Shown piece by piece: positions 1-64,000 of a DNA stretch of 64,000 bases (within the stretch, counting starts at the first letter, position 1; each line of letters opens with the position of its first letter). The stretch covers positions 2,066,501-2,130,500 of the forward strand of contig NZ_CP014870.1 in the NCBI RefSeq assembly GCF_001661075.1. The letters run 5' to 3'. Below the pieces are notes generated by a model. That model was not told where the DNA came from. It searched no databases and was given only the letters and a program-made list of their open reading frames with translations. This DNA is from Pseudomonas silesiensis. Lineage in GTDB: Bacteria > Pseudomonadota > Gammaproteobacteria > Pseudomonadales > Pseudomonadaceae. The translations under genes and the position numbers were made by a program.

Positions 1-633
1 TGTGCTGGTGGTTACGGTGATTACCACATCCACGTCGGGAATACTGTCGCCGCACGGTTGCAAATGCTCGTGCAGGTCTCGATTGTTGTTGCAGAAGTCT
101 GCCGTCGCTTGCGCGTCAATTCCTCGAACCCACAGCTTGCACTGTGGGTAAAGGGCATTGATAGCTTGTATGTGATGACGTGCTTGTGCGCCGGTCCCGA
201 ACAGTAAGATCTGTTTCGGTTCACGCTGCAACAGCGTTCGAATCGCCAGGAGGGTTACTGCCGCAGTACGACGCCCTGTGACTTCTGGGCCGTCGAGCAA
301 GCACTTTATTTGTCCGGTTACGGCATCACATACGGTTACCGTGCCGTTGATCGTGGGCAGCTGACGCTGCACATTCCCCGGCTGGACGTTTACCAGTTTG
401 TGGATGCCGATGTCCTGGGCGGTGGCGGGCATGCTCAGCAAAACACCGCCGTCACCCAAGGGTACAACCAAGCGCTCAGGGCTCAGAATTGAACCAGCTT
501 CCAGTTCGGTTGCGGCTTGGGCAATAGCGTCGACAAGTTTTTTGAAATCTAGCAGTGCCGCTGTCTGCGCTTGATCACAGACGGTAACCGCAAGGTTTTT
601 CGGGGCGGCATTATTCGCCAGCATATTAGTCAT
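1..633 (-). CDS. Ornithine cyclodeaminase/mu-crystallin family reductase (5' part; runs off left edge)
   Basis: The first 211 codons are present and the frame is still open at the left edge. The ATG at 633 is the first in frame. Visible landmarks are a Lys near residue 79, the substrate-binding Arg pair in VTGRRTAA (118-125) and the Rossmann loop GTGAQA (146-151). Members of this family reduce delta1-pyrroline-2-carboxylate or delta1-piperideine-2-carboxylate with NAD(P)H, or deaminate ornithine. It follows a D-amino-acid oxidase and ABC transporter on the same strand, so I infer it reduces the cyclic imine made from D-lysine (to L-pipecolate) or a similar imine. In P. putida that step belongs to an unrelated enzyme, DpkA. 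The substrate is not proven. Confidence 0.8.
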   Translation of the reverse strand, partial: MTNMLANNAAPKNLAVTVCDQAQTAALLDFKKLVDAIAQAATELEAGSILSPERLVVPLGDGGVLLSMPATAQDIGIHKLVNVQPGNVQRQLPTINGTVTVCDAVTGQIKCLLDGPEVTGRRTAAVTLLAIRTLLQREPKQILLFGTGAQARHHIQAINALYPQCKLWVRGIDAQATADFCNNNRDLHEHLQPCGDSIPDVDVVITVTTST

Positions 634-771
634 TGAATATTCCTTTTGCTGAGATCAGTAGTGGCGGATGTCGGAAAGAAACTGCTGTGCGCGCAAGTGC
701 GTTGATAAACGGCCTACGCCTGGCGTATGGACGGCACAGCCATCGCAGGCAAGCCGTGCTCTTATGTGGCC

Positions 772-1560
772 TCAGTGTAAAATTTGCGCAAGAAAGGCCT
801 TGGCCCGCTCGCTGTTCGGGGCGCTGAAGAAGTCCTGAGGCGGTGCGTCCTCAATGATCCGGCCGCCGTCGAGAAACAGCACGCGCTCGGCCACTTGCCG
901 GGCAAAGCCCATTTCGTGGGTCACGCAGAGCATGGTCATACCGCTGCCGGCCAGGTTAACCATCACATCCAGCACTTCGCTTACCATCTCCGGGTCGAGC
1001 GCCGAGGTGGGTTCGTCGAACAGCATGATTTTGGGTTCCATGCACAATGCCCGGGCGATGGCCACGCGCTGTTGCTGGCCCCCCGAGAGCTGGCTGGGGT
1101 ACTTGCTGGCCTGGCTGGCGATACCGACTTTTTGCAGGAAGTGCTGGGCCAGTTCCTCGGCCTTCTTGCGGCTCAGGCCACGCACCGAAATCGGGGCAAG
1201 GGTGCAGTTATCGAGCACGCTCATGTGCGGGAACAGATTGAAATGCTGGAACACCATGCCAATTTCACTGCGGACCTTGGCGGCCTCGCGGTTGGTCTGG
1301 GCCAAGTCGGTGTCGTTGACCAGAATGCGGCCTTTTTCGGCGATTTCCAGGCGGTTGATGCAGCGGATCAGCGTCGATTTTCCGGAGCCGGAAGGCCCAC
1401 AGAGCACGATGCGCTCGCCTTCGCGCACTTTCAGATCGATGTTGTGCAGCACATGGAAGGCGCCATAGAACTTGTTCAAGCCGGCGATATCAACCACCAC
1501 CTTACGGGTGTCCGGGCTTGCGGCGAGCGGAGTGTCTACACGGGCAGAGAGGGCATGCAT
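772..1560 (-). CDS. Polar amino-acid ABC transporter, ATP-binding protein
   Basis: This 262-residue GlnQ/HisP-type ATPase sits on the inner face of the cytoplasmic membrane and powers the importer encoded just upstream. Walker A is GPSGSGKST near residues 55-63, the ABC signature LSGGQQQR is near 158-165, and Walker B (MLFDEP) with the switch His (VTHEMGFA) follow. The first 20 residues are a variable extension and a later start is possible, but a purine-rich site precedes the ATG at 1560. It lies 17 bp after the oxidase gene in the same transcription direction. The order ATPase, FAD oxidase, two permeases, binding protein, RpiR matches the P. putida D-lysine locus as I know it. Confidence 0.92.
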
Positions 1561-1577
1561 GGTCTTGTCTCCGGCAA

Positions 1578-2819
1578 TTAGTTAAAGCGCTCGGCGCTGT
1601 ACGGGGCAGGGTTGGTAAAGGGGGCGGCACCGGTCATCAACTCGGCCAGCAGACGGCCGCAGACCGGGCCGAGGGTCAGGCCATGGTGGGCATGCCCGAA
1701 GTTGAACCACAAACCTTTGTGTCGTGGCGCCGGGCCGATCACCGGGCACATGTCCGGCAAGCATGGACGGCGTCCCAGCCAAGGCTCGGCATCCAGGCGT
1801 TCGCCCAGCGGGTAGAAGGCGCGCGCCAGCGCTTCGCAGCGACGTAGCTGGATTTCGTTGACCGGGTCCTGGCTGTCGGCGAACTCGATCCCGGTGGTCA
1901 GGCGAATGCCGCCAACCATCGGTGCCAGGACATAACCGCCCACCGGGTCAAGCAGCGGTTGTTGCAAGCGCGTGCCAGGCAGGGCGGCATAGTGCATGTG
2001 ATAACCGCGCTTGATCGCCAGTGGAATGTCATACCCTAGTGGCTCGAAAATGCCCCGGGCTTGCGGGCCGAGGGCGACCACGGCTTCGTCTGCAATCACA
2101 AGGCCCTGTTCGCTCTGCACTTCCCATTTACCCACGCGCTGGCGCAAGGACAGGGCGTCACCCAGGACGAACATGCCGCCGCGTTTGATGAACAGTTCGG
2201 CATAGCCGCGTGTCAGGCCGCCGGGGTCGCTGACAGTCTTGGGGTCCAGCCAGTGAATGCCGCCGACCACGCTGCTGTGCAAGCCCGGTTGACGGGCATG
2301 CATCTGGTCGCGGTCGAGGATTTCATAATTCAGGCCATAGTCCATGAGCGCAGCAGCGTCGCGTTGGGCCTTGGCAAACGCCGGTGGAGAGTTGTAGGCC
2401 TCGACCCAGCCACTGGCCTGGATCAGGTGATCCATGCCAGCCGGTGCAGAGAGCAGGTCGTGTTCGCTGACGCAGTGCTCCACCAACGGCAGCATGGCCC
2501 GGGTTGCGGCGGCCAAGCCCTTGGTCCCGGAGTATCGCCAGTACTGCAGCAGCCATGGACTGGCCTTGGGCAGGTACTTCAGGCTGTAGCGCACGTCCGA
2601 CTGCTGGTTGCCCGCGTAGCGCAACAGGCTCGACAGCTGGCGCGGGAACGCGTAGGGAATTACGCTGGCGCGCTCGATCAGCCCGGCATTGCCGTGGCTG
2701 GTGCCGTTACCTGGCTGCTGGCGGTCGATGAGCACGACCTTACGGCCACGGGCCTGTAACTGAAGTGCGGTACTGACGCCGACAATCCCTGCGCCCAGAA
2801 CGATGGTTTCGCAATGCAT
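1578..2819 (-). CDS. amaD: FAD-dependent D-amino-acid oxidase/dehydrogenase, AmaD-like
   Basis: This 413-residue flavoprotein of the DadA/glycine-oxidase superfamily oxidises D-amino acids to 2-oxo acids or cyclic imines. The N-terminus carries the dinucleotide-binding motif [10 protein letters not shown] followed by an acidic end to strand 2 (VVLID), and the C-terminus has a typical DadA-type motif ([11 protein letters not shown]). I use the ATG at 2819 because an AGGG ribosome site lies seven bases upstream; an in-frame ATG at 2846 has none. It sits between the ATPase and permease genes of an amino-acid importer. By synteny with P. putida amaD the likely substrate is D-lysine, giving delta1-piperideine-2-carboxylate. 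That assignment is inference. Confidence 0.85.
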
Positions 2820-2867
2820 GGTATATCCCTGATGCAGGGCGCGCACGGCAGCCCGAGAAAAATGGGT

Positions 2868-3578
2868 TTACTGCAGGTGACGGCCGAGGCGGCCCTCGAG
2901 CGCTTTCAGGCTGCGGCGCACGACTTCCACAATCAGCAGATAGAGCACGGCGGCCCAGAGGTAGATCTGGAAGTCGAAACTGCGCGAGAAGGCCAGCTTG
3001 GTCACTCCCATCAAGTCGTAGATGGTCACCAGCGAGGCAATGGCGCTGGCCTTGATCATCAGAATCAGTTCATTGCCCAGCGGGCCAATGGCGACCAGCA
3101 GCGACTGCGGCAGGATGACTTTGCGAAAGGTGGTCCAGCGCGACAGACTGAGGGCTTTCGAGGCCTCGCGCTGGCCTTGGGTCACGGCCAGGATGCTGCC
3201 GCGCAAGATCTCGGCCTGATAAGCCGCGGTGTTCAGGGTGAAGGCCAGCAGCGTGCAGAACCAGGCGTCACGGAAGAACCACCACATACCCACGTCCTGC
3301 CAGAAGCCTTTGAACGATCCCAGGCCGTAATAGAGCATGAACAGCTGTGCCAGTAGCGGCGAACCGCGGAAGAAATACACGTAGACGCCGGTAAAACGGC
3401 TGATAAAGCGGTTACTCGACAACCGGCCCAAGGCGATCAGCAGACCAAGCAGGGCGCCAAGGGTGAAGGAAATGGCCACCAGCTTGGCAGTCACCAACAG
3501 ACCGTCGATGAAGCGGGGACCGTAACGCTCCAACAAGTCAGGGCTGAGGAACAGATTTTGCAATTCATCGAAGCTCAT
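2868..3578 (-). CDS. Polar amino-acid ABC transporter permease (HisM/GlnP type)
   Basis: This 236-residue inner-membrane permease has several hydrophobic spans and the EAA loop that contacts the ATPase (GQREASKALSLSRWTTFRKV). The N-terminal part contains the usual family segment FIDGLLVTAKLVAISFTLG. The start at 3578 overlaps the stop of the preceding permease by four bases (ATGA), which implies translational coupling. A longer reading frame begins at 3671 but would run far into the neighbouring gene. With its partner it should form the heterodimeric channel of the D-amino-acid importer. Confidence 0.92.
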   Translation of the reverse strand: MSFDELQNLFLSPDLLERYGPRFIDGLLVTAKLVAISFTLGALLGLLIALGRLSSNRFISRFTGVYVYFFRGSPLLAQLFMLYYGLGSFKGFWQDVGMWWFFRDAWFCTLLAFTLNTAAYQAEILRGSILAVTQGQREASKALSLSRWTTFRKVILPQSLLVAIGPLGNELILMIKASAIASLVTIYDLMGVTKLAFSRSFDFQIYLWAAVLYLLIVEVVRRSLKALEGRLGRHLQ

Positions 3579-4294
3579 GGGCGAACGCTCCGTTGATGGC
3601 GGCTGAAATACTGCTCCAGGAACTGGAACAGGCGGCCGGAAATGGCCGAGAAAAACAGGTAGCCAAAGCAAGCCACGGTGTAGAACAGCATCGGTTCCTT
3701 GGTGACGCTGACCGCCAGGTTGGTCTGGCGCATCAGGTCGACCAGGGAGATGGTCGACACCAGCGAGGTGTCCTTGAGCAGCGACAGCCAGTTATTCGAC
3801 AGGCCCGGCAACGCAATGCGTACCAATTGCGGCAGTACCACCTTGGTAAAGGTTGTGCGTCGGGACAGGCCCAGGGCGGCTGCAGCTTCGAACTGTCCCT
3901 TGGGCACGGTTTTGAAGGCGCCCAGCCAGATCTGGCTGGAAAACGCGGCGAACACCAGACTGAAGGCGATCATCGCGGCGACGAAGGGGTTGATCGCGAC
4001 TTCGGCCTCGTAGCCCATCGCGGCCAACAGTTTCTGCGCACCGATCTGGCAGCCGTAATAGATTATCAGCAGGGTCAGCAGCTCGGGCAGTCCGCGGAAC
4101 ACAGTGGCAAACACCGTGCTCAGGGAGCGCAACCAGCGACGTCGTGAGCGGGCGGCCAAGGCCACGCCCAAGCCCAGCGGCAGACCAATCGGCAGGCAGC
4201 TCAGGGCCAGGACAATGGTCACCAGTGCACCGGCCAGCAAGGCCGAACCCCAGCCGCCACTGGCGAAGGACAGCAATGACAGGTTTTCGAACAT
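3575..4294 (-). CDS. Polar amino-acid ABC transporter permease (HisQ type)
   Basis: This 239-residue integral membrane protein is the second subunit of the channel. It has a hydrophobic N-terminal span after MFENLSLLSF and the EAA loop GQFEAAAALGLSRRTTFTKV. The ATG at 4294 is preceded by GAGAGGG at good spacing, so the reading frame upstream to 4360 is probably not translated. Its end overlaps the next permease by four bases. It lies downstream of the binding-protein gene, separated by a perfect 20-bp palindrome. Confidence 0.92.
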   Translation of the reverse strand: MFENLSLLSFASGGWGSALLAGALVTIVLALSCLPIGLPLGLGVALAARSRRRWLRSLSTVFATVFRGLPELLTLLIIYYGCQIGAQKLLAAMGYEAEVAINPFVAAMIAFSLVFAAFSSQIWLGAFKTVPKGQFEAAAALGLSRRTTFTKVVLPQLVRIALPGLSNNWLSLLKDTSLVSTISLVDLMRQTNLAVSVTKEPMLFYTVACFGYLFFSAISGRLFQFLEQYFSRHQRSVRP

Positions 4295-4378
4295 GCTCGA
4301 ACCCTCTCGGTAAATTAAGCTCGCACGGCCTCGCCGCACCCGTGTATGAGGGCGGTTCAACCTGTCGGCAAGTAACGA

Positions 4379-4398
4379 CCCTCAGGCGCGCCTGAGGG
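4379..4398 (-). promoter_or_regulatory. Perfect 20-bp palindrome between binding-protein and permease genes
   Basis: Two 10-base arms (CCCTCAGGCG and its complement) meet with no spacer. In RNA this would be a strong stem just after the substrate-binding protein gene. Such intercistronic stems commonly protect the upstream transcript or attenuate the downstream one, so the binding protein is made in excess over the permeases. There is no T-tract on the minus strand, so I do not call it a full terminator. Confidence 0.6.
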
Positions 4399-4407
4399 CT
4401 CGGGAGA

Positions 4408-5163
4408 TCAATAGATATCGAAGGCGAAGTAGCGACTGGAGATCTTCTTATAGGTGCCGTCGGCAACGATCTCATCCAGCGCCTTGTTGAAGCGCTCGCG
4501 CAGGACATCGTCACCTTTGCGCACCGCGATCGAGGCATCTGCGGTGGTGCCGTTGACGTCGCCGATGATCTTGCAGCAGTCTTTGCCAGTGCTGTCGACC
4601 CAGGCCAGCAGCGGGAATTTGTCGGCAATCACCCCGTCGATCCGGCCAGTCGCCAAGTCGCTGTTGGCTTCATCGAGGGTAGGGTAGAGCTTCACGTCGG
4701 CGCCGGCTGGGCCGTAATGATCTTCGGCATAGATGGCCTGGGTCGAGGATGACTGGGCACCGATCGTGCGGCCCTTGAAGTTGGTCTGGGCGTCGGTGAT
4801 GTCCGAGTCCTTGGATACCGCCACGGATAGGGGGGTTCGGTAGTAGTGCCGGGTGAAATCGATTTTCTGCTTGCGCTCATCGGTGGCGATCATCGAAGCC
4901 ACGACCGCATCGTATTTCTTCGCCATTAGCGCCGGGATAATCCCTTCCCAGTCCTGGGCGACGATGCTGCACTGCACTTTCATGCGTTCGCACAATGCAT
5001 TGGCGATATCCACATCGAAACCGTGCAACTTGTTGTCCGAGTCAACGTAGTTGAACGGCGGGTAAGCGCCTTCGGTAGCAATCTTCAGTACTTCAGCCTG
5101 CGCACTGGTGGCCCCGGCCAGGACCATTGCGCATACACCGGCAAAGCGAATGACGTGTTTCAT
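4408..5163 (-). CDS. Periplasmic amino-acid-binding protein of ABC transporter
   Basis: This is a 251-residue family-3 solute-binding protein. The first 22 or so residues (KHVIRFAGVCAMVLAGATSAQA) are a Sec signal peptide ending in AQA. The mature part begins with the family pattern EVLKIATEGAYPPFNYVD and contains the DGVIADK segment of lobe closure. I take the ATG at 5163, with GAGGTG just upstream; the frame opens earlier but the extra 69 residues are Ser/Cys/Arg-rich and not protein-like. The two Cys in KDCCK are unusual but do not disturb the fold region. Ligand is probably a basic D-amino acid, by context only. Confidence 0.93.
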   Translation of the reverse strand: MKHVIRFAGVCAMVLAGATSAQAEVLKIATEGAYPPFNYVDSDNKLHGFDVDIANALCERMKVQCSIVAQDWEGIIPALMAKKYDAVVASMIATDERKQKIDFTRHYYRTPLSVAVSKDSDITDAQTNFKGRTIGAQSSSTQAIYAEDHYGPAGADVKLYPTLDEANSDLATGRIDGVIADKFPLLAWVDSTGKDCCKIIGDVNGTTADASIAVRKGDDVLRERFNKALDEIVADGTYKKISSRYFAFDIY

Positions 5164-5176
5164 CCAGCACCTCGTT

Positions 5177-6082
5177 TTATTGTTTTGAGTTTGGTGATGA
5201 TGTGTATCCAACGAACTCGTTATGTAAGGCCGCGATGGCTTCAAGACGCTTTTCGACCTCGGGACCCAGCTGTTTGCAGACGTCGTTGACCAGCAGGTGG
5301 ACCAGCGACAGCATCGCCGCTGTCGATTCCCAGAACAGGTTGAACTCGGTGGGCACGCGGAACACTTCATCGGCGTTCTGTTCGGCCCAGTCGCAAAAGG
5401 TGTCGGTGATCAGCGTCACAGGGATTCCGGCATCGCGGGCCTTGCGGCACAGGGTCAAGGCGTGGCGGGAATAGCGGCGGGCTTCGAACACCACCAGCGC
5501 ACTGTCTTCGGGGGCACTGAGCAACACGTCGGCGTAATGCCCGGCGGCACCGTCGACCCAGTGTGTGTCATCGCGCAGGTACTGCAACAGATGCACCATG
5601 GATGCGGCGATGCCACGCTCTGTCTGGAACCCGGCGACGAACACCTTGCGCCGGGTGGCCAGGCGCAGGCTGACGCTGTGCCAGGTCGGGGTGAGGCTAT
5701 ATTCGTAAACCTTAACCAGGGCCGCGACTTCCAACTCGAAGCTGCGCGGCAGGCCTTGAGGACCCTGGCTGGCTTGATGGCGAAACTCCTGCAAGCGATC
5801 GCCCACCAGCCATGGTCCATCGCCCAGGTCGACCTTGAGGTCGTTTTTCAGATCTTTGAAGTGGCTGTATCCGAGGGAGCGACAGAAGCGCCCCACACTG
5901 GACTCACTGACGTTCAATTTCGCGGCAATATCAGCGGCAGTCTGGAACGGCAGTTCATAGAGGTTGGCCAGCATGTAATTGGCAATCGCCCGACCGGAAG
6001 CGGCGGCGGTTGAAAGACTGCTTTCAAGGCGTTGTTTGATCGGCTGGCTCAAGGCTGCTTCCTGTTGTTTTTCAGCGCTCAC
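5177..6082 (-). CDS. RpiR-family transcriptional regulator (HTH + SIS domains)
   Basis: The 301-residue protein has an N-terminal HTH_6 domain (about residues 15-90, with AADIAAKLNVSESSVGRFCRSLGY) and a C-terminal SIS sugar-isomerase-like ligand domain (about 125-265). It starts with GTG at 6082 and ends 13 bp before the binding-protein gene, so it heads the operon it most likely controls. The upstream 350 bp hold an inverted repeat that could be its operator. The same regulator class sits at the same place in the P. putida D-lysine locus. The effector could be a lysine-derived intermediate. Confidence 0.9.
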   Translation of the reverse strand: MSAEKQQEAALSQPIKQRLESSLSTAAASGRAIANYMLANLYELPFQTAADIAAKLNVSESSVGRFCRSLGYSHFKDLKNDLKVDLGDGPWLVGDRLQEFRHQASQGPQGLPRSFELEVAALVKVYEYSLTPTWHSVSLRLATRRKVFVAGFQTERGIAASMVHLLQYLRDDTHWVDGAAGHYADVLLSAPEDSALVVFEARRYSRHALTLCRKARDAGIPVTLITDTFCDWAEQNADEVFRVPTEFNLFWESTAAMLSLVHLLVNDVCKQLGPEVEKRLEAIAALHNEFVGYTSSPNSKQ

Positions 6083-6435
6083 GAAAGAAAATGCGTGTTT
6101 TCTGGCATAAAGTCAATACATGACAGATAGCTGTCATGACGGATGGTCGTCACTCTGGTATGCACCATCGACAACTCGGTTGGAGGTTCAGGATGCCCCA
6201 AGCAAGAGATTGCACAGTGAGAAGCCAAGAAATCCCATGTGCGCCATCCTCTTGGTCACCTGGCACGACATCAGTCATTTTCTAATGCATCGTCGGCAGG
6301 ACGCCTGAGGAGGGAGAAACGCAAAGTTCTGGAAAGTCATGAAGCCGAAATCAAGCTGAAGAATCGGCGTTAAGCGGCTTGAAGCAGTTAATGCCCTGCG
6401 CGAATAGTTATTTCTAGCATTATGCAGGAAACCCT
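6083..6435. other. Intergenic region holding the RpiR promoter area
   Basis: About 350 bp separate the RpiR gene from the next small gene. Apart from the inverted repeat at 6119-6138 I see no gene, tRNA or terminator here. A short open stretch on the plus strand ending near 6373 is Lys/Arg/Glu-rich but has no start with a ribosome site. Confidence 0.5.
6119..6138. promoter_or_regulatory. Candidate RpiR operator (inverted repeat)
   Basis: Two perfect 8-base arms, CATGACAG and CTGTCATG, are separated by four bases. The site is 37 bp upstream of the GTG start of the RpiR-family gene. RpiR proteins bind inverted repeats as dimers, so autoregulation of the operon through this site is plausible. 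No second copy was noticed nearby. Confidence 0.45.
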
Positions 6436-6702
6436 CTATTCAGTTTTAAGTGCTGATACAAATGTTGCCAGCGAAGGATCTTTTTCAGCATTTTGCTTGT
6501 GCCTGCCGATGAAAATCCACTCGTCCTCTGTCCAAAGAATTCGTGTTGTCTTAGGTGCTTTGCAGTCAAAAACAACCTGATAGATTTTTGTTTCTCTCTG
6601 CTGGACGACGACGCATTGCTCAAGGCAAACCAACAATCGCTGCCCGGGCGCCAGTGTTGGCGCATTGAGCGGGACACACAGCTTAATTTCTGTTTTTCGC
6701 AT
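6436..6702 (-). CDS. Small hypothetical protein (88 aa)
   Basis: I do not recognise this protein. It reads as a plausible compact soluble domain with alternating hydrophobic strands (KIYQVVFDCKAPKTTRILWT) and a Trp/Ile-rich segment, no signal peptide and no membrane span. The ATG at 6702 has AGGGACG about ten bases upstream. It is divergent from the 76-residue protein gene at 6930 and shares that intergenic region. An overlapping frame at 6420-6677 on the same strand looks like its shadow. Confidence 0.5.
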   Translation of the reverse strand: MRKTEIKLCVPLNAPTLAPGQRLLVCLEQCVVVQQRETKIYQVVFDCKAPKTTRILWTEDEWIFIGRHKQNAEKDPSLATFVSALKTE

Positions 6703-6767
6703 GATGACTTTCGTCCCTAAAATTCAGAAACCGTACGCGGTAAATCAAAAGACGGTGGTTCTGCTAA

Positions 6768-6830
6768 TGACTAGCCTCCGAGGGTGCATATGTGCATAAT
6801 ATTATCATGCAGTGATAATAGAAAGGCAAT
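6768..6830 (+). promoter_or_regulatory. Duplicated promoter/operator region, copy 1
   Basis: This stretch upstream of the 76-residue protein gene recurs, in inverted orientation, at 11507-11569 upstream of its paralogue. Shared words in order are TGACTAGCCTC, ATGTGCATA and AGTGATAATAG followed by GCAAT. It contains an inverted repeat at 6801-6819, ATTATCA and TGATAAT around five bases, which looks like a dimeric regulator site. Confidence 0.55.
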
Positions 6831-6929
6831 CTGCTCGACCTTGCCTCAGGCAGGCGACGTCTTTTGCTCAGCTGCCGGGAGGCAAAATCACGCATGAGAA
6901 CAGCAAGATTTGAGCGCTTGGAGAGCTGC

Positions 6930-7160
6930 ATGAAACGTGAGGACGTAAAAATCAAACACGCTGAAGGCATTCAGTTTGACACCCATTTGATTGCCAATCC
7001 GGCCAACACCCAGGAGTGGATCGCCTTCTTTAAAAAGGAAGCAGGAAGAAGCTTTTTCCTGGTCAATGACAACGAAGAAATTGAACCCTTCCGACACCTT
7101 GATGATTTGATTCATGAGCTGCGTGAAATCGGCATCAAGGTGGCTGAAATTCATTTGTGA
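6930..7160 (+). CDS. Small conserved protein, paralogue of 11198-11428 (76 aa)
   Basis: The function is unknown. The 76 residues are clearly related along their full length to the product at 11198-11428: both share IANPANT and the run FFLVNDNEEIE or YFLVNDNEEIE, then a Glu/Leu-rich C-terminal helix (LREIGIKVAEIHL against LRELGIKSAEVHF). I use the ATG at 6930, with GAGAG upstream, because it gives the same length as the paralogue. It seems to be a small alpha/beta cytoplasmic protein. A second small gene follows after 24 bp, probably in the same transcript. Confidence 0.75.
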   Translation: MKREDVKIKHAEGIQFDTHLIANPANTQEWIAFFKKEAGRSFFLVNDNEEIEPFRHLDDLIHELREIGIKVAEIHL

Positions 7161-7184
7161 ATTATTTTTCCTTGGAGTGTCGTC

Positions 7185-7379
7185 ATGTCTGTCAGGGTCG
7201 AACATCTGTCTAGTCAGAGTGAAGATCTATGGTCCGTGTGTGTAGGAACCCGGCGAATTCAGTTCCGCAATGAGCAGGGTGCAAAGGACTACGCGGCAAA
7301 GCTGAAACAGCGTATAGAAGCTCCACATATGTACCCGTATGCAGTGCCGGCAACCGGTAACGGAAACTGCAGTAAGTAA
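7185..7379 (+). CDS. Small hypothetical protein (64 aa)
   Basis: I do not recognise a family. The product is short and soluble, with a strand-rich start (MSVRVEHLSSQSEDLWSVCV) and a basic helix (AKDYAAKLKQRIE). The ATG has GGAG nine bases upstream. It follows the 76-residue protein gene by 24 bp and probably shares its promoter; the inverted paralogous copy at 11.4 kb has no such partner. Confidence 0.55.
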   Translation: MSVRVEHLSSQSEDLWSVCVGTRRIQFRNEQGAKDYAAKLKQRIEAPHMYPYAVPATGNGNCSK

Positions 7380-7455
7380 TTAATGTGTTGCCCTTGTTTT
7401 GGCTGGACGGTGATCACCATGGACCTTTTGCTCTCGGCCCAGTGGGAACAGATAT

Positions 7456-7482
7456 AAAACGCCAGCTCTGACTGAGCTGGCG
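7456..7482 (-). terminator. Rho-independent terminator of the dehydrogenase gene
   Basis: On the minus strand the 8-bp stem CGCCAGCT/AGCTGGCG with a 7-base loop is followed by TTTTAT. It begins 12 bases after the stop codon of the isocitrate dehydrogenase-like gene. Confidence 0.8.
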
Positions 7483-7493
7483 AATACGTCTAT

Positions 7494-8507
7494 CTAGTCA
7501 CGCAAGTAGGCCACCAGGGCGTCAGCGAAGGACTCGGTCGTTCCGGTTCCCCCCATATCCGGTGTTACCTGATCGCGGGCGGTTTCCAAAACAACGCGGA
7601 TAGCGGTACGAATGCGTGTCCCCTTGTCCACCATGCCCAGATAATCAAGCATGTCCGCGGCAGCCAACAACAACGCACAAGGGTTCGCGATGTTCTTGCC
7701 AGCGATGTCCGGTGCCGAGCCGTGGACCGCTTCAAAGATGGCCGCATCGGCGCCGATGTTAGACCCGGGCGCCAAGCCCAATCCACCCACCAGGCCTGCG
7801 CACAAGTCTGAAAGGATGTCGCCAAACAGGTTGGTGGTGACAATGACATCGAATTGATGGGGATTCATTACCAACTGCATACAGGCGTTATCGACGATCA
7901 TTTCGTGGAATTCGATTTCCGGAAAGTCCGCAGCGACCTCACGCGCAACCTCAAGAAACAAACCGGAGCAAGACTTGATGATATTGGCCTTGTGCACCGC
8001 GGTAACTTTCTTGCGTCCTTTGCTACGAGCCAGCTCGAACGCGTATCGCACGATGCGTTCGGAGGCTGTGCGTGTTACGCGAATGCTCGCCAAAGCGACT
8101 TCGCCGTCTTCTGAAATACTCTGTCCTTCGGGTAAGTAAGCTCCCTCGGTATTTTCGCGCACCGTGATGATGTCGATATCTTCGAAGCGCGAACGGGTCC
8201 CCGGGAAACTGATCGCTGGTCGGACATTGGCGTAGAGATCGAAATGGCGGCGAAGGTGAACGTTGATCGATGAGAACCCACGGCCAATCGGTGTCGTCAG
8301 AGGGCCTTTAAGTGCGATGCCATGTTTGGCGATCGTATCGATAGAGGCGGGTGGCATCAGCTGTCCATGTTGCTGCAACGCCTCCAGGCCGGCCTCAACG
8401 AAGTCGTAGCGAAGATTGCAGTCAAGGGCGTCGAGTACGCGTAGCGTCGCTTGCATGATCTCGGGGCCGATGCCGTCGCCCTTGATGATTGCGATTGTTC
8501 TGCTCAT
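7494..8507 (-). CDS. Isocitrate/isopropylmalate dehydrogenase family protein, probably NAD-isocitrate dehydrogenase
   Basis: This 337-residue beta-decarboxylating dehydrogenase oxidises a 2-hydroxy acid and removes CO2. Family landmarks are GDGIGPEI at the N-terminus, the substrate loop RENTEGAY, the metal-site region TTNLFGDILSD, and HGSAPDIAGKNIANP near the cofactor site. The length and the Ser-containing loop (GFSSINVHLRR) fit the homoisocitrate/NAD-isocitrate branch better than leucine-pathway LeuB, but tartrate or 3-isopropylmalate activity cannot be excluded from sequence alone. The ATG at 8507 has AGGAAGAGA upstream. A malic enzyme and a SulP transporter nearby suggest dicarboxylate or tricarboxylate use. 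Confidence 0.85.
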   Translation of the reverse strand: MSRTIAIIKGDGIGPEIMQATLRVLDALDCNLRYDFVEAGLEALQQHGQLMPPASIDTIAKHGIALKGPLTTPIGRGFSSINVHLRRHFDLYANVRPAISFPGTRSRFEDIDIITVRENTEGAYLPEGQSISEDGEVALASIRVTRTASERIVRYAFELARSKGRKKVTAVHKANIIKSCSGLFLEVAREVAADFPEIEFHEMIVDNACMQLVMNPHQFDVIVTTNLFGDILSDLCAGLVGGLGLAPGSNIGADAAIFEAVHGSAPDIAGKNIANPCALLLAAADMLDYLGMVDKGTRIRTAIRVVLETARDQVTPDMGGTGTTESFADALVAYLRD

Positions 8508-8584
8508 GGTCTCTTCCTTAACAGAGCTTTGTCAGCCTGCTGTATTGATTGGGTGATTGAGACTGGTGTCACGAATATGCGCAT

Positions 8585-8609
8585 GACATTAACATACAAT
8601 GTTAATGTT
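8585..8609. promoter_or_regulatory. Perfect inverted repeat upstream of the dehydrogenase gene
   Basis: Arms ACATTAACAT and ATGTTAATGT (8586-8595, 8599-8608) flank a 3-base centre, about 78 bp upstream of the start at 8507. The words GACATT, TACAAT and ATGTT recur in the same order at 10702-10727 upstream of malic enzyme. It looks like an operator for a dimeric regulator. Confidence 0.6.
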
Positions 8610-8641
8610 TGCGGCAGGCGCGCTCAGCAAAAGTCATTGGC

Positions 8642-9403
8642 TCACTTTCGCATGACGCGGCGGACAAAAAGCCTGACGTCATCAAAGGCAGGCACGATTG
8701 CCAGCGTCACCAGTACCATCGCGAGCGGTACGGTTGAGATGTAACCAATGTGCTTGAACCCAAATGCCCCCATCACGCCGCCGAAGAAAAAATTTAGCGC
8801 CAGCAGTATCAGTATTTTGAGCCGGGTCCGATTGGCGAGAACTTTTGGGTGTGTCGATGTGCTGGCGGCATTCCAGTAAAAGAGTTTTCCCAACTCAATT
8901 CCGATGTCCGTGATGATGCCGGTGATGTGTGTCGTGCGGATTTCGGCTTTTGAGATTTTGGTGATCACCGCGTTTTGTAGCCCCATGATGAAACACAGGA
9001 GCATCACGGTGACTGATACGAACAAACCATCCACTGTGGATAGTTGGGCGCCCAGAAAGCCAAAGCAGATAAGCAGAAAGGCCTCGACCAAAAGTGGCAC
9101 TGCAAACTCACTGTGCATCCGTCTGCGTCGGGAGTAATTGACCATGGCCGCAGAGCACGCAGCCCCGACCAGAAAAGACAACAAGGCGCCGGCGCCACCA
9201 AGCATCAGGTCGTAGGCGCCCAGCACACTGTTGTCTGCCATCGAAGAGACGATGCCCGTCATGTGTGAGGTGTACTGATGCACTGCCAGGAAACCGCCAG
9301 CGTTGGTTGCTCCCGCGACGAAGGCCAAGGCAAACCCAAGATGTCGGTTTGCGGTGGTGGTACGCCTTCGCCCGGTGAGACTCCTGACATATTTGATCGG
9401 CAT
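8642..9403 (-). CDS. DUF1275 (YoaK-like) membrane protein
   Basis: The 253-residue protein has six or more hydrophobic spans and the family pattern GFALAFVAGATNAGGFLAVH near the N-terminus, followed by YTSHMTGIVSS and RTTHITGIITDIG. DUF1275 proteins are inner-membrane proteins of unknown transport or regulatory role. It lies 38 bp downstream of the malic enzyme gene on the same strand, so they are probably co-transcribed. Nothing in the sequence gives the substrate. Confidence 0.85.
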   Translation of the reverse strand: MPIKYVRSLTGRRRTTTANRHLGFALAFVAGATNAGGFLAVHQYTSHMTGIVSSMADNSVLGAYDLMLGGAGALLSFLVGAACSAAMVNYSRRRRMHSEFAVPLLVEAFLLICFGFLGAQLSTVDGLFVSVTVMLLCFIMGLQNAVITKISKAEIRTTHITGIITDIGIELGKLFYWNAASTSTHPKVLANRTRLKILILLALNFFFGGVMGAFGFKHIGYISTVPLAMVLVTLAIVPAFDDVRLFVRRVMRK

Positions 9404-9441
9404 TTATTCACCTTTGTCTCAAGCATATGAGGAGCAAAAGC

Positions 9442-10686
9442 TTAAAGCGGGTAGTGCGCCGGGTAATGCAGCTTCGCAACGCCGGTGTCGATAGCCGCCT
9501 TGGCCACTGCGCCGGCTATTGCTCCGAGCAGGCGAGCATCGAGCGCTTTGGGTAGGATGTAATCGCGCCCAAACTCAAGCTTATCGACGTTGAACGCTTG
9601 CAGCACTTCCACAGGCGTCGGCTCTTTGGCCAATTGGCGCAGTGCTTCCACCGCCGCAATTTTCATCGCTTCGTTGATCCGGGTTGCGCGAACATCCAGC
9701 GTCCCGCGGAAAATGAACGGAAAGCCCAGAACGTTATTGACCTGGTTCGGGTAATCAGAGCGACCGGTCGCCATGATCAGGTCATCACGTGTGGCCATGG
9801 CCAGCTCGTAGCTGATTTCAGGGTCCGGGTTCGAGCAGGCAAACACGATCGGGTCAGGTGCCATCGCTGCCAATGCTTCTGCCGGGAGGAGATTGGCTCC
9901 AGACAGGCCGACAAACACGTCAGCACCGGTCATGGCTTCCATCAGCGTACGAGGGCCACCGTCGTTGACGAACTGTGCTTTGTATTGATTGAGGCCTTCC
10001 CGAGCGGAGTGGATAACACCGACACGATCGACCATGTACAGGTTGCTTTTCTGAGCGCCGAGACTAAGCAGCAGGCGCATGCAAGCAGTGGCGGCGGCAC
10101 CGGCGCCGAGGCAAACAATTCTCGCATTCCCCAGGGTTTTGCCCTGGATCTCAAGTGCATTGAGCATGCCGGCGGCCGTGACGATGGCCGTACCGTGTTG
10201 GTCGTCGTGGAAGACCGGGATGCTGCACTGTTCGATCAGTGCTGCTTCGATTTCAAAGCACTCAGGCGCTTTGATGTCTTCCAGGTTGATGCCGCCAAAG
10301 GTGTCGGCAATGCGCACGACAGTCTCGATAAAGGCCTGGGAGCTCTCGGCATTGACTTCGATATCGATCGAATCGATTCCGGCGAAACGCTTGAACAGCA
10401 ATGCTTTGCCTTCCATGACCGGCTTGCTGGCCAAGGGGCCTAGATTGCCGAGGCCCAGGATGGCCGTGCCGTTGGTGATCACGGCCACCAGATTTCCTTT
10501 ACCGGTGAAGCGGTAGGCATTCTCTGGATTCTTCGCAATTTCGCGTACGGGCTCCGCTACGCCTGGGCTGTAGGCCAGTGCGAGTTGGGCGGCTGTGTCG
10601 GCGGGCTTGGTCAGCGCGATGCTGATTTTTCCTGGGGTTGGGAATTCGTGGTAATCCAGTGCAGCCTTCTTGAAGTCGGTAGTCAT
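9442..10686 (-). CDS. Malic enzyme (oxaloacetate-decarboxylating malate dehydrogenase), short form
   Basis: The 414-residue protein converts malate to pyruvate and CO2 with NAD(P)+. It has the N-terminal catalytic domain (KISIALTKPADT, LAYSPGVAEPVREI with the catalytic Tyr, TNGTAILGLGNLGPLASKPVMEGK), the metal-site IEDIKAPECFEIE-like segment (ledikapecfeie at about 130-145) and a Rossmann domain with CLGAGAAATA. It lacks the C-terminal phosphotransacetylase domain of the long MaeB form. Catalytic words HDDQHGTAIV are intact. It appears to be first in a two-gene unit with the DUF1275 gene, and shares an upstream motif with the dehydrogenase at 7494-8507. Confidence 0.92.
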   Translation of the reverse strand: MTTDFKKAALDYHEFPTPGKISIALTKPADTAAQLALAYSPGVAEPVREIAKNPENAYRFTGKGNLVAVITNGTAILGLGNLGPLASKPVMEGKALLFKRFAGIDSIDIEVNAESSQAFIETVVRIADTFGGINLEDIKAPECFEIEAALIEQCSIPVFHDDQHGTAIVTAAGMLNALEIQGKTLGNARIVCLGAGAAATACMRLLLSLGAQKSNLYMVDRVGVIHSAREGLNQYKAQFVNDGGPRTLMEAMTGADVFVGLSGANLLPAEALAAMAPDPIVFACSNPDPEISYELAMATRDDLIMATGRSDYPNQVNNVLGFPFIFRGTLDVRATRINEAMKIAAVEALRQLAKEPTPVEVLQAFNVDKLEFGRDYILPKALDARLLGAIAGAVAKAAIDTGVAKLHYPAHYPL

Positions 10687-10701
10687 GCGATCACCTGATT
10701 A

Positions 10702-10727
10702 GACATTGATTACAATCGCATGTTAAC
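10702..10727. promoter_or_regulatory. Motif upstream of malic enzyme resembling the 8.6-kb inverted repeat
   Basis: The order GACATT, TACAAT, ATGTTAAC repeats the words seen at 8585-8609 with spacing changed by about one base. It starts 16 bp upstream of the malic enzyme ATG. I infer one regulator acting on both units. Confidence 0.4.
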
Positions 10728-11197
10728 ACTATTATAATGCGAGGCAACGAGGTCCTGACCCACAGACCAGGATCAAATTGCCGGCTGAACGCTGCTGATG
10801 AAGGGGTTTGTCAGCCAGCGGACCCATTCTATTGGCCCTGAGACTTCAGGGTGGGCCTGTATCTGTTGGTCAATAGAGATCCTCCTATGCTTGAACCCGT
10901 CTTAGGCCACCTCGTGTGGCCATTTTTTTGCGCGCTCGAATGTCCCCAGCGTCAAGACGCTGAAGTGATGGACGTGGCTCAAATGAAGGCGGTGATCGAA
11001 ATAGCGGGGAGCGAAAGGGGAGCAGGCAATGACAAAGGCGCTGAGAGAGGTACCCGGCAATGCTGTTCGAGAGCCCTGGATGAAAGGTTTTCTGGCTTTG
11101 CCCTGGACACCTTTGTGCTCCAGCACCGAGCGCGATAAAACCTGGTCAGCCGGGCATCAACCAACAGGCAACAGTTCAGGTGTTGGAAGTGGAACAA
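10728..11197. other. Intergenic region, no gene recognised
   Basis: About 470 bp between malic enzyme and the second 76-residue protein gene. Open frames exist on both strands but they are Arg/Ser/Pro-rich, overlap each other and lack good ribosome sites. I see no RNA gene or terminator. Confidence 0.5.
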
Positions 11198-11428
11198 TCA
11201 GAAATGAACTTCGGCGGACTTGATACCCAGCTCTCGAAGCTCGCGGATCAGTTCATCGAGGTGTCCAAATGACTCAATTTCCTCGTTGTCATTGACCAGG
11301 AAATAGCTTCTCCCAGCCTCCTTTTTGAAAAGAATGATCCACTCGTGCGTATTGGCCGGGTTGGCTATCACATGCGTGTCGAAGTGCATGCCTTCACCGT
11401 GTTTGGTTTTGACGTCTGCGCGTTTCAT
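11198..11428 (-). CDS. Small conserved protein, paralogue of 6930-7160 (76 aa)
   Basis: The function is unknown. Same length as the product at 6930-7160 and very similar along its length (FDTHVIANPANTHEW, SYFLVNDNEEIESF, LRELGIKSAEVHF). The ATG at 11428 has GGAG about nine bases upstream. The gene points towards the malic enzyme and is divergent from the SulP gene, with the duplicated promoter region between them. Together with the copy at 6.9 kb it forms an inverted pair framing the metabolic genes. Confidence 0.75.
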   Translation of the reverse strand: MKRADVKTKHGEGMHFDTHVIANPANTHEWIILFKKEAGRSYFLVNDNEEIESFGHLDELIRELRELGIKSAEVHF

Positions 11429-11506
11429 TCGGGGGCTCCGGGCATATGTTTATGCGCTCTCGACACTGAATCTACAGTGTCGCTGGTGTCGTATGAGGCT
11501 AGGCCA

Positions 11507-11569
11507 ATTGCTTTACTATTATCACTATGTGTGAATAGTATGCACATGTCACCAAGGCGAGGCTAGTCA
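11507..11569 (-). promoter_or_regulatory. Duplicated promoter/operator region, copy 2
   Basis: Inverted counterpart of 6768-6830. The imperfect palindrome CTATTATCACTATGTGTGAA (11516-11535 and onward to 11538) corresponds to the inverted repeat of copy 1. It lies between the 76-residue protein gene and the divergent SulP gene, so it may control both. Confidence 0.55.
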
Positions 11570-13224
11570 TGATTGCCATACGAGAAGCATGGAAAGCGGG
11601 CTTGTTAGGGCGCGAGCATTGGCTTCGAAATATCGTCTCGGGGGTCATCGTCGGCGTCGTGGCGCTACCCTTGGCCATGGCATTTGCCATCGCCTCGGGC
11701 GTCAAACCTGAGCAAGGGATTTACACCGCCATTATCGCTGGTCTCTTGGTTTCGCTCTTCGGAGGGAGCCGTCTTCAGATAGCTGGCCCGACAGGGGCAT
11801 TCATTGTCATTTTGGCGGGTGTGACCGCTAAATACGGTGTTGATGGCTTGCAGATCGCGACGATGATGGCCGGTGCAATATTGTTACTGCTCGGCATCAC
11901 CAAGCTTGGCGCACTTATCAAGTTCATTCCCGATCCCGTGATCGCTGGGTTCACCGCCGGCATTGGTGTGATCATTTGGGTCGGGCAGTGGAAAGACTTT
12001 TTGGGCTTGCCGAAAATCAGTGGCGACCATTTTCATGAGCGGCTTTGGCACCTCATCCAGGCTCTGCCCGGCCTCCATGTGCCCACGACCCTATTAGCCC
12101 TTTTGAGCCTGCTGTTGGTGATACTCGCGCCTAAAGTACCAGGCGTAAGGCGTGTTCCTGGTCCTCTGATTGCCATGGTCGTTGTGACAGCGTTGCATTC
12201 CTGTTTTCAATTCGATGGAGTGGCAACGATCGGGAGTGCATTCGGGGGAATTCCTCAAGGACTGCCCAGCATTGGCCTTCCTGAAATAACGCTGCCGCAG
12301 ATCATTGAATTGATTGGTCCTGCGTTCGCGATCGCGATGCTGGGGGCGATCGAGTCGCTGTTGTCTGCTGTTGTCGCCGACGGGATGGCCGGCACCAAAC
12401 ATGACTCCAATCAGGAGTTAATCGGACAAGGTATTGCCAACCTGGTCACTCCTCTGTTTGGTGGCTTTGCTGCGACAGGCGCGATCGCTCGAACAGCGAC
12501 CAACATCCGCAACGGTGGCAACAGCCCCATTGCGGGTTTTGCGCACGCCGTCACGTTGATCTTATTGATCCTCTTCCTGGCACCTCTGGCTTCGGATATC
12601 CCGCTGTGCGCGTTGGCTGCGATCTTATTCGTGGTCGCTTACAACATGAGCGAACTGAAGCACTTCAAACGCATGGTCAAACGAGCCCCAAAAGCGGACG
12701 TTGCGATCCTTTTAATCACTTTCAGCCTGACCGTTTTCAGCGATCTGGCGATTGCAGTGAATATCGGGGTCATTCTCGCCATGCTGCAGTTCATGCGTCG
12801 GATGGCTGCATCTGTAGGGGTGCAGTTAATGGTCGAAAAAGAGCTGGAGGCAGAGTTGCGCATGAATGGGCATGTACATCTTCCACCTGGTGTTTTGGTT
12901 TACACCATTGAGGGACCCCTCTTCTTTGGCGCAGCAGAAACCTTTGAGCGCGTTTTGGCTCAGACGCACACCGATCCCGGAACGTTGATAATTCGTCTGA
13001 AGCGGGTGCCGTTCATGGATATCACGGGCTTACAAACGCTGCTCGAAGTGATTGAGCAGCTGCGTAAACGCAGCATCGTCGTGAAGTTGTGTGAAGCCAA
13101 CGAAAAAGTCCTTGGCAAGCTCGACAAGGCAGGGGTTCTTCAGGCACTCGGCTCACAGCATTATCATGCTGACTTCAGTGGTGCACTGGGCAGCTACGCC
13201 GAGATCGACAAGCCCCAAGGCTAG
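11569..13224 (+). CDS. SulP-family anion transporter with C-terminal STAS domain
   Basis: This 551-residue inner-membrane transporter has the SulP core (about residues 18-425; N-terminal LRNIVSGVIVGVVALPLAMA, then GPTGAFIVILAG) and a cytoplasmic STAS domain (about 440-545, with PFMDITGLQTLLEVIEQL). SulP proteins carry sulfate, bicarbonate or C4-dicarboxylates (DauA in E. coli). With malic enzyme and an isocitrate dehydrogenase-like enzyme next door, a dicarboxylate or bicarbonate role is more attractive than sulfate, but this is inference. The ATG at 11569 overlaps the end of the duplicated promoter region, so a slightly later start is possible. No carbonic anhydrase gene is adjacent. Confidence 0.9.
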   Translation: MIAIREAWKAGLLGREHWLRNIVSGVIVGVVALPLAMAFAIASGVKPEQGIYTAIIAGLLVSLFGGSRLQIAGPTGAFIVILAGVTAKYGVDGLQIATMMAGAILLLLGITKLGALIKFIPDPVIAGFTAGIGVIIWVGQWKDFLGLPKISGDHFHERLWHLIQALPGLHVPTTLLALLSLLLVILAPKVPGVRRVPGPLIAMVVVTALHSCFQFDGVATIGSAFGGIPQGLPSIGLPEITLPQIIELIGPAFAIAMLGAIESLLSAVVADGMAGTKHDSNQELIGQGIANLVTPLFGGFAATGAIARTATNIRNGGNSPIAGFAHAVTLILLILFLAPLASDIPLCALAAILFVVAYNMSELKHFKRMVKRAPKADVAILLITFSLTVFSDLAIAVNIGVILAMLQFMRRMAASVGVQLMVEKELEAELRMNGHVHLPPGVLVYTIEGPLFFGAAETFERVLAQTHTDPGTLIIRLKRVPFMDITGLQTLLEVIEQLRKRSIVVKLCEANEKVLGKLDKAGVLQALGSQHYHADFSGALGSYAEIDKPQG

Positions 13225-13293
13225 AGATTAGGTGCAAGAGAGTAGAAGGAGCGATGAGCAGGCATTCGACGTGCCCGCTCATGCGCAGATGAA

Positions 13294-13479
13294 TCACTTA
13301 CCATTGGCCGCAGTTTTGCTTTTGGTGGCGTAGGACACGCCATGCGTCTCCAGATAGTCCCGAATAAGCTGACGAACGACCTGAGAGGGCGTCAGATCCT
13401 GAGACGCGCACAGCTCTTCAAGCGCTTTTTTCTTGACGGGATCAATGAGCACCGTTAATCGTGCAGTCTTGTTTTCCAT
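13294..13479 (-). CDS. Ribbon-helix-helix (CopG/MetJ-type) small DNA-binding protein
   Basis: The 61-residue product fits a ribbon-helix-helix fold: a short strand (ARLTVLIDP), then helix KKKALEELCASQD, turn LTPSQVVRQLIRDYLETH, and a basic tail. Such proteins bind DNA as dimers and often regulate plasmid or antitoxin operons. No toxin gene lies next to it; the nearest neighbour is the convergent SulP gene, with a hairpin (13253-13281) between them. A role as chromosomal regulator is a guess. Confidence 0.7.
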   Translation of the reverse strand: MENKTARLTVLIDPVKKKALEELCASQDLTPSQVVRQLIRDYLETHGVSYATKSKTAANGK

Positions 13480-13942
13480 GGAATTGCCAGTACCCTAAAA
13501 CGGTCGATGTTAATCAAATTGTAATGGTCGGGGATTTGTTTGTCACCGATTAGGTTCGTTACAGTTGCTTCATTTATCCGCCGAGCCCTGACGTCCAGGG
13601 CCTTTTTCCTTTTCCAGTATCGAAAATGACTATCTCGATTTTCCACTCGCAACCTGATGCTTGACATGCCGGGGCCGGAACTGTCACCGGCAACCTTCGT
13701 GGTACTGCTGGAAAACTCAAAAGACCTGGAGAGGAATGGATCTAACCTGGATCAACAGTAAGTGACTGTTCTAAAGCAAATTTTTTGTTTTTGGTCTTCC
13801 CAGGCGAAGCGAAAGTTGATAAATTCCCGCGCATCTTGCAGAGGCCCTTACAGGGCTTATAGCGTAAGGCAGCAACATCTCGATGTTGCTCGCAAGCTGC
13901 AAAATCAAGAAGAGAGTGCCGGGCACTCGTCGCAACAGATAC
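13480..13942. other. Intergenic region before tRNA-Gln
   Basis: About 460 bp. I see no convincing gene. A 16-bp palindrome, CAACATCTCGATGTTG, lies near 13874-13889 about 55 bp upstream of the tRNA. Confidence 0.4.
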
Positions 13943-14017
13943 AGGGGCGTCGCCAAGCGGTAAGGCAGCAGGTTTTGATCCTGCCATGCGTTGGTTCGAA
14001 TCCAGCCGCCCCTGCCA
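13943..14017 (+). tRNA. tRNA-Gln (anticodon TTG)
   Basis: Acceptor arms AGGGGCG and CGCCCCT pair fully, the anticodon stem GCAGG/CCTGC encloses TTTTGAT giving anticodon TTG, the T-loop is TTCGAAT and the 3' end carries G discriminator plus encoded CCA. The 75-nt length is normal. The debris just downstream suggests that this tRNA has served as a recombination or integration target. Confidence 0.95.
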
Positions 14018-14078
14018 TTTTCCTTATACCCACTCAGCTCAGCCGGCATGCTCGAACGTATGCCCGGATGCACCACGG

Positions 14079-14232
14079 TCAACATCTGGCCGTTGTCGGA
14101 AGCCTTCCATCGATTAACAGATTCTGTCCGGTCAGATAGCCAGCGTGACTGCTGCAGACAAAGGCGCAAAGCGCACCTGATTCCTCGAGAGAGCCGAATT
14201 GCTTTGCAGGGATTTCGCTACGGCATTCGGCG
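14079..14232 (-). pseudogene. 3' remnant of a short-chain dehydrogenase/reductase gene
   Basis: Read on the minus strand, the segment gives EIPAKQFGSLEESGALCAFV followed shortly by GYLTGQNLLIDG, the standard C-terminal end of a classical SDR enzyme. The usual final Gly after LLIDG is changed and a stop follows soon after. The catalytic Tyr-Lys core and the Rossmann N-terminus are absent, so this is a broken relic. Confidence 0.75.
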
Positions 14233-14243
14233 ACGAATCAAGT

Positions 14244-14385
14244 ACCACTGTCGAACAAGCGCGGAAAAACCTCGAGCTAATGATTGACCGGATCAAGGCT
14301 GCCAAGTCATCGACGGAGATCATTTTAACGGTGACGAATCCAGTGATTGGAGTCTCTGCAGTGCAGAGACCGCAGTTAAGGGATT
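14244..14385 (+). pseudogene. 142-bp fragment of the SGNH hydrolase gene (copy of 62035-62176)
   Basis: This stretch matches 62035-62176 with no gaps and about ten base differences counted by eye, so it is roughly 93 percent identical. It encodes the part TTVEQARKNLELMIDRIKAA and on to QRPQLRD. The rest of the hydrolase, including the catalytic Ser and His blocks, is missing here. Confidence 0.9.
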
Positions 14386-14588
14386 TCGCTGGATAAGCTT
14401 GTGTATTTGTTGAATATTTCCTCACCTGGTCGCTATGGTCGGGCTCAATGCTCGCGTCGATCACGGGTTGGCAATGCCAAGCTTCTGCGCCACTTTCAGG
14501 CACTGTCTTGCACTGAGCTTTTGAAGCCGTGACCCCAAGCGACGATTAGTTCAGCATGTTGTCAATTCTGGCGTTAGGAATACTCTTT

Positions 14589-15416
14589 ATGGTCAGTTCC
14601 AGTTCATCCCAGTCGATGCAAGACTTCAGTCAAAACTTGCGCCTTCTCTGCGGATATTATAAGTCGGTGGCGAAGGTGTGCCGCTCCCTTGATATCAACC
14701 GCCAGCAGTTCAACAAATACTTGGGGGCGCAAGCGACGCCCTCGTCCTTTACCCTGCGCAAGATCTGCACTTTTTTTGGGGTGGATGAGGAGGAAATATT
14801 CTCCGAGCATGAATCCTTCCGCGCTCTGCTCAACAGGCAACGCACGGCGCGAGAGTCGGACAGTGCGGTACCAGCCGATTTTTTCCCGAGCTCCGCGCAG
14901 GCGTTGTCGAAGTACCAGGGTTATTACTTTGTCTATTTGATGTCGCCTTCCGCGCCGGGGGAGGTGATCAAGTCGATTACCCGCTTGACCCGCTCCGGCG
15001 AAAAGATCCTGAGTAAAACCTACGAGCGGATGAGGTTGGGCGATGACCAGCTGAAGAGTTTCGGCATCAATAAATATCGTGGGTTCTGCTTTGCCTCATC
15101 GGATCTGATTTACATCGTCGAGCGCGAGTACCTCTCGTCCCGGGGGTATATCTGGTCAGCGATTTATCCCTCCTACCGCAGTCGTTTCCGTTTTCTAAAC
15201 GGCTTGGTACTCGGCGTTTCGGGTGACAATTTCCGCCGTCCTTTTGGTGCCCATATTGTATTTGAGTACCTGGGCGAGTCGATCGACATGCGTAACGCTC
15301 TCACCAGTTGCAGCTGTTTTCCGATTGATGCCCCTGAGATTCCCAATGAGGTGAGGGCGCGGCTGCTGGTGCATCCACCAGAAGGCGAGTTCAACCTTGT
15401 CCCTCCGCTGTTTTAG
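14589..15416 (+). CDS. XRE-like HTH transcriptional regulator with uncharacterised C-terminal domain
   Basis: The 275-residue protein opens with a Cro/CI-type HTH (about residues 8-65: NLRLLCGYYKSVAKVCRSLD, then INRQQFNKYLGAQATPS and LRKICTFFGVDEEEIF). The rest is a domain I cannot name, rich in aromatic strands (KYQGYYFVYLMSPS), perhaps a ligand sensor. I use the ATG at 14589, which has TAGGAA eight bases upstream. A strong terminator separates it from the ABC transporter operon, which it is well placed to regulate. Confidence 0.8.
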   Translation: MVSSSSSQSMQDFSQNLRLLCGYYKSVAKVCRSLDINRQQFNKYLGAQATPSSFTLRKICTFFGVDEEEIFSEHESFRALLNRQRTARESDSAVPADFFPSSAQALSKYQGYYFVYLMSPSAPGEVIKSITRLTRSGEKILSKTYERMRLGDDQLKSFGINKYRGFCFASSDLIYIVEREYLSSRGYIWSAIYPSYRSRFRFLNGLVLGVSGDNFRRPFGAHIVFEYLGESIDMRNALTSCSCFPIDAPEIPNEVRARLLVHPPEGEFNLVPPLF

Positions 15417-15432
15417 TCTTTTTTAAAAATAG

Positions 15433-15475
15433 ACGCTAGGTGACGCTTCTGGGCGTCACCTGGCGTTTTTTTCTT
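15433..15475 (+). terminator. Rho-independent terminator after the HTH regulator
   Basis: A 14-bp stem (one G-T pair) built on CGCTAGGTGACGC and GCGTCACCTGGCG with a six-base loop is followed by seven T residues. It lies 17 bp after the regulator stop codon. Confidence 0.9.
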
Positions 15476-15638
15476 CGTGCTCGCGAAATTGAGCTGGCCG
15501 TGCGTCAGATCAATAATGTCATACCCCACTCAATAGTCAGTTTCGTTAACGGCCAATCACATCATTCATTCCAGTTGAATGAGTGCCTGTTTCTACAAGT
15601 GATCCGCTGCGCCCACCATAAAAATAAGAGGAACACCG

Positions 15639-17183
15639 ATGAAGTTAAAAAGAACCTTGATGGCGGGGTTGATGGCGCTGTCCGTTACCGCGCCGTTGAC
15701 CAGTGGTTTGGTGTATGCGGCAAACAATACCTTGGTTGTCGCTGATCGAGCCTCTTTCAAGGATTGGGATCCAGCCTCGGCTTTTTCGGAGGAAGTGCGG
15801 GTGCTGGGCAATATCTACGAGACACTAGTGGTATATAACGCGCCAGGCAGTGCTGAGGAGTTTTCCCCCGGGCTTGCCACGTCCTGGGAAAGCAGCGACA
15901 ACGGCAAGACCTGGACCTTCAAGCTGCGGCACGGCGTTAAATTTCATGACGGTTCGGCCTTCAATGCCGCAGCGGTCAAAAAGTCCATTGATTACGTCAA
16001 GCAGCTGAAACAGGGCGCTGCATTTGTATGGAACGGTCTGGATACCGTCGAGGCCCTCGCTGACGATACGGTAGTGCTCAAGTTCAAGAGTCCCACTCCG
16101 GCCAATCTGATCGCGGCAGGTCAGTATGCCGCTTACATCATTGCCCCGGCGGCGGTGGAGAAAGGGCATGACTGGATGATGGCTCCCAACGCCATCGGTA
16201 CCGGTCCCTACAAACTTGGGCAGGTCGAACAGGGCCAGCAAGTGGTGCTTGAGCGATTCGATGGCTACTGGGGAGGTTGGAAAGAAGGGCAGTTTGATCG
16301 GGTCATCGTCAAGGTCGTGTCCGAAGCCGCCACTCGTACCCAGATGATCAAAAATGGCGAGGCCGGTGTCGCTTGGGATATCCCTCTTGATCAGCTCAAG
16401 GTGTTGGGAGAGGACCCCTCCATCAAGGTGAGCACCGCACCTTCGTGGAAGAACTTCCAGTTTTTGATCAATACCCAGAAGTACCCTACGAACAACCTGG
16501 CATTTCGTCAGGCGCTGCAGTACCTCTGGGACTATGAAAGTGTCACCAAAGATATTTTGCATGGCTACGGCAGCGTTCCCAAGGGGCCTTTGCCCACCAG
16601 TATCTGGGGGCATGCCAGCGTGCCTATGGCCTCTTACGATCTGGATAAAGCCCGACAATTGTTGGAAGCCTCCGGTGTACCCAAGCAGGACTGGAAGGTC
16701 TCGATGCAGTACATCAGTGGCGTCTATTCGCACGCTGCTGAACTGTTCCAGGCGACGGCGTCTCAGGTGGGCGTTGAGGTGGAGTTACGCCCCGGCGAGT
16801 GGGGTGTGATCTGGGATAAGGCCAAGAAGCTGGATACCGCTCCCAACCTGCAATCCATGGCTTGGTGGCCGACGTATCCGACACCCAGCGATTGGCTTTT
16901 CGGTGAGTTCCATACCGAGAAAACCACGCTATTCAATCTGTCTCACTACAGCAACCCAAGCTTTGATCGGTTGATCGAAGAGGCGGTGGCGCTAGAAGGC
17001 AGTGATCGGGCCCGGTCCGCTGAAAAGTACATGCAGGCCCAGCAGCAACTGGTCAAGGACGCCCCTGCGATCTGGTACGCCGACATGCAGCAGACCCGCG
17101 TCTCCCGCAAAGACATCAAGGGTATGGAAAGGAGCCTGAATCCTGCTTATGAGGCGATTCTCTACTACAACCTGAATCGCTGA
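15639..17183 (+). CDS. Peptide/nickel-type ABC transporter substrate-binding protein
   Basis: The 514-residue family-5 binding protein starts with a Sec signal peptide (MKLKRTLMAGLMALSVTAPL, ending near VYA). The mature domain shows SFKDWDPASAFSEE near its start, and the family words GLATSWESSDNGKTWTFKLR and FHDGSAFNAAAVKKS. Such proteins bind dipeptides, oligopeptides or other amides in the periplasm. It heads an operon with two permeases, two ATPases and a serine hydrolase. Start has AGAGGAA upstream. Confidence 0.93.
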   Translation: MKLKRTLMAGLMALSVTAPLTSGLVYAANNTLVVADRASFKDWDPASAFSEEVRVLGNIYETLVVYNAPGSAEEFSPGLATSWESSDNGKTWTFKLRHGVKFHDGSAFNAAAVKKSIDYVKQLKQGAAFVWNGLDTVEALADDTVVLKFKSPTPANLIAAGQYAAYIIAPAAVEKGHDWMMAPNAIGTGPYKLGQVEQGQQVVLERFDGYWGGWKEGQFDRVIVKVVSEAATRTQMIKNGEAGVAWDIPLDQLKVLGEDPSIKVSTAPSWKNFQFLINTQKYPTNNLAFRQALQYLWDYESVTKDILHGYGSVPKGPLPTSIWGHASVPMASYDLDKARQLLEASGVPKQDWKVSMQYISGVYSHAAELFQATASQVGVEVELRPGEWGVIWDKAKKLDTAPNLQSMAWWPTYPTPSDWLFGEFHTEKTTLFNLSHYSNPSFDRLIEEAVALEGSDRARSAEKYMQAQQQLVKDAPAIWYADMQQTRVSRKDIKGMERSLNPAYEAILYYNLNR

Positions 17184-17361
17184 TTGCTGAGTCGTCCTTG
17201 ATGAAGTGGTACGCGTAATACCTGATTTGCCATGTAAATCGATTACCGGGCAGTTAGTTAATTTGCCAGGTCATTGCCTCAAGGGTTAATCCGCTTTTGG
17301 GGTTTTTATGTAGAGCGTAAGAAGTCAGGGTCAAGTTTTTTAGCCACAAGGGGTATTCCAA

Positions 17362-18378
17362 ATGGCGAAGTATATAGCTCAGCGATTGATAGTGATGTTC
17401 TTCATTCTTTTGGGAGTGTTGACCATCACCTTCGTCCTGAGCCGAGCTCTTCCGGGTTCCCCGGTAGAAATGATGCTGGGGAACCACCCCACGGTGGAAC
17501 AGATTGCCGTCGCACGGGAAAAACTGGGGTTGGATAAGCCTCTGCCGATCCAATACTTCAATTACATCGGCGATCTTCTGCGAGGTGATTTTGGCACTAG
17601 TCTGCGCACCGGGCGGCCGGTGGTGGAGGAAGTGGTCAGGCGGGTTGGTGCGACGTTTGAACTGACATTCCTGGCGATGTTCTGGGTGGTGCTGCTGGGG
17701 GTGCCGATCGGTGTCATCTCAGCGGCGCGGCAGAACTCAGTGGTCGACAATACGGCTCGAGCGGGGTCCATCGCCGGGACGGCGTTTCCAGTTTTCATCC
17801 TGGCCATGGGCTTGCAGTTGCTGTTCTACGGCAAGCTCAACTGGCTGCCCCTGCAAGGACGTATCGATGCTTCCATTCTTCTCGATACCCCCTTTGAGCG
17901 TGTGACAGGCTTTTACCTGATCGACACTCTGCTGGCCGGTAATTTCGTAGCACTGTGGAGCGCCATCAAACACCTGACGCTACCCGTGCTCACCCTGGTC
18001 ATCGTGACCTTGGCCACTGTCACCCGGATCACCCGCAACATGATGGTGGAGGTGCTATCCGAGGAGTACATCCGTACGGCCGTTTCTTACGGTGTACCCA
18101 AGTGGCGTATCCATTACGCCTATGCCCTGAAGGCGACAATGATTCCGCTCCTGACAGTGGTGGGCCTGACCTTCGGTTACCTGCTCGGTGGTGCGGTAGT
18201 CGTTGAGTTCATTTTCGATTGGCCTGGCCTGGGCGGCTTTGTGGTGTTTTCGATTGCCCAGAATGATTTCCCCGCTGTGATGGGCGCCACCCTGGTGCTG
18301 GCCACGACGTATCTGTCGATCAACCTGATCGTTGATCTCTTGTATCACCTTGTTGATCCGAGGTTGCGAGTCCAATGA
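17362..18378 (+). CDS. Dipeptide-type ABC transporter permease (DppB-like)
   Basis: The 338-residue protein has six membrane spans, the typical N-terminus RLIVMFFILLGVLTITFVLS, and a late EAA-type loop (VLSEEYIRTAVSYGVPKWRI). It should form the inner-membrane channel with the DppC-like partner. The ATG has AAGGGG upstream. A 178-bp gap from the binding-protein gene may allow unequal expression. It overlaps the next gene by four bases. Confidence 0.93.
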   Translation: MAKYIAQRLIVMFFILLGVLTITFVLSRALPGSPVEMMLGNHPTVEQIAVAREKLGLDKPLPIQYFNYIGDLLRGDFGTSLRTGRPVVEEVVRRVGATFELTFLAMFWVVLLGVPIGVISAARQNSVVDNTARAGSIAGTAFPVFILAMGLQLLFYGKLNWLPLQGRIDASILLDTPFERVTGFYLIDTLLAGNFVALWSAIKHLTLPVLTLVIVTLATVTRITRNMMVEVLSEEYIRTAVSYGVPKWRIHYAYALKATMIPLLTVVGLTFGYLLGGAVVVEFIFDWPGLGGFVVFSIAQNDFPAVMGATLVLATTYLSINLIVDLLYHLVDPRLRVQ

Positions 18379-19259
18379 GTATCCAAGACGTATCCCTGTC
18401 CATGCCCCCGCGAGCTCCATCATGGCGTATCAAGGCCCTGGCGTTTGCCAGTGATAACAAGTTGTTTGTATTCGGCGCGCTGTTATTGCTGCTGATCATC
18501 CTGGCGGCAGTCTTCGCCCCCTGGCTTGCACCTTATGAACCGAACAAGATTGTCTTTTCCCAGAAATTGCTGGCACCCAACTGGGCACACTGGATGGGCA
18601 CCGACGAGTTTGGTCGCGACATTCTTTCACGGGTGCTTTATGGCGCACGCACCTCGCTGATCATCGGAGTGAGCGTGACTCTGATTGCGATGCTGATCGG
18701 GATTCCGATCGGGCTTGTTTCCGGTTACTTCGGTGGTCGAGTTGATACGCTGCTGATGCGTTTCTCAGATGTGTTCCTGGCCTTTCCGCCGCTGTTGTTG
18801 CCGATCGCTATCACCGCTGCGCTGGGATCGGGATTGGCTAACGCGATGTTAGCGCTCGCTGTCTCCTGGTTTCCCTGGTACGCGAGGATCATGCGCGGTG
18901 CGGTAGTGCGGGTTCGGTCAGAAACCTATATCCATGCCGCGCGTTCGATGGGCGTCAGTCACTGCCGTATCTTGCTTCGCCATGTACTGCCCAATGCGAC
19001 CACGCCTGTGATCGTGCAGGGCTCCATGGACTTTGGTTACACCATTCTCGCCGCTGCCTCGCTGAGCTTTATCGGGCTGGGGGCCAAGCCGCCCATGATC
19101 GAATGGGGGCTGATGGCCGCGGCGTCGCGCTCGCAGTTACTTGAGAATCCCTGGACGGTGTTGTTTCCCGGAGTGGCGATTTTTGTTCTGGTGCTGGCTG
19201 TCAACCTGGTAGGTGACGGGCTGCGCGATGTGCTTGATCCAAAGAAGGGGACACGCTGA
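18375..19259 (+). CDS. Dipeptide-type ABC transporter permease (DppC-like)
   Basis: The 294-residue partner permease carries the OppC N-terminal segment followed by the classic words LGTDEFGRDILSRVLYGART (here with HWMGTDE) and the EAA loop ETYIHAARSMGVSHCRILLR. Four-base overlap with the upstream permease and one-base overlap with the downstream ATPase indicate a coupled operon. Confidence 0.93.
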   Translation: MSIQDVSLSMPPRAPSWRIKALAFASDNKLFVFGALLLLLIILAAVFAPWLAPYEPNKIVFSQKLLAPNWAHWMGTDEFGRDILSRVLYGARTSLIIGVSVTLIAMLIGIPIGLVSGYFGGRVDTLLMRFSDVFLAFPPLLLPIAITAALGSGLANAMLALAVSWFPWYARIMRGAVVRVRSETYIHAARSMGVSHCRILLRHVLPNATTPVIVQGSMDFGYTILAAASLSFIGLGAKPPMIEWGLMAAASRSQLLENPWTVLFPGVAIFVLVLAVNLVGDGLRDVLDPKKGTR

Positions 19260-20290
19260 TGATCGACGAATCCTTGCAATATTCGACTATTGAGCGTCTC
19301 GCCGCTGCGAATAACGACGCAGCTCAAGACCTGGTGCTGGAAGTGGAAGGGCTGACGGTGTCCTTCCCTGGTTTGTTCAAGACCGTAAAGGCCGTACGCG
19401 GCATCGACCTTCAGGTAAGGCGCGGCGAGATCCTCGGATTGGTGGGGGAGTCGGGCTCGGGCAAGTCACTGACGGCCATGTCCTGCCTTGGATTGATGCC
19501 CGAGGCCGCTCGGCTGGAAGGCAGTGTCAGGGTCGCCGGACAGCAGGTCAACGGCGCGTCGGCGTCGCAGCTGGCGGTTTTGCGTGGCGGTGGCGCGGCG
19601 ATGATCTTTCAGAATCCGATGAAGGCGCTCAACCCGTTCTTCACCGTCGGGCGGCAGATGTTCGATGTCATCGGCTGCCATCGGCAACTGAGTAAGGCAC
19701 AAATCCGCGCCGAGGCGCTGAGCTCGCTGGAAGCGGTGAGCATGCCCGACCCCCCTCTGGCGCTAGCCAAGTACCCGCACCAGATGTCTGGCGGTCAGTT
19801 GCAGCGAGTGGTGATTGCCATGGCGCTGGCCTGTCGGCCGAAACTGCTGATCGCCGATGAGCCGACCACGGCGCTGGACGTCACAGTGCAGGCGCAGATC
19901 ATCGCCCTGCTGCGCAAGCTGGCACGGGAGCAGGACCTGGCGATTCTGTTTATCACCCACAACCTGGGGGTAGTGGCTTCGCTCTGCGACCGGGTGGCGG
20001 TGATGTATGCCGGCGAAGTGGTGGAGAGCGGTCCGGTAGGCCAGGTGTTCAAGCGGCCTGCACACCCCTACACCCTGAAGTTGATGGGCACCGTGCCAAA
20101 GTTGGGGCAGGGACCCCAGCCCCTGGGCTTCATCCCGGGGCAGGTGCCGAACATGGCGGCTCCGCCGGCAGGCTGCGCCTTCAACCCGCGCTGTGAGCGG
20201 GCCACCGGACGCTGCCATCAGGCTGCGCCGAGGGTGGCCATCGGCAAGGAACACTGGGCAGCTTGCCACAACATGATAGTCAAGGTGTGA
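19259..20290 (+). CDS. Dipeptide-type ABC transporter ATP-binding protein (DppD-like)
   Basis: The 343-residue ATPase has Walker A GESGSGKS, signature MSGGQLQR, Walker [13 protein letters not shown] and the C-terminal oligopeptide/dipeptide extension with a Cys-rich motif ([14 protein letters not shown]) that in relatives binds an Fe-S cluster or structural metal. The start overlaps the previous stop as TGATG. An N-terminal leader of about 25 residues precedes the core. Confidence 0.93.
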
Positions 20291-20314
20291 GGCTTCTTTG
20301 AAAGGTAAACGGCT

Positions 20315-21271
20315 ATGAATAACGACAAACAGCCCGCACTGCTAAGCGTCAATCAGCTGCACAAGACCTTCGCCACCCGCGACGGCCCGGTGACCGCCAT
20401 CGACCACATCAGCCTGGAGGTGCAGGTCGGTGAGACGGTCGCGCTGGTGGGGGAATCCGGTTGTGGAAAAAGTACGGTGGCCGCGACCTTGCTCAGTCTG
20501 CTACCAGCCGATAGTGGGCAAATTCTGGTCGAAGGTCGGCCGCTGCCCACTGATGCCAGGGCGCGGGGCAGGAGCTTGAGCATGGTGTTCCAGAATCCCT
20601 ACGCCTCGCTGAACCCGAAAATGACGATTAAGGCGATTGTTGCCGAGCCGCTGAAGGTTGCCTTTGGTTTGCGCGGTAGCGCCTTGCACGCGCGCATTCT
20701 CACGCTGCTGGCAAATGTGGGGATGGGCGAGGAGCACATGGAGCGCTATCCCCATGAATTCTCCGGTGGCCAGTTGCAGCGCATCGCTATCGCCCGGGCC
20801 CTGGCGCTGGAGTCAAAACTGCTGATCCTCGATGAGCCTACGGCGGCGCTCGACGTGTCGGTCCAGGCCCAGGTGCTGCAATTGCTCAAGACGCTTCAGG
20901 CCGACAATGGCCTGAGCTACCTGTTTATCAGCCACGACCTTGCGACGGTCGAGTATCTGGCGCAGCAGGTGCTGGTGATGTACTTGGGGCGCATCGTCGA
21001 GGCCGGGCCTGTAGAGCAGGTGTTTGGCCGACCGCGTCATCCCTACACGCGTGCGCTGCTCAATTCAGTGCCCTCCATCGACCCGGAACGTCGTGACCAG
21101 TTGCAAGTTCTGAGTGGCGAGATCCCCAGCCCCTTGAACCGGCCTGCCGGGTGCCACTTCGCGCCCCGGTGTCCGCGGGCCAGTGAGCGTTGTCGCCGAG
21201 AGGTGCCAGTCGAGACCCAGGATCACGGCCACCGCTTTTCTTGCCACCACCCTCTGAACGATGAGAGCTGA
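20315..21271 (+). CDS. Dipeptide-type ABC transporter ATP-binding protein (DppF-like)
   Basis: The 318-residue second ATPase has Walker A GESGCGKST, signature FSGGQLQR, Walker B LLILDEPTAALDVS and the terminal CHFAPRCPRASERC motif. It pairs with the DppD-like subunit to drive the importer. It follows by 24 bp and is followed six bases later by a serine hydrolase gene. Confidence 0.93.
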   Translation: MNNDKQPALLSVNQLHKTFATRDGPVTAIDHISLEVQVGETVALVGESGCGKSTVAATLLSLLPADSGQILVEGRPLPTDARARGRSLSMVFQNPYASLNPKMTIKAIVAEPLKVAFGLRGSALHARILTLLANVGMGEEHMERYPHEFSGGQLQRIAIARALALESKLLILDEPTAALDVSVQAQVLQLLKTLQADNGLSYLFISHDLATVEYLAQQVLVMYLGRIVEAGPVEQVFGRPRHPYTRALLNSVPSIDPERRDQLQVLSGEIPSPLNRPAGCHFAPRCPRASERCRREVPVETQDHGHRFSCHHPLNDES

Positions 21272-21277
21272 ACCCCT

Positions 21278-22516
21278 ATGTACAATAAAAAAGACATGAC
21301 CGCCCCGGGCATTGGTTATCAGGACTTAAGGCTGATGCAGGGCTATCCGCCGCCCCGGGAAAAGCAAGTCGCCCAGCATAACTGGGACAGTCCGCCCTAT
21401 AACCGCTGGTCGTTCCAGCACATGAGCCAGCTGTTTCCGGTGGCCGCTATTCATCGCAGTCCCGGGCCGGTCACCGAACTCGAGCGCAACGAACGCTCAC
21501 TGGACGACGTACGTTTCCAGCGAGTCGACGGCGGGCAGACCGATCTGGCGACCTTCTTGACCGATAGCTACACCGATGGTTTTTTGGTGCTTCATCAAGG
21601 CAAGGTGGTTTCGGAGCAGTATTTCAACGGTATGCAGCCGCACACGTTGCATCTGTTGCAATCGGTGTCCAAGACCGTCGTCGGTAGCCTGGTCGGCAGG
21701 TTGATCGGCCAGGGCAGAATCGATCCCCAGGCGCGTGTCAGCCACTATGTGCCCGAGCTTTCGGCAAGCGGTTATGGCGACGCCCGGGTACAGGATCTGC
21801 TGGATATGCGCACGGGAGTGAGATTCAGGGAGGACTACACGGATCCGGATGCTGAATTCATCCAGTTGGATATCGCCTCGGGTTGGCGTGAACGGGGAGA
21901 GCTAAAGTCGCCTGACAGCATTTATGGTTTGTTGAAGTCGCTGAGTAAAGACCGTGAACATGGCCAGTTCTTTGAGTATCGCTCAGTGGATACCGACGTG
22001 TTGGCCTGGGTCTGTGAGCGGGCCTGCGGCGAGCGGCTCCCCGTATTACTGAGCCGGGAGATCTGGTCAAGACTGGGGGCAGAACAAGACGCGAATATCA
22101 CCCTCGATTGCGTTGGAACCGCATTGGCCGATGGCGGGATGAGCGCCACGCTGCGTGATCTGGGGCGCTTTGCCCAGATGTATCTGCAGGGGGGACGTTT
22201 CAACGGCCAACAGATTGTTCCAGAGGAATTTGTGCGCGCATGCGGCCGTGGTTCCACACCGGCTTTTGAAGTCCTCTATGGCTTTTATGTCAAACACTTT
22301 CCTGACGCCGCCTATAGCAATCAGTGCTGGGTGCTGGACAGTGAACAGGGTACCTATTCGGCGCGCGGAGTATTTGGGCAGAGTATCTATTGGGATCCGG
22401 CTTCTGAAGTGGCAATCGTAAAACTTTCCAGTTGGCCGGACTTTATCAATGCAGAGTGGACGTTGAATACCTTCCGTGCTTGTGCCGCTGTGGTTGAAGA
22501 ACTTCAACGCAGCTGA
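21278..22516 (+). CDS. Serine hydrolase of the beta-lactamase class C / 6-aminohexanoate-dimer hydrolase family
   Basis: The 412-residue protein contains the active-site SxxK motif as SVSK (near residue 131) and the downstream Tyr motif in EYRSVDTDVLAWV, both typical of NylB-like amidases and esterases. No signal peptide is evident, so it probably acts in the cytoplasm on an imported substrate. Its place at the end of the dipeptide-type operon suggests that it cleaves the amide or peptide that the transporter brings in. The true substrate is unknown; beta-lactam resistance is unlikely. Confidence 0.85.
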   Translation: MYNKKDMTAPGIGYQDLRLMQGYPPPREKQVAQHNWDSPPYNRWSFQHMSQLFPVAAIHRSPGPVTELERNERSLDDVRFQRVDGGQTDLATFLTDSYTDGFLVLHQGKVVSEQYFNGMQPHTLHLLQSVSKTVVGSLVGRLIGQGRIDPQARVSHYVPELSASGYGDARVQDLLDMRTGVRFREDYTDPDAEFIQLDIASGWRERGELKSPDSIYGLLKSLSKDREHGQFFEYRSVDTDVLAWVCERACGERLPVLLSREIWSRLGAEQDANITLDCVGTALADGGMSATLRDLGRFAQMYLQGGRFNGQQIVPEEFVRACGRGSTPAFEVLYGFYVKHFPDAAYSNQCWVLDSEQGTYSARGVFGQSIYWDPASEVAIVKLSSWPDFINAEWTLNTFRACAAVVEELQRS

Positions 22517-22546
22517 CGCGGGAGTGTGAATGACTGCGGCTTGTCA

Positions 22547-22576
22547 GGCACCTCCCAGCCTTGGTGAAGAGGTGCC
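22547..22576 (+). terminator. Hairpin after the hydrolase gene
   Basis: The 8-bp stem GGCACCTC/GAGGTGCC with a 14-base loop begins 30 bp after the hydrolase stop. There is no T-tract, so it may be a weak or Rho-assisted terminator or a transcript-protecting stem. Confidence 0.4.
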
Positions 22577-22765
22577 GTGTGCAGGCTCGGCATAGTTACA
22601 CCCAGACCCGGCTGGCCGCCGGCGGCTGACCCTCCCGGCCCTCACTTGGACGCTGTTCGCAGCCTTCGTCCTGGCGGGCCCTACCCCTTTCATCCAGACC
22701 GCGCTTTTGCCGTGGCCGGGATAGCTGTTGCCAAAAATAAGACCTAGAGAAGAGACGGAGCGACC

Positions 22766-23947
22766 ATGAACTTGAATACTACCCGGGCCTTGCGCTCATT
22801 GACCCCGCTGGCGCTGTTGGGGGCCCTTTCCACCCCCGCGATGGCGATCCAGGTCACCGACAACCTCGATCTCGGGGGTGCCGTCCGGGCGCGTTGGGAC
22901 TATGACCCGGATCGCGACATCCAGAAGTTCAACTTCGACACCGCGATCCTCAGCGCCAATTACAACTCCGACACCTGGATCGGCGAAGCCAAGTACCGTT
23001 TCTACGGTCGAGCCTACCCTTACAACTACACAAAGCATGTCGGTGACGTCCAGTTCGCCGAATTGGCGTGGATCGGCTACAAGTTCAACCCCGACCAGCA
23101 GGTCCAGGTCGGCCTGAACCAGCTGCCGTTCGGTTTGCAGCCGTACTTCGGCAGCACGTTCTACCAAACCATGGGCAGCGTCGTGGGACTGGAAGACGTG
23201 GAAGAAGTCGGCGCCAAGTACATCCAGCAAAGCGGCGACTGGAATATTCAGGCCGGTTACTACCTGCGCCCGGCCTGGCAGGGCAAAGGCACCAGCAACG
23301 GTGAAACCTACTCGAGCGTGGTCTCCGAAGCGGACAGCTATGTCACCGACGGCAGCAACAACCAGGAACGCAACACCGTGGTCCTGCGGGTGGCCAAGGC
23401 GCTGGACCTGGGGCCGTGGAAGTCCGAAGTCGGGATCTCCGGCCTGACCTCGTCCCTGGAGAACCGCGACACCAACAACGATGGCCGGCGCAATGCCATG
23501 GCGGTGCACTACATCGGCAAAAACGGCCCGTGGGGCGTGCAACTGCAAGCCGCGCGACAGCAGATGTCCCCGCGCAACCCCGGCACTGATGAACTGGTGA
23601 CTTTCGGCGGTTACGACGCCACCTACAACGTCGCCAGTCGCGGCAACTTGTACGTGGCGGATGTGAGCTACGACGTCAGCGGCAAGTACCTGTTCGATCA
23701 GATCAGCGGTGTGAAGCTGTACGCCAACTACAGCGCCTTCGATAAATCCGCGGACGATTTCAAGACCTCGCAACGGATGATTTTCGGCACCTCGTTCTCC
23801 CTCAGCAAACTGTGGATCGCCACGGAATGGTTGTACGGCAAGAATGATCCGGTCATCGGTGGCGGCAGCCTCACCCAGAGTCTGGGGGCTGGTGGTAGTA
23901 ACCAGTGGGAAAACCAGTTGTACATGAACATCGGTTATTACTTCTGA
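22766..23947 (+). CDS. Outer-membrane porin
   Basis: The 393-residue product has a signal peptide (cleavage near PAMA) and a mature part made of alternating aromatic beta-strands ending in the outer-membrane signature NQLYMNIGYYF. The first strands (LGGAVRARWDYD) and the overall size fit phosphate-selective or carbohydrate-type porins rather than OprD. GGAG lies ahead of the ATG. Its codon use is markedly GC-rich. It follows the ABC/hydrolase operon after 249 bp and may let the same substrate cross the outer membrane. Confidence 0.85.
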   Translation: MNLNTTRALRSLTPLALLGALSTPAMAIQVTDNLDLGGAVRARWDYDPDRDIQKFNFDTAILSANYNSDTWIGEAKYRFYGRAYPYNYTKHVGDVQFAELAWIGYKFNPDQQVQVGLNQLPFGLQPYFGSTFYQTMGSVVGLEDVEEVGAKYIQQSGDWNIQAGYYLRPAWQGKGTSNGETYSSVVSEADSYVTDGSNNQERNTVVLRVAKALDLGPWKSEVGISGLTSSLENRDTNNDGRRNAMAVHYIGKNGPWGVQLQAARQQMSPRNPGTDELVTFGGYDATYNVASRGNLYVADVSYDVSGKYLFDQISGVKLYANYSAFDKSADDFKTSQRMIFGTSFSLSKLWIATEWLYGKNDPVIGGGSLTQSLGAGGSNQWENQLYMNIGYYF

Positions 23948-23999
23948 TCCGGATTTTTTGGTAACAGCCCTAAAGTCCTCTTTGCGAGCCTGAACTGGT

Positions 24000-24115
24000 C
24001 AAGTAAGTCCGGACACCGATTACGGTGTTCATGCCGCTTTTTTCTCCATGGCTATTGGCGACAGGTAGTTGTTGTAGCTGTGGAGCCTGGTGCGGTTGCC
24101 TGGGTATTTAATTGG
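24000..24115 (-). mobile_element. Remnant of an IS3-family element (transposase C-terminus plus end)
   Basis: On the minus strand the last codons of an IS3-family OrfB can be read, PIKYPGNRTRLHSYNNYLSP and on to a stop at 24029, followed by an end-like sequence containing GGTGTCCGGACTTACTTGAC. The rest of the element is absent. It is a different element from the full one at 58.8 kb, whose end also begins with GGACACC. It marks the left side of the 24-45 kb region. Confidence 0.75.
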
Positions 24116-24169
24116 GCTTCTATACGGCCCTTGGTTTAACGAATCCTCTCTCACTTCGAGGCATTAATC

Positions 24170-25543
24170 ATGACGGATTTGCTTGCACAAAAAGATGTTG
24201 TAAATCACCTCCATCCATATACGGATGCTCGACTTCATGAGGCGGATGGCCCCCTCATTATCGAGCGTGGAGAAGGCGTTCATGTTTATGATAATCAAAA
24301 TAAGCGATACATTGAGGCGATGTCAGGGCTATGGAGTGTAGCGCTTGGTTTCAGCAACCAGCGGCTGATCGAGGCTGCCGAAAAGCAGCTACGTACACTG
24401 CCGTTCTATCATGTGTTTTCCAGCAAGGCACACCGCCCCAGCATCGAGCTCGCCGAAAAATTGGTGGAGATGGCTCCGGTGCCGATGAGCAAAGTGTTTT
24501 TCACCAACTCCGGCTCTGAGGCAAACGACACAGTAGTTAAGCTTTTGTGGTACCGGAACAATGCTCTGGGGAAGCCCGCCAAGAAAAAGTTCATCAGTCG
24601 GCAGAACGCCTATCACGGTATCACTACCGTAAGTGCGAGCCTCACTGGGCTGCCGGCAAATCAGCGCGGTTTTGACGTTCCCCTGCCGGGCTTCCTGCAT
24701 GTCAGCTGCCCGCACTTTTACCGATATGGTCGAGCAGGTGAAACAGAAGAACAGTTCGCCGATCGCCTCGCCCGAGAACTGGATGATCTGATCATCAAGG
24801 AAGGCCCAGAGACGGTCGCAGCGTTTTATGGGGAGCCGCTGATGGGAGCGGGGGGGGTGATCATTCCGCCGAAGACCTACTGGGAAAAGATCCAGAAGGT
24901 GTGCCGCAAGCATGACGTCTTGATTGTCGCGGACGAGGTCATCTGCGGTTTCGGTCGAACCGGCAATATGTTCGGTTGCGAGACCTTTGATATCGAACCA
25001 GACGTCATGGTGGTATCCAAACAGCTGTCGTCCTCCTATCAGCCCATTGCAGCCATATTGATTAACGACGCTGTTTACCAAGACATTGCCGACCAGAGCC
25101 AATCCATCGGCACGTTAGGGCATGGCTTCACTTGTAGCGGGCACCCGGTAGCTACTGCAGTCGCCCTGGAAAATCTTAAAATTATCGAAGAGGAGGGCCT
25201 GGTTCAGCATGCTGCTGAAATGGGGATTATCCTTCGCAAAGGGCTTCAGCAGTTTGCTGATCATCCAATGGTTGGCGAGGTTCGTGGTGTGGGGTTGATT
25301 GCTGCCGTTGAGTTGGTAGCCGACCGGCACACAAAAGAGCCTTTTGAGGCTGTTGGCAGACTCGGACGGTATCTGTCCTCTCAGGCCCAGGAGCGTGGCA
25401 TGATCAACCGAGTCATAGGAGATGCATTGGCATTCTGTCCTCCGTTGATCTCAACGGAGAAGGATATCAATGAAATCCTTGGAGTTTTTGCGGCTTCTCT
25501 GGATGCGACACAACACTGGTACCTCAAACACACGGCACAGTAG
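24170..25543 (+). CDS. Class III aminotransferase (omega-amino acid:pyruvate type)
   Basis: The 457-residue PLP enzyme has the phosphate-binding TNSGSEAND (112-120), cofactor-ring Asp255 in VADEVICGFGRTG and Schiff-base Lys284 in VVSKQLSSSYQP. The family transfers amino groups from polyamines, beta-alanine, GABA or other omega-amines to pyruvate. It stands alone between an IS remnant and a LysR relic, at the edge of the proposed canavanine locus. A role in handling a side product is possible but not shown. Confidence 0.9.
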   Translation: MTDLLAQKDVVNHLHPYTDARLHEADGPLIIERGEGVHVYDNQNKRYIEAMSGLWSVALGFSNQRLIEAAEKQLRTLPFYHVFSSKAHRPSIELAEKLVEMAPVPMSKVFFTNSGSEANDTVVKLLWYRNNALGKPAKKKFISRQNAYHGITTVSASLTGLPANQRGFDVPLPGFLHVSCPHFYRYGRAGETEEQFADRLARELDDLIIKEGPETVAAFYGEPLMGAGGVIIPPKTYWEKIQKVCRKHDVLIVADEVICGFGRTGNMFGCETFDIEPDVMVVSKQLSSSYQPIAAILINDAVYQDIADQSQSIGTLGHGFTCSGHPVATAVALENLKIIEEEGLVQHAAEMGIILRKGLQQFADHPMVGEVRGVGLIAAVELVADRHTKEPFEAVGRLGRYLSSQAQERGMINRVIGDALAFCPPLISTEKDINEILGVFAASLDATQHWYLKHTAQ

Positions 25544-25810
25544 TTAACGCCACTCACTACAGGCAGAGCCGGAATGCGGAGTCGTCCGGCCTGCCGCTTC
25601 GTACTCGCTTTGTCCTTCAAATGAGGCTAAAGAAGGCAGCCTTGGTCAGGATGTAGTCTCATCAGGACAAAGCATTTTTTACATGTTCGGTTCGCATCTC
25701 GTATCCCCAAGCTGTTCCGGAGAATCGCTCCGTAACCAAGCAACATAATCGAACTCACCACTCACCGCACATAGCTGTTCGATCTGCGCCATTGAGTTCA
25801 GTCGCCTCAA
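25544..25810. other. Intergenic, no feature seen
   Basis: About 270 bp after the aminotransferase. No terminator with a clear stem and T-tract was found, and no gene. Confidence 0.4.
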
Positions 25811-25966
25811 CTGCCCTCGCTCAGCATGCTGCGAGTCTTTGAAGAAGTCGCACGGCATCGCCGTTTCAGCCAGACGGCGCTGGGTCTTGACGTTACCCAA
25901 GGCGCGGTCAAGTGGCTTACACAATCAATAGACTCTACATGCATAAACAGCCCAGACCCGGGCTAG
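25811..25966 (+). pseudogene. N-terminal remnant of a LysR-family regulator
   Basis: The frame reads LPSLSMLRVFEEVARHRRFS followed by a helix-turn-helix ending VTQGAVKWLTQSID, a GcvA-like LysR DNA-binding start. It stops at 25966 with no effector domain, and its end overlaps the LysE-family gene on the other strand. It is a broken relic. Confidence 0.7.
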
Positions 25967-26598
25967 GAGTGGGAGAACATCAGCTTTACTCCAGCCGCTC
26001 CGAAAACTAGCGCAAGGGTGCCTTCGATCCATCGGCGTGCTCGGCGATATCCCCGAATCATGGGCGCGGTGGAGAAGACGATCGCATAGCCACAGAAGAT
26101 AGTGACGCTAAGCACGGCGCAACCGGCCAGAATAATCCCGACCGTTTTTGGCGAAGCTTGCGGCCCCAAGCCAAGGGTCATGGTAGCGATCCAACCCAGC
26201 AGTGCCTTGGGGTTTGTGAGATGCATAAGCAGGCCGCGCTGATAAAGACTGAAGCCCGACACTTTTGGCGCGGCCGCTATCTCTTTCTCGAGCCGCTCAT
26301 TGGACGTTAGAGCAGAGCGGCCTGCTTTGATGGCAAGGAAGAGCAGGTAAGCACCGCCAACCGTTTTTAAGACACCCAGCGCCTGCGCATACTGTGCCAG
26401 GACGGCTGAGACGCCCGTGGCTGCCATCGATCCCCAGAAAATCGAACCACTGATCACACCTGCCGCTAGCAGGAGCGCAGGCTGCCTGCCTTGGTTCATC
26501 GCGACGCCCATTATTCGCATGTTGCTGGGTCCAGGACTCGCCGCTCCAACAATATAGGCCGTAAATACGAGGAAGAGATGGTGGTAATCAAATGACAT
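25963..26598 (-). CDS. LysE/RhtB-family amino-acid exporter
   Basis: The 211-residue inner-membrane protein has about six spans and the family start VFTAYIVGAASPGPSNMRIM plus LLMHLTNPKALLGWIA. LysE-superfamily exporters release lysine, arginine, homoserine or threonine; the E. coli member ArgO also exports canavanine. It is on the same strand as the XRE-cupin regulator gene and close to a canavanyl-tRNA deacylase-type gene, so export of canavanine, arginine or homoserine as a safety valve is a reasonable inference. Confidence 0.88.
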   Translation of the reverse strand: MSFDYHHLFLVFTAYIVGAASPGPSNMRIMGVAMNQGRQPALLLAAGVISGSIFWGSMAATGVSAVLAQYAQALGVLKTVGGAYLLFLAIKAGRSALTSNERLEKEIAAAPKVSGFSLYQRGLLMHLTNPKALLGWIATMTLGLGPQASPKTVGIILAGCAVLSVTIFCGYAIVFSTAPMIRGYRRARRWIEGTLALVFGAAGVKLMFSHS

Positions 26599-26734
26599 TA
26601 AAAGCCCCTTAACGAAGTTCTATGCCAGTCAGCGGCTCTGTTATCAGGAGCCCTATGACGGGGCGATGATGGCCGACCACAAGAGCCAACCCGGCGGACT
26701 CCTCTGCAAGCTTCAGCGCGATGCTGTCTGAACG

Positions 26735-27352
26735 TTAAATTTCACGCCCGGATTGGTGGATCTCCGTTACAGACATGGTGAATATCAGTTTTGATTTGCC
26801 TTTATTCGAGTAGGCATGAGGTACATCTGTTTTTGCTACGGCTGAGCAACCCGCAGAAATGCTCAGTTCGGTATCTCCTACTATGAAGTGGAGTGTCCCT
26901 TTCTCCACGTGAAATAGCTCAGTTGTGCCGTGAGGGTGCCCTGAGGAGGCAAAAGTTTCGCCGGGAAACATTTCCCAGCGCCAAAGCTCAAGCATGTTCG
27001 GACCACTGGTTCCAGCCAGGAGCCTAGCCGTCCCTCCCATGTTACCTGTCCAGAGTGTGGGAATATCCTTGCTCTCGATGAGGTGGGCAGATGGGGCGTC
27101 GGACACGTTTACGACATCAGCAACTGAAAGGCCCAAAGCAGCAGCGATTTTGCACAGGATCGCGATGCTTGGGTTAGCCGTGCATTTCTCTATCTCGACC
27201 ACCATGCCCTTGCTGACACCGGAGCGACGGGAAAGCTCGTCGAGAGTGATTTTCCGCTTCTTCCGTTCCTGTTTGAGCCTGCGGGAAACTGCCTCGCTAA
27301 CGGTTTGAACGTCGGCCCCTGTGTTGGTCGGTATATTGACTATTTTGGTCAT
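26735..27352 (-). CDS. XRE-family regulator with C-terminal cupin sensor domain
   Basis: The 205-residue protein has an HTH domain (about 22-80: RRLKQERKKRKITLDELSRR, SGVSKGMVVEIEK) and a cupin domain (about 125-195) containing HPHGTTELFHVEKGTLHFIV. This architecture senses small ligands and represses or activates nearby catabolic or export genes. It is divergent from the CtdA-type gene with only 45 bp between the two starts, so it likely regulates both that gene and the LysE exporter. Confidence 0.9.
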   Translation of the reverse strand: MTKIVNIPTNTGADVQTVSEAVSRRLKQERKKRKITLDELSRRSGVSKGMVVEIEKCTANPSIAILCKIAAALGLSVADVVNVSDAPSAHLIESKDIPTLWTGNMGGTARLLAGTSGPNMLELWRWEMFPGETFASSGHPHGTTELFHVEKGTLHFIVGDTELSISAGCSAVAKTDVPHAYSNKGKSKLIFTMSVTEIHQSGREI

Positions 27353-27397
27353 TGATCGCTAGTATGAAGTGAAATTTAGGATTAAAGGGATTCTCTG

Positions 27398-28093
27398 ATG
27401 CTGTCCGTACTGCCGTCAATCGACCAAGACGTAATCAATTTGGCACCTGAGTTCAGAGCGCTCAGCATTGTGGTCGAAGCTGCACCAATAGCCAATCCAG
27501 ATATTGGCAAGGACGCTTTGGCTCGAGCCTGTCAATCAGTCACGGCGGGTGGTGCACTGTGGGCAGACGCTCACCTGACCGCTTGGGCGGATCTCTTCCG
27601 AAAATTCGGTGCCAAGCCGCAGCGCACCCCTTGCTCAGCTGAAGCTCTTCGCAAACGGGTCCTGCGTGACGGCAGTCTGCCGAGTATCGATCCAGTGGTT
27701 GATCTCTATAACGCCATCAGCATTGAATACGCGGTTCCTGTCGGCGGTGAGAACGTCGAAGCCTATGTGGGCTCGCCGCGACTCGCTGTTGCAGATGGAT
27801 CGGAACCTTTCGACACCATGAAAGAAGGTGCTCCAGCCCACGAATATCCTGATGCCGGTGAAGTTGTTTGGCGGGACGATCAAGGGGTGACTTGCCGTCG
27901 TTGGAATTGGCGTCAGGGTGTTAGAACACGGCTCAGTGCAGATGCGAAGCACATGTGGTTCATTCTGGAAAGTCTGCCGGAAATGCCGCTTGAAGCGTTG
28001 ACTGAAGCGGGTGACAAGCTGATCGAAGGTCTGCAACTGATGATGCCAGGTGCCCAGATTGAGAGTGCACTAATCGGCCCTGGCGCCAATTAG
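27398..28093 (+). CDS. ctdA: Standalone B3/4-domain protein, probable canavanyl-tRNA(Arg) deacylase
   Basis: The 231-residue protein is a single B3/B4 domain, the fold used for editing in phenylalanyl-tRNA synthetase beta chains. Visible family words are the central GGENVEAYVGSPRLAVADGSE and the segment CRRWNWRQGVRTRL. A standalone protein of this type, CtdA from Pseudomonas canavaninivorans, is known to remove canavanine wrongly loaded on tRNA-Arg. The present gene sits with a gamma-lyase, homoserine dehydrogenase and Gdx exporter in one region, so the CtdA assignment is well supported by context. Ribosome site AAAGGG precedes the ATG. Confidence 0.85.
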   Translation: MLSVLPSIDQDVINLAPEFRALSIVVEAAPIANPDIGKDALARACQSVTAGGALWADAHLTAWADLFRKFGAKPQRTPCSAEALRKRVLRDGSLPSIDPVVDLYNAISIEYAVPVGGENVEAYVGSPRLAVADGSEPFDTMKEGAPAHEYPDAGEVVWRDDQGVTCRRWNWRQGVRTRLSADAKHMWFILESLPEMPLEALTEAGDKLIEGLQLMMPGAQIESALIGPGAN

Positions 28094-28112
28094 TAAATAA
28101 GCGAGACGGTAC

Positions 28113-28175
28113 AGGCTGCTTGTGGGGATGCGTACGGGGTTATGCCCAATCTCGCCTCGCATGCAGCCTTTTTTA
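28113..28175 (+). terminator. Probable terminator after the B3/4-domain gene
   Basis: Arms AGGCTGC and GCAGCCT are followed by a run of T residues about 75 bp after the stop codon. The loop is long (43 bases) but holds further pairing. Confidence 0.5.
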
Positions 28176-28335
28176 TAGGTGGCAATCATGCTCAACCACA
28201 TTACCTTGGAAAGCCTGCTGCTGAATCGAAGAAATCTCCACGGCGCATGGAGTCGATTATTAAGCGATGAGTGCTTCGGAGTCAGTCCGTCCTGTGGTGA
28301 TCTAATTGCAGAATCACACAATGGAGTCCTGAACT

Positions 28336-29229
28336 ATGTTTACCGGTCTTAGTGCATTTCCTTTGACGCCAATGAATGAGCAGGGTGTGGATGAAGGAGC
28401 ATTTACTCGCCTTGTGGAGCAACTGGTGGCTGCGAAAGTGGATTCTATCGGTGCGCTCGGGTCTACAGGAAGCTATGCGTACCTTTCTCGGATTGAACGT
28501 TCACGAGTTACGCAGTTGGCAGTAGAGGCAGCCGGGAATGTTCCCGTCATGGTAAGCATAGGATCGCTGCGTACACGTGATGTGCTGTTGCTGGCAGAGG
28601 ATGCGCAAAAAGCAGGAGTCAAAGCATTGTTGCTGCCGCCCGTTTCCTATCAGAAGCTATCAGCTGAAGATGTTTTTTCCCTGTACGAAACGGTCACCGC
28701 CAATATCTCCGTCCCGCTATGCGTCTATGACAACCCCGGCACCACCCATTTCGAATTTACTGATGAGCTTCACGGGCGCATTGCCCGCCTGCCGAATGTG
28801 CACTCGATCAAGATCCCTGGCGTTCCCGAAGCACCAGATCAGGCCAGGGCACGAGTCGATCGCCTTCGGGCACTGATTCCGGAGCACGTAACGATCGGGG
28901 TAAGCGGGGATGCATTTGCTGCTACTGGATTGAATGCAGGCTGTGAGGTCTGGTACTCGGTCATTGGGGGCTTGTTCCCAAAAACGGCCCTGGCAATCAC
29001 GCGTGCTGCGTTGTCGGGTAACGCCGAAGAAGCGGCTCGCCTTTCCGAATCTTTGAAGCCTCTATGGGCCCTCTTCACACAATTTGGGGGAAGCTTGCGC
29101 GTTGTTGCAACGGCGGCCGAGCTTCGTGGATTCACCCACTCTCCGAGCTTGCCATTGCCGCTCAGAGCCATAAGTGGATCAGGGCGTCAGCAAATTGCTG
29201 CGGCGATCGACGAGCTCGAATTGAGCTGA
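28336..29229 (+). CDS. DapA/N-acetylneuraminate-lyase family aldolase or lyase
   Basis: The 297-residue TIM-barrel protein has the Schiff-base Lys159 in SIKIPG and the catalytic Tyr131 in YDNPGTT. In true dihydrodipicolinate synthase the same loop reads NxPGRT, and its Arg holds the carboxylate of aspartate semialdehyde; here that Arg is Thr136. So lysine biosynthesis is unlikely and another pyruvate-linked aldol or lyase reaction is more probable. It lies between the B3/4 gene and a PaiB-like gene, a grouping that suggests a shared pathway. The substrate is unknown. Confidence 0.85.
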   Translation: MFTGLSAFPLTPMNEQGVDEGAFTRLVEQLVAAKVDSIGALGSTGSYAYLSRIERSRVTQLAVEAAGNVPVMVSIGSLRTRDVLLLAEDAQKAGVKALLLPPVSYQKLSAEDVFSLYETVTANISVPLCVYDNPGTTHFEFTDELHGRIARLPNVHSIKIPGVPEAPDQARARVDRLRALIPEHVTIGVSGDAFAATGLNAGCEVWYSVIGGLFPKTALAITRAALSGNAEEAARLSESLKPLWALFTQFGGSLRVVATAAELRGFTHSPSLPLPLRAISGSGRQQIAAAIDELELS

Positions 29230-29380
29230 GCAGTAAGTGCTGCGAACGCATCCGAAACGCCGAGCTGCATCTTTACAATGATACAGCTCAGCAGGTGCGG
29301 TAGGGCGGATGTTGAGTCGGTTTTGACCGGCGCAGTGGGCCTAATGTTGGGCGAGCAGATCAGTTATAGGAGCAAAGTGA

Positions 29381-30019
29381 ATGTACATCCCCCCTCAGTT
29401 CGAAGAGTCTCGTGTTGGCGTTTTGCAAGAAGTCATTATGCGAAATCCGCTTGGGTCACTTGTCACTTGTTCGGGTGATGGGATTGACGCCAATCACCTC
29501 CCTTTTGAACTTGTACTCCGCAGCGGTGCGCTTGGGGTGCTGCAAGCGCATGTGGCGCGGAATAATCCCCTATGGCATGAAGTCGCCCAGGGCAGCGAGG
29601 TGTTGGTGATATTTCGAGCTCAAGATGCGTATATATCGCCACAATGGTATCCGAGCAAACAGGATTTCCATCAGCAAGTCCCCACTTGGAACTACCGGGT
29701 CGTGCACGCATTTGGTCGTGTGACGTTTCACGATGATGCTCAGTACGTGCGTCGTGTCGTGGCAAAGCTGACCAAGTCTAATGAAGCAACTCAGCCCACA
29801 CCTTGGAAAATGACCGATAGTCCCAAGGAGTACATAGATGCCATGCTGAAAAAAATTGTAGGGGTCGAGATCGAAATCACGAGGCTAGTGGGGAAATTCA
29901 AGCTCGGTCAGGATGAGGAAGCTCGTGATATCCGAGGTGCTGGCGATGCTTTGGTCTCACGTAATGAGCGAGAAATTGGATTAGCCATGCTTGAGTGCGC
30001 TGATAATAAAGACATTTAG
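29381..30019 (+). CDS. FMN-binding PaiB-family protein
   Basis: The 212-residue protein opens with YIPPQFEESRVGVLQEVIMR and contains SPQWYPSK and VPTWNYRVVHAFGRV, the signature run of the PaiB/FMN-binding negative regulator family. The fold is a split-barrel flavin domain like pyridoxamine-phosphate oxidases. Members were first described as repressors but many are likely flavin- or heme-dependent enzymes. It follows the DapA-like gene by 151 bp. In this locus a reductive role on an N-hydroxy compound is conceivable but untested. Confidence 0.88.
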   Translation: MYIPPQFEESRVGVLQEVIMRNPLGSLVTCSGDGIDANHLPFELVLRSGALGVLQAHVARNNPLWHEVAQGSEVLVIFRAQDAYISPQWYPSKQDFHQQVPTWNYRVVHAFGRVTFHDDAQYVRRVVAKLTKSNEATQPTPWKMTDSPKEYIDAMLKKIVGVEIEITRLVGKFKLGQDEEARDIRGAGDALVSRNEREIGLAMLECADNKDI

Positions 30020-30131
30020 CATCTTCCTTCCCACGTACAAAAAGGCGCCTACTGAAATAAAGGAGCACTTCTATTCGTGACGCTCCTCATAAAAATCGTC
30101 GGCACTTATGAATTGTCTTTGCAGTGAGGGC

Positions 30132-30167
30132 GCCTCAGCAGAAGGTGGCTTGCTGAGGCATTTTTTT
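30132..30167 (+). terminator. Rho-independent terminator after the PaiB-like gene
   Basis: A 9-bp stem GCCTCAGCA/TGCTGAGGC is followed by seven T residues. Confidence 0.85.
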
Positions 30168-30375
30168 GAGATCGCTGCTTCGGGCCGGCGGGTCGGCTTA
30201 CTCAGTTTGAATCACACCGAAGCCTCGTTCGACATTTGAGCGGAATTGTCTCAGGTTCCTTTTATGCATCCAGCGCTCGTCATATTGGGGGCAACTGATG
30301 CTTGATCGGGTATGCGGATCATCGAAAGATTTCCTATTACGTATCATTGCCATACATGGGCCGGCCCATCAGTGC
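30168..30375. other. Intergenic, no gene seen
   Basis: The region after the terminator at 30132-30167 up to the convergent DinB-like gene shows no convincing reading frame or RNA. Confidence 0.4.
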
Positions 30376-30858
30376 CTAGAGCTTCAAAAACGTTGTGAAA
30401 TGGTCCTTGTGATCCAGCAGGAGCTCACGAGGCAAGATAGTCGCCACACTTCCGCGATGCTGCAATCCGTGTGATAGCACGTGTGCAAGAACCTGCTCTT
30501 TCGTCATGTTGCCTGGTTTTCCATCCTTGAAAATAAACGCAACCGGATCAGACAGTTCGATTGCAGTGATCGACTGGGTGTAGTTCACAAACCATTGATT
30601 CGCTGAAGAAAAGGACTCTTCCAGTCGACTGGGGTCTTGTTTCTGTTTGGTCAGGATGGAGTCAAATTCATCCGGTTTTCCCTGCAGTCTGGCAATGAAC
30701 AGCTGGTCAACAATATTGATATGGGCTAACCAGTAGAGTGCTTCCTCCATTTCCGTTGGATATTTTTTTGCCGCGGGAGCTTTCAAGCACTTGAACAGCT
30801 CCTCCTCAGACCATGCCTTGTATTTGTAAAGCGAATGAAGAAGGTTCGTGGCACTCAT
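30376..30858 (-). CDS. DinB/YfiT-family protein
   Basis: The 160-residue protein looks like a four-helix bundle of the DinB superfamily. The start LLHSLYKYKAWSEEELFKCL, the middle helix EEALYWLAHINIVDQLFIAR and the HVLSHGLQHRGSV segment carry the three His typical of the metal site. These proteins are metal-dependent thiol transferases or of unknown role. The ATG at 30858 has AGGAGAA upstream; an extension to 30951 is Arg-rich and unlikely. It points away from the threonine synthase-like gene. Confidence 0.8.
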   Translation of the reverse strand: MSATNLLHSLYKYKAWSEEELFKCLKAPAAKKYPTEMEEALYWLAHINIVDQLFIARLQGKPDEFDSILTKQKQDPSRLEESFSSANQWFVNYTQSITAIELSDPVAFIFKDGKPGNMTKEQVLAHVLSHGLQHRGSVATILPRELLLDHKDHFTTFLKL

Positions 30859-31239
30859 GGCGTTCTCCTGGATTTCTAATTTTCTGGCTGCCCTGGACCT
30901 TCTGATGCGAATGCGGATAGGGCTCCTTCCCGCAGGGGGATAGCCATGCACGGTCGGACAGATGGGATGGTCACTATATTGACTTTTTTAGTCAATAGTT
31001 GGTAGCTTGAACGGCAAGCGACGAAAGTGGCCATGTGGTAGCTGAGTGATGGGTGATTGGCCTGGCGCGGGCGATGTGCGACCCCTCACCATTTGCGTTT
31101 GCAGATGACGATGATCTCGCTCAACGCTTCAGAAGAAGGCCTCACATTGCATAGGAAAGGCTCACTGCAGCACTGAATTTCAGCAGGGCGCCGCCTTACG
31201 GGTGGAAGGCTCAGAAAAGGCGAGAGGGTGTCTCAAATC
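30859..31239. other. Divergent promoter region before the threonine synthase-like gene
   Basis: About 380 bp between divergent starts. There is an AT-rich segment near 30975-31000 (ATTGACTTTTTTAGTCAATA, a palindrome-like run) that may be an operator or promoter. No gene or known riboswitch was recognised. Confidence 0.4.
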
Positions 31240-32643
31240 ATGAAGTACGTCAGCACACGGACGCCTGGTAAAGAATTCGAGTTCAGCGAGGTCCTCATGG
31301 GGGCGTACGCACCGGATGGTGGGCTTTTCGTTCCTAGCAAGGTCCCTCGCTTCAAAAGCGATGATCTCCTGAAGCTTGAATGGCTACCATTTCACGAACT
31401 GGCACGTCATGTGATCGAGCCGTTCCTTGGTGACTATATCCCTCAAAATGAACTGTCTCGAATTCTTGAGGAGACATTTGACCGCTTTAAAAGTAACGCT
31501 GTTGCGCCGCTCTACCAGACGGCTACCAATGAGTGGGTATTAGAACTATTCCACGGTCCGGCAGGGGTCTATCAAGACTTCGGTCTCCAATTGATGTCTC
31601 GCCTGGTTGAATACTCCTTACTAAAGTCCGGAAAGAAAGCGCTTGTCGTTGGCTGCACTGGTGGAGACACCGGTGCCGCAGCCATCAAAGCCTTCAATGG
31701 CATGGAAAGTGTGACTGTGATTGTTCTGCACCCTTCCAGAGGAATAACAGAGGAACATCGGCGTCGCTTATTAGGCGCTGCCGAAGAAAATGTTGTAAAT
31801 ATTTTGGTTGAGGGTGATTACGCCGATTGTCATCAGTTGTGCGAAAAATTTCACAGAGGCATTAACGAAACAGGTCAACAATTAATATCTTTCAATTCGG
31901 TGAATTGGGTGAGGGTGCTGGCGCATCTGTCCTTCTACTTCTACTCGTCGCTTCAATTAGGTGCGCCTGAAAGAGAGGTTGCATTCAGTGTGCCTACCGG
32001 AAATTTTGGTGCTCTCTATGCAGGCTATATTGCAAGGGAAATGGGGTTGCCCATCAGGCAGCTAATTGTAGCAACGAATACCAACGCGGGTTTACATAAT
32101 TTTCTTCAGTCTAACCTCTATAGGCGTAATGAGATCCGTACTACCAACACGCCTTGCATGAATGTGTCGTTAGCCTCAAATTTCGAGCGGCTGCAATGGA
32201 GTATTCTCAATAGGTGCAGTGATAAAGTGGCTAGAAATATGGAGTTACTAGAGACAGATGGCCAAATTCAACTGGAACAGGACGAGTGGTTGGAGGCGCG
32301 AAAGCTATTTGATTCTTTGGCGGTAGAGGATGCAGAGGCGTTTTCCTGTATTCATGAAGTCTTTGTTAAGAGTGGTTACTTGATCAGTCCTAATACCGCG
32401 ATTGGATTACGAGCTGCGCGAATTAACAGGCGTAGCTTACTGACACCAATGATCTGCTTGGCCACGACGCATCCTTCAAGCTCTGCCTCAGTTCTGGCTG
32501 AAGCCGATGTTAAATCTCCAATGAGTGTGGTGAGTGCTCACCCCTTCTCTAATGTCGAATGCATTTCAATTTCCAATGATGTTGGCATCCTTACGGAACT
32601 CATCAAGGCGATATCCCAAGACACGAAGTCTCGCTCGCTATAA
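31240..32643 (+). CDS. Threonine synthase homologue lacking the PLP lysine
   Basis: The 467-residue protein aligns along its length with class 1 threonine synthases (N-terminus KYVSTRTPGKEFEFSEVLMG, later GCTGGDTGAAAIKAF, SVPTGNFGALYAGYIAREMG and ARKLFDSLAV). In working enzymes the PLP lysine lies in LAFKDFALQ. Here the same place reads GVYQDFGLQ, with Gln112 encoded by CAA at 31573. It therefore cannot form the usual Schiff base and should not make threonine. The ATG at 31240 fits the family start; a GTG at 31228 is possible. It heads a tight operon with Lrp, homoserine dehydrogenase and aldehyde dehydrogenase genes. A binding or regulatory role is inferred. Confidence 0.88.
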   Translation: MKYVSTRTPGKEFEFSEVLMGAYAPDGGLFVPSKVPRFKSDDLLKLEWLPFHELARHVIEPFLGDYIPQNELSRILEETFDRFKSNAVAPLYQTATNEWVLELFHGPAGVYQDFGLQLMSRLVEYSLLKSGKKALVVGCTGGDTGAAAIKAFNGMESVTVIVLHPSRGITEEHRRRLLGAAEENVVNILVEGDYADCHQLCEKFHRGINETGQQLISFNSVNWVRVLAHLSFYFYSSLQLGAPEREVAFSVPTGNFGALYAGYIAREMGLPIRQLIVATNTNAGLHNFLQSNLYRRNEIRTTNTPCMNVSLASNFERLQWSILNRCSDKVARNMELLETDGQIQLEQDEWLEARKLFDSLAVEDAEAFSCIHEVFVKSGYLISPNTAIGLRAARINRRSLLTPMICLATTHPSSSASVLAEADVKSPMSVVSAHPFSNVECISISNDVGILTELIKAISQDTKSRSL

Positions 32644-32657
32644 TCCTGGAGTTAGAG

Positions 32658-33095
32658 ATGAAACGCGCTTTAGATAAGACGGATGAAAAAATACTGGAAG
32701 AGCTTACTCGTAATGCTCGACTTGCGCATAATGACATTGCCATGAAAGTTAATTTGTCCAGGAATGCTGTCAGGCTCAGGATTGAACGGTTGGAGCGGGA
32801 CGGATATATCCGGGGTTATACCATAATCAAAGGTGCGCCACCTTCCGAGGTTGCGCCAATTAATGCCCTTATTTTTGTGTATCGAAAAGACCGAATGCGC
32901 GGTGCTGAAGTAGTGCGTTCAATTGTCTCAATGCCTGAGATCGTGTCCTGCAATGTGATGAGTGGTGACCTGGATATTGTAGTGACAGTTGAAGCGGCAA
33001 GTTCGGATTGTATTCATCGGGTCTGGAGCGACATATCCACGTTGCCAGGAGTTTTGAATACGGTTACGTCATTTGTATTGTCTTGCACGAAGTAG
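32658..33095 (+). CDS. Lrp/AsnC-family regulator
   Basis: The 145-residue protein has an N-terminal HTH (DKTDEKILEELTRNARLAHN, then MKVNLSRNAVRLRIERLER) and a C-terminal RAM ligand domain. Lrp-type regulators sense amino acids and usually activate a nearby catabolic operon. It lies 14 bp after the threonine synthase-like gene and ahead of homoserine dehydrogenase. A short hairpin (33125-33141) lies between it and the next gene. Confidence 0.92.
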   Translation: MKRALDKTDEKILEELTRNARLAHNDIAMKVNLSRNAVRLRIERLERDGYIRGYTIIKGAPPSEVAPINALIFVYRKDRMRGAEVVRSIVSMPEIVSCNVMSGDLDIVVTVEAASSDCIHRVWSDISTLPGVLNTVTSFVLSCTK

Positions 33096-33226
33096 GTTGC
33101 TAGGAAATCAAAATGCTCTCTCCTGCGAGCATTCTGCTCGCAACAATGATCGGTTTGCCATGTTCGTATGAGCACTGCTGCAGTTTAGTATTTCAGTACC
33201 GAAAACATAACAATGAGGCCCATGTC

Positions 33227-34276
33227 GTGACTGAATATAAAATTGCTTTGCTTGGTTTTGGTGGTGTAAACCGTGCGTTGACGCAGCTCATTGCAGATAA
33301 GAACGAGCACTGGGCTAATGAATTTGGTTTTAAGCTAAAAATTGTTGGTGTCAGTGACCTTTACTTTGGCTCCATTATCAATAAGAACGGGTTGGATGCC
33401 CACGAATTGGCCGCAGTTCCTGCTGTAAAAGGGGGGTTTAGAACATTGCCAGCGGGCAGTGCTGAGCCTGCCAATGAGACGGTTATCCGTTTCTCGGGGG
33501 CCGATCTTATCGCCGAGGCTACGTTCACCAACCCTGTAGACGGAGAGCCAGCTACAACTTTCTGTCGCTGGGCTCTGGAAAAAGGTATCAGTGTGGTCAC
33601 CACCAACAAAGGGCCGGTGGCGTTGCACGCTGAAAGCCTGAAAGCATTGGCCAGAAGCACCGGTGCCCAATTCGAGTTTGAAGGCTCGGTAATGAGCGGC
33701 ACTCCCGTCATTCGTCTGGCTAAAGAGTCGCTGGCCGGCTCGGAAATCAGCGGGTTTAAGGGCATCTTGAATGGTACGTCCAATTTCGTACTTTCCAGCA
33801 TGGAAGAAGGTCTCGACTTCTCTGATGCAGTCGCCAAGGCTCAGGAACTCGGTTACGCAGAAGCTGACCCCACCGCAGATGTGGAAGGGCATGATGTTCG
33901 TCTTAAAGTAGTCATTTTGGCGAATGAGCTTCTGGGAGCGAAGTTGACGCCGAGCGATATCCTTTGCAAAGGCATCTCGGGGATCACGTCAACAGATATC
34001 GCCGAAGCAACGAAGGCCAATGCCCGGTGGAAACTAATTGGCAGCGCGGAAAAAATGAGCAATGGCTCCATCACTGCATCTGTTAGTCCTCAATTGTTGC
34101 CTCAGGGGGACGCACTGGCCGGTGTGAGTGGTGCAACGAATGCAATTACCTTTACTACAAATGTCCTGGGTCCGGTAACGGTTGTCGGAGCGGGTGCAGG
34201 TCGGTTTGAAACAGCATTCGCCTTACTCTCGGATATCGTCAGCATTCACAAGAACAAAACTAAGATAGGCAAATGA
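33227..34276 (+). CDS. Homoserine dehydrogenase without ACT domain
   Basis: The 349-residue enzyme interconverts homoserine and aspartate semialdehyde with NAD(P). It has the nucleotide loop [29 protein letters not shown] and the catalytic segment [16 protein letters not shown]. It ends after the catalytic domain, whereas biosynthetic Pseudomonas forms have an extra ACT domain for threonine feedback. That and the gene context point to a catabolic enzyme working towards aspartate semialdehyde. I take the GTG at 33227 with GAGG upstream; a longer frame from 33113 gives a Cys/His-rich leader not seen in the family. It overlaps the aldehyde dehydrogenase gene by four bases. Confidence 0.9.
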
Positions 34277-35697
34277 TCATGAATAGCTTGAGTCTTTCGC
34301 TCGCTGTTGATTATAAAACCATAACAGTTTTGAGCCCGTATGATGGCGCTGCAGTTGGAGAGGTGACGGACATGCCCGCTTCATTTGCCACTGCGATCAT
34401 TGATACGGCGAAGCTTGGTGCGCTGATCGCCAAAGAACTACCAAGGCACGAACGTGCTCGCATACTGGAAAAAACCGCTGCTTTGGTCGAGAGCGACAAG
34501 GAGGCGTTTGCCAGTCTGATTGTTGCCGAGTCGGGAAAAACGATCAAGCAGGCGAGAAAGGAGGTTTTACGCTGCGTCAATACGCTGAAACTGTCCGCTG
34601 AGGAGGCCAAACGTAATGCTGGCGAAGTGATTCCGTTTGACTCCTATGTAGGATCCGAGTCCCGTCAGGGATGGTTTACTCGGGAGCCTTTGGGTGTAAT
34701 TGTTGCAATTACCCCATACAACGACCCACTCAACTTGGTCGCTCACAAGTTGGGGCCTGCGATCGCTGGCGGTAATGCTGTTGTACTCAAACCTTCTGAG
34801 CTCTCTCCGTTATCTGCCATTAAGCTGGTGGCCTGCCTGAACGCTGCGGGTCTTCCTCCTGCGGTCGCGTCCATTGCAACTGGAGGGGCCGCGCTGGGCA
34901 AGGCACTGGTCGCTCATCGAGCGGTACGTATGGTTTCCTTCACGGGCGGTTTTGTTACCGGTGAGCAGATCTCTCGCAATGCAGGCCTTAAAAAACTGGC
35001 GATGGATTTAGGGGGCAATGCCCCGGTTATCGTCATGGGCGATTGTGATCTGAATGAAGCCGTTGAGTCCTGTGTATCAGGCGCTTTTTGGGCTGCCGGG
35101 CAAAATTGTATCGGTACCCAACGAATTCTTGTTGAAGAGACAATATATGAAGAGTTCAAAAATAAATTCGTTGTGAAGACAAGTGCTTTAGTCGTGGGAA
35201 ATCCTGCTGATGAAAGCACGGATGTTGGGCCAATGATTACTGAAGCTGCTGCAAAACGCACTGAAGAAGTAGTTATCGAGGCAATGGATAAAGGGGCTAA
35301 CCTGTTATTCGGTAATGTACGCCAAGGCTCGCTTTACTCTCCGACGGTCCTGGAGAATGTTAGCCAAAGCTGTAAAGTTTGGTGTGAGGAAGTATTTAGT
35401 CCGGTTGTCATTCTTCAACGCGTGGGCTCGCTGGATGAGGCGCTGACACTGGCTAATGAACCAGAATACAGTTTGCATGCGGGTATTTTCACCAGCAATT
35501 TGAATGTCGCCATGAAAGCAGCTAAACGACTCGAAGCCGGCGGCGTCATGATTAATGACTCATCTGACTATCGTTTTGATGCAATGCCATTTGGTGGTTC
35601 AAAATACGGCAGCATGGGGCGTGAAGGTGTGCGTTTTGCGTATGAAGATATGACGCAACCCAAAGTGATCTGCTTAAACGGTGTTGGCGGAAGTTGA
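34273..35697 (+). CDS. NAD(P)-dependent aldehyde dehydrogenase, candidate aspartate semialdehyde oxidase
   Basis: The 474-residue protein has the ALDH landmarks TPYNDPLN (147-154), the KPSELSP cofactor loop, FTGG (223-226) and catalytic Cys279 in GQNCIGTQR. The usual general-base Glu in ELGG is Asp245 here (MDLGGNAP), as seen in some non-phosphorylating glyceraldehyde-3-phosphate-like members. Its start overlaps the homoserine dehydrogenase stop as ATGA. I infer that it oxidises aspartate semialdehyde directly to aspartate, finishing homoserine breakdown; the biosynthetic route would instead use an acyl-phosphate enzyme. Confidence 0.88.
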
Positions 35698-35739
35698 TTA
35701 AAGGATCGATGTGAATCCCTAGGATTAAATCGGGTCCTC

Positions 35740-35771
35740 GGCAAGGCTCTTCTGGTCGATAGAGCCTTGCC
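35740..35771 (+). promoter_or_regulatory. Intercistronic hairpin before the permease gene
   Basis: A perfect 11-bp stem, GGCAAGGCTCT and its complement, with a 10-base loop. No T-tract follows, so it is more likely an mRNA processing or stability element than a terminator. Confidence 0.5.
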
Positions 35772-35796
35772 CAATACAACAATAAAAGGTAACAAA

Positions 35797-37335
35797 ATGA
35801 GTGTGAATGATCTTAATCCCACACGCGTGCCATCGTCTGGTGCAACTCGAAAGAGAGACTTCAGCGCAGAAGATGCGGGCTACCAAAAGGTGCTCAAGCC
35901 TCGCCAGGTTCAGATGATTGCCATAGGGGGGGCAATCGGAAGTGGTCTATTCATGGGCGCAGGCGCACGACTCGCTGAAGCCGGACCCGCGCTTGTGTTT
36001 GTCTATGCAATCTGTGGCTTTTTTGCGTGGTTCATCATTCGGGCTATGGGCGAACTGGTGATGTATCGCCCATCCTCGGGCTCGTTCGTCTCCTATGCTC
36101 GAGAGTTCTACGGTGAGAAATGGGCTTTTGCCGTGGGATGGATGTACTGGACTGACTGGGTAATGGTTGCCATTGCAGATCTCACAGCGACAGCGCTCTA
36201 CCTGAATTTCTTCAAAGCCTATGTCCCTTTCATGGGCGACATTCCTCAATGGTCCTTGGCACTGGGAGCATTGGGTTTTGTTACTGCGATTAACCTTGTC
36301 TCGGTAAAAATTTTTGGTGAACTTGAATTCTGGTTTGCCCTGATCAAGGTGGCTGCATTAACGACCTTCCTTGGGATCGGCATTTACATGGTGTTGTTCG
36401 GCACTCCGCTGCCAGGCTATGAGGTCGGGTTCAAACTGATTTCTGACAATGGCGGTTGGTTCCCATCAGGCCTTTTGCCCGCCGTAATCATGATCCAGGG
36501 GGTGATATTTGCGTATGGCAGTGTGGAGTTGGTTGGTACTGCAGCTGGCGAAGCCCAAGACGTCGCTACAGTCATGCCGAAAGCAATTCGGGCAGTTGTT
36601 TTCCGCATTATTGTTTTTTACGTTGGTTCTGTATTGCTGTTGGCAATGCTGCTCCCCCACACAGCGTACTCGGCGGGGGTAAGCCCGTTTGTGACGTTCT
36701 TCGGCTCGCTGGGGATCAAGGGGGCAGACGCGATTATGAACATGGTCTTGATTACCGCGGCCGTGTCTTCTCTGAACGCTGGCATTTACTCCACTGGCCG
36801 GGTGCTTCGCTCGCTGGCAATCAACGGATCAGCCCCTAGCTTCCTGGCCAAGATGAACCGTCAAGGTGTTCCGTTCGCTGGCATCATGCTGACGACCGTT
36901 GCTTCACTAATTGGTGTCGTACTTAACGCCATTGTTCCGGGTGAAGCCTTTGAAATTGCGCTGACACTCACTGCCGTTATGTTGATCGGTTCGTGGTCAA
37001 CAATCGTCCTGTGTCAGATCAAGCTCTTCAAATACTCCCAACAGGGTGATCTGGAGCGTCCGGGGTTTCGAATGCCGTTTGCGCCTTACAGTGGTTACGC
37101 GACCTTGGTGTTCTTCGGTTTGGTTCTGGTTCTTATCGCATTCGATTATCCCGTAGGTACGTACTCGATTGCTTCGCTGCCGTTTTATGCCGCCGCTCTT
37201 GTTGCTGGTTGGTACATGGTTCGTGGCCGTGTTCGTGCAATTGAGAGTGGTGAATTAGTCTTTGACAAAAATCAAGAATTGGTCCGGGCAGATCAGACCA
37301 ATCATCCTTCTTTCACTCGCCTTCAGAATCAATGA
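35797..37335 (+). CDS. Amino-acid permease (APC superfamily, AAT family)
   Basis: The 512-residue protein has twelve expected spans and the AAT/GABA-permease start QVQMIAIGGAIGSGLFMGAG, followed by ITAAVSSLNAGIYSTGRVL near TM8. Such permeases import basic, aromatic or gamma amino acids by proton symport. The ATG at 35797 has AAAGG upstream. It lies between the aldehyde dehydrogenase and gamma-lyase genes, so uptake of canavanine or homoserine is the natural inference. Confidence 0.92.
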   Translation: MSVNDLNPTRVPSSGATRKRDFSAEDAGYQKVLKPRQVQMIAIGGAIGSGLFMGAGARLAEAGPALVFVYAICGFFAWFIIRAMGELVMYRPSSGSFVSYAREFYGEKWAFAVGWMYWTDWVMVAIADLTATALYLNFFKAYVPFMGDIPQWSLALGALGFVTAINLVSVKIFGELEFWFALIKVAALTTFLGIGIYMVLFGTPLPGYEVGFKLISDNGGWFPSGLLPAVIMIQGVIFAYGSVELVGTAAGEAQDVATVMPKAIRAVVFRIIVFYVGSVLLLAMLLPHTAYSAGVSPFVTFFGSLGIKGADAIMNMVLITAAVSSLNAGIYSTGRVLRSLAINGSAPSFLAKMNRQGVPFAGIMLTTVASLIGVVLNAIVPGEAFEIALTLTAVMLIGSWSTIVLCQIKLFKYSQQGDLERPGFRMPFAPYSGYATLVFFGLVLVLIAFDYPVGTYSIASLPFYAAALVAGWYMVRGRVRAIESGELVFDKNQELVRADQTNHPSFTRLQNQ

Positions 37336-37370
37336 CACCCAACAAAAAAATAACTTTGGAGGAAATAGAC

Positions 37371-38573
37371 ATGCGTCCTGATAAAAAGAATCTGTCCACA
37401 CTTTCGGCGGCTACACTCGCAGTTCATGGTGGTAACGTAACCGACACCACTACCGGTGCTGTTCGCACTCCGCTGGTGATGGCTAACTCTTATCTCTTGC
37501 CTGAAGATCCGGCCACGATGGACTGGTCTAGCCCAGACGGCCTTGTGTACACGCGGAACCAGGGGCATAACCAGGTATGCCTTGAAAAGAAACTTGCTGC
37601 ACTCGAAGGCTGCGAAGCTGCGGTTGTATTTGCTACCGGCGTAGCCGCTCTGCATTCAGTGTTTTTCTCTTTCTTGAAAAGCGGTGACCACGTCATTGTC
37701 AGTGATATTACGTATCAGGCTGTATGGCGTCTTTTCGCGGAGCTTTTGCCTGAGCGTTATGGCATTGAAGCCACATTTGTCGACGTAGGTGACCTAGAGG
37801 CTGTTCGCCAAGCGATCCGCCCTAATACCAAACTGATCCATACTGAGACGATTGCTAATCCAACTACTAAGGTTGCAGATATCGCTGCGCTGGCTGAAAT
37901 TGCCCATGCACACGGGGCACTGATTTCCGTCGATGCTACTTTCACTCCACCTCCGTTTTTCCGTGCCAGTCAGCACGGGGTCGACCTGGTCGTCCACTCT
38001 CTGACGAAGTATATCAATGGCCATGGTGATGCCATGGGCGGGGTGGTTATCGGTTCCACTCAGATGATTACCAAGATCAAGAATGACGCTCTTGTTGACC
38101 TCGGCGCGACCATCTCTCCATTTAACGCCTGGATGATAATGCGCGGTTCAGTCACGCTGCCTCTGCGACTGAAACAACTTCTAAATACGGCTGAAAAATT
38201 GGCTGAGTTTCTCAATTCGGATGATCGTATAGCCTATATCTACTATCCGGGGCTTCCGTCCCACCCGCAGCATGAACTAGCCCGTCGGCAATTTGCAGGC
38301 AAGGGATATGGGGCGATGATGGCTTTTGCAGTAAAGGGCGATCCAGATACTCAGAATCGGTTCGTTTCGAATCTGCGCATCATCACTTCTGCAGTATCCC
38401 TCGGGCACGATGAGTCCCTCATCGTTCATGTGGGTGCGGAAGGCCGAGGCGGCTTTGACAAGTACCCTGAAGAGTTCCGTACCTACGGTCACCTTCGGTT
38501 TTCGGTGGGGCTCGAAGAACCGGACGATTTGATCAAAGATATTTCCCTGGCCTTGGACGAGACATTCAAATGA
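37371..38573 (+). CDS. PLP-dependent gamma-lyase, probable canavanine gamma-lyase
   Basis: The 400-residue enzyme belongs to the Cys/Met metabolism family. PLP ligands are visible: Tyr60 and Arg62 in VYTRNQGH, Tyr115 stacking on the ring, Asp188, and Schiff-base Lys213 in HSLTKYINGHGD. Family members eliminate at the gamma carbon of methionine, cystathionine or analogues. A relative from Pseudomonas canavaninivorans cleaves canavanine to homoserine and hydroxyguanidine. Neighbouring homoserine dehydrogenase, Gdx exporter and CtdA-type genes make that reaction the best call; methionine gamma-lyase is the alternative. GGAGG precedes the ATG. The gene follows the permease by 35 bp and ends near a strong terminator. 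Confidence 0.85.
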   Translation: MRPDKKNLSTLSAATLAVHGGNVTDTTTGAVRTPLVMANSYLLPEDPATMDWSSPDGLVYTRNQGHNQVCLEKKLAALEGCEAAVVFATGVAALHSVFFSFLKSGDHVIVSDITYQAVWRLFAELLPERYGIEATFVDVGDLEAVRQAIRPNTKLIHTETIANPTTKVADIAALAEIAHAHGALISVDATFTPPPFFRASQHGVDLVVHSLTKYINGHGDAMGGVVIGSTQMITKIKNDALVDLGATISPFNAWMIMRGSVTLPLRLKQLLNTAEKLAEFLNSDDRIAYIYYPGLPSHPQHELARRQFAGKGYGAMMAFAVKGDPDTQNRFVSNLRIITSAVSLGHDESLIVHVGAEGRGGFDKYPEEFRTYGHLRFSVGLEEPDDLIKDISLALDETFK

Positions 38574-38657
38574 TCTGAACGCTAAAAAATTGGTGGCACC
38601 TTTAGCGTTGGATGTACGGCACTGCTCAAAATATGGTCTGGTCGGTAACCCTCCTTT

Positions 38658-38683
38658 GCCCCCGTACCAGCGGGGGCTTTTTT
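38658..38683 (+). terminator. Rho-independent terminator after the gamma-lyase gene
   Basis: A 7-bp GC stem GCCCCCG/CGGGGGC with loop TACCAG is followed by six T residues. It lies 84 bp after the gamma-lyase stop and 99 bp before the SMR gene. An AT-rich hairpin precedes it (38579 onward, arms AACGCTAAA and TTTAGCGTT), so conditional read-through is possible. Confidence 0.85.
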
Positions 38684-38782
38684 AAGAGCCCGATCCATTA
38701 TTTTTATTTTCAGGGGCGCGGCCCCAATACATATAGGTTGTATTCGTCTTGGTCGTGACGGATCTTTCAATGGAGGCTTATC

Positions 38783-39100
38783 ATGGCTTGGATATGTTTA
38801 ATATTTGCAGGGGTACTTGAAGTTGTTTGGGCTTTCTCCATGAAGCAATCTGAAGGTATGACCAAGCTTGGGCCGACTGTTGTTACCTTGGTAATGCTAA
38901 TGGCAAGTTTTGCTCTCCTGTCATTTTCCATGAAAAGTCTACCGCTTGGTACTGCTTATACAATTTGGACTGGCATTGGTGCTGTTGGCGCGTTTGCAGT
39001 GGGTATCATCTTTCTAGGCGAACCTGCCAGCCTTATGCGAGTTGTCGCAGCTGTCTTAATTGTCAGCGGTCTTGTAATGATGAAGCTGGCTTCAGCTTGA
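38783..39100 (+). CDS. gdx: Small multidrug-resistance family guanidinium exporter (Gdx/SugE type)
   Basis: The 105-residue protein has four transmembrane helices. The central Glu13 lies in AGVLEVVWAFSMK, and the run LPLGTAYTIWTGIGAVGA is the Gdx (SugE) signature rather than EmrE. Gdx proteins export guanidinium with proton antiport as an antiparallel dimer. Here the gene follows the gamma-lyase gene, so the likely cargo is hydroxyguanidine or guanidine produced by canavanine cleavage. No guanidine riboswitch was recognised upstream. Confidence 0.92.
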   Translation: MAWICLIFAGVLEVVWAFSMKQSEGMTKLGPTVVTLVMLMASFALLSFSMKSLPLGTAYTIWTGIGAVGAFAVGIIFLGEPASLMRVVAAVLIVSGLVMMKLASA

Positions 39101-39147
39101 TTTTTTCTGTTTTGGTTAGAAAATAAATTATAAGGATTGGAGTGACG

Positions 39148-39186
39148 CCTCAGCATTTCCTGAGGGAATTCATGCGCTGATTTTTT
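39148..39186 (+). terminator. Probable terminator after gdx
   Basis: Nested short stems (CCTCAG/CTGAGG and an outer TCAGC/GCTGA) precede six T residues, about 50-85 bp after the stop codon. Confidence 0.5.
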
Positions 39187-39378
39187 GTTTACCTTTGCAA
39201 AACAGGTTTTCAGTCAAGCAGATTGCTCTCTGTTACGAGCGGTTTGCTCATAATTTTGATCTGTTTGCCATATTTGGATGTGCGAGCCATCGGCGTACCA
39301 TCAGTGTCCTGTACAAGGATTAAAGTCGTAAAATCGTTAACTGCCCTTAATCAAACTACAACATCTAGGGATTCTCAT

Positions 39379-40161
39379 ATGATTTCGCTTCGAAAGCTCT
39401 TCGTGTTAGCACTTTTCCCACTTTGCGCGAATGTCGCTCTGGCCAAGGAGTACAAAGAACTGCGTTTTGGCGTTGATGCTTCTTACGCCCCATTCGAGTC
39501 TAAAGCCGCAGATGGTAGTCTGACGGGGTTTGACATCGACCTGGGTAATGCAATCTGTGCCAAATTGAAGGTCAAGTGTACATGGGTCGAGAGCGATTTC
39601 GACGGCACGATTCCTGGCCTGAAGGCCAACAAGTTCGATGGCATTCTCTCTTCCATGACGGTGACCCCAGCCCGCGAGAAAGTCATCGACTTCTCTAATG
39701 AGCTGTTCTCCGGCGCAACCTCTTACGTGTTCAAGAAAAATTCTGGTCTGAGCGTAGAGGTTACTTCCCTTAAGGGCAAGACCGTAGGCTATTTGCAAGG
39801 AAGTATCCAGGAAGCCTATGCCAAAGCGGTTCTGGATAAGGCTGGTGTCAAAACTCAGGCCTATCAGAATCAGGATCAGGTTTATTACGACCTGGTTTCC
39901 GGTCGCCTCGATGCGGCGATCCAGGACATGCTGCAAGCTCAGCTGGGTTTTTTGAATTCCCCCCAAGGCACTGGTTATGAAGTCAGCAAGCCTGTTGACA
40001 GCGAGTTACTGCCAGCCAAAACAGCTATTGGTATATCTAAAGGTAACAAAGACCTCAAGGCCTTTTTGGATAAGGGCATCCAAGCGTTACACGATGACGG
40101 TACCTATGACTTAATCCAGAAAAAACACTTCGGTGATCTGAATCTCTATAGCGGCAAGTAA
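39379..40161 (+). CDS. Arginine/ornithine-type ABC transporter binding protein (AotJ-like)
   Basis: The 260-residue family-3 binding protein starts with a signal peptide ending in VALA, followed by the mature words RFGVDASYAPFESKAADGSL and DLGNAICAKLKVKCTWVESD, close to AotJ/ArgT-type proteins that bind arginine, ornithine or lysine. The ATG at 39379 has TAGGG upstream; an upstream extension of the frame is not protein-like. As canavanine is a close arginine analogue, this is a strong candidate for its periplasmic capture. Confidence 0.92.
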   Translation: MISLRKLFVLALFPLCANVALAKEYKELRFGVDASYAPFESKAADGSLTGFDIDLGNAICAKLKVKCTWVESDFDGTIPGLKANKFDGILSSMTVTPAREKVIDFSNELFSGATSYVFKKNSGLSVEVTSLKGKTVGYLQGSIQEAYAKAVLDKAGVKTQAYQNQDQVYYDLVSGRLDAAIQDMLQAQLGFLNSPQGTGYEVSKPVDSELLPAKTAIGISKGNKDLKAFLDKGIQALHDDGTYDLIQKKHFGDLNLYSGK

Positions 40162-40170
40162 GGCCCCGGT

Positions 40171-40195
40171 GCCCGTCCTTGGGGCGGGCGCTTTA
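40171..40195 (+). promoter_or_regulatory. Intercistronic stem-loop between binding-protein and permease genes
   Basis: An 8-bp stem (one G-T pair) built on GCCCGTCC and GGGCGGGC with a three-base loop, followed by GCTTTATT. It probably lets the binding protein be made in excess. Confidence 0.55.
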
Positions 40196-40218
40196 TTATC
40201 GCGATAGGTTCCTGAATT

Positions 40219-40947
40219 ATGTTCGAAATACTGTTGCAGGCCCTCGGGCTCTCCACATACAGCATGAAAGGGTTCGGTCCTCTGTTGCTGGAGGGCGCCT
40301 GGATGACCGTCAAGTTGTCAATACTCTCGCTGCTGTTGAGCGTGCTGCTTGGTCTTATCGGGGCCAGTGCCAAACTTTCCAGTGTCAAACTCCTGCGAAT
40401 CCCGGCACAGCTCTACACAACCCTGATTCGCGGGGTGCCGGACCTCGTGCTGATGCTACTGATCTTTTACAGCCTGCAAACCTGGTTGACCGGGATTACG
40501 CAAGCACTGGATTGGGAATACATAGAGATCAATCCGTTTGTTGCCGGGATCATCACGCTGGGGTTTATCTACGGTGCCTACTTCACTGAGACCTTTCGCG
40601 GGGCGATGCTAGCTGTGCCCCGTGGACAGGTGGAAGCGGCCACCGCCTATGGCTTAAGTCGCACTCAGCGCTTTCGCTTTGTGGTCTTCCCGCAAATGAT
40701 GCGTTTTGCTTTACCGGGTATTGGTAACAACTGGATGGTCATCCTCAAAGCCACTGCACTGGTTTCGATCATAGGCCTTGCTGACTTGGTAAAGGCAGCC
40801 CAGGACGCTGGTAAAAGCACCTATCAATTGTTCTATTTTCTGGTCTTGGCAGCGCTTATTTATTTGGTGATTACCAGTACTTCAAACTATGTCTTGCGTT
40901 GGTTGGAACGGCGTTATGCGGCAGGTTCCCGGGAGGCTGTACGATGA
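40219..40947 (+). CDS. Arginine-type ABC transporter permease (HisQ/AotQ-like)
   Basis: The 242-residue membrane protein has a hydrophobic core and the EAA loop GQVEAATAYGLSRTQRFRFV. LLLEGAWMTVKLSILSLLLS near the N-terminus is the usual family opening. It overlaps the second permease by four bases (ATGA), implying coupled translation. It forms the channel with the next gene product. Confidence 0.93.
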   Translation: MFEILLQALGLSTYSMKGFGPLLLEGAWMTVKLSILSLLLSVLLGLIGASAKLSSVKLLRIPAQLYTTLIRGVPDLVLMLLIFYSLQTWLTGITQALDWEYIEINPFVAGIITLGFIYGAYFTETFRGAMLAVPRGQVEAATAYGLSRTQRFRFVVFPQMMRFALPGIGNNWMVILKATALVSIIGLADLVKAAQDAGKSTYQLFYFLVLAALIYLVITSTSNYVLRWLERRYAAGSREAVR

Positions 40948-41654
40948 TCGAACTCTTGCAGGATTACTGGAAACCTTTTCTCTATAGCGACGGCCACCAG
41001 ATCACGGGGCTGGCCATGACCTTGTGGTTACTCAGTGCCTCAATCTTCATCGGCTTTTTGGTGTCGGTCCCGTTGTCCATTGCCCGGGTTTCATCCAAGT
41101 GTTACCTGCGCTGGCCCGTACAGTTCTACACCTACCTGTTTCGGGGAACGCCGCTCTATATCCAGTTGCTGATTTGCTACACCGGGATCTACAGCCTGGC
41201 TGCAGTTCGTGCACAACCGGTGCTCGATGCATTTTTTCGCGACGCGATGAACTGCACCATCCTTGCGTTTGCGCTGAACACCTGCGCTTACACCACGGAG
41301 ATTTTCGCCGGAGCAATTCGCAACATGGCCCATGGCGAAGTCGAAGCTGCGAAGGCCTATGGCCTGACGGGGTGGAAGCTCTATGCCTACGTGATCATGC
41401 CATCGGCGCTACGTCGCTCGTTGCCGTACTACAGCAACGAAGTAATTCTGATGCTGCATTCGACCACCGTGGCCTTCACTGCAACCGTCCCGGACATTCT
41501 GAAAGTTGCTCGCGACGCCAACTCGGCGACCTTTCTGACCTTTCATTCGTTCGGTATTACTGCGCTGATTTACCTGATGGTTACCTTCGCGCTTGTCGGA
41601 CTATTCCGCATCGCCGAGCGCCGTTGGCTGGCTTTCCTTGGTCCGGCTCATTAG
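40944..41654 (+). CDS. Arginine-type ABC transporter permease (HisM/AotM-like)
   Basis: The 236-residue partner permease contains the family word VQFYTYLFRGTPLYIQLLI and the EAA loop GEVEAAKAYGLTGWKLYAYV. I take the ATG at 40944, within the stop of the previous gene, rather than the earlier in-frame start at 40899. About 100 bp follow before the ATPase gene. Confidence 0.93.
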   Translation: MIELLQDYWKPFLYSDGHQITGLAMTLWLLSASIFIGFLVSVPLSIARVSSKCYLRWPVQFYTYLFRGTPLYIQLLICYTGIYSLAAVRAQPVLDAFFRDAMNCTILAFALNTCAYTTEIFAGAIRNMAHGEVEAAKAYGLTGWKLYAYVIMPSALRRSLPYYSNEVILMLHSTTVAFTATVPDILKVARDANSATFLTFHSFGITALIYLMVTFALVGLFRIAERRWLAFLGPAH

Positions 41655-41757
41655 GGCTTGGTACTCCATATGGCCGCTCATTAGGCCTCGGGCTTTGTCG
41701 CCGGCTGTCACAGCTGCACAGCGACGCCACATTTTCCCTTAGAGGATGATTGCGCAC

Positions 41758-42519
41758 ATGTACAAATTGACTGTTGAAGAACTGCACAAGAGTTACGGTA
41801 ACCACGAAGTACTCAAGGGCGTATCTCTGAAAGCCAAAACCGGTGATGTGATCAGTTTGATCGGCGCCAGTGGGTCAGGCAAAAGTACCTTCCTGCGCTG
41901 CATCAACTTTCTCGAAACACCCAATGACGGAGCCATGAGCCTGGACGGCAAGCAGATTCGCATGGTCAAGAACCATCATGGCATGCAGGTGGCCGATGCC
42001 GCTGAGTTGCAAAGGCTGCGCACCCGTCTAGCCATGGTCTTCCAGCACTTCAATCTGTGGGGCCACATGACCGTTCTGGAAAACATCACGATGGCCCCGC
42101 GCCGGGTGCTGGGTGTCAGCAAAAAAGATGCCGAAGATCGTGCCCGACGTTATCTGGACAAGGTGGGGCTGCCAGCGCGTGTTGCGGAGCAGTTTCCAGC
42201 ATTTCTCTCTGGCGGTCAGCAACAGCGAGTGGCGATTGCACGAGCATTAGCGATGGAGCCGGAAGTTCTGCTGTTCGACGAACCGACGTCGGCGCTGGAT
42301 CCGGAACTGGTGGGCGAAGTACTAAAGGTGATTCAGGGCCTGGCCGAAGAAGGCCGGACCATGATCATGGTGACCCACGAAATGAGCTTTGCCCGCAAGG
42401 TGTCGAGCCAGTTACTGTTTCTGCATCAAGGCCGAGTCGAGGAGCAGGGTGGGGCAGAGATTCTGGATAATCCGCACAGCGAGCGCCTTCAACAATTTCT
42501 GTCTAATGGACTGAAGTGA
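41758..42519 (+). CDS. Arginine-type ABC transporter ATP-binding protein (AotP/HisP-like)
   Basis: The 253-residue ATPase has Walker A GASGSGKST, signature LSGGQQQR, Walker [15 protein letters not shown] and the switch VTHEMSFA. MYKLTVEELHKSYGNHEVLK matches the usual family N-terminus, so I use the ATG at 41758 rather than 41746. It closes the importer operon; an Lrp gene follows 12 bp later. Confidence 0.93.
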   Translation: MYKLTVEELHKSYGNHEVLKGVSLKAKTGDVISLIGASGSGKSTFLRCINFLETPNDGAMSLDGKQIRMVKNHHGMQVADAAELQRLRTRLAMVFQHFNLWGHMTVLENITMAPRRVLGVSKKDAEDRARRYLDKVGLPARVAEQFPAFLSGGQQQRVAIARALAMEPEVLLFDEPTSALDPELVGEVLKVIQGLAEEGRTMIMVTHEMSFARKVSSQLLFLHQGRVEEQGGAEILDNPHSERLQQFLSNGLK

Positions 42520-42531
42520 ATAGAGTCAACA

Positions 42532-43029
42532 ATGAAAAGGAAGGAAAAAAATCCCGATTTTTCACGAACATTGGGGCGTATTGATGAGGCTATCATTGAC
42601 GTATTACGCCATGACGGGCGCATCACGTACCAGAAACTGGCAACACTTGTGCACCTGACCGCAAGCCCTTGCCAGGAACGTGTACGCAAGTTGGAGAGGC
42701 TAGGGGTGATTCGCGGTTATGGTGCGTTCATCGATGTGCAAAAGGTCTCACCGGGATTGTCACTACAGGTATTGGTCGCTATATCGAGCCAGAATCGGCG
42801 CACTGCACAAAAAGCCTTCGAAGCATGTGTAGATAGCTGTTCTCAGGTCTTGGAATGCCATCTTATCAGTGGTCCGTTCGACTACAGCCTGCGTATGCAC
42901 TGTACAGATATGAAGCACTATCGTGCGCTTACGGAAGTTTGGTTGGAGAATGAGGACCTGTGTATCGACAAACTGGTTGCCTACCCTGAATTGGCTGTTG
43001 TTAAACATTCGTCCACACACCACGACTAG
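42532..43029 (+). CDS. Lrp/AsnC-family regulator
   Basis: The 165-residue protein has an HTH (RIDEAIIDVLRHDGRITYQK, then LVHLTASPCQERVRKLER) and a RAM domain. It lies directly after the importer operon and is the second Lrp regulator of the region. It differs clearly from the one at 32658, so the two may sense different amino acids, for example canavanine and homoserine. That split is speculation. Confidence 0.9.
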   Translation: MKRKEKNPDFSRTLGRIDEAIIDVLRHDGRITYQKLATLVHLTASPCQERVRKLERLGVIRGYGAFIDVQKVSPGLSLQVLVAISSQNRRTAQKAFEACVDSCSQVLECHLISGPFDYSLRMHCTDMKHYRALTEVWLENEDLCIDKLVAYPELAVVKHSSTHHD

Positions 43030-43144
43030 TGGTGTAGGTTAAATGATACGGGCTACGCATGAGATGAGCTGGCGCAGGTCTTAAAGGCCTGCGGTTGGAG
43101 TTAAATAATAAAAGCAGAAATTTTTAATCTCGGGTAAATTTCCA

Positions 43145-45034
43145 ATGACTGTCCACTTAAGGTTCAGCCACAAAGTTCTGCTCGCCGCATCGCTCGTAGT
43201 CATTGCAGCATTCTCATTATTCACACTGTACAACGATTATTTTCAGCGCGACGCTATACGTACAAACCTCGAAAGCCACCTTGAGGGGATGAGCAAAATT
43301 GCTGCAAGCAATGTGCAGGCTTGGCTGTCTGGACGTGTTCTGCTGATAGACACCATCGCTCAGACTGTTGCCAGCGACAATACGCCGGACAGTGTGGTGC
43401 GCCTACTGGAACAGAAGACGCTGCTTTCAACATTTAACTTCACCTATCTTGGGGGTATCGACGGCAGCTTTGCGATGCGACCAAAAGACGAATTGCCCGC
43501 CGATTATGACCCGCGTACACGGCCTTGGTACAAGGATGCGATGGCCGCTGGTGGTACGACTTTGACTGAGCCGTACCTGGATGCATCCACTGGCCAGTTG
43601 ATGATGACCATCGCTACTCCGGTTAACCATGGAAACCAACCTCTCGGTGTGGTCGGTGGTGACCTGACCTTGGATACCCTGGCGAAAATTGTCAGTTCGC
43701 TCGATCTGGGCGGCATCGGTTATGCCTTCCTGGTCAGTGCCGACGGCAAGATACTTGCTCACCCGGATAAAGACTTGGTGATGAAAAATCTTATCGATAT
43801 CTATCCGCAAGACACACCCGCTATCAGCACCCATTTCAGTGAGACCGGGCAGGCGGGTGTTCCTTATATTCTGATGTTCTCGCCGGTCAAGGGGCTGCCC
43901 TCGGTCAACTGGTATATCGGTTTGTCCATCGACAAGAAAAAAGCCTACCAGGCGTTAGGCGATTTCCGCGTTTCAGCTATTTTCGCCACTCTGATTGCCG
44001 TGCTAATCACGTTGCTTCTACTGGGCATGCTAATCCGCGTACTGATGCAACCTCTGAGGTTAATGGGTAAAGCCATGCGCGATATAGTCCAGGGGGAGGG
44101 GGACCTGACCCGACGTTTGGCCGTGCATTCTCAAGATGAGTTTGGAGAATTGGCCTGCGACTTCAACCTTTTCGTGGAGCGAATCCAACATTCAATACGC
44201 GAAGTCTCATCAGCGACCGAACAAGTCAACGAAGTGGCAAAGCGAGTGATGCTTGCCTCCAGCTCATCCATAGCAAACTCCGACGAACAGGCCAATCGCA
44301 CCAACAGCATTGCAGCGGCGATCAACGAGCTGGGTGCAGCCGCTCAGGAAATCGCGTGTAATGCCGGTGATGCCTCACTTCAGGCGTCAGATGCACGCCT
44401 TCAGGCTGAGGGTGGCCGGCAAGTGGTAGCTCAGACGATCAACGCCATGAACGAGTTGTCAGGAAAAATTCGTGCATCTTGCAGCAACATAGAGACGCTG
44501 AATGGTAAGACGGTGAGCATTGGTCGGATCCTTGAAGTGATCAAGGGCATTTCCGAACAGACCAACCTACTAGCGCTCAACGCCGCTATCGAGGCTGCGC
44601 GGGCGGGCGAGGCAGGTCGCGGTTTCGCTGTGGTGGCGGATGAAGTACGCAGTCTTGCCTACCGCACTCAGACATCGGCACAAGAAATTCATACGATGAT
44701 TGAGGAGCTTCAGGTCGGCGCTCGTGAGGCGGTTTGCACTATGAGCGAAAGCGAGCGCTATAGCCATGAAGGTGTGGTTATCGCCAACCAGGCTGGCGAG
44801 CGACTAGGGAGCGTTACTCAGCGTATTGGCGAAATTGATGGCATAAATCAGTCTGTAGCCACTGCTACTGAAGAGCAGACCGCTGTAATCGACTCGCTGA
44901 ATATGGACATCACCGAGATCAAATCCCTCAACCAAGAAGGCGTGGAGAATCTCCAGGCCACCTTGCTCGCCTGTGATGACCTTGAGCAACAAGCCAGCCG
45001 ACTCAAGCATCTGGTGGATAGCTTCCGTACTTAA
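43145..45034 (+). CDS. Methyl-accepting chemotaxis protein with amino-acid-binding dCache domain
   Basis: The 629-residue chemoreceptor has an N-terminal membrane helix (about 11-30), a periplasmic dCache domain, a second helix (about 277-300), a HAMP domain and the cytoplasmic signalling hairpin with [19 protein letters not shown]. The dCache part carries the amino-acid-binding set Tyr121, Arg126, Trp128, Tyr129, Tyr144 and Asp173, the same pattern and numbering as PctA-type receptors of Pseudomonas. It should detect free L-amino acids in the periplasm. Its place beside the arginine-type importer suggests taxis towards arginine-like compounds such as canavanine. Confidence 0.92.
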
Positions 45035-45121
45035 GTTGAATACGTCGAACGCTGCTGATTATTAATAGTTTTTCCTGCTCAGTGGGAACCCTGAGTTCTT
45101 GATACTGAACTAAGTGTTCAT

Positions 45122-45319
45122 GCGCGTGGATTTCTGCGTAATAGACTTCAGCGTCAACCAAGTGAAATCGAGGACTTGCTACAAGAAACATTCTTGGCCG
45201 TGTATAGCAGGCGCGAAACGTACCTCCCAGATCAACCAGCGACGGCGTGGGTATTTGCCACTGCGCGCTACAAACTCGCTCGAGGTGGGCGCGTCATGAT
45301 GCGTTTCACGACTCGCTAG
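45122..45319 (+). pseudogene. Remnant of an ECF sigma factor gene (region 2)
   Basis: The frame reads [20 protein letters not shown] then [14 protein letters not shown] and [16 protein letters not shown], matching region 2 of ECF sigma factors. A stop follows at 45317 and region 4, needed for -35 recognition, is missing. No start with a ribosome site is present. It marks the right side of the canavanine region. Confidence 0.75.
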
Positions 45320-45432
45320 ACAATACAGCTGCCTGCCTGTGATTGAGCAGAGTTTGCAGCACTTAACGCTGATGAGCTTTATATCCTCGCACTTTGCAGG
45401 CGAGCCTCCCTTACATGAAACAGGTGAAGTCC

Positions 45433-46611
45433 ATGACCGTTCGACCCATGCTGCCGGGTATCCGTGCCATTGAAGCTGAAATGATTGAGTTGCGCCGTCA
45501 GCTTCATGCTTATCCGGAGCTCAGCCTTAAGGAGTTCAAAACCTCAGATCTGGTTGCTGCCAAGCTCGAGTCGTGGGGGTTTGAGGTGCATCGTGGCTTT
45601 GGGGGGACTGGTGTTGTAGGGCGTTTGCAGCAAGGTTGTGGAGGTAAGGTCATTGGTATTCGGGCAGATATGGATGCGCTGCCGATTCAGGAGCAGACCG
45701 GATTGCCGTATGCGAGCCAGCATCCAGGCGCCATGCATGCCTGTGGTCATGACGGCCATACGGCAATGCTGCTGGCTGCCGCGCAGCACCTAGCCAACAG
45801 CCGGCAGTTCGACGGTACGCTGGTGGTCATCTTTCAGCCCGCCGAAGAAAGCGATGGGGGTGCGCAGAAAATGCTGGATGATGGTCTCCTGGAGCGATTT
45901 CCCTGTAATGCGTTGTTCGGTATGCACAACATGCCTGGGTTGCCAGTAGGGAAGTTGGGTTTTCGGGCCGGGCCGTTCATGGCATCCACCGATACTGTTG
46001 TAATTCGAATTGATGGTACGGGCGGGCATGGCGGAATGCCACATAAAGCCATTGACCCCATACTTACTGGAGGGGCAATTGTCATGGCGCTGCAGAGTAT
46101 TGTGTCGCGCAATACGGATCCTCTGGAGACGGCGGTGATCACTGTGGGCTCCTTTCACTCTGGTGAGGCGCCCAATGTCATTCCGGGGCATGCAGTACTT
46201 CAATTATGTGTTCGTGCCTTGAAGCCTAACGTTCGTGCCGACCTTCTCAAGCGGATTGTCCAGGTTGCCCAAGCTCAGGCGCTTAGCTTCGGCGCCAGTG
46301 TCAGTGTGGAGGTTGATAGGGAAGAATCATTGCCACCCTTGATCAATGATCCTCAGCTTACTGCGTTTGCCCGACAGGTCGCTGTTGATTGGTTGGGTGA
46401 AGAGGGGGTGATTCAAGACCTGGCACCTATTGCTGCCAGTGAAGATTTTGCAGTGATGCTTGAGCATTGTCCTGGCAGCTATCTCTTTATCGGTAATGGT
46501 GATGGGAAAGGGGGGTGCATGGTGCATAACCCCGGGTACGACTTCAACGATGACTGCCTGGGGACGGGGGCTAGTTACTGGGTTCGGTTAGTTGAACAGT
46601 TTCTGGTTTGA
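45433..46611 (+). CDS. M20 family amidohydrolase (HipO/IAA-amino acid hydrolase type)
   Basis: The 392-residue metallo-amidase has the di-metal motifs HACGHDGHTAMLL and FQPAEESDGGAQKML, a C-terminal EDFAVMLE segment, and a dimerisation domain with GGHGGMPHKAIDP. The family removes acyl or aryl groups from N-acylated amino acids. I take the ATG at 45433, with AGGTG upstream; earlier in-frame ATGs lack a site. No signal peptide is visible. It could free amino acids from conjugates, but the substrate is unknown. Confidence 0.9.
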   Translation: MTVRPMLPGIRAIEAEMIELRRQLHAYPELSLKEFKTSDLVAAKLESWGFEVHRGFGGTGVVGRLQQGCGGKVIGIRADMDALPIQEQTGLPYASQHPGAMHACGHDGHTAMLLAAAQHLANSRQFDGTLVVIFQPAEESDGGAQKMLDDGLLERFPCNALFGMHNMPGLPVGKLGFRAGPFMASTDTVVIRIDGTGGHGGMPHKAIDPILTGGAIVMALQSIVSRNTDPLETAVITVGSFHSGEAPNVIPGHAVLQLCVRALKPNVRADLLKRIVQVAQAQALSFGASVSVEVDREESLPPLINDPQLTAFARQVAVDWLGEEGVIQDLAPIAASEDFAVMLEHCPGSYLFIGNGDGKGGCMVHNPGYDFNDDCLGTGASYWVRLVEQFLV

Positions 46612-46835
46612 GCTGGTTGAGATCAGGTGCAGTACTTACCCGATCCAGTGGCATTTGTGAGTGAGAGACAGGAGCCGCACAGTCACCAGCGCGATGATTG
46701 TGGCACTGGCGAAAACCAGGGATTACCTCCCCGGCAAGACCCCCATGAATAAAGAAGGTAACTGTCCGGAAAAAATCGCAATTGAACGGTACGCAAGGTT
46801 ACGTTCCATCTGAAGTACGTCACTCTGCTCAACGG

Positions 46836-47729
46836 TCATGCGGTTGTCGGTCCAGGCCAGGAACGTTGAAGTGCTTCATTCAAAAAGCGGGTGAAGGCCT
46901 GCACCCGAGCGGTATGTCTAAGGTCCTGATGGGTGAGGACCCAAAGTCCTGTTTTGAGGGCGTTGAGTTCTACGAACGGGACCCGCTCTAGCCCGGGGGT
47001 TGAATCGCCCAAATAGCAGGGAAGTGCGGCTATTCCCAAGCCCCCCAGCGCTGCTTGCCTAAGGGTGACCAAAGAGTCGGCCTTGAAAACAATGGACGTT
47101 GCAGGAACGCTGGCACGCAGCCATTTTGCAATATCCATTTGACCAAGCGCGAGATCCGGGGCAAGCCATCGATTGAAGTGCGCCGGATCAACGCTCCCAT
47201 GACGCTCAGAAAATCCCCTGGCAGCGTAAACGGCAAACCTGACATCGGCGATACGCCTACCGATCAATGTGTCGGGAGGACTGTCACTGGTTCGTATTGC
47301 TACATCTGCATGCCGTTGGGCCAGATCGCTGATGAAATTGCCGGTGGTGACTTCAAGTGATATCTCGGGATGGAGTTCACTGAACCCTCCAAGTGCCTTC
47401 GGTAAAATGGATGCCATTAAAGTATCGCAGGTGGTAATGCGGAGTATGCCCTCTAATCGCAGATCCTTGCCTTCGAGTTTGCGGGACAGTTCGCTGACGG
47501 CGATATTCATGATTTGTGCTGTCTGCAGTAATTCTTCTCCGGCGTCAGTCATTGTGTAGCCGGTCGAGAGGCGATCAAATAGTCGAATTGCATGCAGTTT
47601 TTCGAACGCATTGATGCGCCGCAGCACGGTGGTGTGATTAAGATGAAGTGCGCGTCCGGCAGCGGCAAAAGACTTGTGTTCGGCAACGGCAAGTATCAGG
47701 CGCAGATCGTCCCAGTCCCAAGTGTGCAT
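46836..47729 (-). CDS. LysR-family transcriptional regulator
   Basis: The 297-residue protein begins with the winged HTH (DDLRLILAVAEHKSFAAAGR, then LHLNHTTVLRRINAFEK) and continues with a substrate-binding-like effector domain. The initial MHTWDWDDLRLILAVAEHKS type is that of LysR proteins controlling a divergent neighbour. The DoxX-like gene starts 111 bp away on the other strand and is the probable target. Confidence 0.92.
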   Translation of the reverse strand: MHTWDWDDLRLILAVAEHKSFAAAGRALHLNHTTVLRRINAFEKLHAIRLFDRLSTGYTMTDAGEELLQTAQIMNIAVSELSRKLEGKDLRLEGILRITTCDTLMASILPKALGGFSELHPEISLEVTTGNFISDLAQRHADVAIRTSDSPPDTLIGRRIADVRFAVYAARGFSERHGSVDPAHFNRWLAPDLALGQMDIAKWLRASVPATSIVFKADSLVTLRQAALGGLGIAALPCYLGDSTPGLERVPFVELNALKTGLWVLTHQDLRHTARVQAFTRFLNEALQRSWPGPTTA

Positions 47730-47839
47730 ATATGCAGTCCGTAATGGCTAAATTGCAGATTGTAGGGTTGCTGATTACTCGCAACACTATATTCGGAAGG
47801 CAGCGCAACGTGCGCTGTCAGTGTTATTTTGGAAGTTAT

Positions 47840-48262
47840 ATGGACGATTTTAAAGGTATCTCCTATGGTGTTTTATTGCTTCGCCTGACAGCTGGTATTG
47901 CGTTGCTGGCGCACTCTCTGTATCTAAAGATTTTCGTTTTTACAATGTCAGGTACTTCAAGTTTTTTTGAGTCGATTGGCTTGCCGGGTGTGTTGGCGTG
48001 GCTGGTTCTCGGCGTTGAGGTCACCACGGGTGCAATGCTGGTGCTGGGCTTTAAAACTCGCTATGCGGCCTTGGCGGCCATTCCTGTTTTGTTGGGGGCG
48101 ACCTGGGCGCACTCGGGTAATGGCTGGCTGTTCAGCAGCACCGGCGGGGGCTGGGAGTACCCGGTATTCTGGACGGCGGTGCTGATTGCTATCGCGCTGT
48201 GTGGCGATGGTGCTTATGCCCTAACGCCGCAGCGTGCATCGGATAAAAATGCCGCGAGCTGA
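47840..48262 (+). CDS. DoxX-family membrane protein
   Basis: The 140-residue inner-membrane protein has four hydrophobic helices and the DoxX pattern GVLLLRLTAGIALLAHSLYL and LVLGVEVTTGAMLVLGFKTR. DoxX proteins are linked to redox or thiol homeostasis, often as partners of oxidoreductases. The ATG at 47840 has GGAAG upstream. It is divergent from a LysR gene. Confidence 0.88.
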   Translation: MDDFKGISYGVLLLRLTAGIALLAHSLYLKIFVFTMSGTSSFFESIGLPGVLAWLVLGVEVTTGAMLVLGFKTRYAALAAIPVLLGATWAHSGNGWLFSSTGGGWEYPVFWTAVLIAIALCGDGAYALTPQRASDKNAAS

Positions 48263-48376
48263 AAGACGGAACAGACGTCCTGAAAAAACCATGACCGCTG
48301 CCCAGGCCGAAGCTCCGTTGCCAACTGAACTCTGGTGCGGTTTTTGGCCAACTGGCGGATCAGTGCAACTGCGCAA

Positions 48377-48407
48377 TGAAAAGCCACCCTGATGAGGTGG
48401 CTTTTCA
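48377..48407. terminator. Bidirectional terminator between DoxX and racemase genes
   Basis: A 12-bp stem, TGAAAAGCCACC and its complement, with loop CTGATGA. A/T-rich arms give T-tracts in both directions, which fits the convergent genes on either side. Confidence 0.85.
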
Positions 48408-48429
48408 TCACATGTTACGGCCTCTTGCT

Positions 48430-49659
48430 TTAGTCGACCAGTATTCGAATGTTTGAGGTGCCCCACATGGTGTAAACATCGGCGAGCAGTGCACCGTTAT
48501 TGATGTCTTCCAATTCAGCTTGTGTAATCTCGGCATCGCCTTGTTTGCCATAGAGCGTTACGGTATCGCCGGGCTTGACGTTTTTTACGTCGGTCACATC
48601 TACCATAGCCGTGTTCATCGAAATTTTTCCGACTGTGGGCACTTTCACGCCATTGATGACGACAAAAGACTTGTTGGTAAACACTCGGCGGTAGCCATCT
48701 GAGTAACCTACCGGGATGTTGGCGAGCCTGGAGTCTCGAGTCAGTGTGAGGGTGCGGTCATAACCCACTGTGTTTCCGGCAGGATAGGTGTTGACCGCAG
48801 CAACCTTGCTTTTGAGTGACATGACGCGTTTCAGCTCGGCGCGGCCGATCAAATCACCGTAAAGCGCTCCTCCTACACGCACCATGTCCAAGTGCGTTGC
48901 CGGGACGTCAAGCGTTGCGAACGAGTTGGCACAATGAACGGTGATTTCGTCACGGTTCAAGTGGGCTGTCTTGATGATCCAGTCCTGCTCCGACATGAAC
49001 TTGTCATAGGCCTCCATGACGAAGGCCTTATCCTCGACGGCGAAGTGCGTCATGATCCCGGTGACCTTCAGTCCCTTCATTGAGGTGATTTCCAGTACGT
49101 CTTTTTTGCCCTGCTCGGTGGCAAGCTCCAAGCCATTCCTGCTCATGGCGCCCGCATTGGTAACGAGATGAATTTTGATGGGCTTGCCATTGTGTTCTGC
49201 CAGCGTGCTGATGGCTAGGGCTGCCTGTACATTGCCGATAAGCTCTTCAATGTCATAAGGCAATGCGCTGACGATTTCTCCCTCCGTGGCTTGCCGAACG
49301 CGAATTATTTTTCCTGTGTAGCCCTCTTTTCTGGCAATTCGCGCTTCTTCATTACTCGCAATGCCGATGCAATTAATGCCCGCTTCCATGATCGTCGGAA
49401 TCAATAATGCGATACCGTGGCCATAAGCATCTGCTTTCATCACGGCGCACAAGCTACTGCCTTTCGATAATCCGTTTTTTACGAATTCGATATTTTGCTT
49501 GAAAGCAGATTTACTGATCTCTAACCAGGCGTTTGTTTGGGATATTGTTGCATTTACGTCCTGCTTGAAGTTGTACTCCTGTAGCAGCGGTGCAGCGACA
49601 GCCTGAGTGCCAAGTGCAATGAAACCTACTGCGGCAAAGTGAGAAAATGTTGTTTTCAT
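48430..49659 (-). CDS. Periplasmic broad-specificity amino-acid racemase (Bsr/Alr type)
   Basis: The 409-residue fold-III PLP enzyme has a signal peptide (KTTFSHFAAVGFIALGTQAV, ending near VAA), the PLP Lys in VMKADAYGHG and the second catalytic base Tyr in the C-terminal barrel-side domain (NTVGYDRTLTLTRDS). Signal-bearing racemases of this class interconvert many L and D amino acids, especially Lys and Arg, in the periplasm. It could feed the D-amino-acid uptake operon at 1-6 kb and could also racemise arginine-like compounds. Confidence 0.9.
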   Translation of the reverse strand: MKTTFSHFAAVGFIALGTQAVAAPLLQEYNFKQDVNATISQTNAWLEISKSAFKQNIEFVKNGLSKGSSLCAVMKADAYGHGIALLIPTIMEAGINCIGIASNEEARIARKEGYTGKIIRVRQATEGEIVSALPYDIEELIGNVQAALAISTLAEHNGKPIKIHLVTNAGAMSRNGLELATEQGKKDVLEITSMKGLKVTGIMTHFAVEDKAFVMEAYDKFMSEQDWIIKTAHLNRDEITVHCANSFATLDVPATHLDMVRVGGALYGDLIGRAELKRVMSLKSKVAAVNTYPAGNTVGYDRTLTLTRDSRLANIPVGYSDGYRRVFTNKSFVVINGVKVPTVGKISMNTAMVDVTDVKNVKPGDTVTLYGKQGDAEITQAELEDINNGALLADVYTMWGTSNIRILVD

Positions 49660-49943
49660 TATTTCATCCTTTGAATGCTTTTTTGTAGGGGAAGTTGGTT
49701 TCGTGTTATTCGCTCAATGCTACACCTTCAATGCACAGGTGCCAGTTGGCAAACGGCTTGTTGCATTGAGCGTTTTGCTTGTTGTAGCAAGCTAACTGCT
49801 CGTACGGGTTGTTCTGAAGTTAGTGTCTTTGCTGTTTCTTCCAGGTGGGCGGGGCGGTGTGGGAGCAGTTCGTGAGAGGGCTCTCCATCCCTCAACACAA
49901 CGTTTACACTTGACTGCTCCGCACCCTCGAAGGAATCTCCCCG

Positions 49944-51317
49944 GTGAACGTCAACGACGCCAGTTTCGAAGAACTGCTCAACGCTTTGCATGATGGCGTC
50001 TACATCACTGATGGCAACGGCAAGACGCTGAAGGTCAATCAAGCCTATGAGCGCCAGACCGGGCTCAGTGGTGCTGATCTCATCGGCCGATCCATGCAGG
50101 AGCTGGTGAAGGAGGGCGTCCTATCGCAATCGGCCACACTGCGTGTATTGCATGAAGGTCGGCCGGTGTCGGTGATGCAGAGCCTGAGTCAGGGCAAGAA
50201 ATTGTTAGTCAGCGCCACGCCGATTCTCGACGCTGAAAACCGGATTTCATATGTTGTCAGTACCGTACGCGACATGACTGAACTGCTGCGCATGAAACAC
50301 GAGCGCGATGAGTTGCAACAGCTTAAACAACTGCGCAACAGCACCGCCAAACTTCATGCTGGTCAACGAGACAGCCTCCTGCGTTCTCCGCTTATGGCCG
50401 ATCAGGAGGTTTCAGGCCGCGTCTTCTCGCTGGCCCGGCAGGTTGCCAGTAGCTCGGTGAAGGTTTTGCTTCAGGGAGAAACCGGCGTCGGAAAGACTCT
50501 CGTAGCGCAATTCATCCACAACGCCAGTCCGCGTGCCAGTGAACCATTTCTCGCGCTCAACTGCGGTGCGCTGCCCGAGAATCTGATCGAAGCCGAGCTG
50601 TTTGGCTATGCGCCTGGAGCGTTCACAGGCGCAGGCCCCAAAGGCAAGCGTGGCCTGCTGGAGCTGGCGCATCACGGAACATTGTTTCTCGATGAAATTG
50701 GTGATTTGCCACTGCCGGTGCAGGTCAAGTTACTCAAGGTGATCGAAGAAAATCGCTTCATTCCGGTCGGTGGCCTGGAGTTGAAGGAAGTCGATGTGCG
50801 CATCATCAGCGCCACCCACCATGACCTCAAGCGTCTGGTGGCAGAAGGTCGTTTTCGGGCTGATCTGTATTACCGGCTCAACGTGGTGCCGATCAACATT
50901 CCGGCACTGCGCGAGCGTCGTGAGGAGATTGCGCCGCTGCTGCATTACTACCTCGATAGATTCAATGTCCGTTATGAACGTCAGGTTCAATGGAGTCTCG
51001 AAGCAATCGACCTGATGTGCGACTACACCTGGCCAGGCAACATCCGCGAGTTGATCAACATCGTCGAACGGCTGGTGGTGACCAATCAGACCGGGACTAT
51101 TGAGGCGCTGGACATGCCTGAGGAGATCCTCGACCTCAACCCGCTGAATACCGATGACAGCCGCTTACCGCTGCGCAAGGTATTGGAAAACGCCGAGCGC
51201 AGTGCAATTCGTGCCGCGCTGCGTGTACACAAGACCACGCGCCTGGCGGCCAAGGCGTTGGGCGTGAGTCAGGCGACCGTGGTGCAGAAGATGAAACGCT
51301 GGGAACATTCTGATTAG
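49944..51317 (+). CDS. PAS-containing sigma-54-dependent transcriptional activator
   Basis: The 457-residue protein has a PAS domain (about 8-115), an AAA+ domain (Walker A GETGVGKT at 178-185, GAFTGA at 225-230, which contacts sigma-54) and a Fis-type HTH at the C-terminus (RLAAKALGVSQATVVQKMKR). It starts with GTG at 49944 after GAAGGA. It precedes an alcohol dehydrogenase gene that carries a sigma-54-like promoter, so it very probably activates that unit. The PAS ligand is unknown. Confidence 0.92.
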   Translation: MNVNDASFEELLNALHDGVYITDGNGKTLKVNQAYERQTGLSGADLIGRSMQELVKEGVLSQSATLRVLHEGRPVSVMQSLSQGKKLLVSATPILDAENRISYVVSTVRDMTELLRMKHERDELQQLKQLRNSTAKLHAGQRDSLLRSPLMADQEVSGRVFSLARQVASSSVKVLLQGETGVGKTLVAQFIHNASPRASEPFLALNCGALPENLIEAELFGYAPGAFTGAGPKGKRGLLELAHHGTLFLDEIGDLPLPVQVKLLKVIEENRFIPVGGLELKEVDVRIISATHHDLKRLVAEGRFRADLYYRLNVVPINIPALRERREEIAPLLHYYLDRFNVRYERQVQWSLEAIDLMCDYTWPGNIRELINIVERLVVTNQTGTIEALDMPEEILDLNPLNTDDSRLPLRKVLENAERSAIRAALRVHKTTRLAAKALGVSQATVVQKMKRWEHSD

Positions 51318-51433
51318 GATTTTAATCAGCCCCGAATAAATCGATCAGAAAACTAATCGGGACTGACCGCTAAAAACCCCTCTTACTTTCGTGTGACCAG
51401 CGTAAAGGCCCACGCCACAGGGCTTTGCGGGTA

Positions 51434-51450
51434 TTGGCACGTCTTTCGCT
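51434..51450 (+). promoter_or_regulatory. Candidate sigma-54 promoter of the alcohol dehydrogenase gene
   Basis: TTGGCACGTCTTTCGCT has the invariant GG and GC with exactly ten bases between, one mismatch from consensus in the -12 half. It ends 49 bp before the ATG at 51500. A partial repeat, TTGGCACGTCTT, follows at 51459-51470 without the GC. Inverted repeats built on CTGATTA near 51310-51329 could be activator sites. Confidence 0.7.
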
Positions 51451-51499
51451 AACTCATTTGGCACGTCTTCCAATAAAACAACATCCCTGGACGAGCACA

Positions 51500-52648
51500 A
51501 TGAACATCTCTGCTTTCAAAATCGCGAACAAATTGATCACTGGACAAGGCGCTATCGAGCAGCTTGCCACTGAACTGACTCGCCTCAATGTCAAAAACCC
51601 GCTGATCGTCACTGACGCTGTTCTGTTGAAATCCGGCACTGTCGATCTGGCGCTGGCGCAACTGGGTGGTCGCTGTTACGGCATTTTCGATCAGGTCAAA
51701 CCGGAGCCTGAAATTGCCATCGTTGAGGAATGTACCCGCACCTATCGCGAGGGCAGCCACGACGGGTTGATTGCTGTGGGCGGCGGCAGCGCAATCGACA
51801 TCGCCAAGGGCGTCGCGGCGTTTGCCGGACATGAAGGTCCGCTGGCCGAACTGTTCGGTGTCGATCAAGTGAAACGCAAAGGCCCCGTGCTGATTGCCAT
51901 TCCGACTACCGCGGGCACCGGTTCGGAAGTGACCAACGTGGCAATCTTTTCTGACAAGCAAGCGAAGCTGAAGAAAGGCATTGTCAGCGACTACCTGCTG
52001 CCTGACGTAGCACTGGTCAGCCCGATCATGACCCTGACTTGTCCACGCAGTGTGACGGCGGCCAGCGGTGTCGACGCGCTGGTGCATGCGGTCGAGTCCT
52101 ATCTTTCGGTGAATGCTTCGCCCATCACTGATGCCATTGCGCTGGGTGCGATCAAGCTGATCGCCAAGGCGCTGCCCAAGACTTATGCCAATCCGTCCAA
52201 CCTCCAGGCCCGCGAAGACATGGCCACCGCCAGCCTGATGGCCGGCATGGCATTTGGCAACGCAGGGGTAGGCGCGGTGCATGCGCTGGCGTACCCGTTG
52301 GGCGGACGTTTCAACATAGCCCACGGTGTCAGTAATGCGCTGCTGCTGCCGTACGTGATGGAGTGGAACAAGATGGCCTGCGTCGAGCGCTTCCGTGACA
52401 TCTCCGAAGCCATGGGCGTGCGTGTCGCCGACCTGAACGACAAGGATGCGGCGGATCAGGCTGTCAAAGCCATGGCGGATCTATGCGCCGCGGTGGATAT
52501 CCCAACCGGTCTGCGCAGTTTCAACGTGCCTGAGGATGCCATCCCGGCGATGGCCGAAGAGGCCAGTAAGATCGACCGCTTGATGCGCAACAACCCGCGA
52601 AAGTTGACCGCTACTGATATTGAGAAAATCTACCGCGCAGCCTACTGA
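51500..52648 (+). CDS. Iron-containing alcohol dehydrogenase
   Basis: The 382-residue group III dehydrogenase has the NAD-binding GGGSAIDIAK, PTTAGTGSEVTN, and metal-site residues in DALVHAVESY and GAVHALAYPLGGRFNIAHG. It oxidises primary alcohols or reduces aldehydes; some relatives act on lactaldehyde, 1,3-propanediol or 4-hydroxybutyrate. I use the ATG at 51500, which matches the usual MNISAFK-type start. It is followed by a permease gene after a short hairpin. Confidence 0.92.
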   Translation: MNISAFKIANKLITGQGAIEQLATELTRLNVKNPLIVTDAVLLKSGTVDLALAQLGGRCYGIFDQVKPEPEIAIVEECTRTYREGSHDGLIAVGGGSAIDIAKGVAAFAGHEGPLAELFGVDQVKRKGPVLIAIPTTAGTGSEVTNVAIFSDKQAKLKKGIVSDYLLPDVALVSPIMTLTCPRSVTAASGVDALVHAVESYLSVNASPITDAIALGAIKLIAKALPKTYANPSNLQAREDMATASLMAGMAFGNAGVGAVHALAYPLGGRFNIAHGVSNALLLPYVMEWNKMACVERFRDISEAMGVRVADLNDKDAADQAVKAMADLCAAVDIPTGLRSFNVPEDAIPAMAEEASKIDRLMRNNPRKLTATDIEKIYRAAY

Positions 52649-52660
52649 TCCCGAAAAACG

Positions 52661-52688
52661 CGACGCCCCAGTCTGCCGGTTCGGGCGT
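52661..52688 (+). promoter_or_regulatory. Intercistronic hairpin between dehydrogenase and permease genes
   Basis: Arms GACGCCC and GGGCGTC enclose 13-14 bases and lie within the 75-bp gap. No T-tract follows. Confidence 0.4.
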
Positions 52689-52723
52689 CTGCCATTACAA
52701 GACCAATAAAACAGGTGCACTCA

Positions 52724-54166
52724 ATGTCCAACACTACTGCGCAGCGGAGCGAAAGCCCGTACATCCCGCTGGGTCCTTTCAAGGTTCGGTTGCCGTTTAT
52801 TCACTACAAAATCGAGCTTCCGGACTACCTCCAAGGCTTGCTGATGTGTGCCGTGGATCTGGCCGCCATTCCGCTGATGACCGAACTGCTCGGCATGCCA
52901 TTTGAGGTCGCGCTGGCCGTCGTGATGCTCAACGGCTTGCTTTACCTCGTGCACCATTTGCTCGGTGACCCGACCGTACCTGGCTGGATCACCCCGGCGG
53001 TACCCCTGTTGATGGCTTACTGTGCTCAATTTCCAGAGGGCCCGGAGCGTGTCCACGCCTTGATTGCCTTCCAGTTGATGCTGGGGGTTTTTTCAATTGC
53101 CCTAGGGGCGACCGGGATGGCGAAGAAGGTTGTGGAGTATGTGCCCTCGGCGATCAAATCCGGGATTATCGTCGGTGCCGGCTTGAGTGCGGTGATCGCG
53201 GTGTTCCAGGTTGGCGGTAAATTCAATGTGCTGCCCTGGACGATTTCCATTGCGGTCGGCATCGCCTTCTATCTGATCTTCTCCCAGCACTTCAACGAAC
53301 TGAAGCAGCGTAACCGCTTCTGGTGGAACTTCGCCAAACTGGGGATCTTGCCGATCATTCTGTTGGCGGTGGTGATTGCGCCGCTGTTCGGTGAGGCGCC
53401 TTGGCCAACCATTCAGTGGGGCATCAGCAAACCGGATTTCGCCGGGCTGTGGAGCAACTACACCGTGTTCGGTCTGGGCATGCCGCCACTGTCTATGTTC
53501 ATCTCCGCGCTGCCGACCATGCTGGCGGTGTACATCATTGTCTTCGGCGATGTGCTTAGTGCGAAATCGCTCCTCGATGAGGCAGAAACTGTCCGCACTG
53601 ATGAAGTCGTCGACTACAACGCCGATCGCTCTCACCTGATCTTCGGCGCGCGTAATGCGTTCATGAGTATCTTTGGCCCGGATGTCGCCATGTGCGGCCC
53701 AAAATGGGCGGCGATGCTGGTGGTGGTGATCGAGCGTTTTAAAGGTGGGCCGAAGGCGATGAAGTCGATCATCGGCGGTGTGGGGTCGTTCCGTTGGGGG
53801 ACCAACACCGGTCTGCTGTTGTTGCCGGTAGTGACTCTGGTACAGCCGATTCTCGGTGTTGCCCTGTCGCTGACGTTGCTGATCCAGGGGTATGTGAGTG
53901 TGCGTCTGGGCATTCTTGAAGCTCGTAGCCAGCGCGACTTGGGTATCGCGGGCGTGATCGGCGCGGTACTGGCGATCAAGGGTGCGAGCTGGGCATTCGG
54001 GATTGGCGTTGTGTTGTGTTTGCTGATCTACGGCAAAAACTTCTTCAAGGGCGAGGTGGATGGGACATTTGCCAAGGATCTGAAGGCGGCGGATACCCAG
54101 CCAGCCAAAGGTGCTGAGTCGCCCACGGCTACTAAGCGGGTAGCAGAAGAGGCTATGGCTGACTGA
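52724..54166 (+). CDS. Polytopic membrane transporter of unknown substrate
   Basis: The 480-residue protein has about eleven or twelve hydrophobic segments and a hydrophilic C-terminal tail. It has features in common with the NCS2/SulP-like transporter fold (VEYVPSAIKSGIIVGAGLSA, and a conserved FGDVLSAKSLLDEAE loop) but I do not recognise a named family. ATG at 52724 has AGGTG upstream. It is co-directional with the alcohol dehydrogenase and likely in the same sigma-54-controlled unit, so it probably imports the alcohol-related substrate or a derived acid. Confidence 0.8.
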   Translation: MSNTTAQRSESPYIPLGPFKVRLPFIHYKIELPDYLQGLLMCAVDLAAIPLMTELLGMPFEVALAVVMLNGLLYLVHHLLGDPTVPGWITPAVPLLMAYCAQFPEGPERVHALIAFQLMLGVFSIALGATGMAKKVVEYVPSAIKSGIIVGAGLSAVIAVFQVGGKFNVLPWTISIAVGIAFYLIFSQHFNELKQRNRFWWNFAKLGILPIILLAVVIAPLFGEAPWPTIQWGISKPDFAGLWSNYTVFGLGMPPLSMFISALPTMLAVYIIVFGDVLSAKSLLDEAETVRTDEVVDYNADRSHLIFGARNAFMSIFGPDVAMCGPKWAAMLVVVIERFKGGPKAMKSIIGGVGSFRWGTNTGLLLLPVVTLVQPILGVALSLTLLIQGYVSVRLGILEARSQRDLGIAGVIGAVLAIKGASWAFGIGVVLCLLIYGKNFFKGEVDGTFAKDLKAADTQPAKGAESPTATKRVAEEAMAD

Positions 54167-54439
54167 CAGGTCTGAGTCGCTCAGTCTGACACTATTGCGG
54201 TGAGCTTCCTCCCACAGGTTTTATATTGATCACGCCCTCTGTGATCAACACTCATCCATTTGTGGGAGGAACCACGGGCTAACTCCAGCCACGCCTTAGC
54301 CATGAAAGAAAGTTCGCCTTGCCTTCGCCATGCGAGCGATACCTTCCAGGTTAGCGATAGTGGTCGGGTTTCTGCGATCGTGAAGCTGTTAGCGTCAAGT
54401 GTGTCGCAGAATATGCGGGGAGGAGGGTATCTCCGACAA
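54167..54439. other. Non-coding stretch after the permease
   Basis: Contains a TGTGGGAGGAA-type motif and inverted repeats around 54205-54270 (CTCCCACAG ... TTTGTGGGAGG), probably a bidirectional hairpin or REP-like element. No gene seen. Confidence 0.4.
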
Positions 54440-54556
54440 TTCGCAGTCTGGGAAAAGCCCCAGCAAAAAGAGGACCGGGAACAGTCCCGTAAAGACAAGC
54501 AACGCATCCAGAAACTCGAGCGCGAACTGCGCCGCAAAGACAAGGCGCTCCTCTGG
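54440..54556 (+). pseudogene. Transposase fragment
   Basis: The frame ends with [20 protein letters not shown] then RRKDKALLW and a stop. The coiled-coil [18 protein letters not shown] is typical of the C-terminal half of an OrfA-type transposase. It runs into a potassium transporter relic, so this is a fusion of debris. Confidence 0.55.
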
Positions 54557-54835
54557 TGAAGGCTTCTTCCGGGTCAGTCTGCACTTTGGCTTTATCGAGG
54601 AGCCTGATGTCCCCTTGGCGCTGAGTCTCTGTCACTTGACCGAGCTGGACTTCAGTCCGATGCGCACGACCTATTCCTCAGTCGGGAAACGGTGATCCCG
54701 ACCAAGCGCACCGGTATGGCTCGTTGGCGAGAAAGCCTGTTCGCCTTTTTGCTGAAGAATGCCAATAGCAATCTGAAGCACTTCAAGTTGCCATTGAACC
54801 GGGTGATAGAACTGGGCACACAGTTTGAGATGTAA
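54557..54835 (+). pseudogene. C-terminal remnant of a Kup potassium transporter gene (frameshifted)
   Basis: The frame starts [20 protein letters not shown] and is interrupted near 54675. After restoring one T there it continues [20 protein letters not shown] and ends ELGTQFEM, matching the end of Kup proteins. The membrane domain is absent. Both truncation and frameshift mark it as non-functional. Confidence 0.85.
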
Positions 54836-54900
54836 AGAGTCATCGAGTATCCGAGGGGGCAGGGGGGGGCGGCGGTGCGAGAAGTTAGAAGCCGCCGCGT

Positions 54901-55851
54901 TCAATGCGGACCATTCATGCTGGATGAACCCCGTGTCAGACGCTTGAGCGCGAGGACCATCAGGCCCCCTGCAACCAGCATTCCCGTGAGCAAAAGCGGA
55001 TAGGCAACCCACCAGGGGACGGCGGACGTCATCATGCTGAACTCGGACATGCCACCAATGCTGGCGATCAGGTTCAGAGGCAGGAAGACCACATTGATCA
55101 ACGTCAGTTTGCGTAGCAGGTTGTTCATGGTGTTGTTCATCAAATTGCCGCGTGCATCGATCAAGCCGGCAAACACCCTGGAGTAGATTTCCGCCTGTTT
55201 GTTGCACTGGGTGTTCTCGATGATCAGATCGTCGATCAGCGCGATCGCCTCGATGCTGAAGTGCTCTTTTTCCGCGTGGTTGCGCAGCCGGGTCAGGACA
55301 GCACCATTGCTGTGAATCGCGTTGATGTAATAGATCAGGCTCTCGCTGAGGTTGAACATCTGGATCAGATGCCGATTCTCCATCGAGGCATTGAATTTCT
55401 GCTGTAACTCGCGAGCCACCATCTTGATCACTTTGAGGTGACCCAGGTAGTGGTGGAGGTTGTTGAACAGTATGTCCAGCAGCACATCCTGCGGTGTGTG
55501 CAAGGGGTGCCGTTGCCCCAGGCCACTCAACTGGGAATCGTCAGTCGCGATGATCAGCAAGCGTGTTTTAGAGAACAGCAAGCCGAACGACGAGACCTCA
55601 AAGGTCAGGCTCTCTCCGCCCGAGTAACTTTCCGGACGCTTCCAGATCAAGAACAGGTTATCCGGATGGAATTCGATGCGTGAGACTTCGTCTGGATCCA
55701 GTGCCGAAGCCAGCGCGTGATCGTCCAGTTTGAAATCGCTGCGCAACAGATCCCGTTCTGCCGCATCGGGATTACTGAACAACATTACATCGGCATTGAA
55801 CTGTTCAACCGGTACCAGTGCCCCATTGGCGAGCTGAAAACTCTTGATCAC
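54901..55851 (-). CDS. CorA-family divalent cation transporter
   Basis: The 316-residue protein has the cytoplasmic funnel domain and two C-terminal membrane helices (about 250-275 and 285-307). The inter-helix signature that is GMN in most CorA proteins reads GMS here (SIGGMSEFSMM), as found in some ZntB-like relatives, so the ion could be zinc rather than magnesium or cobalt. It is 66 bp downstream of the ATP-grasp gene on the same strand. Confidence 0.88.
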   Translation of the reverse strand: MIKSFQLANGALVPVEQFNADVMLFSNPDAAERDLLRSDFKLDDHALASALDPDEVSRIEFHPDNLFLIWKRPESYSGGESLTFEVSSFGLLFSKTRLLIIATDDSQLSGLGQRHPLHTPQDVLLDILFNNLHHYLGHLKVIKMVARELQQKFNASMENRHLIQMFNLSESLIYYINAIHSNGAVLTRLRNHAEKEHFSIEAIALIDDLIIENTQCNKQAEIYSRVFAGLIDARGNLMNNTMNNLLRKLTLINVVFLPLNLIASIGGMSEFSMMTSAVPWWVAYPLLLTGMLVAGGLMVLALKRLTRGSSSMNGPH

Positions 55852-55917
55852 GTCTGACCTATGGCGTTGATGACGGAGGAAGTCAGTGTCTTGCAGGCTG
55901 TGTACCGGATCAAGTGT

Positions 55918-57399
55918 TCACCAGGCCTGACCGCGACGTTTCAGCTCAAGGCGGCGAATGAACTCTTCCAGAACCAGGGAATACAGGTCGTCCTGCAAGT
56001 AAGCGTCTTCGATGCCCGCGTCCATGTTGGGGTTGTCGTTAACCTCGATGACCACCACCTTGTCCCCCGCCTGTTTCAGGTCGACCCCGTACAAACCATC
56101 ACCAATGAGGTTGGCGGTCTTCACCGCGAGTTCAACCACGGCTCTTGGGGCCTCGTGGACCGCCAGTGTGCGGCATTCGCCGTTGATGTCATGGCCCTTG
56201 GCTTTGTGGTTGTAGATCTGCCAGTGACCTTTGGACATGAAGTACTGGCAGGCGAAAATCGGTTTGCGGTTGAGCACGCCAATGCGCCAGTCGTACTCGG
56301 TGTAAAAGAATTCCTGAGCCAGTAGCAGCACTGAGTGTTCGAATAGCTCAGCGGTGGCTTCCAGCAGTGCCTGTTGGCTTTCGACCTTGATTACGCCCCG
56401 GGAAAAGCAGCCATCGGGAATCTTCAGCACTAACGGAAAGCCCAGGCGTTCACCCACTCGCTCGAAGTCTTCCGGTCGTTCCTTGTAGAGAATCTCGGTT
56501 GCCGGCATACCCAATTGATGGCTTTTGAGTAGATCAGTCAGGTACACCTTGTTGGTACAGCGCAGGATTGAAGCCGGATCGTCCATCACTACCAGACCTT
56601 CGCTTTCCGCCTTTTTGGCGAAGCGGTAGGTATGGTTATCCACGCTGGTGGTTTCGCGAATCAGCAGGGCGTCATACTCGGCGATCCGTGAATAGTCTTT
56701 CTTTTCGATCAGATCGACATCAATGCCCAGACCTTTGCCGACCCGGATAAAATTCTCCAGCGCCTTGGCATTGGAAGGTGGCAGCGCTTCTTGCGGGTCA
56801 TGCAATATGGCCAGGTCGTAGCGGGCCACACGTGGTGAGCGAGGCATTCGCCAGATCTTGCGGCTGAAACTGTCCAGCGAGTTGGCAAACTGATCCTCCT
56901 GGTCTTCGCGTAGCTTTTGCAAGACGCCGGACTTTATTCCGTCGATGCGCCAACTATTGCTTTTACGGAACTCTACCAAGAGGATTGGACAGGGGAAGAT
57001 TTCGAAAATTTGCCGTGCCAGTTCCTGCAGGGGTTCAAGATTGGTTTTACCAAAGTACAGGGTCAGCGTGAATCCTTCGGTATTACTATAAAGATGGTTG
57101 TTCAGTGCTTTGTCGAGCGCTTTGTCCAGATCATCCAGTGCCAGTCCATACAGTGACTTTCGGGTCAGCTCGCTGATCGTTCGCACGGACGGAATAACTT
57201 TATGGCCGCGTGCTTCTGCCAGCAGTGAACAGTAATACCCGTGCCCCAGATACTTGTAGCTTCGGCACAGATTAATAACCTGGACGCGCTTGCCGGCTTC
57301 GATTTCAAGAGGCTGTTCCAGGTACTCCTGCGCACTCATCACATCCTCCGAGGGGAAGTAAGAGACCCAGTCTTCTTTTCGTTCAACAATAATAATCAC
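55918..57399 (-). CDS. RimK-like ATP-grasp ligase
   Basis: The protein (about 493 residues from a GTG at 57399) has an N-terminal domain with INLCRSYKYLGHGYYCSLLA and a C-terminal ATP-grasp domain containing FPLVLKIPDGCFSRGVIKVE, and the Mg-site word VVIEVNDNPNMD. RimK-type ligases add amino acids, often glutamate, to proteins or peptides. The exact start is unsure: the frame is open to 57528 and other GTG or ATG codons lie upstream, but VIIIVERKEDW is likely the true N-terminal strand. It is divergent from a GNAT/C39 fusion gene and may act on the same peptide. Confidence 0.85.
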   Translation of the reverse strand: MIIIVERKEDWVSYFPSEDVMSAQEYLEQPLEIEAGKRVQVINLCRSYKYLGHGYYCSLLAEARGHKVIPSVRTISELTRKSLYGLALDDLDKALDKALNNHLYSNTEGFTLTLYFGKTNLEPLQELARQIFEIFPCPILLVEFRKSNSWRIDGIKSGVLQKLREDQEDQFANSLDSFSRKIWRMPRSPRVARYDLAILHDPQEALPPSNAKALENFIRVGKGLGIDVDLIEKKDYSRIAEYDALLIRETTSVDNHTYRFAKKAESEGLVVMDDPASILRCTNKVYLTDLLKSHQLGMPATEILYKERPEDFERVGERLGFPLVLKIPDGCFSRGVIKVESQQALLEATAELFEHSVLLLAQEFFYTEYDWRIGVLNRKPIFACQYFMSKGHWQIYNHKAKGHDINGECRTLAVHEAPRAVVELAVKTANLIGDGLYGVDLKQAGDKVVVIEVNDNPNMDAGIEDAYLQDDLYSLVLEEFIRRLELKRRGQAW

Positions 57400-57596
57400 C
57401 TGGCTGGATCTTCCCGGTGTCTCCGGTAAATAAGTCAGGTTTGATATTGCCGTTAACCGATTTTGCTCTGATACTTCACGCAAGCCGCCCTGTACCGCTG
57501 ACATATGAAAAGGTCCGTTGGAGAACAAGTCCTTATCTATTAAGCACGATACTTTTAAAAAGTCTCGTTTCGTTACGCAAATTTTACGGTGGGGCT

Positions 57597-58742
57597 ATGA
57601 GTCTGTTATTTCGCAATGCTACACAGGATGATCTGAAGTCTCTGCTGGAACTGGAGAACCAATGCTTTACCTCTGATCGACTGACGACCCGCAGTTTTCA
57701 GTGGATGATCAGCCGAGCCCATGCCAGCCTGATCGTTGCGCAAGATGGGAGTCAACTGATGGGCTACTGTCTGGTCCTGTTTCACCGTGGCACCTCTCTG
57801 GCGCGACTGTATTCAATCGCAATCGCCACCCACAGCCGCGGCCTCGGTCTTGGAAAACAGCTATTGGATCAGGCGGAAGATTGCGCTCGCGCGCACGACT
57901 GCGCTTACCTGCGACTGGAGGTGCGGCCGGATAATCCCGTCGCTATCAGTCTTTATGAGCGTAACGGTTACCGACGCTTCGCTGTATTTCATGACTACTA
58001 CGAAGACCATGCGCATGCGTTGCGTTTGGAGAAGCGCATTCTGCAGCATCGGGAAAGCCGTGAATTCCAGGTGCCCTACTACCAACAAACCACTGAGTTT
58101 ACCTGTGGTCCGGCTTGCCTCTTGATGGCCATGAGGGCCTTGCAACCCGATCGCTTGATCGAGCGCCGGGACGAACTGCAAATCTGGCGTGAAGCCACGA
58201 CGGTGTTCATGACTTCAGGACACGGCGGGTGCAGTCCCCAAGGTTTGGCATTGGCGGCCTGGCGCCGAGGGTTTCGAGTACGCCTGCAAGTCAGTATCGC
58301 CGGCCCGCTATTTCTCGACGGAGTGCGCAACGAACACAAAAAGGAGGTCATTCGCTTGGTACACGAAGAGTTCTGTACGGAACTTCGGCACAGTGATGTG
58401 GAGCATGTCAGCAGCAACCAGCTGGATCTGGCGCTCACGCTGAAGGCCGGCGGTCAGCCCTTGGTGCTGATCAGCAGCTACCGTCTGACCCGCTCCAAAG
58501 CCCCGCACTGGGTCATTGTCACTGACTACGATGAAGACTTCGTCTACCTGCATGATCCGGACATTGATCACAGTCAGCACCGTCAGGCACTCGACTGCCA
58601 GCATCTTCCCGTCAGTCACAAGGCGTTCGACAAGATGTGTGCTTTCGGCGGCAACAAGCTGCGCGCTTCAGTGACGCTTTACGCACGAGAGCGGTCCAGC
58701 AACGCAGTGCCATGTACCTCCAGCACAGAAGCTTTGTACTAA
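57597..58742 (+). CDS. GNAT acetyltransferase fused to a C39-like peptidase
   Basis: The 381-residue protein has a GNAT domain (about 1-150; acetyl-CoA loop around ATHSRGLGLGKQLLDQAED, then LEVRPDNPVAISLYERNGY) and a C39-like cysteine peptidase domain (about 160-370) with EFTCGPACLLMAMRAL (Cys) and APHWVIVTDYDEDFVYLHDP (His and Asp). The ATG at 57597 has GGTGGGG upstream. It is divergent from the ATP-grasp gene with under 200 bp between them. Acetylation, ligation and proteolysis in one locus suggests a peptide-processing system of unknown product. Confidence 0.9.
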   Translation: MSLLFRNATQDDLKSLLELENQCFTSDRLTTRSFQWMISRAHASLIVAQDGSQLMGYCLVLFHRGTSLARLYSIAIATHSRGLGLGKQLLDQAEDCARAHDCAYLRLEVRPDNPVAISLYERNGYRRFAVFHDYYEDHAHALRLEKRILQHRESREFQVPYYQQTTEFTCGPACLLMAMRALQPDRLIERRDELQIWREATTVFMTSGHGGCSPQGLALAAWRRGFRVRLQVSIAGPLFLDGVRNEHKKEVIRLVHEEFCTELRHSDVEHVSSNQLDLALTLKAGGQPLVLISSYRLTRSKAPHWVIVTDYDEDFVYLHDPDIDHSQHRQALDCQHLPVSHKAFDKMCAFGGNKLRASVTLYARERSSNAVPCTSSTEALY

Positions 58743-58836
58743 TGGAACCGCGTATTTAAAAGTTTTACTCCCGTAAATACAGGCTCAAGGTATGAAGCGT
58801 GGACTTGCCCCTACCAAACCGGACACCAATTCCCCG

Positions 58837-59712
58837 TTAAATTGATGCTGCCGCTAAGCGCCTGAACTCCCTCGGAGAGCGATAGTTCAAGGCGCTGTGT
58901 GGATGCTGCTCGTTGTAGTGTTCGAAGGCAATTGCCAAATTACGCAGTGCGGTTTCCCGATCCGGTTTGGGCATGTGTGCCACATAGTCACGCTTGATCG
59001 TCTTCACGAAGCTCTCAGCCATGCCGTTGCTCTGCGGGCTGCGCACCGGTGTGGTCACCGGCTGCAAACCGATCTGCCGAGCAAACAGGCGTGTCTGTTC
59101 GGCGGTGTACGCCGAGCCGTTGTCGCTCAGCCATTGCACCGGCGTAGTGGGCAGTTGATCACCAAAACGCTTCTCCACGCTTTCCAGCATCAAGTCGCGG
59201 ATATCATCGCCGCTGTACCCGGTCGGGCTCGCGACCCAGCCGATGGCTTCGCGGTCGCAGCAGTCCAGGGCGAAGGTCACGCTCAGTTTGGCACCGTCCT
59301 CACAACGGAACTCAAAGCCATCCGAGCACCAACGTGTATCACTGGTCTTCACGGCAATACGGCCTTCGTGCCGACGCGGCACACCGGGCTGTTTGATCCG
59401 CCGCTCAAGCAGCAAGTTGTGATCACGCATGACCCGGTAAACCCGCTTCACGTTGATCGCCGGCAGCGACCGCTTTTCACGTGCACGACGCAGCAGTCCC
59501 CAGACGCGACGGTATCCATAGCTGGGCAGTTCGCTGACCTCTTGCTGGATTTCAGCGACCAGCTCTACATCGTTCACAGGCCTGCTTCGCCGCACTTTGG
59601 GCGATACCGATTGCTTGATTCGAACCGTTAATTGCGAGCGCGCCACACCGAGACATTCGCTGACCAGCTTCACTGGTCGTCCCCCGGCAACAAGGGTGAG
59701 TGCGCAATCCAT
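58837..59712 (-). CDS. IS3-family transposase OrfB
   Basis: The 291-residue catalytic subunit has an HTH_21 part ([20 protein letters not shown]) and an rve integrase core with DDE residues in [29 protein letters not shown] and [18 protein letters not shown]. It overlaps orfA by 43 bp in another frame, so it may be made as an OrfAB fusion by -1 frameshifting near the run CGAAAATGG (about 59710-59718). Confidence 0.92.
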
Positions 59713-60062
59713 TTTCGCGACCGGGCGATCTCCACGGCCTCTTTGAGGATTTCGGCTTCCATCGTTTTCTTGCCCAGCATCCGTTGCAGTTCACGGATCT
59801 GCTTAAGCGCATCGCTCAGCTCGGAGGCAGGCACCACGGCTTCGCCAGCACTGACCGCCGACAGGCTGCCGTCCTGATACAACTTGCGCCACAGGAACAG
59901 TTGGTTGGCATTGATGCCGTTGCGCCGAGCGACGACCGACACACTTTGTCCTGGCTCAAGGCTCTCGCGAACCATGGCCAGTTTTTGCTCCGGGCTCCAG
60001 CGGCGCCGCCGCTCCTGGCCCAAAAGCTCCCCACTCTTATCGTTGCTGTTAGTCATAAACAT
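59670..60062 (-). CDS. IS3-family transposase OrfA
   Basis: The 130-residue protein has an HTH_8-type domain ([20 protein letters not shown], then [20 protein letters not shown]) and a C-terminal leucine-zipper-like helix ([20 protein letters not shown]) for multimerisation. It binds the element's ends. The frame overlaps orfB. Confidence 0.9.
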
Positions 60063-60110
60063 AACCGTTTGCCTATCCCTTATCGTAAGGGGGAAACGGT
60101 GTCCTGTCTT

Positions 60111-60273
60111 TCACGGGGCTCGTTCAAAGCGATACCCAACCCCCGTTTCGGTGATGAGGTGTCGCGGCAGGGAAGGGTCTGCCTCGACTTTTTTACGCAG
60201 GCCCCCCCATGAATACTCGAAGGTAAGGCGTATCGGTGGTGTGCGATGGGCCCCACACAGCCTTGAGCAGTTG
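60111..60273 (-). pseudogene. C-terminal remnant of a KdpE-type response regulator gene
   Basis: The minus strand gives LLKAVWGPSHTTDTPYLRVF and, after dropping one G from a seven-G run near 60203-60209, LRKKVEADPSLPRHLITETG then VGYRF. This is the winged-helix end of KdpE. The receiver domain is gone and the G-run shifts the frame. It abuts the IS element. Confidence 0.75.
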
Positions 60274-60417
60274 CTGAGCCGCCATGCCAGCCTCTCCCAA
60301 GGCGAGCGTGATGTCATTAATCTGGTAGTGACCGGGCTGCTGAATAAACAGATCGCCGCAAGGCTGAAGGTCAGCGAAGTCACGGTGAAGGTTCGGCGCG
60401 GCGCCTTCCCTCCATGA
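60274..60417 (+). pseudogene. Remnant of a LuxR/FixJ-type response regulator
   Basis: The plus strand reads LSRHASLSQGERDVINLVVT then GLLNKQIAARLKVSEVTVKV, the C-terminal HTH of a two-component regulator, followed shortly by a stop. The receiver part is missing. It joins the KdpE relic tail to tail. Confidence 0.7.
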
Positions 60418-60500
60418 ATGTGATGAGGGATCGAATGACAGCTATCATCTCAATTAGAGTGAACATTCACTGACGAATTGCCTCGTCGAATGGAGTGGAT

Positions 60501-60890
60501 ATGCAGAAGAAGACTGTCGTTGGGATGCTTGCAATGTTCAGCTTTTGCACCTCTGTGCAAGCTCATAATTTCTCGAACATCGAGATATGCAAAGCAGCGA
60601 TTGCGGTAGAGATGGGACGAGATGCGAAAACAATGAAAACTCGTCAATCCGACCCTATGCCTGAGATCTCGTACCAGCGTGACGACGGAAATACGTTCCT
60701 TTACCGATGCAACATCACCGAGAGGCAGGTCGTTTGGTCAACATTTCTTACCAATACAAACGAATGGGGCCGGTGGCGAAACTCTTACGAGGCGGGAGAT
60801 GCTACGACAACCTTTTTCGTGACCAAAGGCGTCCTGAGAATAGTTAATGATCAAGCGGGCGAAGAGCCCTTTTCGAAAAAAGATTTCTGA
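60501..60890 (+). CDS. Secreted hypothetical protein (129 aa)
   Basis: The product has a signal peptide ending near VQAHN, and two Cys in the mature part (IEICKA and YRCNITE) that may form a disulphide. The mature protein is compact, with strands such as QVVWSTFLTNTNEWGRWRNS. I do not recognise a family. The ATG at 60501 has TGGAG upstream. It stands alone between pseudogene debris. Confidence 0.65.
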   Translation: MQKKTVVGMLAMFSFCTSVQAHNFSNIEICKAAIAVEMGRDAKTMKTRQSDPMPEISYQRDDGNTFLYRCNITERQVVWSTFLTNTNEWGRWRNSYEAGDATTTFFVTKGVLRIVNDQAGEEPFSKKDF

Positions 60891-61005
60891 GTACAAATAG
60901 CGACGTACACACAACCAAGCTGGAACTGGTCACCCTCGCGAGCCGCCGTAACGCGCATCTTGGTGGCGTTAGAAAGAATGGCGTGCAGTTTACTGTGGTT
61001 TGTTT

Positions 61006-61470
61006 TTACAACGGCTCAATCAGTTCGGCCCCTTGGTTCCGCACGTTTCCTACAGCGAAGTCGACCTTGAACCATTCGAAAGCCTCGGTCGGCTCGCCTT
61101 GAAGCAACACCATCTGCTCGGCGCGCTCCTTGGGCGTGGCGGGGTCCAGCCATTCCCGGGCCAGTTCCGGTGATAGCACCACGGGCCTGCGGTCGTGGAT
61201 ATCCACCATGCCCCCGGCGCTGTCGGCGGTGATGATGACGAAACCGTCATGCTCTCCTGGTTCATGTTCGCCGATCGGGTATTGGCCAATTGCAGCGCAG
61301 AAGATTGGCGACCGGTCACGATGGCGAATCAGGTAGGGCTGTTTTTTAGGGCCGCCTTCGTAAACCCATTCAAACCAATTGTCGATTGCAATGATCGCCC
61401 GATGGGGCCAGATGGCTTTAAAGAAGGGTCCGTGGGCGACCTTCTCAACCCGGGCGTTGATCGGCGCTAC
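61006..61470 (-). pseudogene. N-truncated SRAP (YedK/HMCES-like) gene
   Basis: The frame encodes INARVEKVAHGPFFKAIWPH, the Glu motif DNWFEWVYEGG, the His motif VDIHDRRPVVLSPE and a C-terminal AVGNVRNQGAELIEP, typical of SOS response-associated peptidases. The first 80-90 residues, including catalytic Cys2 of the usual MCGR start, are missing; the sequence upstream of about 61470 is unrelated. The frame happens to stay open to 61578 but without the nucleophile it cannot crosslink abasic DNA. Confidence 0.8.
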
Positions 61471-61472
61471 GA

Positions 61473-61498
61473 CAGAAAAGGTGACCAGAAAAGGTGAC
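61473..61498. repeat. 13-bp tandem duplication at the SRAP breakpoint
   Basis: CAGAAAAGGTGAC occurs twice in direct succession exactly where the SRAP homology ends. It is likely a footprint of the rearrangement. Confidence 0.7.
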
Positions 61499-61689
61499 GG
61501 ATTTATTTTTTGCTGCTTTTCCATTCGAAAATTACTGCTGAAAATAAATTTGTCCCCTTTCCCGAGCGAACACGACAACTATCCTGACATCTGGTGGGGG
61601 TGAGAACCAATGCCACCCGCCCAAATCTGTTGGACGCCTCAAGCTCACAGGTTCATCCTTCCCACCTGTGAAAAGATCGGGACAGTTGA

Positions 61690-62379
61690 ATGAATTATTT
61701 GTGGGCCAAGGCTCTGTTTGCCGGAATGTTACTGTCGTTGAGCGCGGCCAGCTTTGCTGGTCAGCCAAGCGCTCTCTATTCAAACCTGGATGCAGGCAAG
61801 GCGCAGAACGTCGTAGCTTATGGCACGAGCTTGACGGCCTCTGGCGCCTGGGTGCAGCAGCTTGGGGATGATTTGAATCAGCGTTACCCTGGACGTGCCA
61901 CGGTTATAAACAGTGGCAAGGGTTCGATGTGGTCGGGATGGGGTGTTGAAAATCTCGACAGCCGAGTTATTTCCAAAAGCCCGGATACGGTGTTTATCGA
62001 ATTCGCGGTCAACGACGCTTTCCTTCCCAACAACACCACTGTCGAACAAGCACGGAAAAACCTTGAGCTAATGATTGACCGGATCAAGGCTGCCAAGTCA
62101 TCGACGGAGGTCATTTTAATGGTGATGAATCCCGTGATTGGACCCTCAGCGGTGCAGAGACCGCAGTTAAGGGATTACTTCCAGATGTACCGGGATGTCG
62201 CAACAGCCAGGGGACTTCGTCTGATCGACAATTATCCAAGGTGGGAGGCGGTCTTGAAATCAAATCCCGACTTGTTTAATCAGTATGTTGCGGATGGATT
62301 GCACCCCAATGCCGATGGATATCGCGCAGTGGTGACCCCGTCATTGATTGAAAATTTGAGTGGCGCCTCGCCAGATTGA
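61690..62379 (+). CDS. Secreted SGNH/GDSL-type hydrolase
   Basis: The 229-residue protein has a signal peptide (ending near SFAG) and SGNH blocks: nucleophile Ser47 in AYGTSLTASGAW, Gly in NSGKGSMWSGW, Asn in EFAVNDA and the Asp/His pair in DGLHPNADGY. It is a periplasmic or secreted esterase or acyl hydrolase. Part of it (62035-62176) is repeated as a relic beside tRNA-Gln at 14.2 kb. Confidence 0.88.
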   Translation: MNYLWAKALFAGMLLSLSAASFAGQPSALYSNLDAGKAQNVVAYGTSLTASGAWVQQLGDDLNQRYPGRATVINSGKGSMWSGWGVENLDSRVISKSPDTVFIEFAVNDAFLPNNTTVEQARKNLELMIDRIKAAKSSTEVILMVMNPVIGPSAVQRPQLRDYFQMYRDVATARGLRLIDNYPRWEAVLKSNPDLFNQYVADGLHPNADGYRAVVTPSLIENLSGASPD

Positions 62380-62682
62380 CCTGAACACAGGGTTGTCGAA
62401 GTGGCGAAACTCGGTACGCAGGATGCCGGGGTCGACCTGAAATCGCATTTGGGGCACAGAAAGTTCTGTTTGTAGAAGTCAGAAATTTTGCCCCGACTCC
62501 AGGACAGCAAACCCAACCGAACGGCCAATCTGATACGGTTTTTTATCCTGTATCTGAGCCTTTTTGTACCCAGGTCGGTGCTTTATAAAGTGCGCGATCG
62601 GAGTGCGAGCGGACTGTGCCCGGCCGCCCACTTTTCCAGACTCTTTGAGATCGGATGGTCTCGGCAGTCTTCAGGAACCACC
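62380..62682. other. Intergenic region, no gene recognised
   Basis: About 300 bp between the hydrolase and the sensor gene. I see no gene, RNA or clear terminator. Confidence 0.4.
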
Positions 62683-64000
62683 ATGAATACCCCCCGCACG
62701 AGTTTTCACGGCGTGGCTCTTCCCGAGTCGCAACGTGACATTCTCGGCATGATCGCGACCAATCATCCACTGGACGACATTCTTGCCGCCATCTGTTTGA
62801 TGCTCGACGCGCAAGATCCTGACACGCGTTGTTCGATTCTGCTCACCGATGCGCAGGGCAAGCATTTGCTCAACGGTGCGGCACCAGGTCTACCGCCTGA
62901 ATACAGTCGGGCGATCCATGGCATGCTCATTGGCCCTCAGGAAGGGACCTGCGGCACCGCAGCGTTCCGGCGCGAGCTGGTTGTCACCGAAGACATCGCC
63001 CGGGACCCAAGCTGGGAGCGTTTTCGCGGCCTGGCGCTGGGGCACAATCTGCGCTCCTGCTGGTCATTGCCGTTATTCTCGCATCAGGGCTGCGTGTTAG
63101 GGACGTTTGCGCTGTACCAGAATCGGGCAAACAGGCCGAGTGAGGCGCAGCTTCAACGGCTGACCTGCGCGGCGCAGCTGGCGGCCATTGCGATCCGCCA
63201 TGAGCGTGACGGCCAATGTCTGGAGGCAAGCGAACAACGTTTTCGTTCATTGTTCACCTACAATCCCAACCCGGTGTTCGCCCTCGATCTGGCCGGCAAC
63301 ATCCAGAGTGTGAATCCAGCGGGCTTGAAGCTGAAACCGCACACTGCAATCGATTTCATTGGTCATCACTTTTCCCATCTGGTGCTTGAAGAAGACCTGG
63401 AACGGGTCAGTCAGCATTTTTCCGCAGCCCGCGCCGGAGCGCCTCAACGCTTCGAGGCACGGGTTCTCGACGAGAGCGGCAAACTGTTGACCATGGACAT
63501 CTCCAACCTGCCGATCATGGTCAATGGCGAGATCGTCGGGGTATTTGGCATCGCCCGGGACATCAGCGAGCAGAAGCATTACGAGCGCCAATTGAGTTTC
63601 AACGCCAGCCATGACCGGCTGACCGGTTTGCTTAACCGTGTTTCGCTTGAAGACCGGCTTATTCTGGATTGTCACATCAGTCGTCGGCGTAAGCGTCGTC
63701 TGGCGGTGATGTGCATTGATCTGGATGGATTCAAATCCATCAACGATTCGATCGGGCACTACTTCGGCGATCAGGTGCTGATCGAGGTGGCACAGCGTAT
63801 GACCCGGCAGGTTCGTCCCGGCGATACCATCGTGCGCATGGGCGGTGACGAATTTATCGTGCTGCTGCCGGACCTGCTTCGTGATGAGGACGTGGTACCG
63901 GTGGCCGAGCGCTTGATGGCCAGCATTGCCAGACCCTACTGCATCCAGGGCATTGACCTGCACGTGAGTGCAAGTGTCGGCATCACCCTGAGCGATGGTC
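62683..64000 (+). CDS. GAF-PAS-GGDEF sensor protein, 5' part (runs off right edge)
   Basis: The 439 codons in the window encode a GAF domain (about 20-170), a PAS domain (about 185-300) and a GGDEF domain beginning about 315 with HDRLTGLLNRVSLEDRL and the active-site loop RMGGDEFIVLLP. An EAL domain may follow beyond the edge. It is predicted to be a cytoplasmic cyclic-di-GMP enzyme. AGGAAC precedes the ATG at 62683. The frame is open to the right edge. Confidence 0.9.
   Translation, partial: MNTPRTSFHGVALPESQRDILGMIATNHPLDDILAAICLMLDAQDPDTRCSILLTDAQGKHLLNGAAPGLPPEYSRAIHGMLIGPQEGTCGTAAFRRELVVTEDIARDPSWERFRGLALGHNLRSCWSLPLFSHQGCVLGTFALYQNRANRPSEAQLQRLTCAAQLAAIAIRHERDGQCLEASEQRFRSLFTYNPNPVFALDLAGNIQSVNPAGLKLKPHTAIDFIGHHFSHLVLEEDLERVSQHFSAARAGAPQRFEARVLDESGKLLTMDISNLPIMVNGEIVGVFGIARDISEQKHYERQLSFNASHDRLTGLLNRVSLEDRLILDCHISRRRKRRLAVMCIDLDGFKSINDSIGHYFGDQVLIEVAQRMTRQVRPGDTIVRMGGDEFIVLLPDLLRDEDVVPVAERLMASIARPYCIQGIDLHVSASVGITLSDG

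Follow-up and report, generated by a model that had tools for sequence, protein, structure and literature searches.

What does a cluster of about 19 kb in Pseudomonas silesiensis, in which a tRNA deacylase, a lyase, an importer and exporters lie close together, do in this soil bacterium with canavanine, a toxic amino acid made by plants, and how would it be controlled? The first-pass annotation of the window, as we call the whole 64,000-nucleotide stretch analysed here, had read the cluster as a locus for both canavanine use and defence. The genes that it named are present as open reading frames in the places and families that it gave (open reading frame list, Pfam), and we regard it as very likely that the cluster serves both the use of canavanine and defence against it, as the P. 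canavaninivorans locus does, with two units under one regulator. The core of such a locus is already known from published work on P. canavaninivorans and R. leguminosarum (Hauth et al. 2022, 2023), that system and the window having ctdA, the gamma-lyase and the homoserine route in common; PMC10018355 places the CtdA gene directly before the canavanine degradation operon and describes a canavanine gamma-lyase and a homoserine route. What look new are a threonine-synthase homologue without its lysine and paired operator sites.

The clustering is more than chance, because the neighbourhood recurs in named relatives and the lyase is always found with ctdA. Among 398 Pseudomonas genomes surveyed (the genome's own counted), all 18 that bear the lyase carry ctdA (hypergeometric p ~7e-22, a statistic that ignores relatedness), and a common gene neighbourhood surrounds the lyase in Pseudomonas, many Rhizobiales and some Actinobacteria. 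Gene content was compared in 12 P. fluorescens-type, 4 P. putida-type and 22 Rhizobiales loci, the per-locus gene counts being lower bounds because each locus stops 10 kb out on either side or where its contig ends.

The B3/4-domain gene (27398..28093, + strand) encodes PF03483 alone, as a standalone domain, and its product is 83% identical over 229 aa to the solved canavanyl-tRNA(Arg) deacylase CtdA (PDB 9f7e), which bears out its earlier naming as CtdA. Its sequence supports a role in proofreading canavanyl-tRNA-Arg, and in the window as in relatives ctdA sits at canavanine degradation genes. The catabolic operon opens with the threonine-synthase-like gene (31228..32643, + strand), directly behind which lies an Lrp/AsnC regulator (32658..33095, + strand; Pfam). 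These are followed by a catabolic homoserine dehydrogenase without an ACT domain (33113..34276, + strand; true start probably about 33227) and an aldehyde dehydrogenase (34273..35697, + strand) presumed from family and context to convert aspartate semialdehyde to aspartate. The score of this enzyme passes the curated cut-off of none of the best 25 of 45 families, so its substrate rests on context; its gene adjoins that of the homoserine dehydrogenase in loci of many Rhizobiales and some Actinobacteria. The putative canavanine gamma-lyase (37332..38573, + strand), a member of the Cys/Met PLP family (PF01053) assigned by the identity of its relatives, probably starts at about 37371; its closest database relatives are 400 aa long. 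Its motif SLTKYINGHGD, which includes the lysine that holds PLP, aligns with SVTKYINGHGD of methionine gamma-lyase. Its sequence supports conversion of canavanine to homoserine and hydroxyguanidine. Recovery of nitrogen as aspartate, also proposed in the first-pass annotation, can hold for one of the four canavanine nitrogens, and the other three leave as hydroxyguanidine.

If the lyase were instead a common methionine gamma-lyase, or an enzyme acting on O-acylhomoserine, the cluster would serve sulfur amino-acid or homoserine turnover. Membership of the Cys/Met PLP superfamily speaks for this, as does the name methionine gamma-lyase that many databases give to its relatives. However, the best solved methionine gamma-lyase is a distant match that reaches 274 bits against the window lyase, compared with 661 bits and 73% identity for the rhizobial P0097, whose UniRef name starts "Canav". 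Among 63 distinct translated lyase stretches that are at least 60% identical (some from overlapping loci), the YGC position of methionine gamma-lyase, the cysteine of which we take to be catalytic, is YQA, YEA or YDA in 58, the motif not reading the remaining five. The constant pairing with ctdA in Pseudomonas also tells against this alternative, which appears very improbable; identity as a methionine gamma-lyase was rejected on similarity. By similarity the lyase thus sits nearer to the canavanine lyases, here represented by P0097 and by its name, than to methionine gamma-lyases. The first-pass reading had been staked on these closest relatives; they are lyases of canavanine loci and not proven methionine gamma-lyases, and the canavanine reading is supported. 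The threonine-synthase homologue has probably lost the activity that its name implies. It resembles ThrC in its whole fold and many invariant residues, but the Schiff-base lysine is missing, and because Gln116 stands in its place the protein is not classed as a threonine synthase. Of the 21 database relatives that could be read there, 20 carry Gln, one carries His and none carries Lys, compared with Lys in all of the next 98 sequences listed. A working enzyme, turning a homoserine derivative into threonine or 2-oxobutyrate, would fit the predicted model (TM 0.87/0.88 to the threonine synthase 4f4f), the GNFG loop kept in most relatives, purifying selection, and a score of 172, just over the thrC equivalog cut-off of 167.1; this is nevertheless quite unlikely given the lysine replacement in 21/21 relatives and the canonical thrC that the same genome carries elsewhere, next to a homoserine dehydrogenase gene. 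The model has low confidence at residues 110-114, adjoining Gln116. Loss of an essential catalytic residue might instead mark a pseudogene on its way out, but each of the 12 named loci of the P. fluorescens type keeps an open frame (453-471 aa, 72-97% identity), and dN/dS is 0.06-0.14, like that of neighbouring genes, in the five of seven comparisons with unsaturated dS, the estimate resting on closer pairs because dS is saturated in more distant ones; decay of the gene is hardly credible.

The homologue is thus probably a pseudoenzyme under purifying selection, and its most likely role is a non-catalytic one, either in regulation or as a partner that binds a ligand. In a more specific and tentative reading, which we consider possible without favouring it, the protein assists the Lrp encoded next to it in canavanine operons. 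With part of its PLP site preserved it might take up homoserine, or adducts that PLP forms with homoserine or with canaline, which forms oximes with carbonyls, and thereby report on or buffer the toxic pathway. The same reading gives this role to a second, separately degenerate clade. Members of that clade, which would have kept the lysine and lost the GNFG loop, are placed in P. putida-type loci and in the second homoserine-dehydrogenase operon of the genome. In the threonine-synthase tree the three clades are well supported and their order is not, with a warning of long branches.

Uptake is assigned to a block of binding protein, permeases and ATPase spanning 39223-42519 on the + strand: an AotJ-like binding protein (39379..40161; open reading frame listed from 39223), AotQ-like (40219..40947) and AotM-like (40899..41654; listed from 40899, true start probably later) permeases, and an AotP-like ATPase (41746..42519), the last three assigned by family or homology to the genome's other Aot set. 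Export is assigned to a Gdx-type SMR protein (38783..39100, + strand), presumed to carry hydroxyguanidine, whose best solved matches are 8vxu and the 6wk5/6wk8 set, which we take to be Gdx-Clo structures. It shares with Gdx-Clo the signature residues taken from PMC7695847 (E13, W16, S42, Y59 and W62), but differs in being linked to a canavanine lyase and in having no guanidine riboswitch in the window. Guanidine riboswitch control of the locus was rejected, as Rfam at gathering score gave a tRNA as the sole match in the window. A LysE/Rht-type exporter (25963..26598, - strand; Pfam LysE) is a candidate for export of canavanine or a product; genes for relatives 62-98% identical to it turn up again in canavanine loci of Pseudomonas and of Rhizobiales, at least 6/12 P. 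fluorescens-type ones among them, and also adjoin ctdA in two lyase-less genomes. In its proposed function it resembles MsiA of Mesorhizobium, described in PMC3333776 as exporting canavanine in rhizosphere defence. The PctA-like dCache chemoreceptor (43145..45034, + strand; at least 6/12 P. fluorescens-type loci) has a dCache_1 domain that aligns over the PctA ligand domain. Import, export and sensing had all been proposed from the gene families; residue-level support stands behind import and the exporter type, and not behind the receptor's ligand.

The cluster has further members. A second Lrp-type regulator (42532..43029, + strand; Pfam) occurs in at least 7/12 P. fluorescens-type loci, and an APC amino-acid permease (35767..37335, + strand) in at least 3/12 of these and in 4/4 P. 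putida-type loci. A DapA-like aldolase family gene (28336..29229, + strand; Pfam DHDPS), the product of which has 2r8w as its nearest solved relative, is present in 10/12 P. fluorescens-type loci, with a distant relative in 15/22 Rhizobiales loci (cut-off 25% identity). An FMN_bind_2 gene (29381..30019, + strand) is loosely linked, being found in 2/12 P. fluorescens-type loci, and a DinB-like gene (30376..30951, end approximate, - strand; Pfam DinB) in 10/12 of these and 4/4 P. putida-type loci. The DapA-like, FMN-binding, DinB-like, threonine-synthase-like and permease genes were absent from the first-pass annotation, as were the XRE-cupin gene and the operator.

The XRE-cupin gene (26735..27352, - strand; HTH_3 and Cupin_2), divergent from ctdA, encodes a predicted repressor and adjoins ctdA in Pseudomonas, Rhizobiales and Actinobacteria. 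Its start codon is uncertain, and predicted operator 1, TATATTGACTATTTTGGTC (27332..27350, + strand), overlaps its first annotated codons. Operator 2, TATATTGACTTTTTTAGTC (30975..30993, + strand), precedes the catabolic operon and overlaps the palindrome ATTGACTTTTTTAGTCAAT; at ctdA and at the catabolic operon alike, the conserved palindromic site lies over a -35-like box. The predicted operator TATATTGACTnnnTnRGTC occurs exactly twice in the 6.8 Mb genome, once before ctdA and once before the lyase operon, and a search ahead of gdx, aotJ, lysE and the receptor gene gave no copy. Across the genus 31 of 32 exact matches fall at ctdA or the catabolic operon, compared with a single match for the reversed-pattern control. 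The lone remaining match, in a genome where ctdA has no counterpart, was counted as unrelated; of 24 window proteins compared, a 26% partial lyase-family match was the only one near it. Nineteen ctdA regions lack the lyase, and operator and XRE-cupin gene are both present in 11 of these and both missing from 8, where XRE-cupin searches gave just chance-level matches (E up to 5). Lineage confounds this agreement, as seven of the eight carry a distant ctdA (66-71%) and the eighth a partial copy; one of the eight regions begins only 824 bp before ctdA. Of the 11, one is in a lyase-bearing genome and 10 are in genomes in which no lyase was found.

That regulator and operator persist beside ctdA without the lyase suggests canavanine itself as the inducer. 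The inducer could instead be hydroxyguanidine or guanidine, which PMC10018355 proposes as canavanine indicators through riboswitches, but the cells of those 10 genomes cannot form hydroxyguanidine by this lyase, and we think this alternative rather unlikely. The importer poses a similar choice, since it might be a second arginine/ornithine transporter unconnected with canavanine. Its four subunits are 83-90% identical to the genome's other set, taken as canonical, and the binding protein is 83-84% identical to the other AotJ over the aligned part. The two differ at the position of LAO Leu117, where the locus protein has Leu, and all 12 named P. fluorescens-type loci have Leu or Phe, whereas the canonical-type AotJ (at least 80% identity to the genome's other AotJ) has a pocket Glu in 44/44 cases. 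In one set of 18 AotJ matches the residue is Glu in 16 and Met in two, both of them paralogues of 62% identity, so that Glu marks the canonical AotJ type and not the entire family. P. aeruginosa AotJ (PA0888) reportedly does not bind canavanine (PMC6829864), and according to PMC10018355 the guanidinium group has a pKa of about 7 in canavanine and 13.8 in arginine. In 17/22 Rhizobiales lyase loci there is also an ABC importer, in a different gene order, whose binding protein is only distantly related (28-35% identical to AotJ), and a role confined to arginine and ornithine is somewhat unlikely.

In the scheme that we infer, substrates of the locus proteins included, the XRE-cupin protein would bind both operators as a repressor and be released by canavanine, which the Aot-like importer with its altered pocket would bring in. 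CtdA would edit the mischarged tRNA, the gamma-lyase would split canavanine, and the two dehydrogenases would pass homoserine through aspartate semialdehyde to aspartate. Gdx and LysE would expel hydroxyguanidine and surplus canavanine, the receptor would direct cells toward amino-acid sources, and the threonine-synthase homologue, with the Lrp gene next to it, would serve as a ligand-binding or regulatory partner. Among the loci compared, those nearest to the solved CtdA are L010 and L012 (ctdA 97.8% and 96.5% identical to 9f7e). Both have the XRE-cupin gene, threonine-synthase homologue, Lrp, aldehyde dehydrogenase, lyase, Gdx and Aot-like importer in common with the window. In them the threonine-synthase homologue lies 28-32 bp behind ctdA and the operator was found at ctdA only, whereas in the window ctdA is about 3 kb from the catabolic operon, each with one operator, and homoserine dehydrogenase, missing from both loci, is present together with the DapA-like, DinB-like and receptor genes.

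The published enzyme pair thereby becomes a testable regulon of one regulator, one operator and two promoters, for which the model clearly predicts canavanine itself as the signal. Loss of the pocket Glu offers a residue-level hypothesis for discrimination between canavanine and arginine at uptake, and a conserved pseudo-threonine-synthase is exposed among proteins that databases label threonine synthase. Defence-only strains, which have ctdA without the lyase and often keep the regulator, are set apart from canavanine eaters.

The genome is a single contig of 6.82 Mb, of which the window covers positions 2066501-2130500. All the genes named in the first-pass annotation were found at about 25.9-45.0 kb and belong to the families given there. 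The order is lysE (25963-26598, reverse strand), an XRE-cupin regulator gene (26735-27352, reverse), ctdA (27398-28093, forward), genes for DapA-like, FMN-binding and DinB-like (reverse) proteins, a threonine-synthase homologue (31228-32643, forward), lrp, homoserine dehydrogenase, aldehyde dehydrogenase, an APC permease, the lyase (37332-38573, forward), gdx, an aotJQMP-like importer, a second lrp and the receptor. From the threonine-synthase homologue through the lyase, intergenic gaps are at most 69 bp or the genes overlap, so this stretch looks like one operon. In the DapA-family protein (28336-29229) the residues that surround Arg138 in true DapA are not conserved as a pattern; its nearest solved match is 2r8w, and it is possibly an aldolase acting near aspartate semialdehyde. 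An M20 amidohydrolase gene (45394-46611) adjoins the locus, recurs in L003 and L007, which are closely related, and possibly serves to release acylated amino acids.

The central claim, that the locus serves canavanine use and defence, is right. The B3/4 protein is 83% identical over 229 amino acids to the solved 'CtdA Canavanyl tRNA Deacylase' (9f7e), and the lyase is 73% identical over 397 amino acids to the Rhizobium leguminosarum bv. trifolii protein P0097, whose UniRef name begins 'Canav', scoring 661 bits against it compared with 274 bits for the best solved methionine gamma-lyase. According to the available portion of the published account, the gene for CtdA immediately precedes the canavanine operon both in P. 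canavaninivorans and in R. leguminosarum, and its deletion impairs growth on canavanine (PMC10018355). The core of the locus is already published, and the system is of a known kind.

CtdA matches of any kind occur in 47 of 398 Pseudomonas genomes; in 35 of these the match spans almost the full protein with at least 67% identity. The lyase (E <= 1e-100) is present in 18, all among these 35, and ctdA of the same type occurs without it in 17. We also compared 80 lyase loci by simple identity cut-offs, with groups assigned from record titles; all counts are lower bounds, as loci span at most about 21 kb and many end at contig ends. Among them, ctdA was found in 12/12 P. fluorescens-type, 4/4 P. 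putida-type, 17/22 Rhizobiales and 9/21 actinobacterial loci, and in none of the Paraburkholderia (0/1), Firmicutes (0/7) or other, mostly distant, loci (0/13). The corresponding minimum counts for gdx are 12/12, 4/4, 11/22 and 7/21, with none found in the remaining groups. P. fluorescens-type loci carry aotJ, Q and M in all 12 cases and aotP in 11; an ABC importer with a different gene order and a distant binding protein accompanies 17 of the 22 Rhizobiales lyases, and no full importer set was found in the four P. putida-type loci (a lower bound). Less constant in the P. fluorescens type, again as minimum counts, are the receptor (6/12), second lrp (7/12), lysE (6/12) and permease (3/12).

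Some genomes hold further copies. A second canavanine-lyase copy in G134 (locus L144) is without ctdA and carries lysE, the DapA-like gene (67%), homoserine dehydrogenase, aldehyde dehydrogenase and the permease, with an operator-like site (two mismatches) near lysE. Three Rhizobiales second lyase loci (L026, L033, L041), in which no ctdA was found, have a LysR gene 55-61% identical to the LysR gene at 46836 of the window, plus another importer. The P. putida-type locus L015 comes from a record titled Pantoea sp. Ap-967, and its gene order is the same in G134, which is counted among the Pseudomonas genomes, so the record may be misnamed.

A side-by-side listing of the XRE-cupin/ctdA intergenic regions revealed a conserved element. 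In the window, this predicted operator, TATATTGACTATTTTGGTC (27332-27350), ends 47 bp upstream of the ctdA start codon, and a second, TATATTGACTTTTTTAGTC (30975-30993), lies upstream of the threonine-synthase homologue and overlaps the palindrome ATTGACTTTTTTAGTCAAT. A window-wide search with up to three mismatches returned these two sites only (0.32 expected; two or more in 3 of 100 shuffles). They are also the two exact matches to the pattern TATTGACTNNNTNRGTC in the whole genome, where allowing up to one mismatch gives 12 matches, including one reverse reading of the palindrome, versus 2 for a reversed-pattern control. A search of all 398 genomes for the exact 19-bp pattern gave 32 matches, spread over 26 genomes, compared with 1 match for the control. 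Of the 32, there are 24 directly before ctdA, 7 before the catabolic operon and 1 (G168) unrelated. With up to one mismatch, the operator precedes ctdA in 12/12 P. fluorescens-type and 4/4 P. putida-type loci, and the threonine-synthase homologue in 10/12 of the former; in 4/4 of the latter it precedes lrp, with which the rearranged operon opens. In the two exceptions, L010 and L012, the homologue begins 28-32 bp after ctdA.

Of 19 lyase-less ctdA regions (17 genomes, plus two additional copies from G165, which does have the lyase), 11 contain the site and 8 do not, and the XRE-cupin gene is distributed exactly likewise (Fisher p 1.3e-5), a match weakened by kinship, since 7 of the 8 carry a more distant ctdA type (66-71%) and the eighth is a partial copy; one of the eight, L148, starts only 824 bp before ctdA. 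The G165 copies (L162, L163) comprise one with regulator and operator and one, partial, with neither. Both window sites hold a -35-like box, TTGACT, which an 18-bp spacer separates from a downstream TAGTAT or TAGCTT. Because this box lies inside the sites, a bound XRE-cupin protein would cover the promoter, and we infer that it acts as a repressor. Since 10 genomes in which no lyase was found still retain both the regulator and the site, the simplest inducer would be canavanine itself.

Residue 116 of the threonine-synthase homologue is Gln; in solved threonine synthases this position is occupied by the FKD-motif lysine, which holds PLP. Its 22 closest database relatives comprise 20 with Gln, one with His and one that lacks this part of the protein, whereas Lys is found in every one of the 98 sequences listed after them. 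The Gln type forms its own clade (11 of 24 tree rows, support 100/100). The reading frame is kept open, with dN/dS of 0.06-0.14 in five of seven comparisons (two were saturated), and the protein is predicted to fold as a threonine synthase (pLDDT 80, pTM 0.86; TM 0.87 to 4f4f). In all 12 P. fluorescens-type loci lrp lies directly behind it with the same small gap. P. putida-type loci have a different homologue, with the lysine kept and the GNFG loop lost, which adjoins lrp in 3/4 loci. In the tree it groups with the homologue from a second operon of P. silesiensis (L106, 6435-14673, at about 5.94 Mb of G000), which encodes a gamma-lyase-family enzyme, APC permease, LysR, threonine-synthase homologue, Lrp, homoserine dehydrogenase (66% identical to that of the window) and aldehyde dehydrogenase. 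Our reading of the Gln clade is a pseudoenzyme with a ligand-binding role, which it would probably carry out together with Lrp.

For export, the SMR protein has all five Gdx residues tested, and P. canavaninivorans secretes hydroxyguanidine, according to the available part of PMC11018352. Relatives of LysE turn up repeatedly in canavanine loci and, in two genomes without a lyase, next to ctdA; this fits an exporter of canavanine better than one of the lyase products.

The binding protein of the importer (locus AotJ, 39379-40161, forward) is 83-84% identical over the aligned part to the genome's other AotJ, which was taken as canonical. In the solved LAO protein, Leu117 touches the ligand. The residue aligned with it is Glu in canonical-type proteins (at least 80% identity), in all 44 rows read (27 by motif, locus L168, and sets of 14 and 2; 59 genomes searched, exact duplicates of fetched loci dropped). 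Locus AotJ proteins have Leu or Phe there in all 19 rows, of which two come from the window and two from a single other genome; the 12/12 named loci are among them. Two paralogues at 62% identity (L210, L211) have Met. The loss of this negative charge would fit a side chain whose pKa is about 7. For P. aeruginosa AotJ, the available part of PMC6829864 lists L-canavanine as not bound in calorimetry.

Full-text searches of open papers, in which cupin regulators and pseudoenzymes were narrowly covered, listed none whose title or opening lines of the abstract describe the operator, a canavanine regulator of the XRE-cupin type or a threonine synthase that has lost its lysine. The regulon logic, the AotJ pocket change and the pseudoenzyme are additions to the published core, and all are testable.
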